This document shows positions 1 to 64,000 of a stretch of DNA of 64,000 bases, in pieces. The notes below the pieces were generated by a model that had not been told where the DNA came from, ran no database searches, and worked only from the letters and a program-made list of their open reading frames with translations. Source of the stretch: Escarpia spicata (taxonomy: Eukaryota > Annelida > Polychaeta > Sabellida > Siboglinidae); assembly GCA_963995525.1 (NCBI GenBank), contig OZ023206.1, positions 48,360,733-48,424,732 of the forward strand, in the 5' to 3' direction. The position numbers were made by a program, and so were the translations under genes. How positions within the stretch are numbered: the first letter of the stretch is position 1; each line of letters opens with the position of its first letter.

Positions 1-773
1 ATACTACATTCAAATTACCTAACAAAGAAGACATGTTACAACAAATCTGCAATCTTCCATTTCAGCAGAATTAAAAGAAATGTACAACAATGTACATTTA
101 GTAATGTAATATCAAAAAACCTGACATAAATGTGTTTGCATTTAGTAATAGTACTATTGGAATGTAATGTCAATAACATTTGAATTTAAGTGTTTTTTGA
201 ATAATTATCCATCATATAAATTATTCAAAACAACACTGAAATTAAATGTTAATGGGATTACATTCAAATATAAATATTATAAATGCAAATACATTTATTT
301 CATGTTTTTGATTTGGCATTACTAAAATGCAATTGCATTGGTTTAGGTTAGAATACTGGTTGATGACTTTTGCTGATTTGTTTTATTGAATAATAGTATA
401 GTTTTATATATACTAAACATCTTAACATGTGTCATAACTTTGTTTATGTATTTATTGCAACTATGAGTACATAACACTGTGTAATGCAAATGGGTCTTCT
501 TGGCCATCTTTATCAGTCAATATCTATTTTAAACATTTATTACCAAATACACTAACATTTGAATCATGTCTTTTTGTTAAATCTCACCACATATAAGTTT
601 CATTGCAGTTTACAAGCTTTCTAAAAATGCTTAGGTTTGCACATATGACACGTACACATAACTTATAGGAAGCATCAAAAGTCAACAACCCTCATTTGTG
701 CAAAAAGAACCAGTATTCTAACATAAGCAAGCCTACATTGCAGTTTGAAACTAACAACTGAATTTGTCATCAT
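1..773. other. AT-rich stretch with no recognised feature
   Basis: The sequence is AT-rich with short runs of near-palindromic AT words. I see no open frame, tRNA-like box, tandem array or transposon end. It lies downstream of the last exon of the SANT-like gene and may hold its 3' untranslated region, but I cannot place a polyadenylation site with confidence. Confidence 0.6.
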
Positions 774-1003
774 TTATTCTAAGTTAACGCCAAATTCATT
801 CGTTACTTTCAAACTGTAATGCAATTTCTTCAACGTCACCAATTCAAATTCCAAATCTAGATTTCGATTTTGTTTCTTTAGCATTTCAATTTCCAAATTT
901 AGTTTCTCCTGCTCAAGCAATATTCTTTTTGTGTCTTCCACAGTGTTCCGCATAGCTGCTTCATCTTGTTGCAGTGTCCTTTTTGTGGGTTTTTTCTTTT
1001 TGT
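774..1003 (-). CDS. SANT-like gene, last exon (coiled coil)
   Basis: Begins after a polypyrimidine acceptor (TTTTTTTACAG) and ends at TAA 776-774. The first two bases complete a codon started in the preceding exon. The product is basic at first (KKKKPTKR), then a leucine/glutamate-rich helix that is typical of the C-terminal dimerisation helix of transposon-derived SANT proteins. Confidence 0.6.
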
Positions 1004-4000
1004 CTGTAAAAAAATAGTTAAAACAATTTCACCAGTGTTTATATTATGAGTCATTGTACGTGAAATCTTTATATTTGAACTGTTATGGCAAAGTGGTTAT
1101 TAATCCCAAAAATTTTGAAATAAAGTTGTATACCTTTTTGGACTCCACAGATTGTAAGCTACAAAATACTCACGTTTAAATATCTTCACAAGTTTTTGAA
1201 TATTTATTGCTGACAGTGAGCATATATTTAAAAAGCGACGTTTTAAGAGAAATATGCTGCAAAATTGGGCTACGTGTAACAATTGTCCATAACAACCATA
1301 TATTAAATATTTCTTATTAATTTTGGATTATTTGTTGAGAAAAAAGGACATTGAAAGACAAGATTATGATGTATGCATTCCTCATTTCTGCCAAAATTTT
1401 CAAAATTGATGGGACATAACCTAGACAGTGACTACCCTTAAGTTATTTATTATTACATGCATAAACATAGCATTTTCTCCAATTTTACTCCAGAATTGTT
1501 AGCTTTTCTATGCGTTGTGTACAACATGAATAATCATAAATATGGTGAAACAGGTGAATTACTTACCGCAGGTGACACGGCTAGATGTAGAGCAACTGGC
1601 TTCCTTTTGGGTCAAACTGGAACAACTGCTATTGTTGTATTGCTCTAAAAGAAGTTGCAAACAAATGTTTTACCACATGTCTATATTGCTTCAATGCTGC
1701 ATATGACTGCTGCAAAATGTAGTTGGTAGGTTCGACAATTTACACTGACTTATGCCCAGATATTTGCATAATTTAGAAGCAAATAAGCAAATATGTTCAT
1801 GGTGTAGTACATTTTATGTATTCTTACTTTCATATATTAAGTGCACATTGAACATTACCTATGACAATTTTTCATTTATATACGGAGTGTTCGCCTTGTC
1901 GCAATGCACGTTTTTTTGTATTTAAATAAATGAAATCATTGGTAATCTCTGTGTTATTGTAAGTAGTGCAATAAAAGTTTCTCAACACACTTATCCCCTT
2001 CATATGATCGGACAGAAAAATTACAACAATTTGTGGAATGAATATGCACTCCAGATTATGCGTAGTCTTATATTTGTTGGGTGAAGTCAATATTTGTCCT
2101 GTGTCCTAAGATGTTAAATCATAGGTTTGACTATTGGAACTTCTGATAACTAGTAAATATGTTTCCATGGGTACTTGGCGGTTCAACTTATCCAGAGTGC
2201 ACTGTATTATGGTAACCCTTGGGACTGGGACATGGTAATATTAATTGATAGGACATAGAAATAATTTGAGACATATTTAATGAGGTGACCATAATGCGAC
2301 GCTAACCCGTACAACATTTTCTATTCACTTATATTCAGATAATAATTTTTGGTAAACAAGTTTGTTTGCCTAAATGCAATGATACTGTTTGAAACACTGC
2401 TTACCATCAGTATCATTCCCTCCATCAATGCCATGGATGCCTGGCCTCCCCTCCAGTGACTGGGCCATAGTCTCTTCTGCTGGTGTCAGGGAAGGAGGTG
2501 CCGGCCCACCCCCAGTCTTGTAGCGACTGCGACGCATTGCGTCTATCTTAGCTTTTGCTGTAATAACATAAAATGTCATCATCAATTACCACTTTTCAAA
2601 CAAAGAATATGTAACAAATTATCATGAATAAAAAGTTTCATATGAAAGTTCTGTCTCATCTTCCATTAATACAACATGCTTCTCATATGGAAACATTAAT
2701 AATTATATGCACCAACATTATATTTCAATATCTGCAAATGAGTTGTTTCCTCAACTGATGTTGTGTGTGTGTGTTTGTGTGTGTGTGTATGTGTGTGCGC
2801 GCGCACGCGTATGGGTGTGCGTGTGCATACCTCGTTGCTTCATGTTGTGATACTTTTTTATATTTCTTCTGTATCACGAACATTTGTCGATACCCTATGA
2901 AAAAACACAACATATTGTAAATATTCAATGTATACAGGTAGTTTAATCAGTTATAATTTGTTACAAAATATATTACATGTGTTACACATTTAGAAAATGA
3001 ATATTTGAAAAGGTTTCTTCTTTAAACTGTTGTTTTATTATGTACATCACAACTGGGAAGCGTGAGGTAGAGTGATATAACAGCAGTTGCATTACTAAGG
3101 CTTAACGTTGGTTTTTATCATAATGTCAAAATTTGTCATAATATATATATGTAACGGAAGTCATGTCTCATGACATTATAATAATGTAATGGATATGGTA
3201 ATGATAATTGATTATTAATCTGACAGTGTCAGTTACACTGACACTGTCAGAGTATTTATAATTATAATATTACTGCAACTTGCAATTTGCAAGATGACGC
3301 GGTTCAATTTGTTTTAATGCTAATATGGTTACTTACAAAGAATTACACAGCATTTGTGTAGAATCCTGACCTACCTCGATTTCGCCGTTATAACTTGAGT
3401 TTTGCCTAACTTTGATACCTCAGTGTGTTAGTTCCACGACTCAACATTATTCCAGGCACATTTACGTTTAAGTATATAGCATCTTAGGCTTAGGACACTT
3501 CTGAGGTTTACATAGCGTACCCAGTTTGCATCAACATACGCCGCTATATTGCCCATTTTACGGGCGCGACGCGGTAACGCACGACGACAGCGGTGCAGAC
3601 TAGCGCAAACCGGATCGCTATTTGGGCTTCCAAAATGCACAAAGACACAATATTGTTGTAATATAAATATCCCTGGCATGATGTTGAATGATTGATGGAA
3701 CTAACGCCAGTAGTAATGGTCTGACTGAGCTCGAGGTATCAAAGTTAGGCAAAACTCAAGTTATAACGGCGAAATCGTGGTGGTCCGGATTCTACACAAG
3801 TGCCGATTACACTACATATAATTTAATATTATGAGGTTATTATGATAACAATTTAGTCACCGAGGCTTTAGGCTTGGCTTAGTTAAACCTTACAATTTCA
3901 CACAACACGTACGCTTTCAGAACCTCAACAATTTGCTGCCACGCTTCTTGGCGCTGCTAGTGACAGTGGTGTACGGTCTTTGCCCCACAGCCCCTTATTA

Positions 4001-4127
4001 TTCCAAACAGCGTGTCTTCACGCTGCATAACTTCCTTTATTAACTGGTGTTCCTCAACTTCCCCCCATGGCTTAGCCCTTTTCTTGGCAACAATGGGAAC
4101 ACTCGCATTACAATCTTCCTCCGCCAT
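774..4127 (-). CDS. Myb/SANT-like DNA-binding domain protein, five-exon model, possibly decayed
   Basis: Minus-strand model from splice signals and protein resemblance. Exons: 4127-3894, 2894-2831, 2557-2405, 1644-1567 and 1003-774. Exon 1 encodes MAEEDCNASVPIVAKKR and a Myb/SANT-like start. Exon 2 reads YRQMFVIQKKYKKVSQHEATR. Exon 3 holds the family hallmark KTGGGPAPPSL followed by a GIDGG..DTD motif. Exon 5 is a Glu/Lys/Leu-rich coiled coil ending at TAA. Such proteins bind DNA in the nucleus and are often derived from Harbinger-type transposons; that is family knowledge. Exons 3 to 5 join in phase with good GT-AG sites. Problems: exon 1 has an in-frame TAG at codon 57, and exons 1/2 and 2/3 do not join in phase, so an exon is missed, edges are wrong, or the gene is dying. 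A MITE sits in intron 1. Confidence 0.55.
1567..1644 (-). CDS. SANT-like gene, exon 4 (Ser/Cys-rich linker)
   Basis: A 78-bp exon between acceptor CTTCTTTTAG and the strong donor GTAAGT. It encodes a serine-rich linker (EQYNNSSCSSLTQKE and onward) and keeps frame with both neighbouring exons, which is the main reason to believe it. No domain is recognised. Confidence 0.5.
2405..2557 (-). CDS. SANT-like gene, exon 3 (KTGGGPAPP motif)
   Basis: A 153-bp exon from acceptor TTATTACAG to donor GTAAGC. It encodes AKIDAMRRSRYKTGGGPAPP, then LTPAEETMAQSLEGRPGIHG. The KTGGGPAPP stretch after a basic helix is the best-conserved post-domain motif of animal Myb/SANT-like (MSANTD/NAIF1-type) proteins, so this is the exon with the firmest identity. 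Confidence 0.65.
2761..2830. repeat. TG/CG dinucleotide microsatellite
   Basis: Imperfect GT repeats grading into GCGCGC and GTGTGC, directly against the donor site of SANT exon 2, inside the intron on the minus strand. Confidence 0.9.
2831..2894 (-). CDS. SANT-like gene, exon 2
   Basis: A 64-bp exon from acceptor TTTTTTCATAG to donor GTATGC. It encodes a basic helix (YRQMFVIQKKYKKVSQHE) matching the end of a SANT fold just before the GGGPAPP region. The reading frame does not connect in phase to exons 1 or 3 as drawn, so its borders or a neighbouring exon are uncertain. Confidence 0.45.
3220..3250. repeat. Perfect 14-bp stem hairpin
   Basis: CTGACAGTGTCAGT, a 3-base spacer TAC, then its exact reverse complement. 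Each stem is itself close to a palindrome (CTGACA-G-TGTCAG), so the site holds nested two-fold symmetry. It lies in an intron of the SANT-like gene. Function unknown. Confidence 0.85.
3350..3803. mobile_element. MITE-like element with ~70-bp terminal inverted repeats
   Basis: The left end (3350-3421) and right end (3733-3803) are inverted copies: GTGTAGAATCC through CTTTGATACCTC on the left matches the reverse complement on the right with only a few changes near the CCTACC/CCACCACG position. The interior is ~310 bp without a recognisable transposase. Flanks carry ATTACAC on both sides (3342-3348 and 3806-3812), a possible 7-8 bp target duplication, although the ends are offset by two bases. 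A 7-8 bp duplication would suit a hAT-type element; that is inference. It sits in the first intron of the SANT-like gene. Confidence 0.75.
3894..4127 (-). CDS. SANT-like gene, first exon with in-frame stop
   Basis: Starts at ATG 4127-4125 in a purine-rich context and runs 78 codons to a possible donor (GTAAGG). The frame gives a basic patch (AKKRAKPWGEVEE) followed by a helix (QLIKEVMQREDTLFG) and QEAWQQIVEVLKA, the spacing expected of a Myb/SANT-like domain. A TAG at codon 57 lies between the second and third helices. It could be a pseudogene lesion, a sequence error or a polymorphism. Confidence 0.5.
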
Positions 4128-4154
4128 CGCGTAATCTAGCAGACGACACTATTA

Positions 4155-4350
4155 TTGTTTACACTGATTCTTACCTTCATCGATGAAAGAGTTCCATTTC
4201 GGCCGCTTGCGTATTTGAAAAAACGGCGTCGCAGTAGCACGCAGTTGAGCATATACTCAAGGCGGCGTACTCAGTTGAGCACGTACTCAAGAAGTTTTAT
4301 AACCAACGTGAGCACGGATTCTTCGGTGAGCATGAAATCTCGAGTCTGAG
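4155..4350. repeat. Short degenerate repeats of a GTTGAGCAnnTACTCAAG motif
   Basis: Near-copies of AGTTGAGCA-TACTCAAG occur at about 4243, 4274 and again as TTGAGCATGAGCATCGAG near 4357. The motif is itself partly palindromic (TTGAGCA/TACTCAA). It lies just upstream of the SANT-like start codon and could belong to its promoter or to an older repeat. Confidence 0.4.
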
Positions 4351-4629
4351 CATGGAGTTGAGCATGAGCATCGAGTACGCTTTATAACCTCGGGCCCTGG
4401 TGAAAGCAGCCACTATGTGCCTCTTTTGTAGTTGCAGCAGCACCTGGCGCCGCTGTCCCTGGCGTTTCCGTAAACAACTATGCAACCTCCTGGCCCTCAA
4501 GTATAGGCATGACAGAGACATCCCCATGATGTCTTATGGCAGAGGACTTTTCCCCAGTAGTAGCAGTAACAGCCGCGCACAATTAAAAGTGCACTCGCTT
4601 CAACAAATGCATTTATTTCAAAAATAACT

Positions 4630-5100
4630 GCTAGTAATTATTGAAAATATTCACGTAAAACGCCCGCTCTACATATAAAAAATAAATTACATGCCCACCT
4701 TGGAAATATAAACAAAGGACACATTACCTCTTTTAACGCGATCGCCATCTTGGAAGTATAATGTATGTACAATCCAACTGAAAATTTGCCAATAATAAAT
4801 TTATTCTCATAAACACCAGTATTGCTATTGTATAATGTTGATTTATTTATTGTATTTACTTTCATTATCATTAATTACTCATTTTTTTATGAAGACCACA
4901 TTGGAAATAAGTATACTTTGTTGTGGTTATATGTGCTATCCTCGGTATTATAATATGATGCTATTGTTATTGATACTCATCACGCCGCCTATATATGCAT
5001 ATGGATTAGTCTTTGTGAACTGAAATAAGCAGCTTATTAACATACTTATAAAAATATTGGTTAGTTGGATGAAAGAATATTACCAAACTTATCTTACATA
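4630..5100. other. AT-rich stretch, nothing recognised
   Basis: Open frames here are short and composed of Ile, Tyr and Leu codons expected from AT-rich DNA. No repeat, splice signal pair or element end was found. Confidence 0.5.
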
Positions 5101-5178
5101 CGCGTACACACATGCAAACGTGCACGCGTGCACATGTACACACGTGCACACACGTACATACGTACAGACGTACATCAT
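5101..5178. repeat. Imperfect ACGTACA/ACACGTGC microsatellite
   Basis: A run of CACACGTGCACGCGTGCACATGTACACACGTG-type alternating purine/pyrimidine words; the alternation could favour Z-DNA. It borders the LINE relic that follows. Confidence 0.8.
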
Positions 5179-5189
5179 CGGCAATCCCT

Positions 5190-5885
5190 CGTAACGAGGA
5201 TTATCGTTCCATGGATTGTCGGTGTAATTTGGTGTGTGTTCGCAGTTGGCTTATCAGTCCAATCTTTGTTTGGCACAACTTCCCACAGTGCGAACGAACA
5301 TGCATAACCAGGATGTGGTGAGGGTGGATTATGTAGAGCCTCTCGCTGTTTGGCTGAGATTGTTACTCTGGTGGCGTCGAATGATTCTGTGTTGTTTCAA
5401 GTAAACGACCGCCATTTAGAACGATATATACTGTCAGATTTCCAGGTGTTTGGTTCAGTGCCACATTTTTTTCAAGTTTGATTTAAGGACGTCATTATAG
5501 TGTTGACGCTGTCCTCATTTAAACCGCTTACCATAACTCAGCTCTGAGTAGACTACTTGCTTGGACAGTCTAGATCAGACATGCGCAGTACATGGTCAGT
5601 CCATCTCAATTGTTGTTGCATTATGGTTGCTTCATTGCTTGATATGTGAGCCTCATCGAGGACGCTGTTGTTCGGTCTGTCCTGTCAAATGATTCTCAAT
5701 ATATATTTCGTAAGCAGCGTTGGTGGAATTGCTCTAAGGCTTTTATATGTCGTCTGTATGGAGTCCATGTTTCAGCTCCGTTAAAAAAGTGCTGGTAGTA
5801 GACCCTCAGTTTGGTCACTGGTCTGATGTATCAAGACCCGGGTTCGGAAGCGCCCAAAAGCTGAACTCGCACATTGTGGTCGGTG
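5190..5885 (-). pseudogene. Decayed 3' end of a LINE reverse-transcriptase ORF
   Basis: Read on the minus strand this gives ETWTPYRRHIKALEQFHQR then CLRNIY, the typical post-RT C-terminal region of LINEs seen across marine invertebrates. It ends in a C2H2-like finger split by one frameshift (YACS in one frame, CGKLCQTKIGLISQLRTH in the next), as in elements whose last domain is CxxCG..C..GL..H.RTH. Many stops and frameshifts lie between. The RT core itself is missing; the upstream end is cut at the octanucleotide array at 5893. Clade is uncertain. Confidence 0.6.
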
Positions 5886-5892
5886 TTCTAAA

Positions 5893-6172
5893 TACACACA
5901 TACACACATACACACATACACACATACACACATACACACATACACACATACACACATACACACATACACACATACACACATACACACATACACACATACA
6001 CACATACACACATACACACATACACACATACACACATACACACATACACACATACACACATACACACATACACACATACACACATACACACATACACACA
6101 TACACACATACACACTTACACACTTACACACATACACACTTACACACATACACACATACACACGTACACGCA
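5893..6172. repeat. Octanucleotide microsatellite (ACACATAC)n
   Basis: About 34 near-perfect copies of an 8-bp unit; the last few copies vary (CACACTTA), then grade into CACGTACACGCATGCATGC. Because 8 is not a multiple of 3, several frames stay open on both strands, giving spurious ORFs of 75 to 185 codons made of His/Thr/Tyr or Cys/Val/Met. Confidence 0.95.
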
Positions 6173-6503
6173 TGCATGCACGCTCGTACGTACGAACACA
6201 CATACATACACAATCATTATGTGCATAAGTACTTATACATGTACATATGCATATATGTACACACGTACATATGTACACACATACTCATAATTATAATCGG
6301 TTGATGCTGTTATAACGACAATTACAATAATTATAATAACAACAACGATGGCGACGACAATAAACAACTGTTGAGCTTAATTGTGATGCGGTGTATTGTG
6401 GATCTCGCAGTTAATACTTTAACATCTGCTTCCTTTTTGTTTACATACAGGCAGTTTCAAATCAGACGTAACTAGCAATAAAAATATAAATTGTGCCACT
6501 TAC
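6173..6503. other. AT-rich spacer, nothing recognised
   Basis: Contains a short run of AATAATTATAATAACAACAACGATGGCGACGACAA-like triplet words near 6330, but no supported gene. It is probably intron of the gene whose first exon lies at 6504-6575. Confidence 0.4.
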
Positions 6504-6575
6504 TTCAGCCGTTTCGTGAGCCGCTACAACCGCCAACGGCAGCAAGGTGAAAAGCAAGACGACACTCACACGCAT
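6504..6575 (-). CDS. Putative first coding exon of a secreted protein
   Basis: On the minus strand ATG (6575-6573) opens 24 codons: MRVSVVLLFTLLPLAVVAAH then ETAE, followed directly by the consensus donor GTAAGT. This is a textbook signal peptide (positive n-region, hydrophobic h-region, small residues A-A-H at the likely cleavage site), ending in phase 0 at a splice site. Downstream exons would lie at lower coordinates; I could not find them. A chance occurrence is possible, but a signal peptide ending exactly at a strong donor is uncommon. Confidence 0.45.
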
Positions 6576-6911
6576 TGTGTCTTCAAAGCAGGTATGTAAT
6601 TAGACAAATAAGATGTCTGGACTTCTTAATGTAGTGCTTACCATCAAATGTATTGCTTATTTGCCAATGCTATCGAGTTGAACGAGTTCTTCTGCAATAA
6701 CGTGTAGAATCACTTTTATCAATACCTTTTCCTGAAAGTTAGCGGCAACTCTCCTTACCTTACCCATGAAGACGTTTTCGTTCAAGTGACGAATAAGCAC
6801 GTACCTCAGAGTAGAAACTACACGCAACGCGCGGACTGCAGAGTAGAAACTACACGCGCGGCATAGACATAGCCTCATGAAAAAAACATCACCTATCCTC
6901 GCCATTTTCAC

Positions 6912-7911
6912 CGAATTTCCGCCATTTTCTTCAGATAAATAGGAACCGTTGAATTCATAATGATTTTATAACAAATTACACCACCTCTTAGACACGTAGT
7001 CATCTTTCATACAAACGCTCGGTCCCTTGGAGGAGCTTCGGCCTACGGGCCTAAAGTATAGATAGGCGCCATTTGACCTTTGGTATGTAAAAACCATAGC
7101 ATTCATACATGTTAAAAGATAAGGAGACCTTGGTTTTGTTATGGTAGCTGAAAAGCACTGAAACGGAGTGAAAAAAAGTGTGAACGCTACAATGAAACTG
7201 TCTATGTTAAAATATTGGAATTACTGCAAAAAAGGAGGGAGGGTGTTTTCATTTTCACATTTCCCTCACATGTTAAAAGATAGGGAAATACTGCACCGGA
7301 AGTGAGCAATTTGGTTCCTTGTGGTGCAAGGAGCGGGAATGGGCAATTATACTCTGTGTTCTTGGAATTTCACCCTATCCCTTTGGTGGTAAATCCGGCG
7401 TAGGCCCTCTCTTTCTATAGCAGTCAGGAGGTAACTGTCGCGTAGTGGCCATTGGCACGGGTCCAAAGAGACGAATTCGTCAGAAAGCGGACGTGTCCAC
7501 TGTCACGGATATAAATGTTTAGTTGCACAATTATCAAACAAATGTGGCGAGAAGCTAAATATACTGAATAAAATAAGTTAAAAGTACAAAGCTACAATAC
7601 AATAAATAATTATATTGAAGACATACATACTAAAATCAAAGGCTGAGAGAAATAAAACCAAAACATCAGCATTAATCAGGTTTCTGTTACTTTGACAATA
7701 CTAATGTTTTTCAATTATTTCTTTCTAATTTCTAGTTCTAATCGCGGCGAGTTCCACAATGTGGCCTGCCAGGTAACATAAACTAATGCACGGCGACCAA
7801 CATAACTCAGGATATCACTCGTGGAACATTGAATAGCAGACGACCGATATAGCCGTTGGTGCGGCGTGGCGTGTAACGATAGGGCAAAGTCAGACCACAC
7901 AGGCAGGCTGG
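6912..7911. other. Unique stretch, nothing firmly recognised
   Basis: Contains moderately GC-rich patches (7020-7080, 7380-7500) but no open frame of note, no tRNA-like boxes and no tandem copies that I can see. Confidence 0.4.
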
Positions 7912-7986
7912 CGGGTTGGCGGGCAGGCGGGCAGGCGGGCAGGCGGGCAGGCGGGCAGGCGGGCAGGCGGGCAGGCGGGCAGGCGG
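7912..7986. repeat. GC-rich octanucleotide minisatellite (GGCGGGCA)n
   Basis: About nine near-perfect 8-bp copies. Strong purine bias on the plus strand with GGCGGG blocks; three ORFs of Pro/Ala/Cys or Gly/Arg type are by-products. Confidence 0.95.
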
Positions 7987-8096
7987 GGAGACAGACATAG
8001 AGACACAGACATACATACATATATACATATACACGCACGCGCGCGCGCACACACACACGCACCCACGCGCGCGCACACACTCACATACACAACACA
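7987..8096. repeat. Compound (CA)n/(CG)n/(TACA)n microsatellite
   Basis: Runs of ACATACATATATACATATACACG then GCGCGCGCACACACAC words, directly following the octanucleotide array. Confidence 0.9.
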
Positions 8097-8396
8097 TCAA
8101 TACAAATGTTTTATTTTGACGCGATATATTCTGAAGTACATCTAAAAGTATTTATTGTACAAGTATAAGTTATAATGTGGTGTACTACATACGATTTGTC
8201 ACTGGGATCCAGTGCATGAGTTGAAACACCATGAAATAAAGTAGTATTCCACGTAGAAGTATGCTTTTAAGTGATATACAAGGACGCAATCTAACAACGA
8301 CATTTGGTATAACAACTATCACGCTGCCTGATTCATAACATCAGCATATTCGTTTGTATAAAACGATATGTGATGCGATGCCTTGTCTACGTATAA

Positions 8397-8500
8397 TCGA
8401 GCGTGCGTATATATGTACGCAGGTAGGTTAATGTTTTCCTCTTAGACGACTTGAACATCGAACGCCAAGCTTTAAGGGATTAATTCACGACCCCACGAAT
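8397..8500 (+). repeat. ~100-bp dispersed repeat, copy 1
   Basis: Shares with 9762-9866 the words GCAGGTAGGTTAA / GCGGGTAGGTTAA, CCTCTTAGAC, CTTGAAC, and a closing ACGACCCC. The two copies are direct and bracket the 179-bp tandem array. Confidence 0.6.
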
Positions 8501-8564
8501 AGGACGTAATACCTATATATTTTAAAAACACCTCCTGATATGTGTCAATAATCTCACCTTTAAT

Positions 8565-8850
8565 GGGATGAAACATTTGTTCGGAGCGTAAAACATAATA
8601 TGCGCGTAATAGGCAAAACGTAACCTAACAATCGCAGGAACCACGCGCGCGTGGCAAATACGTCTGGAAAACAGGCCCTGCGTCATGGGATTGGCAACAT
8701 GGAGTAGACGCAGACACAATAATGCTAATGTCTACCCTTTGCCAATAGTATAGCAACACGAATATTAATTTATAATTCTACGCTATGACGACATGAACTT
8801 CACATTATCTCCGACCCTCGTCATTTAAACAAACAACGAGAATACTTGTA
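8565..8850 (+). repeat. Dispersed repeat also present in both palindrome arms
   Basis: Similar, at roughly 75-80% by eye, to right-arm 46130-46350 and its left-arm mirror: shared words include AATCGCAGGAACCACG, CCTGCGTCATGG, CAACATGGAGTAGACGCAGA and AAACAAACAACGAG. No coding function is recognised; likely a nonautonomous element or part of one. Confidence 0.65.
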
Positions 8851-9242
8851 CATATACATATGAAATATTATTATGCGTAAAACCATCATGTTTTATATAC
8901 TATTATGGGAAACATTTTGAGTAAAAATGTTTTATATGTATAAGTTGGCATTACGTATATTATATATGAACAGTTTGGTTCGAACTGCTATTCAGGAGCA
9001 AAAACAAAAGGATCCTTCAGAAAAAGCATATAGACTTGGTGAAGTGGCAAAGTTAGATATTTTCTAACACATTTTGCAACGTATAATTATATGTCTGTTC
9101 CTTAAAGCAGCATGTCGTTTCTTCTGAATTCTGGTCATTAAAAACAAACGATAAACTGCAAAAGAATATAATTTATAACTGAAAAAAGCTTCCATAGTGT
9201 TTTTCTACGAACAATTACACACGTAACAAACAAAAAGAGGCA

Positions 9243-9765
9243 TGTAGGTGTAAGAAGGTTATATGTAATATAAAAAAGTATCGCTTTTTTTGCAAAAGTG
9301 TCGAAACAGTTGGCATGTTGCCCTTTCAGTTGCAGTGTCTGGGTTTTCTCAAATGTCGGATTCCTCATTTTTCTTTTTACACAAATATTTTTAATCTAAT
9401 TATAATCGAGCTTGCGTGTGAAAGGTGTAAGAAGGCTATATATAATAGAAAAAACGTATCGCTTTTTTCTGCAAAAGTGTCGAAACAGTTGGCATGTTGC
9501 CTTTTTGTTGCATGGTCTGTTTTTTCTCAAATGTCGGGTTCCTCTTTTTTCTTTTTACACAAATATTTCGGGTCTAATTATAATCGAGCTTGCGTGTGAA
9601 AGGTGTAAGAAAGCTATATTTAATATGACAAACGTATCACTTTTTTCTGCCAAAGTGTCGAAACAGTTGGCATGTTGCCCTTTCTGCTGCAGTGTCTGTT
9701 AATTCTCAAACTTCGGATTCCTCCTTTTTCTTTTTACACAAATATATCAAATCTACTTATATTCG
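9243..9765 (+). repeat. Tandem repeat with ~179-bp unit, about three copies
   Basis: TCGAAACAGTTGGCATGTTG recurs at 9301, 9480 and 9659; ATAATCGAGCTTGCGTG and TTTCTTTTTACACAAATAT recur at the same spacing. Copies are about 90% alike. Open frames of 94-96 codons across them are repeat shadows. Confidence 0.9.
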
Positions 9766-9866
9766 AGCTTGCGTGTGTATGCGGGTAGGTTAACCTTTTC
9801 CTCTTAGACTGCTTGAACCTCGAGCGTCAAACATGGATTAAACTACGACCCCCCCCCCTATAATCC
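9762..9866 (+). repeat. ~100-bp dispersed repeat, copy 2
   Basis: Direct copy of 8397-8500, fused to the last 179-bp unit through the shared GAGCTTGCGTGTG / GAGCGTGCGTAT words, so the tandem unit may have grown from this repeat's edge. Confidence 0.6.
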
Positions 9867-10479
9867 TGGCTTAACATACACAAAAATGATTCAATCAGCG
9901 AGAGCACAATCAGTGAATCAATTATGTTCATTTAAAAGGAGACTGTTCTTAGTTTTTCATTTATTAACTAATATAAACTTGTGAAGAATATAATAACTAG
10001 TTTGAAGGTACGCTGCCCCCCAAATTGTGTTTAGTAAGCGCTTAACAATGTTCGCAATCTAGAAGATACTACCCCGGAACATGATCAAATGGTAAACAAC
10101 ACATCCCCTGTCAAAACAAGCTTCATTGGTAATACTGCATCGGCAGGCTAAGTTAACCGCAACTCCCCTTGAACGATTGTCCATGTTCTTACGTCCAATC
10201 TGGCTGACTTCGTGATACATATTACTAATCTGGCTAATGCTGGGTAGATTAACATACATGCCTATTAAAAGAAATAATCTACATTTAATAATTTTAGCTG
10301 TTTAGTTTACAAGAATAGTTTACATGGTTGATCAATGAATGCGTACTGTAAAATACAGCATCGTAAATAGTCCAGATACATCCTAATGTCGCAGTCCCCC
10401 TCCTTCGTAGTCCACGCCAATTATCTGGTCACTAAAATCAATATTGTATACAAGCAATAACTTAGCGGTGACTCTCTTG
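9867..10479. other. Unique stretch, nothing recognised
   Basis: No supported gene, repeat or RNA feature found. Confidence 0.4.
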
Positions 10480-10912
10480 GATAGTTTTTCTATCGCAATG
10501 GTATCGCGGTATCTGTAAGTTCTATGCGTATTGCGATACTATCGCGATAGTCTCGTGGAAGCTAAACATGCTATTATTTTACTTAATGTCAGTTAAACAA
10601 CAACTCGCATGAACCAAGCCAAAATTGGCTTGTGACGTCATTGCTTGGATTTGGAGTTAGTTGTTTCACAATGGCAATCCTTGAGTAATGGTGTTTTCAT
10701 CGACGTTGGGTCGGTGGACTCGGTAAATAAGTAGATATTACGTAATAAAGTTGATGAATCACATGTGTATTACAGCGACTCAAGTAAACCTGCTCATAAG
10801 TTTGGCCAACTATCCTTACTATCGATAGTTCACTGAGCTATCGCCGATAACTATCGATAGTAAAATTTTCTATCGCTAGTATTGCATCGCGACATCGACT
10901 ATCGCGATTCGT
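10480..10912. repeat. Cluster of TATCG/ATCGATA words, possible decayed element
   Basis: Repeated TATCGCGATA, CTATCGATAG, TATCGCAATGG and CTATCGCTAG words occur at both edges (10488-10555 and 10810-10910) with a plainer centre. The two edges resemble imperfect inverted repeats of each other. No transposase is seen. TATCGATA is also a known insect DREF-type site, but relevance here is speculative. Confidence 0.4.
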
Positions 10913-11730
10913 CGTTAGGTCGCTGTTTTTTTTTTTAAACAGCATCCAACAGGCTCTCATACAGCTGATATATTGATGTGTTTACAATCTAACATTTTCT
11001 ATAAAAAATCATTTGTTGGGTGGCTCCTTTCCAAAAAGTGGGTCGTTAAATGTGGGGTTCGCGTGAAATCCCCGAACCCACAGACTACGGCCGTGTTTTG
11101 GGAATGATTTAGGAGTATGCTGTCATTACCACGCTGGATAAGAGTTAATAAAATAATGAGCTAAAATTATTGTTTTATTAAATGATTGTGTCTTATTCAT
11201 TCGTTTTATCGAAACAAATGACTAAACGTGATTAGCTTTGTTAACATTAATCAATATATAACGAAATATAATAATACTTTATGTCTTCTGTCGGGCTATT
11301 ACTATAATTAGTTAGTATACTGCAGGAATGATCATAATGGCCGCAGCTAGGTTGATGTATGCGATAACAGAAACAGTGTGTAAGTAGCAAATGGGCGATA
11401 TTTATTGCCTATGATCAAATGTCATGGCATAAATGACATCAATGCAATTGTATTGACGCAACGAACTGATTATTGTTCAAGACTCGACAAACAATACAAT
11501 GCATTAAATAAACATGATATTCAGCAAACCTCAAAGGTGAGGGGTGTTAACCGCCAAATACATTGCTATTAGGTAGCCGGGCCAGTCCATCCAAGGTCAT
11601 ATAATAATTATAAACTTCTTTCGCGCCTAAATCTTTACGAACCTGAGCTGAAAGACGCAACATTATCAATAATGATATCATCATTATTGCAAGGGACCGC
11701 CGATGCATGATTTCAAATTTGAGTTAATTT
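10913..11730. other. AT-rich stretch, nothing recognised
   Basis: No gene or element supported. A weak inverted repeat (GTGGGGTTCG...CCGAACCCAC) lies at about 11052-11082. Confidence 0.4.
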
Positions 11731-12000
11731 GTGGCGCAGTAGCACAGCGGCTAGAGCTTTGGACTCTCGACTGAGAGAACCCGGGTTCATATATTGTGTG
11801 GCGGTGTCGAACCTTGGGCAATTTGTTTACTCAACGTTGCTCACTCGACTGTATGAATGAGTACCTGGCTATAATCAGTGGTGGCTATTTTTATACAAAT
11901 AATATTCGCGCATTAATTAGAGCGTGGCTGAATGCTTCCCAGAGAAGTCGAGATGGTGTTCGATTGAACAGGTCTGCCAAGGAGTAAATTGTAAAGGATA
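11731..12000 (+). mobile_element. tRNA-derived SINE
   Basis: The 5' head has a Pol III A-box-like TAGCACAGCGG (11740) and a weak B box (GGGTTCATAT, 11784), at tRNA-like spacing. It is followed by the body words CTTGGGCAATTTG and GTTGCTCACTCGACTGTATG then AGTACCTGGCT, a conserved central domain familiar from SINEs of aquatic invertebrates. The 3' end is not sharply defined. The B box is degenerate, so the copy is probably old and silent. Confidence 0.7.
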
Positions 12001-13145
12001 CTGCTATTTAAGAACTTACCTTTTGTGTAAACTACGTAGGAGATAGTCTGTAAAAAAAGTAGGTTTACAAATATGTTCTGGCATATTCTCCTCTATATAA
12101 ATCATAGGTTGCTGAATGAAACGTTAGGGTGGAAGGACTTAGCATACAACTGTTAGGTGAGAATTTATGCACGTAACGATTGTGTTATTCAAGTATGTCG
12201 CTAGTTTTTATTGGCGTATGCTAATATTGTCTTCCCCTGCAAACGTTTTTGTATATTTTTTTCACACACGTGTCAACAATACGAACGTGCAGTTGGTAAT
12301 TCATAATCTCACGTGCACACCTTCGATTCCGGATGTACTGTGTAGTTACGTCATAACGCAAAAGTCGCTTTCAATGTAAAGTGTGCCGTGACATCAAACC
12401 TATTGTTTGCGTCATCGCACAAACAATGGTAGACATACAAAGATATTTCAACAAATGAGGTATCATATTGCTGAACATTCTTCAGGATAGTTAATATTTT
12501 TATGCAAACGATTTCTTTTTCACATATTCAATACGTGTTTTAACTTCTTATTGTAGACTCTTTCGTCAGCGTAGCACACAAACTCCTTTAGTACATGTGA
12601 TGTGTTCACGGTGTGTAGGAAGAAGACACACTGACCAATACCTCAACTTTGCGTCCCACCATCTCAAACACTGGAAAATAAGAGTCGTTAGAACCCTGAT
12701 GAACCGGTGAGAGACGAAAACATCGGAAGAGGGGGACAAGAAGGAAGATGAGAAACACCTCAGATAAGCCCTGAAAGTATGTGACAATCAGTCCTAAGCC
12801 AACTTATCCACCCAGGGCCGTAATCGCGAACCGCCTTTGCTATGAACCAACTTTTGGAAACGAGCCACCCGCCAATGGTTTATTAGGGAATTTTATGCTG
12901 TAAACACATCCATAGATCAGCTGTATGAAACGACTGACGGGAGGTTTTTTCTGCGCCGCCGTAATTTCAGCTTCTCCGCGCTGTTTCGGCTGGACCTGGT
13001 GACACCGGAAGACGGTGGGGGGGGGGATGTGCTGTTGAAAATGTTTCGTAAACATATTGCTGTTGAAAATGGCATCACTTTATTGTAACCTGAACGGGGG
13101 CACATTTCCAATGGTTTAGGGGGAACGACGCGTGGGCCAATTATA
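12001..13145. other. Unique stretch with no firm feature
   Basis: A plus-strand frame around 12890-13085 (VNTSIDQLYETTDGRFFLRR and onward) looks slightly protein-like but lacks a start and known domain, and is interrupted by a G10 run at 13016. I do not call it. Confidence 0.35.
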
Positions 13146-13149
13146 AAAG

Positions 13150-13210
13150 GTCTGCGGGCATGCCAAATTCCTATCGTCTAGAGGGGCTACGTGGCACACT
13201 TGATCCGCCT
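13150..13210 (+). repeat. Short dispersed repeat shared with the palindrome arms
   Basis: CATGCCAAATTCC, GTCTAGAGGGG and TTGATCCGCC resemble ACGCCAAATTCC, GTCTAGGGG and GGATCCACC at 30744-30800 (and the right-arm mirror). Probably a fragment of one interspersed family. Confidence 0.4.
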
Positions 13211-13470
13211 ATGGTCGATGTGTATATAAACTGTCCAATCTATAGACTCGACCTCCGTCTCCTTGTAAAGAAGCTACCCCGTGGCTCTAACCATTATGGT
13301 GTATTTGAGCTGTTGGTGCAGTACGCGATTATAATTTGGTTGTGTATTGTCAAGCTACAACCAATAATGTATTATGTGTTCTTGCCGTCATATATTGGTG
13401 GCAACAATGTAGGTTGAAATCCCTTGATATTTGGAAAATCAATAACTCATATGATATTGATCAAGTCAAA

Positions 13471-14030
13471 TATTGTAACGGATTAGCGAGGTCTCCGTAC
13501 ACTAGATGGCTCAGTCTAGTAGGGTTCTTATATATCAAGGTCAACGCATATGAGAAAGAACGGTTTTCGTGAACAAGCAACACAGAACGAGGAAAATTTT
13601 ATAAACTTTATTACAAGATATCCTTCTTTTGGTAAATATCTCGATTAATAAAATAAACAGAATAAAGAAATCCCGTAACCAAAATTTAATAGAACATAAT
13701 AAACGATAACACTGAATCTTTCGATTATCAAATTCCACTCCCTTTCTAAGGTGGATTATACCGCTACACGACCCTACACTAGGCGCCAAGTGTTATCTAA
13801 GAATAACTCCCTTAATATAAATACACAGTATAAGCTAGTCCTCGCGGACTCTCATTACAGTAATCTGTTACAACACTCACATATATATACATATATATGT
13901 GAATACTTCAAGGGTAAAAATACCTCACTTCAAACACAGATAACTACCAATCATAATACAGCAAATAATAGATACGTTCAATCAGAAAACAGACATTGAT
14001 ACTGGGCTAATCCCATCTCGAATATATACG
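13471..14030. other. Unassigned AT-rich stretch
   Basis: Starts with TGTAACGGATTAGCGAGG, reminiscent of an LTR end, but I cannot find a matching second end or polypurine tract. Left as unassigned. Confidence 0.3.
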
Positions 14031-14089
14031 AACGTTTGTTGAAGTCAACACGCCGAGCTCCGAACACAATTAGAACGGGGTATCTCGGC

Positions 14090-14395
14090 CGCACGAGTGA
14101 TGATGCCGGGCACTTGACGATTGCCGTCGTACGCCGCGAATTCTCGAGTCGCGTACGTTCTATGATCGCACGGTCGCAAACGATTGCGAAGTCAGTTGAA
14201 TACGTTCAACTGGAAGACGAAGCCGGGCAGTAGACGCTTACCGCCGGCCGTTACGAATTCGATCGAGAGGTCTTGCCCTGTCGCAAACGATCGAGAAGTC
14301 GAATGAACGGTTTCGCGCAAATGACGACGCCTGGCAGTATACGTTTACCGCCGGCCGCTGCGAGTCGCATTCGGTCATTCGTGTACTACTCTACT
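14090..14395 (+). repeat. Degenerate GC-rich tandem repeats (~100-bp unit)
   Basis: Three diverged units share GTCGCAAACGATnGnGAAGTC, GACGnnGCCnGGCAGT and ACGCTTACCGCCGGCCG-type words. Base composition is clearly GC-richer than the surroundings, and AAACGATTGCGAAG and TTCGATCGAGA words recur. It could be the leader of an old retroelement. A C-run follows at 14401. Confidence 0.5.
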
Positions 14396-14419
14396 CGGTA
14401 CCCCCCCCCCCCCCTATTC

Positions 14420-17400
14420 CAGGTGTATCCGTGTTATGTTCATGCAGCCCTTTCTCTGTTTGTACTGAATTTACGCCAACTATAGGGTAGGTTGGTATTG
14501 GGCAATCAAATTTATTAACACAGGGATTGCCACTGTGCACATATAATATATACAATAGTCACATCTTGTGCACAGCCAGGTACATCGAGATTACAGAGTG
14601 ATGGACCACACATGTTATGTACGACACATTTTGTACATTTAGAATAATCATACTAGACATTTACCAAAAAACCCTTGATTGCTGTTATATTAATTACAGC
14701 ATACCGACTGTAATATGCTTACAGTATATAGAACACAAGGGAAAAAGATACCTGGTGTGCAGACTGCACACCTTTCTATAGTACTAGCCACAGTAATTCA
14801 GCTTGATATATACAAAAGTGGGGGATAAAAAAAAACCTATCTTACAACATTCATGTAACATCCCTATTTAGTTATCTTGCATTATGTATGCTCATATGGA
14901 AGTAACTAACACACGCTATACATACAACAGATACAACGGGTGGGTGGGTGGTATTCAAAATTTTGTAGTCAAATCTGAAGTTGTCACGATGGCGAAGCGA
15001 AATGAAGTGACGAGAAAACCTTGCATCGTCTCCTGCCCACAATTTTTTTCCCGCGCCCGCTGCTGGCGGCATGGCTTCTTCGAAGCTCGATCAAACAGTC
15101 ACTCTGGACACTGAATATTACACACACACAAAAGCTTGGGAACGTAACCCACGTTAACGATTCCCACCACGCTTTACGACTTGACTTGCCATTCTCTTGG
15201 CAGCAGGGCAACCTGTCTCGTTCAACCCTGGATCTGTCCCAGTCCTTCGCCAGCGCCCAGATGGCGAAATGCGTACAATAAACGTTTATATAAGCGGACC
15301 TAATTACAAATCATATGACAAGTTTCCATCATTTCTATTGGCTAAAGCCATATACAATTCAAACTAAACATTGTGGAACACCCTCTAAGATTACAGTGAA
15401 ACCACCTGCTGGCAATGCTAGCAACAGAATACCACGCCCCACTGAGCGCATCTGCAACCGAGTTGCCGTAATTACGTAACCAAGGCGGTTGGTCAACAAT
15501 ATGTCTATTTACTGGCTTGACCTTTCTCATTTCCCAAATTAAACCTCAGGCAAGTAGATTTAACCATCTTGAAATAGCAGAAATGCTACAAATATATCAC
15601 ACGTAATTTCTTGGTTTCTTTCCTAGGTTTTATGTGTATATTTTTTCTCTCTCAAATATATAAATTTATCCAATTTCAATGACCGTCTAACCTTACCTTT
15701 ACAAGCGTGGTTCTACTATGTTGGTGTTAGAATTGTACTTTCTGAATTTGTTTTTCAAAACATTTCATGCATCAACTGTTACTCTTTTTTCACACTTTAT
15801 TTTGGGTTGTCACCAGCTCATAATACGTTATTGGTTGTAGCTTGTTTAAAGGTAGCGCTGTTATTGACTTGAGTAGAAGCTATAACATGGGAATCATGTG
15901 CGGTTTAATTTATTTAAGATAATACAGACAATCACAGCAATGAGTAAGATGTTGTATTATAGTCAAATATATATAAAATATACTATACTCCTTGGTGATC
16001 ACGGTTTCTCCTGTGCCAGGTAAGTTATTACTTAGTTGACTCATGCTTATGCTTGTTCAGAAACAATTGTGTCGACTAGTCACTTCAAAGACACAATTAA
16101 CCACAGGCGCAACTACGACCAGACGATGTAAATAAGTAGCATCATTATAGTCTACTGCTGCAATTTTGGGAGGTGGTGCTGTTCTAATTATAGCTCCTGA
16201 CCCAGGGATTATCGTCCAAACAGACGCATCGACTTTGACACATCTTGTAATCCACTTGCCAGACAAGAGATACAATTAACCAAAAGTGCTACTTAACCCC
16301 CACTTTAGTGCATCGGCACTTCCAGGTGTAAATTACAATTTTGATATACTCGTTTGTGCTGAATCATATAGAAAACGACATTGCTCTCTAGTCTAAAAAA
16401 ATCAGTTGTGTTACAGCCGTGTAGCATAGCTGTTAAGGTGTATCAGAATGGGACGAGGAAAGGCGAATGTGTTTTTGGAGGACAATCTTTCAGATGGGAT
16501 CACCTTGATGATATGTCGCAAGACATGTTGTTGTTGTCTTTAGAAGTTCCCATAGAAACCAAAAGTATACACCTCAACAATAAAAATATTGAATGAGTAT
16601 TGGTTTACATGATTTATTCATTGTAATTACGGAGAAATTACATTATCACATAAGTATGTACGGTATCAGCGGTATGCATGGTCATGGTAATTAGCATCAC
16701 ACGTTTTGCTTTCGTAACATCACACGTCAGTTATATATATGTATATATATATATATATATATATAAGTCTAGATGCTGCCTAGGGAGACCAGTGCATACA
16801 GGCGGGCGATCGGGAGACCAGGCTTATATTTTTATTTAACTGATTTTCCAACTATATCAAATCGGAACATTGTTTGTAAAACTAATTTATATCACATACT
16901 AAAAGTTTGTTGTCATATTTTAATGAATAACATATATACAAAAGTTGCGGTCTCCTTAAAAACTTTATGCTTAGATGCTGCTACGGGAGACCGGTGTGTA
17001 ACCGGAAGTTACATATATTTAAGTATAACTGTTTGCGTCAGTATGGCGCCGATGTGGGATATCCCAATAGAGTACTGATTATGATAACACATATATTGAC
17101 ACACGAGTTATATGTTTGCAAGCTTGTTGGATAATTAACACAAAGTCCTTAAAAAGACTAAACTATAAACAGTGCATGATTTCCGTTGGACTGGAGCTGG
17201 GCTGGCGCCCGCACACGACATGCAAGGCGAAGGCAAGGGTCCAGTCTCCAGACGCCGTGAGGCTTGAGTCTTGACTCTTAGTCTAGATTAGTCTTAGTCT
17301 TACAGCGTCAATGTCCAGTGGATGTCGATATTGATGTAATTCATATTAATAAACAAACGACGGATCTTTACCTAATATGTGTAATACACATCTACCGTCT

Positions 17401-17830
17401 CTTATAAATCAGGTTCAGCTGTATGACCTATACTATGTCTATAGCCATAGGTTAATACTAATGTGCCATTGGTGGGAGCACAAATCGTGCGTCCTAAACG
17501 TAGCTAGTGCGTTATGCCATTTTAACAAAATATTACATATGATATCTATGTGCTCAATCCCTAACACATATTCCGTAAAACCTGTTCAAACAGACCATTA
17601 GAATAGTTGTTTTGAGTGAACTATTTACGAAAACAGACCAGATGAATCCAACTATTGTAAAAGACGCAGTTGTATCAGTGCAGAATCAAGCAGTGCATTA
17701 AAATAGGCTAAAAGCATCAAGAACGCGAGTATTTAATTATACAAATTATCCCGTTTTGAATATATAATATCCACACGCATACGGTGACGATACAGTTTAG
17801 ACATGAAGATCCATTTTAATTGTGAAGTCG
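14420..17830. other. Gene-poor stretch
   Basis: Holds a short (TA)n tract at 16733-16765 and a pair of ~30-bp similar words (TAGATGCTGCCTAGGGAGACC at 16770 and TAGATGCTGCTACGGGAGACC at 16974). Frames such as 16381-16596 and 16057-16275 lack recognisable domains or splice support. Nothing else found. Confidence 0.4.
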
Positions 17831-17905
17831 CTGTGGCTCTGTAGCATGGTTGGTAAAGCGTTTGACGTCGAGTGATCAGATTCTTCGATCAAATCCCGTC
17901 GGTTT
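17831..17905 (+). ncRNA. tRNA-like relic or SINE head
   Basis: GTAGCATGGTTGGTAAAGCG resembles an A box with the D-arm, and TTCGATCAAATCCCG is a good B-box match at the spacing of a tRNA. The acceptor stem cannot be closed convincingly, and no body of a known SINE follows, so I regard it as a tRNA pseudogene or truncated SINE head. Confidence 0.4.
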
Positions 17906-19770
17906 TTTAGTGTTTATTTTATTTTTTAAATGTAGTTATGCTTCTTTACAATTGTAATAAAATTCAGCATCTATGAAATTGTATGTCGTAAAACAGTCAC
18001 AAATGATTTCTAATGATACCATGTGAATTTTGTTATCAAACAACATTCTTTTGAAGCAAGCCACATGTTAGATGCATTATTAGCGGCCTAAATGAGAATG
18101 ATAAAACATTGTACTACTGACACACATAATAAATAGACTGCGAATAAAAAATGGCAACTGGAATTTTAAAAAACAATTAAATGTGATAAAATGAATTTCA
18201 ATTTATGCAGCCCTGTGGCTATGCAAATCATTTGCAATGTGAATATGAATATATCATGTGCTTTATAATTCTCTATCAAAAGTCACAGACAAGTGAAGTG
18301 TAAAGTGCTCTAATAACATCATAGTCGAGCAGCAGATGTTCATGTGTGTAAACTGCTTTTCTGAGATATTGCTAGCCGGCATTCAACTATTGTACTGTTT
18401 TTATTTAAATATTGTGAATTTGTGCATGGATATGCATGAACTGGCATGCACCCAGTTTTCATATGGGGTAATGTTCTCGAGATACTGAAGTAGCTTGCCT
18501 AGCTGTATATGAATGTTAGTTACATAATTAATTGTTAACACCTCACAACAAGAAAAGAACGTAACAAACAGTTAATGCTATAAATTCAATCCAATCACTT
18601 TATTCTGGAATATTATAAGAGATATACAAGATTATAATGACTAAAATCTCCATCAGGGATGCCGTATAGTGGAGACGTGTATTGTCAGTGCATATTGCAT
18701 TACTTGACTAAGTTATACATATGATTCCTAATCAACACTTTGCAAACGGTACAAACCTGACACTGCAAGTTCCATGTTTATAACAAGCACAATAAAACAA
18801 TGAGTACTATAGACCCCATATAAACTCATGACACATTCATGTTGGTGAATGTTATGACAAATAGTGTGGCAAAATGAAACCTTCATTTAAACCATATTTC
18901 ACTTGTGTAACAATGCCATCAGATTAAAAATGAACAATCAATAATAAGCTGGGTTAAATTATGAATCGTATTCATATGAAAATTCTAGACTAGATAAACA
19001 TCACACATTTATTATAATAGCTACCAAAGGTGTATCTAGGGAGGTCACTGGATCATGGCTCCCCTTTGGAATTTTCTTGTTTCTTATATAACCCGTTGCC
19101 GCATTAATGTTGAGCTTGGAAAATAAGTGGGTGATTAAGTGTGGCACCTTTGGCCCCTCTCTGAGGTCCTACATAAACCACTAGTAACAACTAAAGAGAT
19201 ATCACCATATAAATTAATATATATCATATACAAACAATCAAACCCACACATACTAATTTAAGTTTTGTTAACATTCAAGTAAGAACATAATATGTGGGAA
19301 AACCACGCTGTCATTGTTATACTCTATTAAGATAAGTATGTATCATTCTTCCAGTAACGTTCACATATTGATAAGTATATGCAACAATTAAACATCTCAT
19401 TAGTGAGGTATTCGTTCCTCTAAATGACACTCATTTAAGCAGCTTTACATAATTTACTTTTCAGAGTTTTCTAAGTAATTGTGATTCCTTTTAGAGCTTG
19501 AAAACGATGAGTCACATAAGGTATGAACAAGGATAAGGATGATTTAATTTTCCCAACAGCATCTTACTTTTACATATATAGTGCACATAACTAATTTACT
19601 GATTATACCTTTTTAGAGCGGTATCCTAATCTCACATTGTCTTATCTTATTTTGCAACATCATCATTACTCTTAAAACGTATGCCAGAAAGTACGCTGAC
19701 ATAATTAAATTTGTACAAATACACACACACAGATAAGAAAGAGGACAAATTGTACTTCAAAAGTTGGACC
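17906..19770. other. AT-rich stretch, nothing recognised
   Basis: No supported gene, RNA or element. Composition is even and AT-rich. Confidence 0.45.
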
Positions 19771-19772
19771 AC

Positions 19773-20435
19773 TGATAGTCAGCTGTGAGATTCCACACGA
19801 AGACTTCTGGTGTGGAATCAGTACCCACCTAGTTGGAGAAAAAAAGAATAACAACTAGAGCTTCAAGCATCAGCTGGAATTAGAGATAAAGTGTTGGTGA
19901 TAGATAGAAAGTACAGGTAGAAAGTAGGAACACAGATAGTCAGCTGTGATATTCCACACGAAGACTTCTGGTATGGGCTCAATACCCACCTAATTAAAAA
20001 AACAACAACAACTAGAGCCTCAAGAAAAAGGTGGAATTAGAAAAAAAGTGCCAGGGATAGATAGAAAGTACATGTAGAAAGTAGGAACACAGATAGTCAG
20101 CTGTGAGATTCTACACGAAAACTTCTGGTGTGAATCAATACCGACCTAGTTGAAAAAAAGAATAATAACTAGAGCCTCAAGCATGAGCTGGAATTAGAGA
20201 AAAAGTGTCAGGGATAGATAGAAAGTAGAGGTAGAAAGTAGGAACACAGATTATCAGCTGTGAGATTCCACACGAAGACTTCTAGTGTGGAATCAGTACC
20301 CATCTAATTGGAAAAAAGAATAAATACTAGAGCCTCAAGCATGAGCTGGAATTAGAGAAAAAGTGTCAGGGATAGTTAGAAAGTATATGTAGAAAGTAGG
20401 AACTCCGATAGTCAGCTGTGAGATTCCACCTAGAA
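19773..20435 (+). repeat. Tandem repeat with ~158-bp unit, four-plus copies
   Basis: GATAGTCAGCTGTGAGATTCC recurs (with minor changes) at 19773, 19935, 20092, 20249 and 20407, giving units of 157-162 bp. Shared words also include CACACGAAGACTTCTGG, ACTAGAGCCTCAAGCATGAG and GATAGATAGAAAGTA. The last copy stops within the unit where a LINE fragment begins. Confidence 0.95.
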
Positions 20436-20769
20436 TTGATCCTTGATGTACACTCTATATGCCTGTTGATATATTAAGCATTTCAGATTGGGTTTGTTCA
20501 ATGTCTAGTTATTATTTATTTTGTTGAATAGATCTAGGCTACTCGTTTGATGCCATTAAACTAAACTTATCTATTAATATTGAATGGTCCAACATATCAA
20601 ATACCTTTGAGAAGTCCAGGTAGAATATTACATGGATTGTAAATCCATACTCGTTAATATCCTATCAATTAACTCGAGAGCGGCAAATGCAGTTAAATGA
20701 TCCTTTATAAATCCATATTGATTATCATACATCAGTTTGTCTTTTAAAGAAAGATTCATGTTGGTTATG
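20436..20769 (-). mobile_element. LINE reverse-transcriptase fragment (same family as 62,304 onward)
   Basis: On the minus strand it reads NLSLKDKLMYDNQYGFIKDH then LTAFAALELIDRI, matching NLSLKDKLIYDNQY and AFAALKL in the plus-strand LINE at 62,450. The nucleotide match runs on through CAACCCAATCTGAAATGC and CAAGGATCAATT with roughly 85-88% identity by eye. It represents fingers/palm RT sequence between the N-terminal palm and the PQGS motif. It is cut on one side by the palindrome boundary at 20,770 and on the other by the 158-bp array. Confidence 0.8.
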
Positions 20770-22035
20770 TCGTATATATATAGTGAACAGGAATGGTCCA
20801 AGAACTGACCCCTGCGGGACACCGCAAGTTAGTCTGTGAGGTTTAAACTGCTCACCGGCAATCAACACCGTGTATTGTTTGTGTTGTAGGTAGGCAGCGA
20901 ACCATGACAAACAGTGATCGTCGACGCCGATGATGTTGCTCAGTGTGTTTAAAAGAATGGCATGATCAATTGTATCAAATGCTGCGCTCAGATCAATTAG
21001 CAGCAGCACCACACCTTTGCGTTCGTCCATGTACCGAATCACATTGTCATGCACATGCAGAAGCGCAGTTTCAGTACTACAGTCCTGTCGGTACGCTGAT
21101 TGCAACGGCATATACAGGTTGTTTTCACGCATGTGTGCATTCAACCGGTTTGCCACAATCATCTCGACTAACTTTGATAAAAAGCACATGTTATAAATAG
21201 GCCGATAGCTTTTCAAAATGTCACTATCAAGACTTGCGTTTTTCAATATGGGTGTGATGACAGCAACTTTCATTTCATCAGGCATTCCTTCCAGCAAACA
21301 CTTGTTGATGATGTTCATACTAGGCTTTGTCATGACATCAGAGCACTCTTTTACCAAGTTTGAAGGCATCGTGTCAAGTTTGCAAGTCTGCGATGATGAC
21401 TTGCTCAGTAGTTGCGCGGTTTCTTCTTGTGTGACAGGCACGAAAGTAGAGCGATGACAGTCTGTGACAGAATGATTTTTGCTCACAAAGTCGGTACTCA
21501 CACCATGGACATCTGGCGCTTGTAGTGTGGTGCGAATACACAGGATGTTATCCTCAAAATAGTGTGCAAAGTCGTTGGTGAGCGATTCGGCACATTCGTA
21601 GGTTGGCAGTGTTGCTGTGTTACCCCGATGCAGCAGCTAGTTTGCGATGTTGTAGAATTGCGCTTGGTTCCGGACGTCCGACAATGTTTTCTCGTAATGG
21701 ATTTTTCGCTTCAGGGCTCATGTTGTTAACTGTGTTTCTTTGTTATACATACATGTCTCGGTGCACTGTTAATTGTGTCCTTCTGTATTTATGTTCAAGC
21801 CGCTTATGTTTACCTTTTGCAACTATGATGTCCGCGTTGTACCATGGCACGTCGTTTTTCACGGTGATGGTGCACTCTCTAGCAGGAGCATGTTGGTCGA
21901 ATATTGACAACAAAGTGTTGTTGTAACGAGAAAATGCTGCTGCTGCCGATTCGCTGGCTTGCTGACTAGTCAGACCAGAGCAAGTAATGTCATGGCTGAT
22001 TTTCTGATGGTTGCTAATTTTCAACTTACGTACAT
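20770..22035 (-). pseudogene. L2-like LINE reverse transcriptase, left-arm copy (C-terminus missing)
   Basis: Minus strand. The EN-RT linker (FDQHAPARECTITVKN then VPWYNADI) is followed in another frame by RT: PILKNASLDSDILKSYRPI, LIDLSAAFDTIDHAILL (catalytic palm motif A) and GVPQGSVLGPFLFTIY (motif B). The copy stops at the palindrome boundary before the YADD motif. It is inserted in Gypsy pol in opposite orientation. Frameshifts between the linker and RT show it is dead. The right-arm copy continues to the natural 3' end. Confidence 0.9.
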
Positions 22036-23475
22036 TCATTATTCTCTTTGATGGGACTGTAGTTGTGATAGGTACGGTAAAGATAACACTCGACATGCCA
22101 ATGCCCACCGACGTCGAAGGAGTACGCCGCCTAATTGGCACCGTACAGTACCTAGGCAAGTTTGCGAAGGGATTGACCGACCTCTCAGCCCCGTTGCATG
22201 AACTCATACGCAAGGAAAACGAATTCACATTGAACGAATTCCACACCAACGCGGTGCGTGCGATACACGACAAGCTCAGTAACGCCCCAGTGCTGCATTA
22301 CTGCGACGTGAATAAAGACCTAACAACGCAGACGCGTCGCAGACGGGGCTGGGAGCTGCGCTCATGCAGGACGAACAGCCGATATGTTAGCAAGCAGAGA
22401 CATGATGGACTCCGAACACAATTACGCACAGATCGATAAAGAACTGTTGGCCATGGTGTTCCCATGTTAGCGGGGTTCAACGAATACATCTACGGACAGG
22501 ATGTAGTTCACGTGGAATCAGTCCACCAGCTGCTAGAAAGTATCTTCAAGAGATAAATTCACATGGCACCGAAGCGCCTGCAACGTATGAGACTGCGACT
22601 GCAGCAATAACCACTAGAGGAGAGGTACAAGAAAAGATTAGAAATGTATGTGACCGTTACGTTGAGCCGAGCTTACAACACTAAAGCCAAACGATGTACT
22701 CATACCGATGTCAATAAAGTTGACGACTCGGAAGAGAATAATTATATTCAGTGTCATCATCATGCAGCCTGAACAGAAAATGATCGAGCTGCAGCACGCC
22801 ACCAAGGACGGCACAGTGTTGCGGGAACTCGAAAAGGCAATCAAGACAGGGTGGCCAGCCGAGAGTACCGGCAGTTAAGTACTAAAGCCGTACTTCCAGT
22901 TCAAAGACGAACTGTTTGTTTAAGATGGCATGATTTTCAAGGGCGACATGCTAATAATCTACCGTAGGATGGGAGCGAGACTAGTGAAACTAATACACCA
23001 TGACACATTGTTGTAGAAGGACGCCTGCGCAGGGCGCGCGAGGTCGTCTATTGGCCCTGTATGAACCACTTCAGCATTACAACGCACGTCGACCGGAACA
23101 GTGACGCGAGAAGTTGCAAACGCACGAGTTCCCCAATCTGCCATGGTTAAAGGTTGCAACGGACTTGTTTGAGCTCGACGGACAACATTATGCCATACTG
23201 GTAAACTACTACAGTAACGTCTTCGAGATCAATGAACTGAAGAAAACCATGGCAGAGGCTGTTATCAATGCTTTGCCGCCATATTTCGTGCGTCACGGGG
23301 TTCCTTAGATTTTAATCAGCGAGAACACTTCACAATATCGATCACAGGAATTTGCGCACAGAACATCAAACAGCACGCACTACCCGCAAAGCATTGGGAA
23401 AGCTGAGAACGCTGTGAAAACAGCTAAATCTTTGCTCAAGAAGGTCAAACTGGATAGATGTGATCCACTGAATCC
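22036..23475 (+). pseudogene. Ty3/Gypsy pol (RT end, RNase H, integrase), left-arm copy
   Basis: Plus strand. MPMPTDVEGVRRLIGTVQYL then KFAKGLTDLSAPLHELIR is the RT-RNase H connection of Gypsy elements. A frameshift follows, then RNase H words (GLGAALMQDEQP, SIFKR, MAPKRLQRMRLRLQ, LSRAY). Integrase follows with RRAREVVYWPCMNH and the catalytic core LPWLKVATDLFELDGQHYAI and NSTHYPQ..GKAENAVKTAK. Stops and frameshifts are frequent. The upstream gag-protease-RT half is absent from this arm; the downstream side is interrupted by the RTE-like LINE at 23,476. Confidence 0.9.
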
Positions 23476-26400
23476 AATGTCACGCCGGACCAGCACGCCA
23501 TACTGCTGTTGCCAACAAAATACAGTCTGTTGTTGCTGGGTTTACGTATCCATTTCCGCACGTTGCAGCCTTGGTGGATTGTCTATAGACAACTATTTCA
23601 TTTGCCAGTCTCCCCACTCGCCATACGTCTGCTCCCATCCACTCCTCTATGTCCTTCTCCCATTGTCTCCTAGGTCTTACTCTGCTTCTGCTGCCTTCCA
23701 CTTTTCCTTCCATTATTAGTATTTCTAGACAATGATGCTGTTTCGCATGGCCGAAAAAACTTAGTTTTAGTTTCTTTACAAAGGTCAATGAAGTCCCGGG
23801 TATAACACCAAGCTCATCTGCGATGGATTCGTTAGTTCTTCGTTCAGTCCACCAAACTCGTAATATCGTTGTATAACACTTGTTTTTAAATGCGTGTATA
23901 TGTTTAGTAATGTTCTTATTAAGAGTCCGGGTTTCGCATCCATACGTAGCAGTTGGAAATATGCAGTCTCGGATAATTCGTAGTTTCATACCTTTGTTCG
24001 TTGCTTTCCACAGCTTCTTCATCTCCGTCAACTTTTACTCGCCATTACAAACCTCCACTTGATCTCTTTCGTCCCATCTCCATCCGCTTCTATCAGTGAC
24101 CCCAGATATTCAAAACTTTCCACTCATTCTATTCCCTCGCCATCTACTGTGACTTCTGATGGTTCTCGACATCCGTTCACATACATAATCTTAGTCATCT
24201 TTACGTTTAGTTGCAATCCTTTCATCTCGCTGTGCTCTTTAACAGTAGTTATCAGTTTATGTAATCCTTCTTGTGTGTCGGATAGTAAAACTGTGTCATC
24301 GGCATATCTCAATTCATATATCTCCTGTCCGTTCACTTTTAATCCATTAAAATAATTGCTTCTTGTGTCAGTCTCGACCTCTCTCATGATATTCTCTGGG
24401 TAAAGACTGAATAGGTGTGGGGGGGACAAAATGCACCCTGTCTCACTCCCTTGCCGACTGCGAACCAATATGTGGTAGCACACTCTAATCTCACTGCAGA
24501 CTGCTGTCTAACATATACATTTTTGATAAGTGAAATCATTTTCTGGTCAAATGCCATGTGTATCAAGGTTTTCCAGAGTTGTTGATGACTAACATTATCA
24601 CAAGCTTTTGAATAATCTATGAAACAGATCCTAAGTTCATGGTTGAATTCTCTGTATTTTTTAATTAACATCTTCAGGTTGAAAATGTGATGTCTTGTTC
24701 CTCTTCCAGTATGAAAACCAGCTTGTGTTCTGTTGACTTCACATTCTAATTTGTTGTGATTCTCTTAATTATGATTTTTAGCATAATTTGTATCGCATGG
24801 CTGATGAGGGATATAGTCCTGTGGTTTGAGCATTCTTGTATGTCACCATTTTGGTATTGATATAAGGATGGCTCGTTTCCAGTCCATATGCCATATTCCA
24901 CGTTTCCATATTTTCTTGCGTAGTGTGTGATAGATATCCACGCCTGCTACGCCTCTTGCTCTTATTAGCTCTGCAGTGATGTCATAAGTGCCAGGTGAGT
25001 TTCCGTCTTTTCGACTTTTTATTACCCACTCCACCTCTGAACGGAAAGGCTCAAGTTCATCGTCTGGATCTATCCACTCCCTGCATTCATCCATGTCTAC
25101 CTGTTCTATTTCTTCTTTCTTAAACATGCTTTCAAATCATTGCTTCCATCTTTCAAGTATGTCATTGCTTTCTGTCAGAGTCATTCCCGTTTCATCTTTA
25201 ATAACGCCAAGTCTAGGTTTGAACGACTGTGTCATAGACTTGATTTCCTCGAATATACTGCGACTATCATTCCTTCTGATACATAGTTCTATCTTTTCAC
25301 ATTTCTTCTCTAGATATTTCTTCTTGTCTTCCTTACACATACGTTTAATCATCTTGCACTTTTCTCTGTATTTCTCATGATAATTCTCAGTCATTTCTTT
25401 GTTCTTCTTTAACTCTTCATTCATTTGCAGTGCATCTTTGCTTATCCATGACTGTTTCTGCCTCCTCCTTTTAGTGATGTGTTTGTCAGCTGATTCCATA
25501 ATGGTGTTCCTAATTTCTACTGACAATTCCTCTGGTTCCTTCTCGTCAGCCACTGTCTGTAATACTTCCTGACCTCTACTCGATATCCTTCTGTGATCAT
25601 GTCACGCCTCACTAACTCTTTCCCTCTCTTTATCTTTCTTAATTTTATCGCAATCTTGGCGCTTAGCAATTCATGGTCATAGTCACAATCGGCTCCTGGT
25701 AATGTCTTTGCATTAAACACAGACGTCCTCCATCATTTTTGGTATCAGCATAAAGTCGATTTGATTGCTGTTCCGACCATCTGGTGTTGTCCCAGTGTAC
25801 ACTATTCTTTGATGTTGTTTGAATAAGGTATTAGTGATCATCAGTTCATTCTCTATGATAAACATAATAAGTCTATCTCCTCTCCCATTTCTCTCGCCTA
25901 GTCCATATTTCCCGATATTTACATTCTTTTCTTCGTTTTGACACCTGCCAACTTTTGCATTGAAATCGCCCATCAGGACTACCATGACTCTTCTGTTTAC
26001 CTCGTCCACTGTTCGTTGCAGTGTATCATGAAACGTTTATATTACATCGTCGTCTGCAGTGCTCGTTGGTGCATACATTTGATTACATGTTATATTCGTG
26101 GGTTTTGCTCGTATTCGTATGGTAATAATTCTATCGTTGACCGGATTGTATCCTAAGAGTGCATTTTCAGTTTTCTTTGACATATAAAACGCAGCACCAC
26201 TCATCCCTTGTTTAGTTGCTCGTGAGTATACAAACTTTCCTCCTGAATCCGGGCGAAAGTGTCCTTGTCAGGTCAACCTGTGTTCCGCAATCCCTATTGT
26301 ATATCTACCCCATATCTTTCTGCTTCCGATGTTACCATTCGTAGTGTCCCATGACTCGTTTTTCTGATGTTCCATGTTGCCACATGGATTTTCCCTTTTA

Positions 26401-26640
26401 GTTTGTTGCTGCTGGTTTTACCTCCCGCACAGTCGGGCATACTACCGTCATCAGCTCTGGCGTTACTTCCAACATATCCAAGCTCTTCCCCAGTAAGTGT
26501 CGTTCTATCCAGCCCGGGGGGCTCACGACTAGGACCTCTCTTACTGTCTGTTTTCTCCATTAAGGTTTCTTGGGCTAATACATCGGTAGTTGCCCATTGC
26601 TTTCCGCTGGGTTGTGTATGGTTAACTCCATTATTCCTTG
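23476..26640 (-). pseudogene. RTE-like LINE (endonuclease-RT), left-arm copy, nearly full length
   Basis: Minus strand, five or more frames. N-terminal endonuclease: IHVATWNIRKTSHGTLRMV, VLMGDFNAKVG and a DFM block. Linker: FNAKTLPGADCDYDHELL. RT: ICFIDYSKACDNVSHQQLW (motif A), TGCILSPPHLFSLY (motif B) and YADDTVLLSDTQEGL (catalytic YADD). C-terminus: TYGCETRTLNKNITKHI, SFFGHAKQHHCLEI and RPRRQWEKDIEEWMGADVW. This is the endonuclease-RT often annotated as craniofacial development protein 2-like. It is inserted, antisense, near the end of Gypsy integrase. Frameshifts make it inactive. Confidence 0.88.
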
Positions 26641-26828
26641 ACTAAAAAGTCTTGCACCACAGGACAGCGGGTCACTGGTCCTTCCACATGCGTCTTGGTA
26701 GGTATCTTCTCAGCTAACAAAATTACGTTGCAGCAACGTTGCCATTACGTTACACTTTGGTTGTGGCAACGTTAAAATGGATGGTCCCTGTTACGTTGCC
26801 AAATCGTTTCATCAACACGTTATGCATA

Positions 26829-27128
26829 ACATTCCCACAACCTTCTAGCAACATTCCCACAACCTTCCCACAACCTTCCCACAACCTTCCAGCGACATTC
26901 CTACAACATTCCCACAATCTTCCAGCAACATGCCCACAACCTTCCTACAACATTGTCACAACCTTCCTACAACATTCCCACAGCCTTCCAGCAACATTGT
27001 CACAACCTTCCTACAACATTCCCAAAGCCTTCCAGCAACATGCCCACAACCTTCTTACAACATTCCCACAACCTTCCCACAACATGCCCACAACCTTCTT
27101 ACAACATTCCCACAACCTTCCCACAACA
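26829..27128 (+). repeat. Minisatellite with 11-bp unit (CCCACAACCTT)
   Basis: About 27 variants of CCCACAACCTT, CCAGCAACATT, CCTACAACATT and GTCACAACCTT in register. All plus-strand frames stay open, giving shadow proteins rich in Pro/Thr/Phe/Gln/His. It directly follows the LINE 5' end. A flanking stretch (26710-26820) has repeated CAACGTT words. Confidence 0.92.
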
Positions 27129-28349
27129 TGAAGGGGTCAATAAGATGACGTCGATAAGAACAGAATACAAAGTTTGTTTGCAACATTTATTTTGTCTTTA
27201 TTACACGGTTCCCTGCAGCCGCATTCTGAAACAGGATTACAAAGTTTCCATAGATTAGGAAAGTTAGTAATAATTTTCAAAATGTTCAACTTTATTAGCT
27301 CAAAAACTTTAATAATGGCTCATCTCGACCGAACACCCAGACATTGTTTCTTTCATACTAAACTGGAAGATGTGTTTGCAAATTTGATTATTGAGCAGAA
27401 GCTAGGGTATGTTTATTTATACTGTTTTCTCATGTCCATGTGATGGTATTTGGTGTAGCGGACTACATGACTCGTCCAGCGCTTCCAAGCTGACAGCGAG
27501 GATATAGGCTTAGCTTTAAGTTTGTAGCTACACTTATACATGACGTCTATCGCAGTACACAATGGCAGGAACGTGTTGTGTTCTGCCACTGGGGGAAATT
27601 GTTACTCAAAATGCGGACCTTGCATTGGTGATTTTAGCTTATAACCGCACGTATGCTAATGTCAAAAAAATGTTTATTTTCATAGATGGGTTTATTGATC
27701 AGAGCTTGATCAAATTGAAGAGTTAGCAACAGGAAGATGTTGTTTAAAACCGTGCAGCTGGTTGAGACCAGTTGCAGGAGATTCGATAAACGCAAGCCGT
27801 TGGTTTATCGAATCAGAGGTAGTCTGGCAATTTAAATATAGGGGACGCCATGTTTAGACCAAGCAGACTAGTGCTCGGAGATGAAGAAAGGGTTTATGTG
27901 AACAGGAAGTAAGGATTAATTCCGGGAAATAATTATGTTCCACCAACGTATATAAACCAAAAACTTGCCGTGCATATGGCCGGACGATTTGGGATTATCT
28001 AGGTTTCCTGAGATACTTATAGAGGACGAAAACTTCGTTGATATAGTTTACTGAATGAACGACATCGGGAAGGAATTGGAATTGTAGTAAACTCGATTCA
28101 AGTTGTTACATATTCTTTTACGAGTATGTCTTGATGCTCAAATAGACAGTGTTTATTGGGCTGGGTGATGGTTCAGTTATCCCAGTCTCAACAGTTGTTC
28201 TAGTTTGAGAACAGCATACTATGTTGAACGAGGAATAGCCTGTACACCGGGTACACTGTTCTGATATACTGTCACGCTCTCTGCAAGCTCGCTTGACAGT
28301 CCTACCTCTCCAGTTCGCACGTCGACAAGGACAGTGGCAGTTGAGCACA
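27129..28349. other. Unassigned left-arm DNA
   Basis: No domain is recognised in the open frames (for example 27174-27443). It contains a perfect hairpin at 27780-27814. It lies within the Gypsy element's span, so it is probably another insertion. Confidence 0.4.
27780..27814. repeat. Perfect 12-bp stem hairpin
   Basis: GATTCGATAAAC, an 11-base spacer, then GTTTATCGAATC. The symmetry is exact. Could be an element end or a regulatory site; nothing ties it to a family. Confidence 0.7.
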
Positions 28350-28839
28350 ACGCAGACCAGTGAAGGTCAGCCTCCACTACGACTACGTCTTTCTTAGACG
28401 TGGGTCTTGGTACTTAATGCACCTTTAACTAACGGTGTTGGCATTTTAATATTTGTGTGGATGTTGTAACATTGGGTTTAGGTTAGCTGTACGTTCTATA
28501 CCTACAAGACTGTATTGTATGTTGTTCCTGTGAACGTTCGTAAATTGATCAGTGTTCTTTAACCTCTCGATGTTGCCGCTATGCTATCGTGCATTTCCAG
28601 GAAGGCAGTAGTTGCCATTTTGTACGCTATGTTGGTTTTGCGTAACCAAAATCCGTGTTGATGTTGTCATATTAATTACTTGCGATGTTACTAGCATATA
28701 TAACACTCCATGGCACATATGGCTGGATTTAGATGTTTTCGGTAAATGTTTACACCGCGGTATATGCTTTGTCTGCTACGTGTCATGATATTGTCTGTTA
28801 TGTTAGCAATGATCTTCCTTTATGTCTGTTGATTTATTG

Positions 28840-29515
28840 TAGTTGAGTCGGGGTCTCAACTGGTAAGTGCGGGAGGGATGTAAAGGTCGATCATGTTTAG
28901 ACCGAATGGCACCGGTGTTATAATTGGAATAGTTGGTAGAAACTTATTCATAGAATATCGTACGTGGCTAGGGAAACACTGAGCGAGATTGGGAAATAGC
29001 TTGCTTCCATAAAGATTGTCGGGATAGCCGATCTGAATAAACACTGACAGTAGAGAAGCGAAGAGTCAACGATTAATATATCAGTTGTATGGTGGCTAGG
29101 GAAACATTGAGCGGTCAGCTGTAAAATGATTGCCGGGATAGCCGGTTTGAATAATTACAGTCAGTAGATACTACAAATTAAAGCATTTTAGTTCCGCCCG
29201 GATTAGTGCTCCCAATTAATAGCTGCCGGACAATTGGCACCTTAATCAGTTAAGGTTGCACATATTTCATTGCAGGAGATCATTGTTTGTCAGTAATGTT
29301 GTATGTCAGATAACTGCTTGTCCGCCAGCGTGTTGATTGTTGAGTAATGTGGGACATTGATGTCCGTGGGACATAGATGATTATCTGTAGACGGTATAAA
29401 AGGAGACAGAACTATAGAGTTGGGGAGATCTCTTTTGTGTTGCTAGAGGTCATGCTGCTGTACGTTGTGCAATAAAAGCCTATGGTATAGGTCGAGTCTG
29501 AACTTCTGCCATTTT
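28840..29515 (+). mobile_element. Putative solo LTR or LTR-like insertion, left arm
   Basis: Contains a TATA box in promoter-like context (GGTATAAAAGGAG at 29393) and a polyadenylation signal 70-80 bp downstream (AATAAAAGCC at 29471), the spacing of an LTR R region. Upstream are two ~80-bp direct repeats (GGCTAGGGAAACACTGAGCG at 28970 and its copy at 29092), as in U3 enhancers. It interrupts Gypsy pol just before its C-terminal tail. The ends are not certain. Confidence 0.45.
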
Positions 29516-29526
29516 TAATGTGAGAC

Positions 29527-29919
29527 TTCGCTAGTCCTGACTAGGGAGAATCCTGAACGAAGTAGGGAGGACACCTAGCTGCGATGTCTTGTACAATACG
29601 GCATCGAGGTCGCCGGTCATATATATCGGCGCAACAGACAGCAGTTCAGGGCAACCAAGAGTTGGCGCCCTTCGGGACTGCAGCTGATGACCTGACCCCA
29701 GGCGAGGGAGTGTCCAAGCCTCCAGCACCGATCTCCAACCCGACCGGTCAACGACAACCAGCTGTTGTTAACATTCCGATATCGCCATATCATCGCGCGA
29801 ACACGCCGCAAGCGACAACGAACGATATGCCGAAGCGAGACGAACCATGTGCAAGACGCATGAGACTGCGTAACCACGACGGCTTATTAATTAAACATGA
29901 ATCCCTAAACTCTGAATAA
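29527..29919 (+). pseudogene. Gypsy pol C-terminal tail, left arm
   Basis: HIYRRNRQQFRATKSW in one frame matches the conserved (Y)RRNR..LR tail after Gypsy integrase. A frameshift leads into a Pro/Thr-rich end (PTGQRQPAVVNIPISPYH, then MRLRNHDGLLIKHESLNSE and stop) that finishes just before the polypurine tract. The right-arm mirror (46770-47162) differs at 4 of 111 residues in the shared frame. Confidence 0.7.
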
Positions 29920-29935
29920 AAAATATAAAAAGGGA

Positions 29936-30261
29936 CGTCACGAGACTGTCATGAGATACCCCAGCTGATCCCACCGGGGGGTGTATTTGGACTCGATGCA
30001 TTGCATCAACTTTTGAACTCAAGTCAATACCCACATGGATAGTAACTTGGTAGATTGAGTAGTGGGCGCTGCCGTTGTATAGAGTAGTGGACGCTGCCGT
30101 TGTATAGAGTAGTGGGCGCTGCCGTTGTATAGAGTAGTGAACCAGTCTAGGCTAGGGTTAGATTAGTGCGCACGTGTAGCTAGATAGGTGGGTAATAAAC
30201 ATATATGATAATGACGTTTTGTTTGTATATTGTTCAGCTATATACAAGCAATGCCGTTACA
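29936..30261 (+). mobile_element. Gypsy 3' LTR, left arm
   Basis: Preceded by a purine tract AAAAAGGGA (29927-29935), the expected polypurine primer. Begins CGTCACGAGACTGTC and ends GCCGTTACA, matching the reverse complement of the 5' LTR at 54727-54974. Contains three tandem 25-bp units (GTAGTGGGCGCTGCCGTTG...) at about 30058-30135 that occur once in the 5' LTR. Confidence 0.85.
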
Positions 30262-30800
30262 AATATTTACTAAATGTATGAAAACAAACTACATCATTAC
30301 ATGTATTTAAGCATCATGACGTGTTCGCAGATACTCGTTGTTTGTTTACCGATAGGCCCTAGGCATGATAGAGTTGAATTGTCTAATTATATTCGTCTTG
30401 CTATGCTATTTTTATATGAGGGTACACATAATCGTTATTCTGTCTGCGTCTACTCCATGTTGTCAAGTCCATGACGCAGGGGTCGTTTTGTTGAAGTATT
30501 CGCCACGCTCTCGTGGTTCCTGCGATTGTTAGGTTTCGTATTAAGAGCACATTACGATTTACGCTTCGAACAACTGATTTACTTCATACATTCCGTGAGA
30601 ATGTTGACATATATGGGGTACAGTTAATTTGTTTTCGCCGTCGCGCCGACTTAACTTCAGCTTCTTCTAACATAGACCGGGACACATTCCAAAGGTGTAG
30701 GGGTGCACTATCGGGGGAACATTCAAAGAAAGGTCAAGGGACACGCCAAATTCCAGTGGTCTAGGGGACACGTCCCCTCAGGCTCCCTGGATCCACCTGT
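30262..30800 (-). repeat. Dispersed repeat and block A, left arm
   Basis: Adjacent to the LTR is a ~100-bp block (reverse complement of GGGCCTATCGGTAAAC...GTAAATATT) that also follows the 5' LTR at 54,975. Beyond it lies the dispersed repeat also found at 8565-8850. Two frames here (66 and 83 codons) are identical or nearly so in the other arm, but have no recognisable domain. Confidence 0.7.
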
Positions 30801-30837
30801 GCGAAATGCAAGTCCTAAGCAAACAATTCTATGAAAT

Positions 30838-30955
30838 GTTTAAAGAATATTCTATAGAAAATTATGTTATAGAATATTCTATAGCAATTGCGCGCTTTTG
30901 TATAGAATATTCTGTAGACAACACACAAATCTTATAGAATATTCTATAGAAAATG
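30838..30955. repeat. Four TATAGAATATTCTATAG palindromes, left arm
   Basis: AGAATATTCT cores at 30844, 30871, 30904 and 30936, spaced 27-33 bp, each flanked by TAT/ATA arms that extend the palindrome. The core matches the GAAnnTTC unit of heat-shock elements. Mirrored in the right arm at about 45734-45851. Confidence 0.8.
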
Positions 30956-31148
30956 ACATGACTACAGGTTGTCAAATTTCATACAAAATTAATACTCATT
31001 AATACAGGTGCAAATGTTGCATGACCATCATAGATGATCACATATCATATTTTAATACATTAACCACACAGGCAATCCACAGTAATATCCATGTAGATGG
31101 ATTGACCAAATTAATATAAAAAAGGTATCGAGAGCATATATGTACGGA

Positions 31149-31151
<3 letters not shown>

Positions 31152-31212
<61 letters not shown>

Positions 31213-31250
31213 TATATGTGTGTGTGTGTGCGCGTGTGTGTGTGTGTGTG
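31152..31250. repeat. (TA)n(TG)n microsatellite, left arm
   Basis: About 25 TA dinucleotides, then CACATATATATATG and a (TG)n run interrupted by CGCG. The left tract is 21 bp longer than its right-arm mirror at 45455-45540. Confidence 0.95.
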
Positions 31251-31364
31251 ACGGCCTAGAAAAACCAGTCACATATGTATTTTTATTCAAGAAATGGAAA
31301 GCATCTCTATTTTTACTTCCAATACAGTTTACTGTATTCAAATATTCCCACCAGAACCAAAGTT

Positions 31365-31820
31365 ACAATAATTTAAAGAGGGCCCGTATGAAAAATTCAT
31401 TCAGGAGAAAATTCAGGTTTAAAGTCGAGAGTCATTATTCACATGAAAACAAAACATCATGATGATATAACAAAATATCTGCTGCTATAACCATATACAA
31501 TCCAGTGAAGCAGATGTAGCTGTGTCTGTTATCTATAGCTTACAAAAATCATTATTAAATTATGATGGCTACTTTTAAAGTTACAAGACTTTAAAAAGGG
31601 CACCTATCAAACATTATTAGTACTCGTAGTGTCTGGAATCATCATAATTCATGTCAAAATGAAATCTTGCTGCAGTGTTAATATTATATCAAAATATCCA
31701 GTGCTATTACCATGTCCAATGTAGTGAAGAAAATGTAACTATGTATCTCAGCTTTAGAACACTAAAACTATTGTCAAATTATGGTTACTTTTAAAGTTAC
31801 AATAATATAAAGAGAGCACC
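31365..31820 (-). repeat. ~220-bp tandem repeat, left arm
   Basis: Two full and one partial degenerate units recognised by GnGGGCnCTCTTTAAA, GTAACTTTAAAAGTA and ATGGTTATAGCA-type words; mirror of 44887-45345. Confidence 0.6.
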
Positions 31821-31822
31821 CA

Positions 31823-32230
31823 TCAAAAAAGTTGTAATTTGTTAGCAAAAACGTATATTACTAATAAACACGCAAGAGGTAGCACACTCTTCCATGAATA
31901 TGTGGTTAGCTGTAAAGAGAACTGTTGTTGTTTGGGTCTGAAAAGAGGCGTTTGTGTTCTCATCTTGCGCCTCGGGTCATCATAAACAGTTTGACTGTCA
32001 CCATTGACTGATCCGTTCACTTCCTCTGCCAGCTCCGGGTCAAAGTCGTCCTCGCTCGAATCAGACAAGTCCGAATCATTGTCATCATTGCCGATCGGGT
32101 GTGTCACAAAGTAGTCATTCACAAGTTCGTTGAGGATGTCCCCACTTGCGATATACTGCATGTTCACCAATGCCAATGCGTTGAAACACCGAGCAAGATC
32201 GTTCGACTTCGCCGTCTTCGGTCCATCCAT
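31823..32230 (-). CDS. Acidic ORF of unknown function with C-terminal hydrophobic helix, left arm
   Basis: 135 codons from MDGPKTAKSNDLARC. The centre is very acidic (GNDDNDSDLSDSSEDDFDPE), followed by a basic patch (PRRKMRTQTPLFRPKQQQ) and a C-terminal hydrophobic stretch (SVLPLACLLVIYVFANKLQ) that could anchor in a membrane. Acidic Asp/Ser N-termini occur in several transposase families, but no catalytic domain is present. The right-arm copy is open for 35 more upstream codons; a 1-base difference (TTTCTTTC against TTTCGTTTC) closes that extension here. May be a relic or a real small protein. Confidence 0.4.
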   Translation of the reverse strand: MDGPKTAKSNDLARCFNALALVNMQYIASGDILNELVNDYFVTHPIGNDDNDSDLSDSSEDDFDPELAEEVNGSVNGDSQTVYDDPRRKMRTQTPLFRPKQQQFSLQLTTYSWKSVLPLACLLVIYVFANKLQLF

Positions 32231-32349
32231 GCCATGGTTATGGGCGTAGCCATCTTTGATTTTTCGAAGATTGTAAACACGAAAGAAATTCGTCCCGTAG
32301 TCTGTATTTCCAACGAAATCCGGTTCGAAAACACGTTAAACTGTTAAGA

Positions 32350-33208
32350 AATATGTACAGATATAAACTACAGTAACATCAAACTAAACTAATAATTAAT
32401 CGAACTACACAAACAACTCCAATCCAACTTCCAACTTCCAAATAAAATTCCGTTAACTTTCACTGCGCACTCAATTTTCTTCCAACGTATTCATGCGTAC
32501 TGCTGCTAGAGAACTGCGTGCTGTAAATATCTTTCGAACGATAAGTCATATATGGGCATGGGAACTTCTGTCCTAGGTTTTAAGCCTTCGCAAATTAGAG
32601 CGCTTTTAATTCTAAAACGCTGCAACCTAGGACGAACTTCACGGTTACAAAAACACAAAAAGTACAACTTTCACTTAGGTAATCAGGAAACTACTTAGTG
32701 AACTTATAAATAAGTATGTTAGCTAAAAGATCGCAGCGAAATCTCAAAATCAACCCGATGACGCAAATGAAGGTATGAACGCAGACCATACTGTATTTTA
32801 TGCAATGGCCAGGACAGGCCTAGTGCGGGTGGTGAGGTAACTGGCTGAGGCGATAATTACTTCCAGCTGTTTGGCTTAATAAAACAGCCCAGTGCCTTCA
32901 GCCAATCAAGACATGTCAGGATTATGCCCCAGCCTACGATTTGGATTAGCGGTTATGCCGCCACTTCCGCGTTAGGTAACTGTGTGTCATGTCGTGTATA
33001 TCCTGATACTTCTAAATCTTGATTTCTAACTGTTTGTATACCCCATAGATCAATTAGATTTAAACGCAGATACAGATACACTTCGTTGACGTCTACCAAA
33101 ACGCGAAAGGAAGACCGTTCGAGCGCCGATTACAGATGAGTATCGCTCGTTTAATATCTGCCTTCGTGGTTTTCCTTTGTTTGTCTTGAAGTCTTGTGAC
33201 GATCATAA
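32350..33208. other. Unassigned arm DNA upstream of the SGNH gene
   Basis: No domain recognised. May hold leader or promoter sequence of the SGNH-type ORF; mirrored at 43501-44360. Confidence 0.4.
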
Positions 33209-33850
33209 ATGGCGTCGGCCGTAATCATGTCGGCTGCGATTTCTGATCTAGAAATACTTATTATCGGACATTCTCATGAATATTGGTTGGGCGACTTTGT
33301 CGAGTCCGCTAGTTCCCCTGGGTTAATTGCGAACTTCGAAAAGCAGGTCGGGCCGTAGAAGCAATCGGCCGGACCGTATCTATCTTTTCGGCAACCAAAT
33401 GTTATGCCTATGCCATGGCACAGATTTCGGCGATACAACCTGACATTGTAATTGTTTTGCGGGGTGGCAATGATTTAGGCTGAACATGTTCTCCTACTGC
33501 ACAGTCCGTTGCATCACGGCTTTGTGTCTTTGCCGACGAATTGTTGGCAAGAGGATTTAAGCAAGAATGTCTGTGCCAAATCGAGCGCCGGCGAAGGTAG
33601 CGCCATGTTGATTTCGAAAATGGGTCCGCTAGCTTGAGTGGCAGCGGTAATGTCTCTGCTCAAAATGGAATGTAACCGGAGTCGGGGCCTGTTTTGCTGG
33701 CGACATAAGTATATATGGAACAGCCAAGCGAATATTTTATGATCTGAAGGTGTTCACTTTACTGACATCGGGAATCTTCGCTTATATCGTAGCATCCGTG
33801 GGACAAATTTTAAAGCCGTAAGCCGGGTAGTTACGGTTCACTGGTTTTGT
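33209..33850 (+). pseudogene. SGNH-hydrolase-type domain, left arm, decayed
   Basis: Starts MASAVIMSAAISDLEILIIG. Block I appears as IIGHSHEYWLGDFVESASS (usual GDS/GHS serine motif), block III as RGGNDLG, a middle QIERR..RHVDF region, and block V as EGVHFTDIGNLRLYRSIRG with the Asp-x-x-His dyad preserved as DGVH/EGVH-type. Such domains hydrolyse esters and occur as passengers in animal retroelements, notably Ngaro/DIRS-type and some CR1. Several stops and frameshifts make it a pseudogene. It lies 4-5 kb from the tyrosine recombinase and, in the right arm, on the same strand as it. Confidence 0.7.
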
Positions 33851-34204
33851 TTGTCACCGGGCATAGCATGACGGGTAAATTGTGACTCCAAGTTATAAAG
33901 ATTGCCGTTGCAGTTGGAAATGTCAGCGACCGTTTGCCAATATTAACTTTATGAGTGTATGCAAGAATTAGTACCTCGGTGATATCAGTGCATGTCCCAG
34001 TACTACTTGCGCAGTTAATATTGATATACGATTAGCCAATTTCACAAAGTTTATGCGGCTTTGACATGTTTAATTTCTGAAGGGTGATTGACAAAACTGG
34101 TGTTTGCTTGACATAATTAAATTGGCTAGTGTCCATATTTTAAGAGGCCCGTGACTGTTTTTCACCTCTTATTGTTGACGACTATTAATGCCAGTAAAGG
34201 TTAT

Positions 34205-34985
34205 GGACGTTTGCCAATTATTAATTACTCGCCTGTTGGCTGTAAATATTACTTATCATGGCCTTGAGCCAAAATTAACTTCTAGGCCGTTCGCCATTAA
34301 TAACATATAAATGATTATGAATTAAAACAAAATTTTAATACCAGTTTAATTAAAATCTTAAGTATCTAACAACATATAATTAATTAATTAATATCATGGT
34401 TGCTTGCCAAATTACTGCATCTTGGCCGTTCGCCATTACTACTAATAAAATACTTATCACACCGGTTGCCAAGTTCATGGCCAGTCGCTGAAGATAACAT
34501 AGCATGGCCATTTGCCAAATTAACGTGTCTTGGCCGTTTGCCAGTAATCAAAAATACTTGTTATGGCCGTTTGTCAAGTATTGACTGTTCACAGCTGTTT
34601 GCCAAAAATAGAACATATCATGGCCGTTTGCCAAATGTACGTCTCTTGGCCGTTCGCCATTAATAACAATACTTCGCGTTGTCATGTATTAAGAGTTCAC
34701 GGCCATTTGCCAAACAGTTACTTGATGGCCATTTGCCAAACTACCGTCTCTTGGCCGTTCGTCATTAATAACAATACTTAGCATTGTCATGTCTTAAGTG
34801 TTCACGGCCGTTTGCCAAACAATTACTCGATGGCCATTTGCCAAACTACCGTCTCTTGGCCGTTCGCCATTAATAAAAAATACTTATCATGGCCATTTGC
34901 CAAGTATTCAGTGTTCACGGCCGTTCGCCACAAATAACATATCATGGCCGTTTGCCAAATTAATGTTTATTGGCCGTTCGCCATG
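34205..34985 (+). repeat. Array of TGGC-N5-GCCA palindromic sites, left arm
   Basis: About 20 copies of a 13-bp site TGGC(CGTTT/CGTTC/CATTT)GCCA spaced 25-33 or 53 bp apart, for example at 34621, 34647, 34726, 34752, 34831, 34857, 34890 and 34945. A 105-bp higher-order unit is clear (34647, 34752, 34857). The spacer between half-sites is always five bases. TTGGC-N5-GCCAA is the consensus of animal nuclear factor I. Between sites are AT-rich words (ATTAATAACAATACTT). Confidence 0.9.
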
Positions 34986-35055
34986 AATAAATTTCCAATA
35001 ATAATGATAATAGGTATAATTTAAGTACAAATACTAATAAAAATAATAATAATTA

Positions 35056-36124
35056 CCGCCATGCGTTATTGGAGGCATGTGAAATAATATGATTACCGCC
35101 ATGCGTTGATGGAGGCATGTGAAATAATATGATTCCCGCCATGCGTTATTGGAAATAATATGATTACCGTCATGCGTTGCTGGAGTCATGTGAAATAATA
35201 TGATTCCCGCCATGCGTTACTGGAGGCATGTGAAATAATATGATTAACGCCATGCGTTGCTGGAGGCATGTGAAATAATATGATTACCGCCATGCGTTGC
35301 TGGAGGCATGTGAAATAATATGATTCCCGCCATGCGTTGCTGGAGGCATGTGAAATAATATGATTCCCGCCATGCGTTACTGGAGGCATGTGAAACAATA
35401 TGATTACCGCCATGCTTTACTGGAGGCATGTGTAATAATATGATTAATGTCATGCGTTGTTGGAGGCATGTGAAATGATATGATTCCCGCCATGCGTTAC
35501 TGGAGGCATGTGAAATAATATAATTCCCGCCACGCGTTGCTGGAGGCATGTGAAATAATATGATTCCCGCCATCCTTTACTGGAGGCATGTGAAATAATA
35601 TGGTTAACGCCATGCGTTACTGGAATCATGTGAAACAATATGATTACCGCCATGCGTTACGGGAGGCATGTGAAACAATATGATTACCGCCATGCTTTAC
35701 TGGAGGCATGTGAAATAATATGATTAACGTCATGCGTTGCTGGAGGCATGTGAAATTATATGATTCCCGCCATGCGTTACTGGAGGCATGTGAAATAATA
35801 TCATTCCCGCCATGCGTTGCTGGAGGCATGTGAAATAATATGATTACCGCCATGCGTTGCTGGAGGCATGTGAAATAATATGATTACCGCCATTCTTTGC
35901 TGGAGGCATGTGTCATAATATGATTACCACCATGCTTTGCTGGATGCATGTGTCATAATATGATTACCGCCATGCGTTGCTGGAGGCATGTGAAATACTA
36001 TGATTACCACCATGCTTTGAAGGAGGCTTGTGGAATAATAAGATTACTGTTAAGCGTTGCTAGAGGCGTGTGAAATGATATGATTTCCGCCATGCGTTGC
36101 TGGAGGCATGTGAAATAATATGAT
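35056..36124 (+). repeat. 40-bp minisatellite, left arm (~27 copies)
   Basis: Unit contains CCGCCATGCGTTGCTGG and AGGCATGTGAAATAATATG; register is kept over the whole array, with one 23-bp short copy near 35150. Three consecutive units give 120 bp, so every minus-strand frame is open and yields shadow proteins with the motif IILFHMPPATHGG. Confidence 0.97.
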
Positions 36125-36515
36125 TAAAGATAAAGAATGCTTTATTGATCCTCGCATAAAAATTGTGTTATTGTCGGTGCAGCACATAAAGTTACAAATA
36201 TAAACATACAAGAGTAAAAAATAATGTTGTACAGATGGTACAGATACCAACATTAACAACACCCACACATTTCTTACTGCCATGCATTTAGTTGCATGCA
36301 TTTAGTTGCCGTCATGGTCAAGTTTCGGGGTTTTTCAGACACGCTTAATGTGCTTAACAAATGTGACCAGTACATGATTGTTGACTATCGTGCATGACGA
36401 TGGGAGTGAAGTTCTCTGTAGTTCGAGTACTGTCTTGTTGTGCATTTATTATTGTAGAATTTATCCTGAACTTTATCTGTGAGTCAGCCAACATCCGAGT
36501 CAGAGGCAGGATCGG
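36125..36515 (-). other. Possible retroelement 3' end, left arm
   Basis: Reverse complement of GAGGATCAATAAAGCATTC then TTTATCTTTAATC (right arm 40470-40506): a polyadenylation signal followed by a short TTTATCTTTA tail, the style of LINE or SINE 3' ends, abutting the minisatellite. No RT domain seen upstream. Confidence 0.35.
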
Positions 36516-36890
36516 TTACACTCGACAATATACACTTGGACATGTGTGGCTGCCTGGCAGGGACATTGGCAGATCGCTGCTGCGAAAACGAGAACTCTTC
36601 CGTCTACGCCAGTGAATGCTCGACACAGGAGCCATGACAGTACTCTCAGACTCCAGGTAGTGGTGGACAGTTAGTCGAATGCAAGGATACATTTGGCATT
36701 TGCTAGAGCAGGATATAGAACACAGTATGGCATCTTTTGAGAAGTTGCTGCACAGGACACTTGCCTTTGTAACAGCAATCCATCCTACTACACTTATAGC
36801 AATTGCAAGTGGTTTCAGTCCAGCAACAGACACTTGACTGGAGTTGGGGCAGTACCAATGCGACGCCTTAACCAAGGGTACACACAACAT
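36516..36890 (-). CDS. Unrecognised 124-codon ORF, left arm
   Basis: Starts MLCVPLVKASHWYCPNSSQ and ends SLPGSHTCPSVYCRV. Cysteine-rich with a basic patch (IHWRRRKSSRFRSSD). The right-arm copy (39739-40113) keeps the frame and differs at four residues. No family is recognised. Frame retention in both arms is weak evidence for coding because the arms are so similar. Confidence 0.3.
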   Translation of the reverse strand: MLCVPLVKASHWYCPNSSQVSVAGLKPLAIAISVVGWIAVTKASVLCSNFSKDAILCSISCSSKCQMYPCIRLTVHHYLESESTVMAPVSSIHWRRRKSSRFRSSDLPMSLPGSHTCPSVYCRV

Positions 36891-37379
36891 ATTTTATGTT
36901 ACTGGTGGAGGACTTTAGGTATGCAACGCAGGACCTATGATCAGACATTGTGTAACAGTATAGATAATTTTAATAGGTAATAGATTGTGTCTCATGTCAT
37001 AGTAATAGCTTTTATCAAAAGTAAAAGTAATATATCTGAAAGTAATCGATACTAGTTTAATTACCCCTTTTATTACCTATTGCTGCAAATGTCCAAAATT
37101 TGGGTTTGTTTGCATGTTATTCAAACCGTGTATGTGTTAATAGCAATGGATGTGTACACAATCTACACACAATTACTGAACCGGTATTTACATAACAGGA
37201 AATGATCAGTGTGCTAATAATTTGATAGCTTCAGCGCATATCTGCTCAGTGAAACAATGCATAATTAGCAAGCCGGTTACAAATTGTTGGGACACATCAT
37301 TGGAGGGGCTAATAATTGCTTCAACACACGCCTAACGCACACACCAGAAGCTGCATCCTGGTGTTGAATTCAGAGGAAG

Positions 37380-37610
37380 TTCGTATTTAGGAGAGTATCC
37401 TTTGGTTGTTTTTAAACACAGTGCACAACAAGGCTCATACTCTCCGCAAGAGAGAGTTGAATGTTTATACGGTTCTGGCATTTACAAAGTAGCAATGTTA
37501 AGGGAATTTATTCATACCAGGGTCCCAGTATAGGGTATCCCGTTTGCGTACCTGGATGGTTCGTCTATGCTGCGGAGTTAATACGACGTATCCCTTAAAA
37601 GGCTCCTCAG
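37380..37610 (+). pseudogene. Decayed tyrosine-recombinase fragment, left arm
   Basis: Mirror of 39020-39250. It resembles the middle of the main recombinase (EFIHTRVPV..GIPFAYLDGS, SLKRLLSF) and lacks the HxxR and tyrosine motifs. Confidence 0.55.
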
Positions 37611-37669
37611 CTTTTGTTTCTCTTGGGAATCTTTAAGTCTTGCTATGAGCGGGCATGGGTAAGTTGGTA

Positions 37670-38141
37670 GTGTTTTTCAGTCACTGAGCATGTATCCTTG
37701 TCTGCCAATCTCGGTGGAAATGATTATGCTTTTTGTGGCACACATGCATGCTGGAGGGTTAGCCCCAGCATCTATCGTTTCTATCGTTTCAGCAGTGGCA
37801 TAATTTCACAAGATTAATGGGTTTCCCGATCCAACTACTAGTTTGAATGTTCACAAGTTATTGCACGAAATGTTGGGTCTTTGCGTGATGTCCGCCTACC
37901 TGTCACACATTACCCATCCTCACTCGCTTAGTACAAGCTCTCTCAACTGTGTTCTCTGTACACTACAAATGTACTATGCTACGGGCCGTGATGGTCCTTG
38001 CATTTAGAGCATACCTACGAGTAAGAGAAATGGTACCGAGGGCAAGGTGCAGTGTTTACATTTAGGACATGTTATGTTATCTGGTGACCTTATTACAGTG
38101 TCCCTTGGTCGTTTTAAGTATAGTGCACGACAAGGCCCACA
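37670..38141 (+). pseudogene. Tyrosine recombinase N-terminal half, inverted copy in left arm
   Basis: Inverted duplicate of right-arm 38488-38960. Carries the core-binding region (LPISVEMIMLFVAHMHAGGL and SIVSAVA.FHKINGFPDPTT) and the start of the catalytic domain (VLAFRAYLRV..MVPRA) up to FKYSARQGPH, then ends at the spacer. No C-terminal half on this side. Confidence 0.75.
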
Positions 38142-38960
38142 TGGAAGCAGGTGTGTGTATTTGTGTGTGTCTGCAAGTGGGATATACTTCCTAAAAACAT
38201 CCGATGTGCCTGCTTCCATGATTTGTGCGTCAGATTTCACTAACAAAGCTGCTGCTGTAGCTGCACCAATGCGAAGACTGTGACCTTTAAATGAACTAGT
38301 TTGGTAGCCACAAAAGCTGAGGAGCCGTTTAAGGGACACGTCAAATTCACACCGCAGAATAGGCGAACCATCCGTGTACACAAACAGGATACCCTGTACT
38401 GGGCCCCTAGCATGAATGAATTCCCTTACCTCCGCTGCTTGGCGGATGACAGAACCTTGTAAGCATTCAGTCCTTACATGCAGAGAGTGTGGGCCTTGTC
38501 GTGCACTATACTTAAAACGACCAAGGGACACTGTAATAAGGTCATCAGATAGCATAACATGTCCGAAATGTAAACACTGCTCCTTGCCCTCGGTACCATT
38601 TCTCTTACTCGTTGGTATGCTCTAAATGCAAGGACCATCACGGCCCGTAGCATAGTACATTTGTAGTGTACAGAGAACACAGTTGAGAGAGCTTGTACTA
38701 AGCGAGTGAGGATGGGTAATGTGTGACAGGCAGGCGGACATCACGCAAAGACCCAACATTTCGTGCAATAACTTGTGAACAATCAAACTAGTAGTTGGAT
38801 CGGGAAACCCATTAATCTTGTGAAATTATGCCACTGCTGAAACGATAGAAACGATAGATGCTGGGGCTAACCCTCCAGCATGCATGTGTGCCACAAAAAG
38901 CATAATCATTTCCACCGAGATTGGCAGACAAGGATACATGCTCAGTGACTGAAAAACACT
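38142..38960 (-). pseudogene. Tyrosine recombinase (integrase-like) spanning the palindrome spacer
   Basis: Minus strand. The N-terminal SAM-like domain reads LPISVEMIMLFVAHMHAGGL...SAVA.FHKINGFPDPTT. The catalytic domain opens with LRAVMVLAFRAYQRVREMVP (first catalytic Arg region, normally LRVGE, here RVRE). An unbroken 183-codon frame (38555-38004) then carries LITVSLGRFKYSARQGPHS, a DGSPILRCEFDVSLKRLLSF block, the HxxR box FKGHSLRIGAATAAALL and the presumptive nucleophile in SDVFRKYI. This is the DIRS/Ngaro/Crypton type of YR found in many invertebrates. The C-terminal half lies in the single-copy spacer; the N-terminal half lies in the right arm. Frameshifts and stops upstream of 38555 make it inactive as it stands. 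The last ~45 codons of the frame are antisense arm sequence, not recombinase. Confidence 0.85.
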
Positions 38961-39019
38961 ACCAACTTACCCATGCCCGCTCATAGCAAGACTTAAAGAT
39001 TTCCAAGAGAAACAAAAGC

Positions 39020-39250
39020 TGAGGAGCCGTTTAAGGGATACGTCGAATTAACTCCGCAGCATAGACGAACCATCCAGGTACGCAAACGGGATACCCTATA
39101 CTGGGACCCTGGTATGAATAAATTCCATTAACACTGCTACTTTGTAAATGCCAGAACCGTATAAACATTCAACTCTCTCTTGCGGAGAGTATGAGCCTTG
39201 TTGTGCACTGTGTTTAAAAACAACCAAAGGATACTCTCCTAAATACGAAC
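39020..39250 (-). pseudogene. Decayed second tyrosine-recombinase fragment, right arm
   Basis: Reads HSAQQGSYSPQERVECLYGS, then MEFIHTRVPV.GIPFAYLDGS and SLKRLLSF, closely resembling YSARQGPHSLHVRTECLQGS and EFIHARGPVQGILFVYTDGS in the main copy. It lies 5' of it on the same strand, so the recombinase region was already partly tandem-duplicated before the inversion. Confidence 0.6.
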
Positions 39251-39738
39251 TTCCTCTGAATTCAACACCAGGATGCAGCTTCTGGTGTGTGCGTTAGGCG
39301 TGTGTTGAAGCAATTATTAGCCCCTCCAATGATGTGTCCCAACAATTTGTAACCGGCTTGCTAATTATGCATTGTTTCACTGAGCAGATATGCGCTGAAG
39401 CTATCAAATTATTAGCACACTGATCATTTCCTGTTATGTAAATACCGGTTCAGTAATTGTGTGTAGATTGTGTACACATCCATTGCTGTTAACACATACA
39501 CGGTTTGAATAACATGCAAACAAACCCAAATTTTGGACATTTGCAGCAATAGGTAATAAAAGGGGTAATTAAACTAGTATCGATTACTTTCAGATATATT
39601 ACTTTTACTTTTGATAAAAGCTATTACTATGACATGAGACACAATCTATTACCTATTAAAATTATCTATACTGTTACACAATGTCTGATCATAGGTCCTG
39701 CGTTGCATACCTAAAGTCCTCCACCTGTAACATAAAAT

Positions 39739-40113
39739 ATGTTGTGTGTACCCTTGGTTAAGGCGTCGCATTGGTACTGCCCCAACTCCAGTCAAGTGTC
39801 TGTTGCTGGACTGAAACCACTTGCAATTGCCATAAGTGTAGTAGGATGGATTGCTGTTACAAAGGCAAGTGTCCTGTGCAGCAGCTTCTCAAAAGATGCC
39901 ATACTGTGTTCTATATCCTGCTCTAACAAATGCCAAATGTATCCTTGCATTCGACTAACTGTCCACCACTACCTGGAGTCTGAGAGTACTGTCATGGCTC
40001 CTGTGTCGAGCATTCATTGGCGTAGACGGAAGAGTTCTCGTTGTCGCAGCAGCGATTTGCCAATGTCCCTGCCAGGCAGCCAAACATGTCCAAGTGTATA
40101 TTGTCGAGTGTAA
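39739..40113 (+). CDS. Unrecognised 124-codon ORF, right arm
   Basis: Mirror of the left-arm ORF at 36516-36890, four residue changes (N to S, S to N, F to C, H to Q), no stop in either. No domain recognised. A polyadenylation-like AATAAAGCATTC lies ~370 bp downstream at about 40484. Confidence 0.3.
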   Translation: MLCVPLVKASHWYCPNSSQVSVAGLKPLAIAISVVGWIAVTKASVLCSSFSKDAILCSISCSNKCQMYPCIRLTVHHYLESESTVMAPVSSIHWRRRKSSRCRSSDLPMSLPGSQTCPSVYCRV

Positions 40114-40506
40114 CCGATCCTGCCTCTGACTCGGATGTTGGCTGACTCACAGATAAAGTTCAGGAGAAATTCTACAATAATAAATGCACAACAAGACAGT
40201 ACTCGAACTACAGAGAACTTCACTCCCATCGTCATGCACGATAGTCAACAATCATGTACTGGTCACATTTGTCAAGCACATTAAGCGTGTCTGAAAAACC
40301 CCGAAACTTGACCATGACGGCAACTAAATGCATGCAACTAAATGCATGGCAGTAAGAAATGTGTGGGTGTTGTTAATGTTGGTATCTGTACCATCTGTAC
40401 ATCATTAATTTTTACTCTTGTATGTTTATATTTGTAACTGTATGTGCTGCACCGACAATAACACCATTTTTGTGCGAGGATCAATAAAGCATTCTTTATC
40501 TTTAAT

Positions 40507-41655
40507 CATATTATTTCACATGCCTCCAGCAACGCATGGCGGAAATCATATCATTTCACACGCCTCTAGCAACGCTTAACAGTAATCTTATTATTCCACA
40601 AGCCTCCTTCAAAGCATGGTGGTAATCCTATTATTTCACATGCCTCCAGCAACGCATGGCGGTAATCATATTATGACACATGCATCCAGCAAAGCATGGT
40701 GGTAATCATATTATGACACATGCCTCCAGCAAAGAATGGCGGTAATCATATTATTTCACATGCCTCCAGCAACGCATGGCGGTAATCATATTATTTCACA
40801 TGCCTCCAGTAAAGCATGGCGGGAATCATATCATTTCACATGCCTCCAGCAACGCATGACGTTAATCATATTATTTCACATGCCTCCAGTAAAGCATGGG
40901 GGTAATCATATTGTTTCACATGCCTCCAGTACCGCATGGCGGTAATCATATTGTTTCACATGATTCCAGTAACGCATGGCGTTAACCATATTATTTCACA
41001 TGCCTCCAGTAACGCATGGCGGTAATCATATTATTTCACATGCCTCCAGCAACGCATGGCGGGATTGATATTATTTCACATGCTTCCAGTAACGCATGGC
41101 GGGAATCATATCATTTCACATGCCTATAGCAACGCATGACGTTAATCATATTATTACACATGCCTCCAGTAAAGCATGGCGGTAATCATATTGTTTCACA
41201 TGCCTCCAGTAACGCATGGCGGGAATCATATTATTTCACATGCCTCCAGTAACGCATGGCGGGAATCATATTATTTCACATGACTCCAGCAACGCATGAC
41301 GGTAATCATATTATTTCCAATAACGCATGGCGGGAATCATATTATTTCACATGCCTCCATCAACGCATGGCGGTAATCATATAATTTCACACGCCTCTAG
41401 CAACGCTTAACAGTAATCTTATTATTCCACAAGCCTCCTTCAAAGCATGGTGGTAATCCTATTATTTCACATGCCTCCAGCAACGCATGGCGGTAATCAT
41501 ATTATGACACATGCATCCAGCAAAGCATGGTGGTAATCATATTATGACACATGCCTCCAGCAAAGAATGGCGGTAATCATATTATTTCACATGCCTCCAG
41601 CAACGCATGGCGGTAATCATATTATTTCACATGCCTCCAATAACGCATGGCGGTA
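40507..41655 (-). repeat. 40-bp minisatellite, right arm (~29 copies)
   Basis: Inverted counterpart of 35056-36124 but 80 bp (two units) longer overall. A block with unusual variants (CAAGCCTCCTTCAAAGCATGG) occurs twice here, near 40590 and 41433, and only once on the left, showing an internal segmental duplication plus losses after the arms separated. Confidence 0.95.
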
Positions 41656-41721
41656 ATTATTATTATTTTTATTAGTATTTGTATTTAAATTATACATATT
41701 ATCATTATTATTGGAAATTTA

Positions 41722-42510
41722 TTCATGGCGAACGGCCAATAAACGTTAATTTGGCAAACGGCCATGATATGTTATTTGTGGCGAACGGCCGTGAACACTG
41801 AATACTTGGCAAATGGCCATGATAAGTATTTTTTATTAATGGCGAACGGCCAAGAGACGGTAGTTTGGCAAATGGCCATCGAGTAATTGTTTGGCAAACG
41901 GTCGTGAACACTTAAGACATGACAATGCTAAGTATTGTTATTAATGACGAACGGCCAAGAGACGGTAGTTTGGCAAATGGCCATCAAGTAATTGTTTGGC
42001 AAATGGCCGTGATCTCTTAATACATGACAACGCGAAGTATTGTTATTAATGGCGAACGGCCAAGAGACGTACATTTGGCAAACGGCCATGATATGTTCTA
42101 TTTTTGGCAAACAGCTGTGAACAGTCAATACTTGACAAACGGCCATAGCAAGTATTTTTGATTACTGGCAAACGGCCAAGACACGTTAATTTGGCAAATG
42201 GTCATGCTATGTTATCTTCAACGACTGGCCATGAACTTGGCAACCGGTGTGATAAGTATTTTATTAGTAGTAATGGCGAACGGCCAAGATGCAGTAATTT
42301 GGCAAGCAACCATGATATTAATTAATTAATTATATGTTGTTAGATACTTAAGATTTTAATTAAACTGGTATTAAAAATTTTTTTTAATTCATAATCATTT
42401 ATATGTTATTAATGGCGAACGGCCTAGAAGTTAATTTTGGCTCAAGGCCATGATAAGTAATATTTACAGCCAACAGGCGAGTAATTAATAATTGGCAAAC
42501 GTCCATAACC
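41722..42510 (-). repeat. Array of TGGC-N5-GCCA palindromic sites, right arm
   Basis: Inverted copy of the left-arm array with the same five-base spacing, for example TGGCGAACGGCCA, TGGCAAACGGCCA and TGGCAAATGGCCA. Most sites are conserved between the arms; a few differ by a single base. Confidence 0.9.
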
Positions 42511-42858
42511 TTTACTGGCATTAATAGTCGTCAACAATAAGAGGTGAAAAACAGTCACTGGCCTCTTAAAATATGGACACTAGCCAATTTAATTATGTCA
42601 AGCAAACACCAGTTTTGTCAATCACCCTTCAGAAATTAAACATGTCAAAGCCGCATAAACTTTGTGAAATTGGCTAATCGTATATCAATATTAACTGCGC
42701 AAGTAGTACTGGGACATGCACTGATATCACCGAGGTACTAATTCTTGCATACACTCATAAAGTTAATATTGGCAAACGGTCGCTGACATTTCCAACTGCA
42801 ACGGCAATCTTTATAACTTGGAGTCACAATTTACCCGTCATGCTATGCCCGGTGACAA

Positions 42859-43500
42859 ACAAAACCAGTGAACCGTAACTACCCGGCTTACGGCTTTAAA
42901 ATTTGTCCCACGGATGCTACGATATAAGCGAAGATTCCCGATGTCAGTAAAGTGAACACCTTCAGATCATAAAATATTCGCTTGGCTGTTCCATATATAC
43001 TTATGTCGCCAGCAAAACAGGCCCCGACTCCGGTTACATTCCATTTTGAGCAGAGACATTACCGCTGCCACTCAAGCTAGCGGACCCTTTTTCGAAATTA
43101 AAATGGCGCTACCTTCGCCGGCGCTCGATTTGGCACAGACATTCTTGCTTAAATCCTCTTGCCAACAATTCGTCGGCAAAGACACAAAGCCGTGATGCAA
43201 CGGACTGTGCAGTAGGAGAACATGTTCAGCCTAAATCATTGCCACCCCGCAAAACAATTACAATGTCAGGTTGTATCGCCGAAATCTGTGCCATGGCATA
43301 GGCATAACATTTGGTTGCCGAAAAGATAGATACGGTCCGGCCGATTGCTTCTACGGCCCGACCTGCTTTTCGAAGTTCGCAATTAACCCAGGGGAACTAG
43401 CGGACTCGACAAAGTCGCCCAACCAATATTCATGAGAATGTCCGATAATAAGTATTTCTAGATCAGAAATCGCAGCCGACATGATTACGGCCGACGCCAT
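42859..43500 (-). pseudogene. SGNH-hydrolase-type domain, right arm, decayed
   Basis: Mirror of 33209-33850, same start (MASAVIMSAAISDLEI) and motifs (IIGHSHEYW, GGNDLG, VHFTDIGNLRLYRSIRG). In this arm it is on the same strand as, and upstream of, the tyrosine recombinase. Small indels differ from the left copy (for example around 43085-43105). Confidence 0.7.
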
Positions 43501-44374
43501 TTATGATCGTCACAAGACTTCAAGACAAACAAAGGAAAACCACGAAGGCAGATATTAAACGAGCGATACTCATCTGTATTCGGCGCTCGAACGGTCTTCC
43601 TTTCGCGTTTTGGTAGACGTCAACGAAGTGTATCTGTATCTGCGTTTAAATCTAATTGATCTATGGGGTATACAAACAGTTAGAAATCAAGATTTAGAAG
43701 TATCAGGATATACACGACATGACACACAGTTACCTAACGCGGAAGTGGCGGCTTAACCGCTAATCCAAATCGTAGGCTGGGGCATAATCCTGACATGTCT
43801 TGATTGGCTGAAGGCACTGGGCTGTTTTATTAAGCCAAACAGCTGGAAGTAATTATCGCCTCAGCCAGTTACCTCACCACCCGCACTAGGCCTGTCCTGG
43901 CCATTGCATAAAATACAGTATGGTCTGCGTTCATACCTTCATTTGCGTCATCGGGTTGATTTTGAGATTTCGCTGCGATCTTTTAGCTAACATACTTATT
44001 TATAAGTTCACTAAGTAGTTTCCTGATTACCTAAGTGAAAGTTGTACTTTTTGTGTTTTTGTAACCGTGAAGTTCGTCCTAGGTTGCAGCGTTTTAGAAT
44101 TAAAAGCGCTCTAATTTGCGAAGGCTTAAAACCTAGGACAGAAGTTCCCATGCCCATATATGACTTATCGTTCGAAAGATATTTACAGCACGCAGTTCTC
44201 TAGCAGCAGTACGCATGAATACGTTGTAAGAAAATTGAGTGCGCAGTGAAAGTTAACGGAATTTTATTTGGAAGTTGGAAGTTGGATTGGAGTTGTTTGT
44301 GTAGTTCGATTAATTATTAGTTTAGTTTGATGTTACTGTAGTTTATATCTGTACATATTTCTTAACAGTTTAAC

Positions 44375-44887
44375 GTGTTTTCGAACCGGATTTCGTTGGA
44401 AATACAGACTACGGGACGAATTTCGTTTCGTGTTTACAATCTTCGAAAAATCAAAGATGGCTACGCCCATAACCATGGCATGGATGGACCGAAGACGGCG
44501 AAGTCGAACGATCTTGCTCGGTGTTTCAACGCATTGGCATTGGTGAACATGCAGTATATCGCAAGTGGGGACATCCTCAACGAACTTGTGAATGACTACT
44601 TTGTGACACACCCGATCGGCAATGATGACAATGATTCGGACTTGTCTGATTCGAGCGAGGACGACTTTGACCCGGAGCTGGCAGAGGAAGTGAACGGATC
44701 AGTCAATGGTGACAGTCAAACTGTTTATGATGACCCGAGGCGCAAGATGAGAACACAAACGCCTCTTTTCAGACCCAAACAACAACAGTTCTTTTTACAG
44801 CTAACCACATATTCATGGAAGAGTTTGCTACCTCTTGCGTGTTTATTAGTAATATACGTTTTTGCTAACAAATTACAACTTTTTTGA
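44375..44887 (+). CDS. Acidic ORF of unknown function, right arm (longer form)
   Basis: 170 codons, MFSNRISLEIQTTGRISFRV at the start, then the same MDGPKTAKSNDL..., acidic centre and C-terminal hydrophobic helix (SLLPLACLLVIYVFANKLQ) as the left copy. Whether the first 35 codons are real depends on a single-base difference between arms. No known domain. Confidence 0.4.
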   Translation: MFSNRISLEIQTTGRISFRVYNLRKIKDGYAHNHGMDGPKTAKSNDLARCFNALALVNMQYIASGDILNELVNDYFVTHPIGNDDNDSDLSDSSEDDFDPELAEEVNGSVNGDSQTVYDDPRRKMRTQTPLFRPKQQQFFLQLTTYSWKSLLPLACLLVIYVFANKLQLF

Positions 44888-45345
44888 TGGGTGCTCTCTT
44901 TAAATTATTAAACTTTAAAAGTAACCATAATTTGACAATAGTTTTAGTGTTCCAAAGCTGAGATACATAGTTACATTTTCTTCACTACATTGGACATGGT
45001 AATAGCACTGGATATTTTGATATAATATTAACACTGCAGCAAGATTTCATTTTGACATGAATTATGATGATTCCAGACACTACGAGTACTAATAATGTTT
45101 GATAGGTGCCCTTTTTAAAGTCTTGTAACTTTAAAAGTAGCCATCAGAATTTAATAATGATTTTTGTAAGCTATAGATAACAGACACAGCTACATCTGCT
45201 TCACTGGATTGTATATGGTTATAGCAGCAGATATTTTGTTATACCATCATGATGTTTCGTTTTCATGTGAATAATGATTCTCGACTTTAAACCTGAATTT
45301 TCTCCTGAATGAATTTTTCATACGGGCCCTCTTTAAATTATTGTA
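44887..45345 (+). repeat. ~220-bp tandem repeat, right arm
   Basis: Units begin near 44887, 45105 and 45325 (GGGTGCTCTCTTTAAATT, GGTGCCCTTTTTAAAGTC, GGGCCCTCTTTAAATTAT). Copies are strongly diverged. Confidence 0.6.
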
Positions 45346-45454
45346 ACTTTGGTTCTGGTGGGAATATTTGAATACAGTAAACTGTATTGGAAGTAAAAAT
45401 AGAGTTGCTTTCCATTTCTTGAATAAAAATACATATGTGACTGGTTTTTCTAGG

Positions 45455-45458
45455 CCGT

Positions 45459-45540
<82 letters not shown>
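45455..45540. repeat. (CA)n(TA)n microsatellite, right arm
   Basis: Mirror of 31152-31250, 21 bp shorter. Confidence 0.95.
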
Positions 45541-45733
45541 TCCGTACATATATGCTCTCGATACCTTTTTTATATTAATTTGGTCAATCCATCTACATGG
45601 ATATTACTGTGGATTGCCTGTGTGGTTAATGTATTAAAATATGATATGTGATCATCTATGATGGTCATGCAACATTTGCACCTGTATTAATGAGTATTAA
45701 TTTTGTATGAAATTTGACAACCTGTAGTCATGT

Positions 45734-45851
45734 CATTTTCTATAGAATATTCTATAAGATTTGTGTGTTGTCTACAGAATATTCTATACAAAAGCGCGCA
45801 ATTGCTATAGAATATTCTATAACATAATTTTCTATAGAATATTCTTTAAAC
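45734..45851. repeat. Four TATAGAATATTCTATAG palindromes, right arm
   Basis: Inverted counterpart of 30838-30955 with the same spacing; all four AGAATATTCT cores are preserved. Confidence 0.8.
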
Positions 45852-45889
45852 ATTTCATAGAATTGTTTGCTTAGGACTTGCATTTCGCA

Positions 45890-46427
45890 CAGGTGGATCC
45901 AGGGAGCCTGAGGGGACGTGTCCCCTAGACCACTGGAATTTGGCGTGTCCCTTGACCTTTCTTTGAATGTTCCCCCGATAGTGCACCCCTACACCTTTGG
46001 AATGTGTCCCGGTCTATGTTAGAAGAAGCTGAAGTTAAGTCGGCGCGACGGCGAAAACAAATTAACTGTACCCCATATATGTCAACATTCTCACGGAATG
46101 TATGAAGTAAATCAGTTGTTCGAAGCGTAAATCGTAATGTGCTCTTAATACGAAACCTAGCAATCGCAGGAACCACGAGAGCGTGGCGAATACTTCAACA
46201 AAACGACCCCTGCGTCATGGACTTGACAACATGGAGTAGACGCAGACAGAATAACGATTATGTGTACCCTCATATAAAAATAGCATAGCAAGACGAATAT
46301 AATTTGACAATTCAACTCTATCATGCCTAGGGCCTATCGGTAAACAAACAACGAGTATCTGCGAACACGTCATGATGCTTAAATACATGTAATGATGTAG
46401 TTTGTTTTCATACATTTAGTAAATATT
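45890..46427 (+). repeat. Dispersed repeat and block A, right arm
   Basis: Mirror of 30262-30800. Contains the 8565-type dispersed repeat (46130-46330) followed by block A (46330-46427: GGGCCTATCGGTAAACAAAC to GTAAATATT), which abuts the Gypsy 3' LTR directly. Confidence 0.7.
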
Positions 46428-46753
46428 TGTAACGGCATTGCTTGTATATAGCTGAACAATATACAAACAAAACGTCATTATCATATATGTTTATTACCCA
46501 CCTATCTAGCTACACGTGCGCACTAATCTAACCCTAGCCTAGACTGGTTCACTACTCTATACAACGGCAGCGCCCACTATTCTATACAACGGCAGCGTCC
46601 ACTACTCTATACAACGGCAGCGCCCACTATTCAATCTACCAAGTTACTATCCATGTGGGTATTGACTTGAGTTCAAAAGTTGATGCAATGCATCGAGTCC
46701 AAATACACCCCCCGGTGGGATCAGCTGGGGTATCTCATGACAGTCTCGTGACG
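46428..46753 (-). mobile_element. Gypsy 3' LTR, right arm
   Basis: TGTAACGGCATTGC to TCTCGTGACG on the plus strand; 326 bp because of three 25-bp units (CTCTATACAACGGCAGCGCCC) at about 46553-46630. Otherwise ~85-88% like the 5' LTR by eye, which implies an old insertion. Confidence 0.85.
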
Positions 46754-46769
46754 TCCCTTTTTATATTTT

Positions 46770-47162
46770 TTATTCAGAGTTTAGGGATTCATGTTTCATT
46801 AATAAGCCGTCGTGGTTATGCAGTCTCATGCGTCTTGCACATGGTTCGTCTCGCTTCAGCATATCGTTCGTTGTCGCTTGCGGCGTGTTCGCGCGATGAT
46901 ATGGCGATATCGGAATGTTAACAACAGCTGGTTGTCGTTGACCGGTCGGGTTGGAGATCGGTGCTGGAGGCTTGGACACTCCCTCGCCTGGGGTCAGGTC
47001 ATCAGCTGCAGTCCCGAAGGGCGCCAACTCTTGGTTGCCCTGAACTGCTGTCTGTTGCGCCGATATATATGACCGACGAACTCGATGCCGTATTGTACAA
47101 GACATCGCAGCTAGGTGTCCTCCCTACTTCGTTCAGGATTCTCCCTAGTCAGGACTAGCGAA
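46770..47162 (-). pseudogene. Gypsy pol C-terminal tail, right arm
   Basis: Mirror of 29527-29919 with YRRNRQQFRATKSW in one frame and the Pro-rich tail in another. Ends 16 bp before the 3' LTR, as expected of a pol terminus. Confidence 0.7.
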
Positions 47163-47173
47163 GTCTCACACTA

Positions 47174-47846
47174 AAAATGGCAGAAGTTCAGACTCGACCT
47201 ATACCATAGGCTTTTATTGCACACCGTACAGCAGCATGACCTCTAGCAACACAAAAAGAGATCTCCCCAACTCTATAGTTCTGTCTCCTTTTATACCGTC
47301 TACAGATAATCATCTATGTCCCACGGACATCAATGTCCCACATTACTCAACAATCAACACGCTGGCGGACAAGCAGTTATCTGACATACAACACTACTGA
47401 CAAACAATGATCTCCTGCAATGAAATATGTGCAACCTTAACTGATTAAGGTGCCAATTGTCCGGCAGCTATTAATTGGGAGCACTAATCCGGGCGGAACT
47501 AAAATGCTTTAATTTGTAGTATCTACTGACTGTAATTATTCAAACCGGCTATCCCGGCAATCATTTTACAGCTGACCGCTCAATGTTTCCCTAGCCACCA
47601 ACTGATATATTAATCGTTGACTCTTCGCTTCTCTACTGTCAGTGTTTATTCAGATCGGCTATCCCGACAATCTTTATGGAAGCAAGCTATTTCCCAATCT
47701 CGCTCAGTGTTTCCCTAGCCACGTACGATATTCTATGAATAAGTTTCTACCAACTATTCCAATTATAACACCGGTGCCATTCGGTCTAAACATGATCGAC
47801 CTTTACATCCCTCCCGCACTTACCAGTTGAGACCCCGACTCAACTA
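47174..47846 (-). mobile_element. Putative solo LTR or LTR-like insertion, right arm
   Basis: Mirror of 28840-29515 with the same TATA (CTCCTTTTATACC on the plus strand, near 47286) and polyadenylation signal (GGCTTTTATTGC, near 47211). Confidence 0.45.
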
Positions 47847-48332
47847 CAATAAATCAACAGACATAAAGGAAGATCATTGCTAACATAACAGACAATATCA
47901 TGACACGTAGCAGACAAAGCATATACCGCGGTGTAAACATTTACCGTAAACATCTAAATCCAGCCATATGTGCCATGGAGTGTTATATATGCTAGTAACA
48001 TCGCAAGTAATTAATATGACAACATCAACACGGATTTAGGTTACGCAAAACCAACATAGCGTACAAAATGGCAACTACTGCCTTCCTGGAAATGCACGAT
48101 AGCATAGCGGCAACATCGAGAGGTTAAAGAACACTGATCAATTTACGAACGTTCACAGGAACAACATACAATACAGTCTTGTAGGTATAGAACGTACAGC
48201 TAACCTAAACCCAATGTTACAACATCCACACAAATATTAAAATGCCAACACCGTTAGTTAAAGGTGCATTAAGTACCAAGACCCACGTCTAAGAAAGACG
48301 TAGTCGTAGTGGAGACTGACCTTCACTGATCT

Positions 48333-49160
48333 GCGTCTGACACAGCTTTACTATCCGACACACAAGAAGGATTACATAAACTGATAACTACTGTTAAAGA
48401 GCACAGCGAGATTAAAGGATTGAAACTAAACGTAAAGATGACTAAGATTATGGATGTGAACGGATGTCGAGAACCATCAGAAGTCACAGTAGATGGCGAG
48501 GGAATAGAATGAGTGGAAAGTTTTGAATATCTGGGGTCACTGATAGAAGCGGATGGAGATGGGACGAAAGAGATCAAGTGGAGGTTTGTAATGGCGAGTA
48601 AAAGTTGACGGAGATGAAGAAGCTGTGGAAAGCAACGAACAAAGGTATGAAACTACGAATTATCCGAGTCTGCATATTTCCAACGGCTACGTATGGATGC
48701 GAAACCCGGACTCTTAATAAGAACATTACTAAACATATACACGCATTTAAAAACAAGTGTTATACAACGATATTACGAGTTTGGTGGACTGAACGAAGAA
48801 CTAACGAATCCATCGCAGATGAGCTTGGTGTTATACCCGGGACTTCATTGACCTTTGTAAAGAAACTAAAACTAAGTTTTTTCGGCCATGCGAAACAGCA
48901 TCATTGTCTAGAGATACTAATAATGGAAGGAAAAGTGGAAGGCAGCAGAAGCAGAGTAAGACCTAGGAGACAATGGGAGAAGGACATAGAGGAGTGGATG
49001 GGAGCAGACGTATGGCGAGTGGGGAGACTGGCAAACGAAATAGTTGTCTATAGACAATCCATCAAGGCTGCAACGTGCGGAAATGGATACGTAAACCCAG
49101 CAACAACAGACTGTATTTTGTTGGCAACAGCAGTATGGCGTGCTGGTCCGGCGTGACATT
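48333..49160 (+). pseudogene. RTE-like LINE C-terminal remnant, right arm
   Basis: Plus strand. Begins inside the RT just after the YADD motif (LLSD.QEGLHKLITTVKEHS), then the open 183-codon C-terminal part MTEMKKLWKATNKGMKLRII, YGCETRTLNKNITKHI, FFGHAKQHHCLEI, RPRRQWEKDIEEWMG. The 5' three quarters are missing because of the 4.05-kb deletion. Confidence 0.88.
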
Positions 49161-50567
49161 GGATTCAGTGGATCACATCTATCCAGTTTGACCTTCTTGA
49201 GCAAAGATTTAGCTGTTTTCACAGCGTTCTCAGCTTTCGCAATGATTTGCGGGTAGTGCGTGCTGTTTGATGTTCTGTGCGCAAATTCCTGTGATCGATA
49301 TTGTGAAGTGTTCTCGCTGATCAAAATCTAAGGAACCCCGTGACGCACGAAATATGGCGGCAAAGCATTGATAACAGCCTCTACCATGGTTTTCTTCAGT
49401 TCATTGATCTCGAAGACGTTACTGTAGTAGTTTACCAGTATGACATAATGTTGTCCGTCGAGCTCAAACTAGTCCGTCGCAACCTTTAACCATGGCAGAT
49501 TGGGGAACTCGTGCGTTTGCAACTTCTCGCGTCACTGTTCCGGTCGACGTGCGTTGTAATGCTGAAGTGGTTCATACAGGGCCAATAGACGAACTCGCGC
49601 GCCCTGCGCAGGCGTCCTTCTACAACAATGTGTCATGGTGTATTAGTTTCACTAGTCTCGCTCCCATCCTACGGTAGATTATTAGCATGTCGCCCTTGAA
49701 AATCATGCCATCTTAAACAAACAGTTCGTCTTTGAACTGGAAGTACGGCTTTAGTACTTAACTGCCGGTACTCTCGGCTGGCCACCCTGTCTTGATTGCC
49801 TTTTCGAGTTCCCGCAACACTGTGCCGTCCTTGGTGGCGTGCTGCAGCTCGATCATTTTATGTTCAGGCTGCATGATGATGACACTGAATATAATTATTC
49901 TCTTCCGAGTCGTCAACTTTATTGACATCGGTATGAGTACATCGTTTGGCTTTAGTGTTGTAAGCTCGGCTCAACGTAACGGTCACATACATTTCTAATC
50001 TTTTCTTGTACCTCTCCTCTAGTGGTTATTGCTGCAGTCGCAGTCTCATACGTTGCAGGCGCTTCGGTGCCATGTGAATTTATCTCTTGAAGATACTTTC
50101 TAGCAGCTGGTGGACTGATTCCACGTGAACTACATCCTGTCCGTAGATGTATTCGTTGAACCCCGCTAACATGGGAACACCATGGCCAACAGTTCTTTAT
50201 CGATCTGTGCGTAATTGTGGTCGGAGTCCATCATGTCTCTGCTTGCTAACATATCGGCTGTTCGTCCTGCATGAGCGCAGCTCCCAGCCCCGTCTGCGAC
50301 GCGTCTGCGTTGTTAGGTCTTTATTCACGTCGCAGTAATGCAGCACTGGGGCGTTACTGAGCTTGTCGTGTATCGCACGCACCGCGTTGGTGTGGAATTC
50401 GTTCAATGTGAATTCGTTTTCCTTGCGTATGAGTTCATGCAACGGGGCTGAGAGGTCGGTCAATCCCTTTGCAAACTTGCCTAGGTACTGTACGGTGCCA
50501 ATTAGGCGGCGTACTCCTTTGACGTCGGTGGGCATTGGCATGTCGAGTGTTATCTTTACCGTACCTA
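49161..50567 (-). pseudogene. Ty3/Gypsy pol (RT end, RNase H, integrase), right arm
   Basis: Mirror of 22036-23475. Same motifs: MPMPTDVKGVRRLIGTVQYL, APKRLQRMRLRLQ, EVVYWPCMNH, LP..KVATD(.)FELDGQHY and HYPQIIAKAENAVKTAK. Integrase Asp and Glu positions are recognisable, but the frame is broken in several places. Confidence 0.9.
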
Positions 50568-52999
50568 TCACAACTACAGTCCCATCAAAGAGAATAATGA
50601 ATGTACGTAAGTTGAAAATTATCAACCATCAGAAAATCAGCCATGACATTACTTGCTCTGATCTGACTGGTCAGCAAGCCAGCGAATCGGCAGCAGCAGC
50701 ATTTTCTCGTTACAACAACACTTTGTTGTCAATATTCGACCAACATGCTCCTGCTAGAGAGTGCACCATCACCGTGAAAAACAACGTGCCATGGTACAAC
50801 GCGGACATCATAGTTGCAAAAGCTAAACATAAGCGGCTTGAACATAAATACAGAAGGACACAATTAGCAGTGCACCGAGACATGTATGTACAACAAAGAA
50901 ACACAGTTAACAACATGAGCCCTGAAGCGAAAAATCCATTACGAGAAAACAATGTCGGACGTCCGGAACCAAGCGCAATTCTACAACATCGCAAACTAGC
51001 TGCTGCATCGGGGTAACACAGCAACACTGCCAACCTACGAATGTGCCGAATCGCTCGCCAACGACTTTGCACACTATTTTGAGGATAACATCCTGTGTAT
51101 TCGCACCACACTACAAGCGCCAGATGTCCATGGTGTGAGTACCGACTTTGTGAGCACAAATCACTCTGTCACAGACTGTCGTCGCTCTACTTTCGTGCCT
51201 GTCACACAAGAAGAAACCGCGCAACTACTGAGCAAGTCATCATCGAAGACTTGCAAACTTGACACGATGCCTTCAAACTTGGTAAAAGAGTGCTCTGATG
51301 TCAAGACAAAGCCTAGTATGAACATCATCAACAAGTGTTTGCTGGAAGGAATGCCTGATGAAATGAAAGTTGCTGTCATCACACCCATATTGAAAAAGGC
51401 AAGTCTTGATAGTGACATCTTGAAAAGCTATCGGCCTATTTATAACATGTGCTTTTTATCAAAGTTAGTCGAGATGATTGTGGCAAACCGGTTGAATGCA
51501 CACATGCGTGAAAACAACCTGTATATGTCGTTGCAATCAGCGTACCGACAGGACTGTAGTACTGAAACTGCGCTTCTGCATATGCATGACAATGTGATTC
51601 GGTACATGGACGAACGCAAAGGTGTGGTGCTGCTGCTAATTGATCTGAGCGCAGCATTTGATACAATTGACCATGCCATTCTTTTAAACACACTGAGCAA
51701 CATCATCGGCGTCGACGATCACTGTTTGTCATGGTTCGCTGCCTACCTACAACACAAACAATACACGGTGTTGATTGCCGGTGAGCAGTTTAAACCTCAC
51801 AGACTGACTTGCGGTGTCCCGCAGGGGTCAGTTCTTGGACCATTCCTGTTCACTATATATATACGACTCCTCTCGCGTCGCTACTCAGCCACCACGGCAT
51901 GGCTTACCATCTAAATGCAGATGACATCCAACTTTTACAAGAATTTAGCCTGAGCGATAAAATGTCACCCGACATTGCCATCAAGATCATTCTTCAATGG
52001 ATGAAAACCAACATGCTAAAACTCAATGATGACAAAACGGAGATCATTATCGTCCAACCGAAATCAGCAACCGAAAATGTTCTTCCTGATGGTGTAACTA
52101 TCGGAAACGTTCGCGTGTTACCCAACATTTGGTTGTGATCTTTGATTCTAATATGTCCCTTGAGCGACACGTAACTAACATTTGTAGAAATGCGTATTAC
52201 CACCTCCATAGTCGATATTTAGACAAAGAACACACAACACAACTTGTGCATGCGCTAGTCATTAAGCGAATTGACTGCTGCAATAATCTTCTTAAAGGAT
52301 TGCCAGCGACAGTAATTGAGAAACTACATCGTGTCCAAAATGCATGTGCTCGTATCATAACGATGCGTTCGAAACGAGACCACGTCACGCCCATGCTCTT
52401 TGAGCTGCACTGGCAACCTGTGAAGAGTCGCATTATTTTCAAGACCCTACTTCTCATTTTCAAATGCCTTCATGGGCTCGCACTTCCATATCTATCAGCA
52501 CTTCTCTATCCGTATCGCCCAACACGCTGTCTACGCTCCTCCGATCAGCTACTCCTTAAACAACCCACTACCCGAAATAAAATCGGCGTACAAGCATTCT
52601 CTTTTGCAGCTCCAAAAGCATGAAATCAACTATCACTTACAGTGCGCCAATGCACTAGTGTCAATCAATTTAAAGTGGCACTGAATACGCATCTTTTCAC
52701 AAATTATTTGAACCTTCGATGATCGATGATCATCATTATTTAGACCTTTATTTTAATTTATTTAGTATTATAATTAATATATTTTATTGTTTTAATGGTT
52801 TGCATAATTGTGTTTATTTATATATTTTAAGACAGTATAGTGGATTTTACTTAGTACTAATGATTGCATAGTATTTTTAAACTATATATCGCATGATGTT
52901 ATTTATTTATTTATTTGCATTAACCACTGTAAAGCGCCCCAGAACAATTATTTGGATGGGGCGCTATATAAGAAATAAATTATTATTATTATTATTATT
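50568..52999 (+). mobile_element. L2-like LINE, 5'-truncated, complete 3' end (right copy)
   Basis: Plus strand. EN-RT linker (DQHAPARECTITVKNNVPWY), RT motif A LIDLSAAFDTIDHAI, motif B GVPQGSVLGPFLFTIY, then after a frameshift the palm motif C as NADDIQLLQEFS (YADD to NADD), thumb/C-terminal KRIDCCNNLLKGLPATVIEK, RVQNACARIITM, LHWQPVKSRIIFK and AFSFAAPKA. The 3' UTR ends GGCGCTATATAAG then (ATT)n at 52980-52999, the classic L2-type tail. The apurinic endonuclease domain is missing. It interrupts Gypsy RT in antisense. The palindrome boundary at 51,866 lies between motif B and motif C. Confidence 0.92.
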
Positions 53000-54600
53000 C
53001 GGGTCAGGTTTTATGCCCTCGTCTGTCAGCAGACATCCGATGAAGTTGACTTCATGTAGATGGTAGCGTACCTTTTCCGCGTTGAGAACTATGTTTCTCT
53101 CATGACATCTCTCGAGAAATGCGTGAAAAGAGGAAGTCGGCTTGATTCCTCATCTAATTATTCCTGTCAAAACCCGTGTCTGGTGCCCACAACAGTGAAG
53201 ACCAATCCCTGGAAAACGTTCGCATACTGGTGGTGTATATCGGCTTTGCCAAAGCAAGACTCCTTCACTGCCTGCTTTGCACCAATTGTGTTTAAGCTCG
53301 GGGGCTACAGCGAGTCTTCAAACGGTCGAATGGTGTCCACACTAACACACTTGAGCGAACCGATGTCAACGCATGCCTTACGGCTTAGAAGTGGTTGATA
53401 ATGTTTACCGGTCATCACTTTAAAATGCAGATTGTGTTACGGCCGTTTCTGTGGACTTGAAGTTTTGTGATCGCCGTCACTTTATATTTATTTCCTCCAT
53501 ACACAGTGTCTGAGACTCGTGTAAGATTCTGAAAGTTAGTGTCTCCTGTAGCTAACTTGTAGTCACTCAGCGACAGGATATTACACTGTGATCCGAACAT
53601 TATAACTGTACTTTGTGCGACCCGATCCCAAGTGTTACGTAACCAGCACCCGTCTGCCGTCCGTCCACACGGATAACCAACTGTCGCATAGCCGAACCTT
53701 TCAGACTAATCACACCATATTCTTCATTTCCGACAGTTTTAACGTATCTTATGTTGACTCTGAAGTTGCGACACTTCGCGGCGAAATTATTCAAACCCTG
53801 ACAGGTTCTGCATTTCTGGCATGAAGCTGGCCATTTGCCTCTGTCGTGTTTTGCCGCAAAACGAACGATTCACAACAGTACCTGTTTTTGCGTGTGATCT
53901 TTCTCGAGGTCTTGCGCGTTCTGCCTCGTTGCCACGCTTTCCAAATCGTATCGTTCTTGTGCGTTTTCTCATCACGTGTATCTCCATTTCATCGTTGGAA
54001 CTACATGCCTTAGCTCGTTCACCTTTCACTTCTGATCAAGCCTAAGGCTTTCTTCAGCGTTACGTCGCGTTGCTCGAGTAGTTTATCGATTAGTTTATCT
54101 TGTCCAGAACAATCCATGATCACAGTAAATCTCATCCGTCGTGATCACATCAAACGCACAGTTTGTTCCGATCCTACGCAACTCGTTGTACCACGTCATA
54201 ACATCTTCACCGGCCCGCTGTTTCCGTGAATGAAGTGCACGTGGCTCATTCGGTACATTTACCCTGGACCTACAGTAATTGCCATACATTTGTGGCACTG
54301 GCGCAACTTTGTACCGATCCTCATCATCAATCTACAGGTGATTTTGTCAGATGTCCTTCGCATCTTCACAACAACGTACACCCTCGTTTCCGTTCTATGT
54401 TTTCGTCCAGGTCCGTGGCAACTTCATATTCGATCCAGGCGCTTTTCCATTGACGCTAATAATTCGTGGCGGTTACTGCGTCGATTTGCTGCTGCTGCGG
54501 CGGCGGCGGTGGCGGCGGCGATGGTATACTTATACTATTGTGCGTATTCACATTACGATTAAGAAGAGGCGATGGCGGTGGCTTAGCTATGACCGGATCC
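53000..54600 (-). pseudogene. Ty3/Gypsy gag, protease and N-terminal RT
   Basis: Minus strand. Gag: YxRQWKSAWIEYEVATDLDE near 54,440 then NEPRALHSRKQRAGEDVMTW and YNELRRIGTNCAFDVITTDEI (54095-54298). Nucleocapsid knuckle: FCGKTRQRQ..F..EMQNLSGF then NNFAAKCR (about 53880-53770). Protease region: ISLKGSAMRQLVIRVDGRQT, then CNILSLSDYKLATGD; the catalytic DTG is not recognisable. RT: FLERC/FSRDVMRET and HEVNFIGCLLTDEGIKPDP (about 53110-53010), which joins in sense to the MPMPTDV block across the LINE. A large part of RT between is missing. Confidence 0.82.
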
Positions 54601-54712
54601 TCACTTAACGGAGTCTAGCTGATATGTTATTAGGCACAGTTTCCACAATCCCGCTAAGCTTGTAGTTAAGCAATCTAGAATACGTAATCCAGTCAACACG
54701 TAAAGATAGGTC

Positions 54713-54726
54713 ACTTCCTGACACCA
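54713..54726 (-). promoter_or_regulatory. Gypsy primer-binding site
   Basis: TGGTGTCAGGAAGT directly follows the 5' LTR end (GCCGTTACA) on the minus strand. TGGTGTCAG at this position is the common tRNA primer site of invertebrate Gypsy elements. Confidence 0.75.
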
Positions 54727-54974
54727 TGTAACGGCATTGTTTGCACATATCTGAATAATATACAAAAAAAATATCATGATCTTACATGTTTATCACGCAG
54801 CTATCTAGCTACACGTGCGCACTGATCCAACCCTAGCCTTGTTCACTACTCTAAACAACAGCAGAGCCCACAACTCTATATACTAATTTACTGTCCATGC
54901 GTGTACTGCCTCGAGTCCAAATATAACCCTCCCGCTAGGGATCAGCTTGGGCATCTCATGACAATCTCGTGACA
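54727..54974 (-). mobile_element. Gypsy 5' LTR
   Basis: 248 bp, TGTCACGAGATTGTC to GCCGTTACA on the minus strand (TG...CA ends). Similar to the 3' LTR throughout except for the absence of the 25-bp triplication and scattered changes. Confidence 0.88.
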
Positions 54975-55070
54975 CTGGGGCCTATCGGTGAACAAACAAC
55001 GAGTATCTGCGACCATGTCATCATGCTGAAATACATGTAATAATGTAGTTTGCAGTTTTGTAAATATTAC
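54975..55070 (+). repeat. Block B, direct copy of the block flanking the 3' LTR
   Basis: GGGGCCTATCGGTGAACAAAC, AACGAGTATCTGCGA, AAATACATGTAAT and ATGTAGTTTG, then GTAAATATT, match block A (46330-46427) at ~88-90% by eye. Block A is immediately outside one LTR and block B immediately outside the other. Confidence 0.85.
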
Positions 55071-56149
55071 TGTCACGACTGACAATTAACTACCAAGGCA
55101 TAATTTTTTGGAAGTGATAATTATTTTGAAACTATTTGGTAGCTCGTTTCTACTGTTAAACCCAGGCCCCTATGACATACTTTTCTGGCTGCACCTAACG
55201 TGGAATCTTTTAAGCATTATCAGTCAAACATTGATAGCTAAACAAGCTACCACATATTCGTTCTATTCGTTACGTAAGGCGCACCCGGACACCCCCATCT
55301 CCGCGTAAAGCATCGTCACGTCGACCCGTAGATCTACACCACAATACCCAAAGTGTGAGATAGGCTATACGGTTGACCGCAACGGTGTTGCTAATTAATG
55401 GCGTATATGTCTTATTATATTGTAGACAATTCTACGTCCAGCTACCTTTTAATAGGGTCGATCGGATTGCAGAAAACACAACTTTATTCTGGTGGGCCTA
55501 TGCATTAACAATTAGCCGGCTTGACAACCTTGTCCAGGAATCGTGTGCATACAGTAAGATATGAGAAATGAGGCAATTCATGTCACATCATCCACAAACG
55601 TTATGAGGCGTCACACAGACAAAACAAAAAATTATTGGGGGACGTCGGATTCACAGTGATGGCAATAGTCCGTTGGACCTTCGGCCCAAAGGACAAAAAA
55701 GGTAGGCAGGGACCACATACAAAATTAATGGAATCAGTAGATGTGCACAACCAGTACTGTTTTGGATGCAACATTCAAACACCAGCAGAAATTGAACCTG
55801 CCACACATTACTGGACTACAATGAACTCCACTGCTCTGATACGTGGTAACATTGCATGAATTACAACATAGAAAATAACAGTAATCTATTTCAAATAAGC
55901 TAATTTTGTTAGATAAATGTTATACATTACATGCCATTTAATTTCTGAAAATCCTTACATTATTGGTTCATACAATACAGCTGTACATATAAAACTAAAA
56001 ATGAGTGCTTGTAAATAATGTAATGAACATTTTCAATAAATGATGTCATTAAAACTATAATATTATTACTTATATGAAGAATGTTATGCTGTGTAGCTAG
56101 CAAACAAACCAAGCTGGTGGAAAGAGGAAATTGAAGAGCTCTACTCAAC
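55071..56149. other. Unassigned stretch
   Basis: Short frames at 55373-55564 and 55635-55859 have no recognised domain or splice support. No repeats seen. Confidence 0.4.
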
Positions 56150-56475
56150 TGTGCCATTAATTGGACAATGGTCACCTGATATAAGATGGTGCCTGATTAT
56201 GTTCTGCCCCATTCTGTTCTGTGCGATATCTACTGGGAAGTTGTACATCACTTCGTGTTTCAAATGGATGTGTGCATCTGATAGCTTTGTGTATCAACAT
56301 GCATAGCAGTGCTATTAATTGGACAACGTGTTAACTGACACAGTAATGAAGAACTTGCCTGACTTTGTTCTGCCACACTAGTTCCGTGTGGCTTCTGATG
56401 GGAATATGTACATCGCTACATGTTTCATATGGATTTTTGCAATCGATCGACTTGTGCATCCAAATGCACAACATT
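56150..56475 (+). repeat. Degenerate ~170-bp tandem duplication
   Basis: Two copies recognised by GTGCCATTAATTGGACAATG / GTGCTATTAATTGGACAACG, GCCTGA(T)TATGTTCTGCC, ACTGGGAAGTTGTACATC / GATGGGAATATGTACATC and CATGTTTCATATGGAT-type words at matching spacing. Confidence 0.7.
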
Positions 56476-57082
56476 CCATCATTATTTTGCAAAATAGGAG
56501 TACAGTGTACATAATAAAATGTATGCTTTTTTATGCTCATCATGCTTGGATTGTGTTCTACAACATATTCTTCAACATTTGCTGAAACAAATTTGTGCTT
56601 AGTGAACTACTATCCTGGGAGTAGTGTATAAAAAGGAGCCAACATAGTTGATTTTACAATAATTTTGAAAATTCATAGTATAAATGTTCCACAACATTCC
56701 AAATATTTTAGGGATCTTCTTGAGTTAAATACACCAATGAGGACTGAAAACTGTGTTTTAAAATATGCGTTACTTTTAAAGTTTTGTAATTTTATAACTT
56801 TATTTCCATCATAAAATGGGCATTTTATTTGTCATCGAAACTGTAGTTCGACAGAAACAATTGCAATACCTTTTACTCTAAATGACTAGCAGAAATAATG
56901 ATTGCACTCCCAGTACCAAATAAAACATGTTGTTACACTGATGCAATATATTTTAATATTTTGTCGACAATAATGTTATTATGCTCTTTGTAGATCTACT
57001 AAAATTAACTAAAATTAAACCTTGTGTACAAAACCACCTATGCTATTTTACCATTGTACATTATTTCATGTGATGTATAATT
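56476..57082. other. AT-rich stretch, nothing recognised
   Basis: No feature supported. Confidence 0.45.
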
Positions 57083-57448
57083 TTGTATTTATACTGCTTA
57101 TGGAAAAAGCAGCTGGATTTAAGGTGCAAACTAAATGCTTTCATTATTGAATGTTTCTCGGCTTCAATAAGTTTCTGTTATCTAAACGCTTCAGTAAAAC
57201 TAAACTTAAAAATGTATAGCCAGATGTACCAGGAGAAAAAGGAACATGATAGTACCATAGGTGAGATTTTGTATGTTTTTATATTCCAACAGAAACAATG
57301 CCAATCGAAGTCTGACGGACAGTCCCGAATATTCATGAGAATGCTTTATACGGATCGTGAAAGTGGAAATTGCGCGTACGTGCAGTTATTTGTCCGATAT
57401 ATTGTTAGAGTCATTAGTGATTACTCAAACATAATTCTAATGAAATAA
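57083..57448 (+). CDS. Unrecognised 121-codon ORF
   Basis: Starts MYLYCLWKKQLDLRCKLNAF and ends VISDYSNIILMK. The C-terminal half (SDGQSRIFMRMLYTDRESGN then CAYVQLFVRYIVRVI) is less AT-driven than its surroundings and looks mildly protein-like. No domain or splice evidence, so it may be chance. Confidence 0.2.
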   Translation: MYLYCLWKKQLDLRCKLNAFIIECFSASISFCYLNASVKLNLKMYSQMYQEKKEHDSTIGEILYVFIFQQKQCQSKSDGQSRIFMRMLYTDRESGNCAYVQLFVRYIVRVISDYSNIILMK

Positions 57449-59244
<1,796 letters not shown>

Positions 59245-59339
59245 AAGTATGATCATTTAAAAACTATATCGGTACTTCGATTCTGCCTTTTTAACCATAT
59301 TGGGGGTAGTGGGCCACTTATTCCACTCTGCTCCACCCT

Positions 59340-59600
59340 CTCCATTGTAAACATATTTAATTCATAATTTACCAATATTGGCCCAAATTTAGCCAACCAA
59401 CACTACCAACAAAACGTTCAGACATTACCTTAATAGAAACATAACAAAGTATTTAATTGTCAACTTATTAATGAAGAAACAATCACTAAAACAATTGATG
59501 ATAAAGACAACATTTGATGGTGTTTCCTCACTACTATTAAAGTAAACTAAACCTGTTTTGATTAAATCTTTAACTTTAATCATAAACCAAATATTAACTT
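59340..59600 (+). pseudogene. LINE reverse-transcriptase N-terminal part, upstream of a nested LINE
   Basis: Broken frames read FTNIGPNLANQH, QLINEETITKTIDDK, FDGVSSLLLK and KSLTLIINQILT, which is the RT N-terminal region normally followed by (S/T)GIFPDKLKIAK. That continuation lies at 62,304. The first codons of the open frame starting at 59,558 therefore belong to this element, not to the inserted LINE. Confidence 0.8.
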
Positions 59601-59603
59601 ACA

Positions 59604-60550
59604 TATATTTTAAAGAGTATATGGATTCTAATAGCCTTACTATGCAAGGGTTTTGCTTGGAGAGGAAAGATAGAGGTCACGGACGAGCCGGAGGTGTAGC
59701 TTGCTACATTAGAAATGACTTAATGTATACGAGATTGAGTGATATGGAGGCTCACGATTTAGAGGTAATATGGATTAAGATTATGCCGAAAAAAATGCCT
59801 AGGAAATTTTCATGTATATTGTTAGCATGTATATATTACACTCCAAAGACGGAGTATTTGAAAATACGTGAGCATATAATCACGTGCATAGATATCATAG
59901 TACGCAGACATCCAGAATGTGGTGTGAATGTAACTGGGGATTTCAATCAGTTACATGACAACTTTATGAAAACGCATTATAGATTTGTCCAAGTAGTGAA
60001 TGTAGTAACACGTGGACAGGCGATATTAGATAAAATATGGACGAACATGGAGGAGGTATATACATCGCCTGTTACTATTTCTGAACTTGGGTCATCAGAC
60101 CACAACATGGTGTTGCTTAAACCAAAATGTAACCGTTTAGTTGACACTGGGTGTGTGACACGTTTAACCGTAAGGTGTATGGGGCCAAATGAAAAAGCCG
60201 CATTCGCTATGGCTTTGTCTGCCATCAAATGGGAACCACTATTTAGGTTGGAGTCATGTGCAGATCAGTATTTATATTATAAAACTGTTATTTGCAACCT
60301 CATGGAAATATGCTTTCCTACAAAGGTCGTGACGCGGCACACAGCTGATAAACCATGGGTTACGGACTGGTTTAGAGCATTAGTACGTAACAGACAGCGC
60401 GCTCACACGAATGGTGATTTGGACCAAGCAAAACTATTGCGTAATAAGGTTAACCGCGCCGCTTCGAAACTTAAGTACAATTTTTATCAAACACAAATTG
60501 CAGCACTGAATGAATTAGGTTCCCACGATTGGTGGAAAAATATGAAATAA
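59604..60550 (+). CDS. LINE endonuclease part (before the in-frame stop)
   Basis: The LINE-derived part of the open frame 59558-60550. It is an AP-type endonuclease that lacks its N-terminal strands. Catalytic blocks GDFN and SDHN are intact. After the domain comes the EN-RT linker ending SHDWWKNMK then TAA. Confidence 0.85.
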
Positions 60551-60553
60551 ATA

Positions 60554-62053
60554 ATGGGACGTAAAACAAATGACAATTCATGCATGCAAGTTCTTGCTAA
60601 CAAAACAACGAATGGTGATTACGCGTTACTAGCCAGTAGAATGAACGAGTTTTTTGTACATGTAAGTGAACATTTACCTCGTTTAAATAAGGATCATAAA
60701 ATATTCACAGTAAACGAGGAACTGCCAGATCAGTATGTCATCGATGTAATGATTACTTTTAAAGCTTTACAGAATTTTAAGGTGAACAAGGCTACTGGGC
60801 CTGATAACATTCCTGCGTGGGTGTTAAGAAATCACGCAAACGTCCTCGCTCCTCCATTAACTGCTATCTTTAACAAGTCTCTAAGAGAAGGTGTACTCCC
60901 TATGGAATGGAAAATGGCCAACGTAATACCTTTACCAAAAACAAACCCACCTGTGTCGATTGAAAAAGACATTAGACCAATTTCACTAACTCCAATAGCT
61001 GCTAATGTATTTGAATCAATAATAATGAAATGGGTGGATGACACAATTGAAGGAGAAATTGATGCTAAGCAATTTGGTGGAATTAGTGGAACTTCCACAA
61101 CAGACGTTCTTGTCGAAATGATACACAAATGGTATGAGGCGACTGATAAATTGGATTCTTATGTCCGTGTTGTAATGCTAGATTTTAGCAAAGCGTTTGA
61201 CCTTATTAATCATCATTTGTTACTAGAAAAGCTACAGTTGTATGGTTTGCCTTCACATATTATAAGATGGGTGGCAACATTTTTACTGGACAGAACTCAA
61301 CAAGTAAAAATAGGAAATGAATATTCGCATCCTGGTCACCCCAATGGGGGAGTACCACAAGGAACACTGTCTGGACCTAAATGTTTTCTAGTCTACATAA
61401 ATGATTTAGAAACGCCTGTTCCGTTATATAAATATATAGATGACAGTACTTTGTTCGAAGTATGCGACAGAAAGGGTGTATCTGTTATACAAGAATCGGT
61501 TGACGTTGCCGCTAGGTGGACAGAACAGAATGATATGAAAATTAATTCAGGAAAATCAAAAGAGATGATCATCTGTTTTGTACAAGACGGCAACTTTCGA
61601 AATGCTATCCCGAATATAACGATCGATGGACAAGATTTAGATCAAGTAGACCATGCCAAACTTCTAGGTGTTACAATTTCACAGGATCTGACATGGAATA
61701 AGCATGTCGAAAATATTGTGAAAAAGGCCGGGAAACGATTGTACATGTTGTATCAGTTAAAGCGAGTAGGAATTACCCAGAAAGATCTGGTCACTATATA
61801 TGTCAGTGTTGTGAGACCTGTTTTAGAATATGCATGCCCTGTATGGCACACTAACTTGCCACAATATTTATCTGACAGTATTGAGATGATACAAAAAAGA
61901 GCATTAAAGTGTAATTTTCCTGCAATAAGTTACGCTGGGATACTTATGTATGTTAAATTGGAGACATTGAAAGCAAGACGGGACTGCCTTTGCCAAAAAT
62001 ATTTCAATAAGATTAAAGTTAGTACACACATATTACAAGCATACCAAATATGA
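60554..62053 (+). CDS. LINE reverse transcriptase (499 codons)
   Basis: Continues in the same frame as the endonuclease after one stop. RT motifs: KATGPDNIPAWVLRN (block 0/1), VIPLPKTNPP, RPISLTPIAANVFES, motif A LDFSKAFDLINH, motif B GVPQGTLSGP, motif C YIDDST, motif D GKSKEMIICF, then the C-terminal region with YACPVWHTNLPQYLSDSIE and IQKRALK. All catalytic aspartates are present, so the domain could be functional if translated. Usual length for the family. Confidence 0.9.
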   Translation: MGRKTNDNSCMQVLANKTTNGDYALLASRMNEFFVHVSEHLPRLNKDHKIFTVNEELPDQYVIDVMITFKALQNFKVNKATGPDNIPAWVLRNHANVLAPPLTAIFNKSLREGVLPMEWKMANVIPLPKTNPPVSIEKDIRPISLTPIAANVFESIIMKWVDDTIEGEIDAKQFGGISGTSTTDVLVEMIHKWYEATDKLDSYVRVVMLDFSKAFDLINHHLLLEKLQLYGLPSHIIRWVATFLLDRTQQVKIGNEYSHPGHPNGGVPQGTLSGPKCFLVYINDLETPVPLYKYIDDSTLFEVCDRKGVSVIQESVDVAARWTEQNDMKINSGKSKEMIICFVQDGNFRNAIPNITIDGQDLDQVDHAKLLGVTISQDLTWNKHVENIVKKAGKRLYMLYQLKRVGITQKDLVTIYVSVVRPVLEYACPVWHTNLPQYLSDSIEMIQKRALKCNFPAISYAGILMYVKLETLKARRDCLCQKYFNKIKVSTHILQAYQI

Positions 62054-62303
62054 CATCAGACAGAGTAATGTGTACCCTTTGCCAATAACCCGAACAAACA
62101 GATACCGTAACTCCTTTATACCATGGGGATTACTCAACTGCCAATGACGAATGAAGGGCAAAAGGATGGTTTTTATACTGTACGACATTTCGGTGTATTA
62201 ATATTATATATGACGTTCCAATGTATAGTTGTATTTTATTGTATACTGTGAATCCAACTCAGATGAGTTGCTAATAAACTTGTGTTATTATTATATATTA
62301 TTA

Positions 62304-63945
62304 TAACTTCTGGTATCTTTCCTGATAAACTCAAAATAGCCAAATTAATACATATTTATAAAAAGGGGACGATACCCTATTCTGCAAATACAGACCAATA
62401 TCAATCTTACCTGCATTTTCCAAAGCAATCGAAACATTTATTTATAACAAGCTTGAATCTTTCTTTAAAAGACAAACTGATCTACGATAACCAATACAGA
62501 TTTACAAAGGATGGTTCACCTGCATTTGCCGCTCTCAAATTAACAACTATGGATTTACTATCCATACTTGTTAATAATCTACCTGGACATTTCAAAAGTA
62601 TTTGATACCCTGGACCACTCAATATTAAAAAAGTTGAGTTTCATGGCATAAAACGAGTAGCCCTAGATCTATTAAAAAACTATTTATAAAAAAAAAAAAA
62701 AATTGAAGAAACCCAATCTGAAATGCGTAATATCTCAACAGGCGCACTTCAAGGATCAATTTTAGGCCCTTTGTTATTTTTAGTCTTGATTAATGACTTT
62801 GCCCAACCTAATCAAAAATTCAACTATATTATGTATGCTGATGACACGACTCTCTCAAGTACTCTAGATTATTTTGTACAATGTCAAAACAATGAAAATG
62901 TGGAATCTCTAATCAACAAATGTAAATAAATCAAAATATATAATTTTCAAAGCAACTAGAAGAAATATTAATATGATATACCCGTAAAATCTACAAATAT
63001 ATAACATAAGCATTGATAGGGTAGATGAGTTAATTTTCCTAGGCCTAAATGCTTTAATGAATAATTAAACAGACACAGTCTTATGGAGAAAATCTCAAAT
63101 AGATGCTCCAGGACTATAGGTACCATAACTATACTTAAACGTTTGTTACCTCTGAATATACAACTCTCTGATATTATCACATCTAAATTATGTTAGCATG
63201 TAAATTGCTTCCGGACTCGTTTACATTCATAGTTCTGAAAATATGGTAAGTTACCTTTCTGAGTTCTATGTTGCTCAGAACGGAGCTATCGACCTCTTCA
63301 CGACGTCTTCATCAGCATTGTTCTGCGCCACTCTCGGTCGTCATATGACTATGTTGGTAACTGTCACGTGACAACACTTCCAGGAAGATCGCGGGTAGGT
63401 CGAAAAGCTCCGTTCTTAGCAACACAGGACTCTGAAAGGTAATTTACCATATTTTCAAATCTACGTTATGGTTTAACGGCCTAGGGCTATAGATGTGAGA
63501 GAACTATAAGTAAGTAAATATAACGCTCACACCAATGCAGTGTTCAGAAGTCTTATATTACTAAAAGTAGAACATCTTCAAAAATTTTACGAATTAAAAC
63601 TATTCCATAAATATTCACACAATAAACTAACAGTATCTCTGTAAAACGTACCATTAGTTCAAAACAACAGTATCACAACTTTTACACACCTGGTCAATAT
63701 AAAATCCACACAGTCAGGGTACACTATATATTAGCCAAACTATGAGCCTCATATGTAATTTGCCACACACAATAAATAATGCACCAGATTTAATTAAGGA
63801 CAAGATCACCACTCACAGTTTATATGCCTTTGCAACATACTCCAAGCTTTACTATCTCAATGAGCAGTGTACAATCCAAAACTGTTCAATAGGGATATCT
63901 TTGGACGCCAACTGTGCCTCTTTTGTAATAAATTATTTAATTTAA
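62304..63945 (+). pseudogene. Older LINE, RT and C-terminal part, downstream of the nested LINE
   Basis: Frames read TSGIFPDKLKIAKLIHIYKK, NLSLKDKLIYDNQY, motif A lost by frameshift, motif B STGALQGSILGPLLFLVLIN, motif C YADDTTLSSTLDY, a thumb (VDELIFLGLNA-type), then HTNAVFRSLILLKVEHLQKF and the C-terminus NLPHTINNAPDLIKDKITTH then SLYAFATYSKLYYLNEQC. It is inactive (many stops, an A15 run at 62688). A MITE interrupts it at 63236-63457. A sister fragment lies at 20436-20769. Confidence 0.85.
63236..63457. mobile_element. 222-bp MITE with ~52-bp terminal inverted repeats
   Basis: TGAAAATATGGTAAGTTACC at the left matches the reverse complement of the right end (GGTAATTTACCATATTTTCA), and the symmetry continues through GTTGCTnAGAACGGAGCT. 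The centre has no coding. Target duplication is not clear. It interrupts the C-terminal RT region of the older LINE. Confidence 0.8.
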
Positions 63946-64000
63946 AAACCAACTGTTAGTAAGTTTGTGTTTTTAATAAGTGTAATATATATATTATATA

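Follow-up and report, generated by a model that had tools for sequence, protein, structure and literature searches.

The large palindromes on record in the literature cited here come from tumors, yeast, human disease chromosomes, and the sex chromosomes of primates or plants. In the human germline, inverted duplications whose spacer is single-copy and bears short inverted homology at its edge are read as products of fold-back, and their spacers measure 766-70,466 bp (PMC3907307). Joints attributed to ODIRA carry short inverted repeats of about 5 nt lying 40-80 nt apart, and one-sided deletions that stabilize palindromes have been described in the same source (PMC10766186). The conserved palindromes of the primate X chromosome have a median arm identity of 99.953% (PMC8981503). 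Among titles and opening lines of abstracts, nothing relevant to palindromes of tubeworms was found, and no claim of novelty for annelids is made.

Here we describe a palindrome in Escarpia spicata, analyzed within a window of 64 kb (the whole stretch of DNA studied). It resembles the human germline fold-back duplications, as presented in PMC3907307, in its single-copy spacer, in the short inverted homology at the spacer's edge, and in an outer end set on unrelated DNA, but it differs from them in size (about 17 kb rather than megabases), in an age sufficient for a 0.9% arm difference, and in its loop, which we infer to have been 57 bp (the present spacer is 346 bp). The longer human spacers count against a fold-back reading here. 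With the ODIRA junctions of yeast and of human copy number variants (PMC10766186) the locus would share a short inverted repeat with a loop in the 40-80-nt range and a one-sided deletion that lengthens the spacer; within the window, neither a triplication nor a second inverted joint is present. As in the primate X palindromes (PMC8981503), inverted arms of tens of kb surround a single-copy spacer; unlike them, the arms are 99.07% identical and contain transposon remains with no recognized host gene. Our best reading, which we consider probable, is that the palindrome arose as a one-off fold-back inverted duplication, an old repair accident that has since decayed.

Layout of the palindrome and divergence of its arms

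Minus-strand self-comparison bore out the sequence-only reading of a palindrome of about 31 kb with arms of 13-17 kb and located the exact arm ends, at 38141/38488 on the inner side and 20769/51867 on the outer side; the outer coordinates first proposed, 20,770 and 51,866, were one base off at each end. The left arm (20769..38141, minus strand; 17,373 bp) and the right arm (38488..51867, plus strand; 13,380 bp) enclose a spacer (38142..38487) of 346 bp, exactly the length first noted, which is single-copy within the window. The comparison resolved into three collinear blocks: 20769-24298/51867-48338 with 98.8% identity, 28350-36126/48336-40583 with 97.2% and a minisatellite included, and 35041-38141/41587-38488 with 95.3% and the minisatellite out of register. 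Exact inverted 25-mer matches numbered 24,932 in the window and 0 in one mononucleotide shuffle, while the two flanks by themselves gave 62; the inverted similarity of the window is thus far beyond chance.

After removal of left-arm positions 34600-36130 (minisatellites) and 31100-31260 (a microsatellite), the arms differed at 108 of 11,626 sites (0.93%, SE 0.09), which gives the identity of 99.07% and agrees with the 98-99% estimated earlier. Global alignment of the arms required 9 gaps in total. Two, of 31 and 49 bp, fall in the 40-bp minisatellite (27.4 copies at 35041..36126 in the left arm, 29.4 at 40503..41668 in the right), one of 20 bp falls in a microsatellite, four are small (1, 1, 1, and 4 bp), and the largest is 4,050 bp net; the remaining gap, of 4 bp, lies beyond the arms, where the alignment ends. 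Substitutions make up most of the differences and small indels are few, a pattern unlike long-read error, and the view that the event is an older one is supported.

The largest gap corresponds to a block of 4,051 bp present only in the left arm (24299..28349), the net figure being one base smaller because the right arm carries one extra base at 48337. A minus-strand reverse transcriptase of a second LINE, LINE-B, spans the block's lower edge. Since LINE-B crosses that edge in the left arm, the sequence reads as a deletion in the right arm; insertion of a transposon as the source of the difference was rejected on the same continuity. The substitutions, minisatellite copy number, and microsatellite length listed in the sequence-only reading stand as differences between the arms, and its "4-kb gap" is to be read as this right-arm deletion.

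The outer and inner joints

At the right outer boundary, the reverse transcriptase of LINE-A (51000..52135, plus strand) crosses position 51867. Positions 3-142 of the Pfam model RVT_1 are matched from the ORF at 51000-51911 and positions 136-193 from the next frame after a frameshift, the latter, flank-side match being weak (E 0.0032; 17.6 bits, where Pfam's cut-off is 29.6). In the left-arm copy of LINE-A, the RVT_1 match ends at position 135. Because RVT_1 spans both sides of 51867, the right arm and right flank are continuous. The left outer junction (20764..20773) is a fusion, at 20768/20769, of LINE-A in the arm to LINE-C in the left flank, with no shared bases seen. The flank fragment of LINE-C (20429..20768, minus strand) is cut at the junction and has a 76% identical copy at 62444-62766 (plus strand); the match begins at the very base past the left joint, and that copy runs on upstream with other sequence. 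The original side is thus uninterrupted and the outer end of the copy lies on unrelated DNA. Inspection by eye of the 25 bp outside either palindrome end revealed no direct repeat that could be a target-site duplication. Insertion of LINE-C into a once longer arm was rejected as an explanation for the left outer boundary: at E 1e-3, LINE-C is all of the right flank that occurs in 1-20768. At least three of the 120 matches listed for the flank LINE, the three named ones, are from the tubeworm Ridgeia piscesae, in keeping with the earlier assignment to an animal genome.

At the inner joint lies a tyrosine-recombinase pseudogene (38142..38825, minus strand), degenerate and frameshifted, which runs from 38825 down across the right arm and into the spacer, where its 3' part lies. 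In the left arm, a truncated copy (from 38008) sits at the inner end. Around 38489-38487 the recombinase block RFKYSARQGPHSLHVR matches the consensus of its relatives, RFKHSARQGPQSLQVR, and the left copy breaks at that point. Because the block agrees with the relatives across 38489-38487, the right arm and spacer are continuous. Both right-side boundaries look ancestral, and the left arm is therefore the derived, inverted copy.

The recombinase is presumably of the DIRS-like class; its relatives (P0004-P0014) are nameless. Pfam found no recombinase in the piece and returned only a weak zinc-ribbon match (E 0.12), so the family name is tentative. The spacer frame includes the conserved block GHS(F/L)RIGAATAAA, as DIRS-like elements do, but here in a frameshifted fragment. 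Solved structures yielded no credible relative (one titin chain, E = 1), and a search of viral contigs for DNA relatives that might reveal the native 3' end gave 227 pattern matches, 0 of them confirmed. The recombinase is the victim of the breakpoint and not its agent.

A 12-bp word at the inner joint (38140..38151, plus strand) is a perfect inverted match to 38209..38220 (minus strand), which is native recombinase coding sequence (IMEAG). The coordinates are from an exact string search, with match limits set by eye. The arm homology covers its first 2 bp, the other 10 bp lying beyond, and the partner site lies 57 bp away in the spacer. Of 5,000 dinucleotide shuffles, 0.06% produced a comparable match at the spacer edge, as did 13 of 4,558 overlapping windows of 346 bp taken from the flanks. 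At the opposite spacer edge the inverted match extends over 3 bp only. The word may be what remains of the original arm tip. Judged by its perfect pairing, the loop would originally have measured about 57 bp, placed by coordinates at 38152..38208, with 269 bp (38221..38489) lost later from one side. That segment has no left-arm counterpart, and the two pairings together point to a 2-bp (TG) microhomology at the deletion. The present 346-bp spacer would then probably be the product of a deletion around this loop. The word may also be a templated insertion, or a chance match at about 0.06-0.3%.

Origin of the palindrome and the fate of its arms

These joints are consistent with the following course of events, in which the layout, the polarity of the arms, both joints of the left arm, and the right-arm deletion are read directly from the sequence, and the folded intermediate, the central deletion, and the sequence of steps are reconstructed. 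The ancestral order would have been recombinase tail, spacer, right arm, and right flank, preceded by some further segment. At the recombinase tail, an end that was broken or stalled may have folded back at the short inverted repeat, its halves about 57 bp apart, and copied about 17-17.6 kb of the same chromosome in inverted orientation. Copying would have stopped inside LINE-A, where the copy was end-joined, with no shared bases that can be seen, to a LINE-C that was itself broken and today forms the left flank. Afterwards 269 bp would have been lost from one side of the center at the 2-bp microhomology, end joining would have removed about 4 kb from the right arm, and accumulating substitutions, with changes of repeat copy number, would have brought the arms to a difference of about 0.9%.

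An ODIRA-type origin of the inverted joint is unlikely, though the likeliest of the other accounts. The inferred loop falls within the 40-80 nt described for ODIRA joints (PMC10766186), and a 12-bp word followed by a jump could also be two serial switches. ODIRA predicts an inverted triplication and a second inverted joint, however, and at the left outer joint two LINEs are fused; the 64-kb window holds two copies and one inverted joint, and a third copy and second joint could lie outside it or have been lost. Somewhat less likely still is an assembly artifact in which two haplotypes, or two repeat copies of one locus, were joined head to head. Alleles of marine invertebrates might differ by about 1% in substitutions, in repeat copy number, and by the presence or absence of 4 kb, and the arm differences fit two alleles on each of these counts. 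Palindromic chimeras are also known to trouble long-read data obtained after whole-genome amplification (PMC6218980). A haplotype join should, however, leave allelic flanks, and the sole DNA match between the flanks at E 1e-3 is the LINE-C copy at 76%; it also requires two false joins, one of them with a 10-12-bp inverted copy of adjacent sequence. With a folded read the arms should be nearly identical, whereas outside repeats they show 108 substitutions against four indels. The sequence-only reading had taken the arm differences to argue against a folded-read artifact and for a real, older event; this holds for a folded read but was over-argued, as a two-haplotype join is unaffected: arm differences alone cannot exclude such a join, and the joints tell more.

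Maintenance by arm-to-arm gene conversion for the sake of a useful gene, as in sex-chromosome palindromes, would act after duplication and is compatible with a fold-back origin, but we consider it very improbable. The differences show mild clustering (variance/mean of 1.55 in 250-bp bins, P 0.007; range 1.55-2.01, P 0.007-0.03), the third-longest identical run exceeds expectation (P 0.012), and a 173-aa ORF of unclassified kind is nearly intact in both arms. Against this, the clustering is weak, the longest identical run lies within expectation (P 0.27), and the identity of 99.07% is below the near-99.95% level of sex-chromosome palindromes maintained by gene conversion. A Pfam scan of 70 arm-side ORF pieces turned up five reverse transcriptase matches, a single endonuclease piece, and a weak match to GBP_C, with no host gene recognized; Rfam gave 0 structural RNA matches at gathering score. 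GC/AT differences are evenly split between the arms (42 versus 43), a split that would need an outgroup to bear on GC-biased conversion. Primate-style maintenance, raised in the sequence-only reading, is thus not indicated. Least credible is a giant fold-back transposon, a mobile element with inverted ends of 13-17 kb. Long inverted repeats around a short, recombinase-bearing center give it a superficial resemblance, but it is already contradicted by a right end set within a LINE that runs on past it into the flank, by the frameshifted recombinase, and by the lack of a target-site duplication.

The fold-back duplication thus appears to have left a palindrome without evident function, a decaying scar in transposon-rich DNA. 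That it is natural and inherited, an invertebrate fold-back palindrome of such length and age that each step (folding at the loop of about 57 bp, homology-free capture of the far end, trimming of one side of the center, and partial loss of one arm) is still readable from one sequence, is a tentative proposition that we put at somewhat below even. The type of event is ordinary; what is unusual here is how readable it is. If reads confirm the structure, the same marks of birth and the same central trimming would be found in transposon-rich invertebrate DNA under no apparent selection, and the locus would preserve, like a fossil, the way in which large palindromes arise and come to be stable where nothing seems to select for them.

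Palindrome structure and divergence of the arms

The large palindrome described by the sequence-only reading, with arms around a spacer, is present in the window (64,000 bp, 39.6% GC, zero N) and is its single large inverted duplication by self-comparison. It consists of a left arm of 17,373 bp (20769-38141), a spacer (38142-38487) and a right arm of 13,380 bp (38488-51867). Global alignment of the arms contained nine gaps: two in a 40-bp minisatellite (27.4 copies in the left arm versus 29.4 in the right), a 20-bp gap in a microsatellite, four small ones (1-4 bp), a 4,050-bp gap, and a last one beyond the arms where the alignment ends. With the tandem repeats at left-arm positions 34600-36130 and 31100-31260 omitted before counting, 108 differences were counted over 11,626 aligned sites. 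They comprise 57 transitions and 51 transversions and amount to a divergence of 0.93% (Jukes-Cantor 0.0093). Substitutions far outnumbered small indels, and this substitution-heavy pattern is unlike that of long-read error.

Clustering of the differences was weak (variance/mean of 1.55, 1.85 and 2.01 at 250, 500 and 1000 bp; P = 0.007, 0.009 and 0.027, respectively). Among identical runs the longest was not unusual (P 0.27), with P 0.08 for the second and 0.012 for the third. For conserved primate X palindromes, excerpts of PMC8981503 give a median arm identity of 99.953%. Given the weak clustering and a divergence well beyond that of the primate arms, upkeep by gene conversion, which the sequence-only reading mentioned as frequent in such palindromes, is not indicated, while occasional arm-to-arm conversion is possible. 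Such conversion belongs to the later history of the palindrome and overlaps with the readings of its origin rather than standing apart from them.

Gene and repeat content

After exclusion of the minisatellite and of most pieces that mirror the left arm in the right, we counted 203 ORF pieces of at least 62 aa and scanned 160 of them with Pfam, which recognized no host gene among these. Reverse transcriptase was matched by 5 of 70 pieces in one set and 2 of 90 in the other, and endonuclease by one piece (E 9.5e-6, marginally under its cut-off). GBP_C, DUF4408 and ALKBH8_N were each matched once, the last above its cut-off yet within the frame of a flank LINE. The right-flank LINE at 59546-62050 (+) has two long neighboring frames (334 and 500 aa); the second has 570 relatives at E 1e-40, and among the 120 listed the three named ones are all from Ridgeia piscesae (77-84% identity). 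An array of the 8-bp unit ATACACAC occupies 5892-6173 (35 copies, 97% matching), and a dispersed repeat (69-91% identity) is common to the arms and both flanks (30089-30767, 8538-8786, 13080-13184 and 54727-55052). Degenerate frames at 22040-23470 (+) resemble by eye, unproven, the RNase H/integrase region found in LTR retrotransposons; the pieces scanned there had no Pfam match.

Direction of copying

Two coding remnants span arm boundaries: a recombinase frame at the inner end and the reverse transcriptase of LINE-A, a LINE of the right arm and flank, at the right outer end. The former belongs to a pseudogene disrupted by frameshifts, presumably a recombinase, as named from its motifs; it had no Pfam recombinase match. 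Its frame (38621-38142, -) passes without a break between right arm and spacer, and the residues across that boundary agree with relatives (consensus RFKHSARQGPQSLQVR). Of 68 candidates, 11 qualified as relatives at an E value of 0.01 or lower, the best having 91% identity across 65% of the query. The left arm holds the recombinase only as far as its inner end; the tblastn match there (38008-38184, residues 1-59, 76%) overshoots the arm slightly, into poorly matching sequence. Close to the first, each arm carries another recombinase fragment with greater divergence (62% identity, 69 aa), at 37411-37617 (+) and, mirrored, at 39012-39218 (-). For LINE-A, RVT_1 positions 3-142 are encoded by an ORF spanning the right outer end (51000-51911, E 3.6e-23), and positions 136-193 follow in the next frame (51794-52135) with a weak match under the Pfam cut-off (E 0.0032); the left-arm copy stops at position 135. 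The passage of both remnants across the right-side boundaries indicates that the right flank, right arm and spacer are the older sequence and that the left arm is their inverted copy.

A 173-aa ORF in the right arm (44366-44884, +) is near-intact in both arms, its left mirror (31826-32335, -) being off-frame close to the start. It had no credible Pfam match above E 0.01 (weak SMMA_C only, E 0.09). Its single database relative at E 0.001, P0135 (96% identity, 1,076-base contig), shares the right arm's frame close to the start and matches that arm at two more residues where the left arm deviates; at other residues it departs from both arms. This agreement hints, as a third sign, that the left arm is the copy.

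The 4-kb gap reported earlier does mark a difference between the arms, specifically a right-arm deletion. In the left arm the reverse transcriptase of LINE-B, at the edge of this block, is uninterrupted across 24299 (RVT_1 positions 34-137 from ORF 24387-24764 and 120-194 from ORF 24127-24507), and the corresponding right-arm edges are joined around one extra base, 48337. Together these observations indicate that the right arm lost 4,051 bp after duplication, via end joining. The left-arm-only block includes a 22-bp minisatellite (26828-27129, 13.7 copies).

The joints and the origin of the duplication

At the left outer joint, a fragment of a further LINE, LINE-C (-), starts at the very base adjoining the arm. 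Its right-flank copy (62444-62766, 76% identical) extends upstream beyond the joint with different sequence, and LINE-C was therefore cut at the joint. We found no shared bases there, at a resolution limited by the 76% relative, and no target-site duplication within 25 bp outside the palindrome ends; the joint looks like end joining. A 157-bp tandem repeat (19760-20429, 4.2 copies) adjoins the fragment.

At the inner joint, arm homology stops at 38141/38488. The 12-bp word at 38140-38151, with 10 of its 12 bases outside arm homology, recurs in inverted orientation and without mismatch at 38209-38220, where the sequence is native to the recombinase. Chance rarely gives a spacer-edge match of this length: the fraction was 0.0002 in 20,000 mononucleotide shuffles and 0.0006 when 5,000 dinucleotide shuffles were made, and among overlapping flank windows 13 of 4,558 had one. 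The word is probably the tip of the original arm, in which case the original loop would have been 38152-38208 (57 bp), and the 269 bp that once mirrored 38221-38489 on the left would have been lost later at a TG microhomology. Alternatively, the word may be a templated insertion.

Excerpts of PMC3907307 describe human germline inverted duplications with a single-copy spacer (766-70,466 bp) and short inverted sequences at the spacer edge, including 2-8 bp of inverted microhomology at 13 of 21 sequenced joints, and interpret them as a broken end folding back. The palindrome shows all three testable features of that class as excerpted. ODIRA, a palindrome-forming mechanism known from yeast and human copy-number variants, relies on inverted repeats roughly 5 nt long that lie 40-80 nt apart, and its product is stabilized when one side is deleted (excerpts of PMC10766186); the loop size proposed here would fit that range. 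An assembly join of two haplotypes is disfavored, and improbable in our estimate, because the left and right flanks are unrelated (apart from LINE-C, the left flank held no right-flank sequence at E 1e-3) and because the structure of the inner joint speaks against it. A biological duplication, whether by fold-back or by template switching, is strongly favored. Template switching is the rival to folding at a short inverted repeat, and we consider it unlikely to have produced the duplication. A fold-back origin, in which a broken or stalled end folded at a short inverted repeat and copied its own chromosome inversely, probably accounts for this palindrome.
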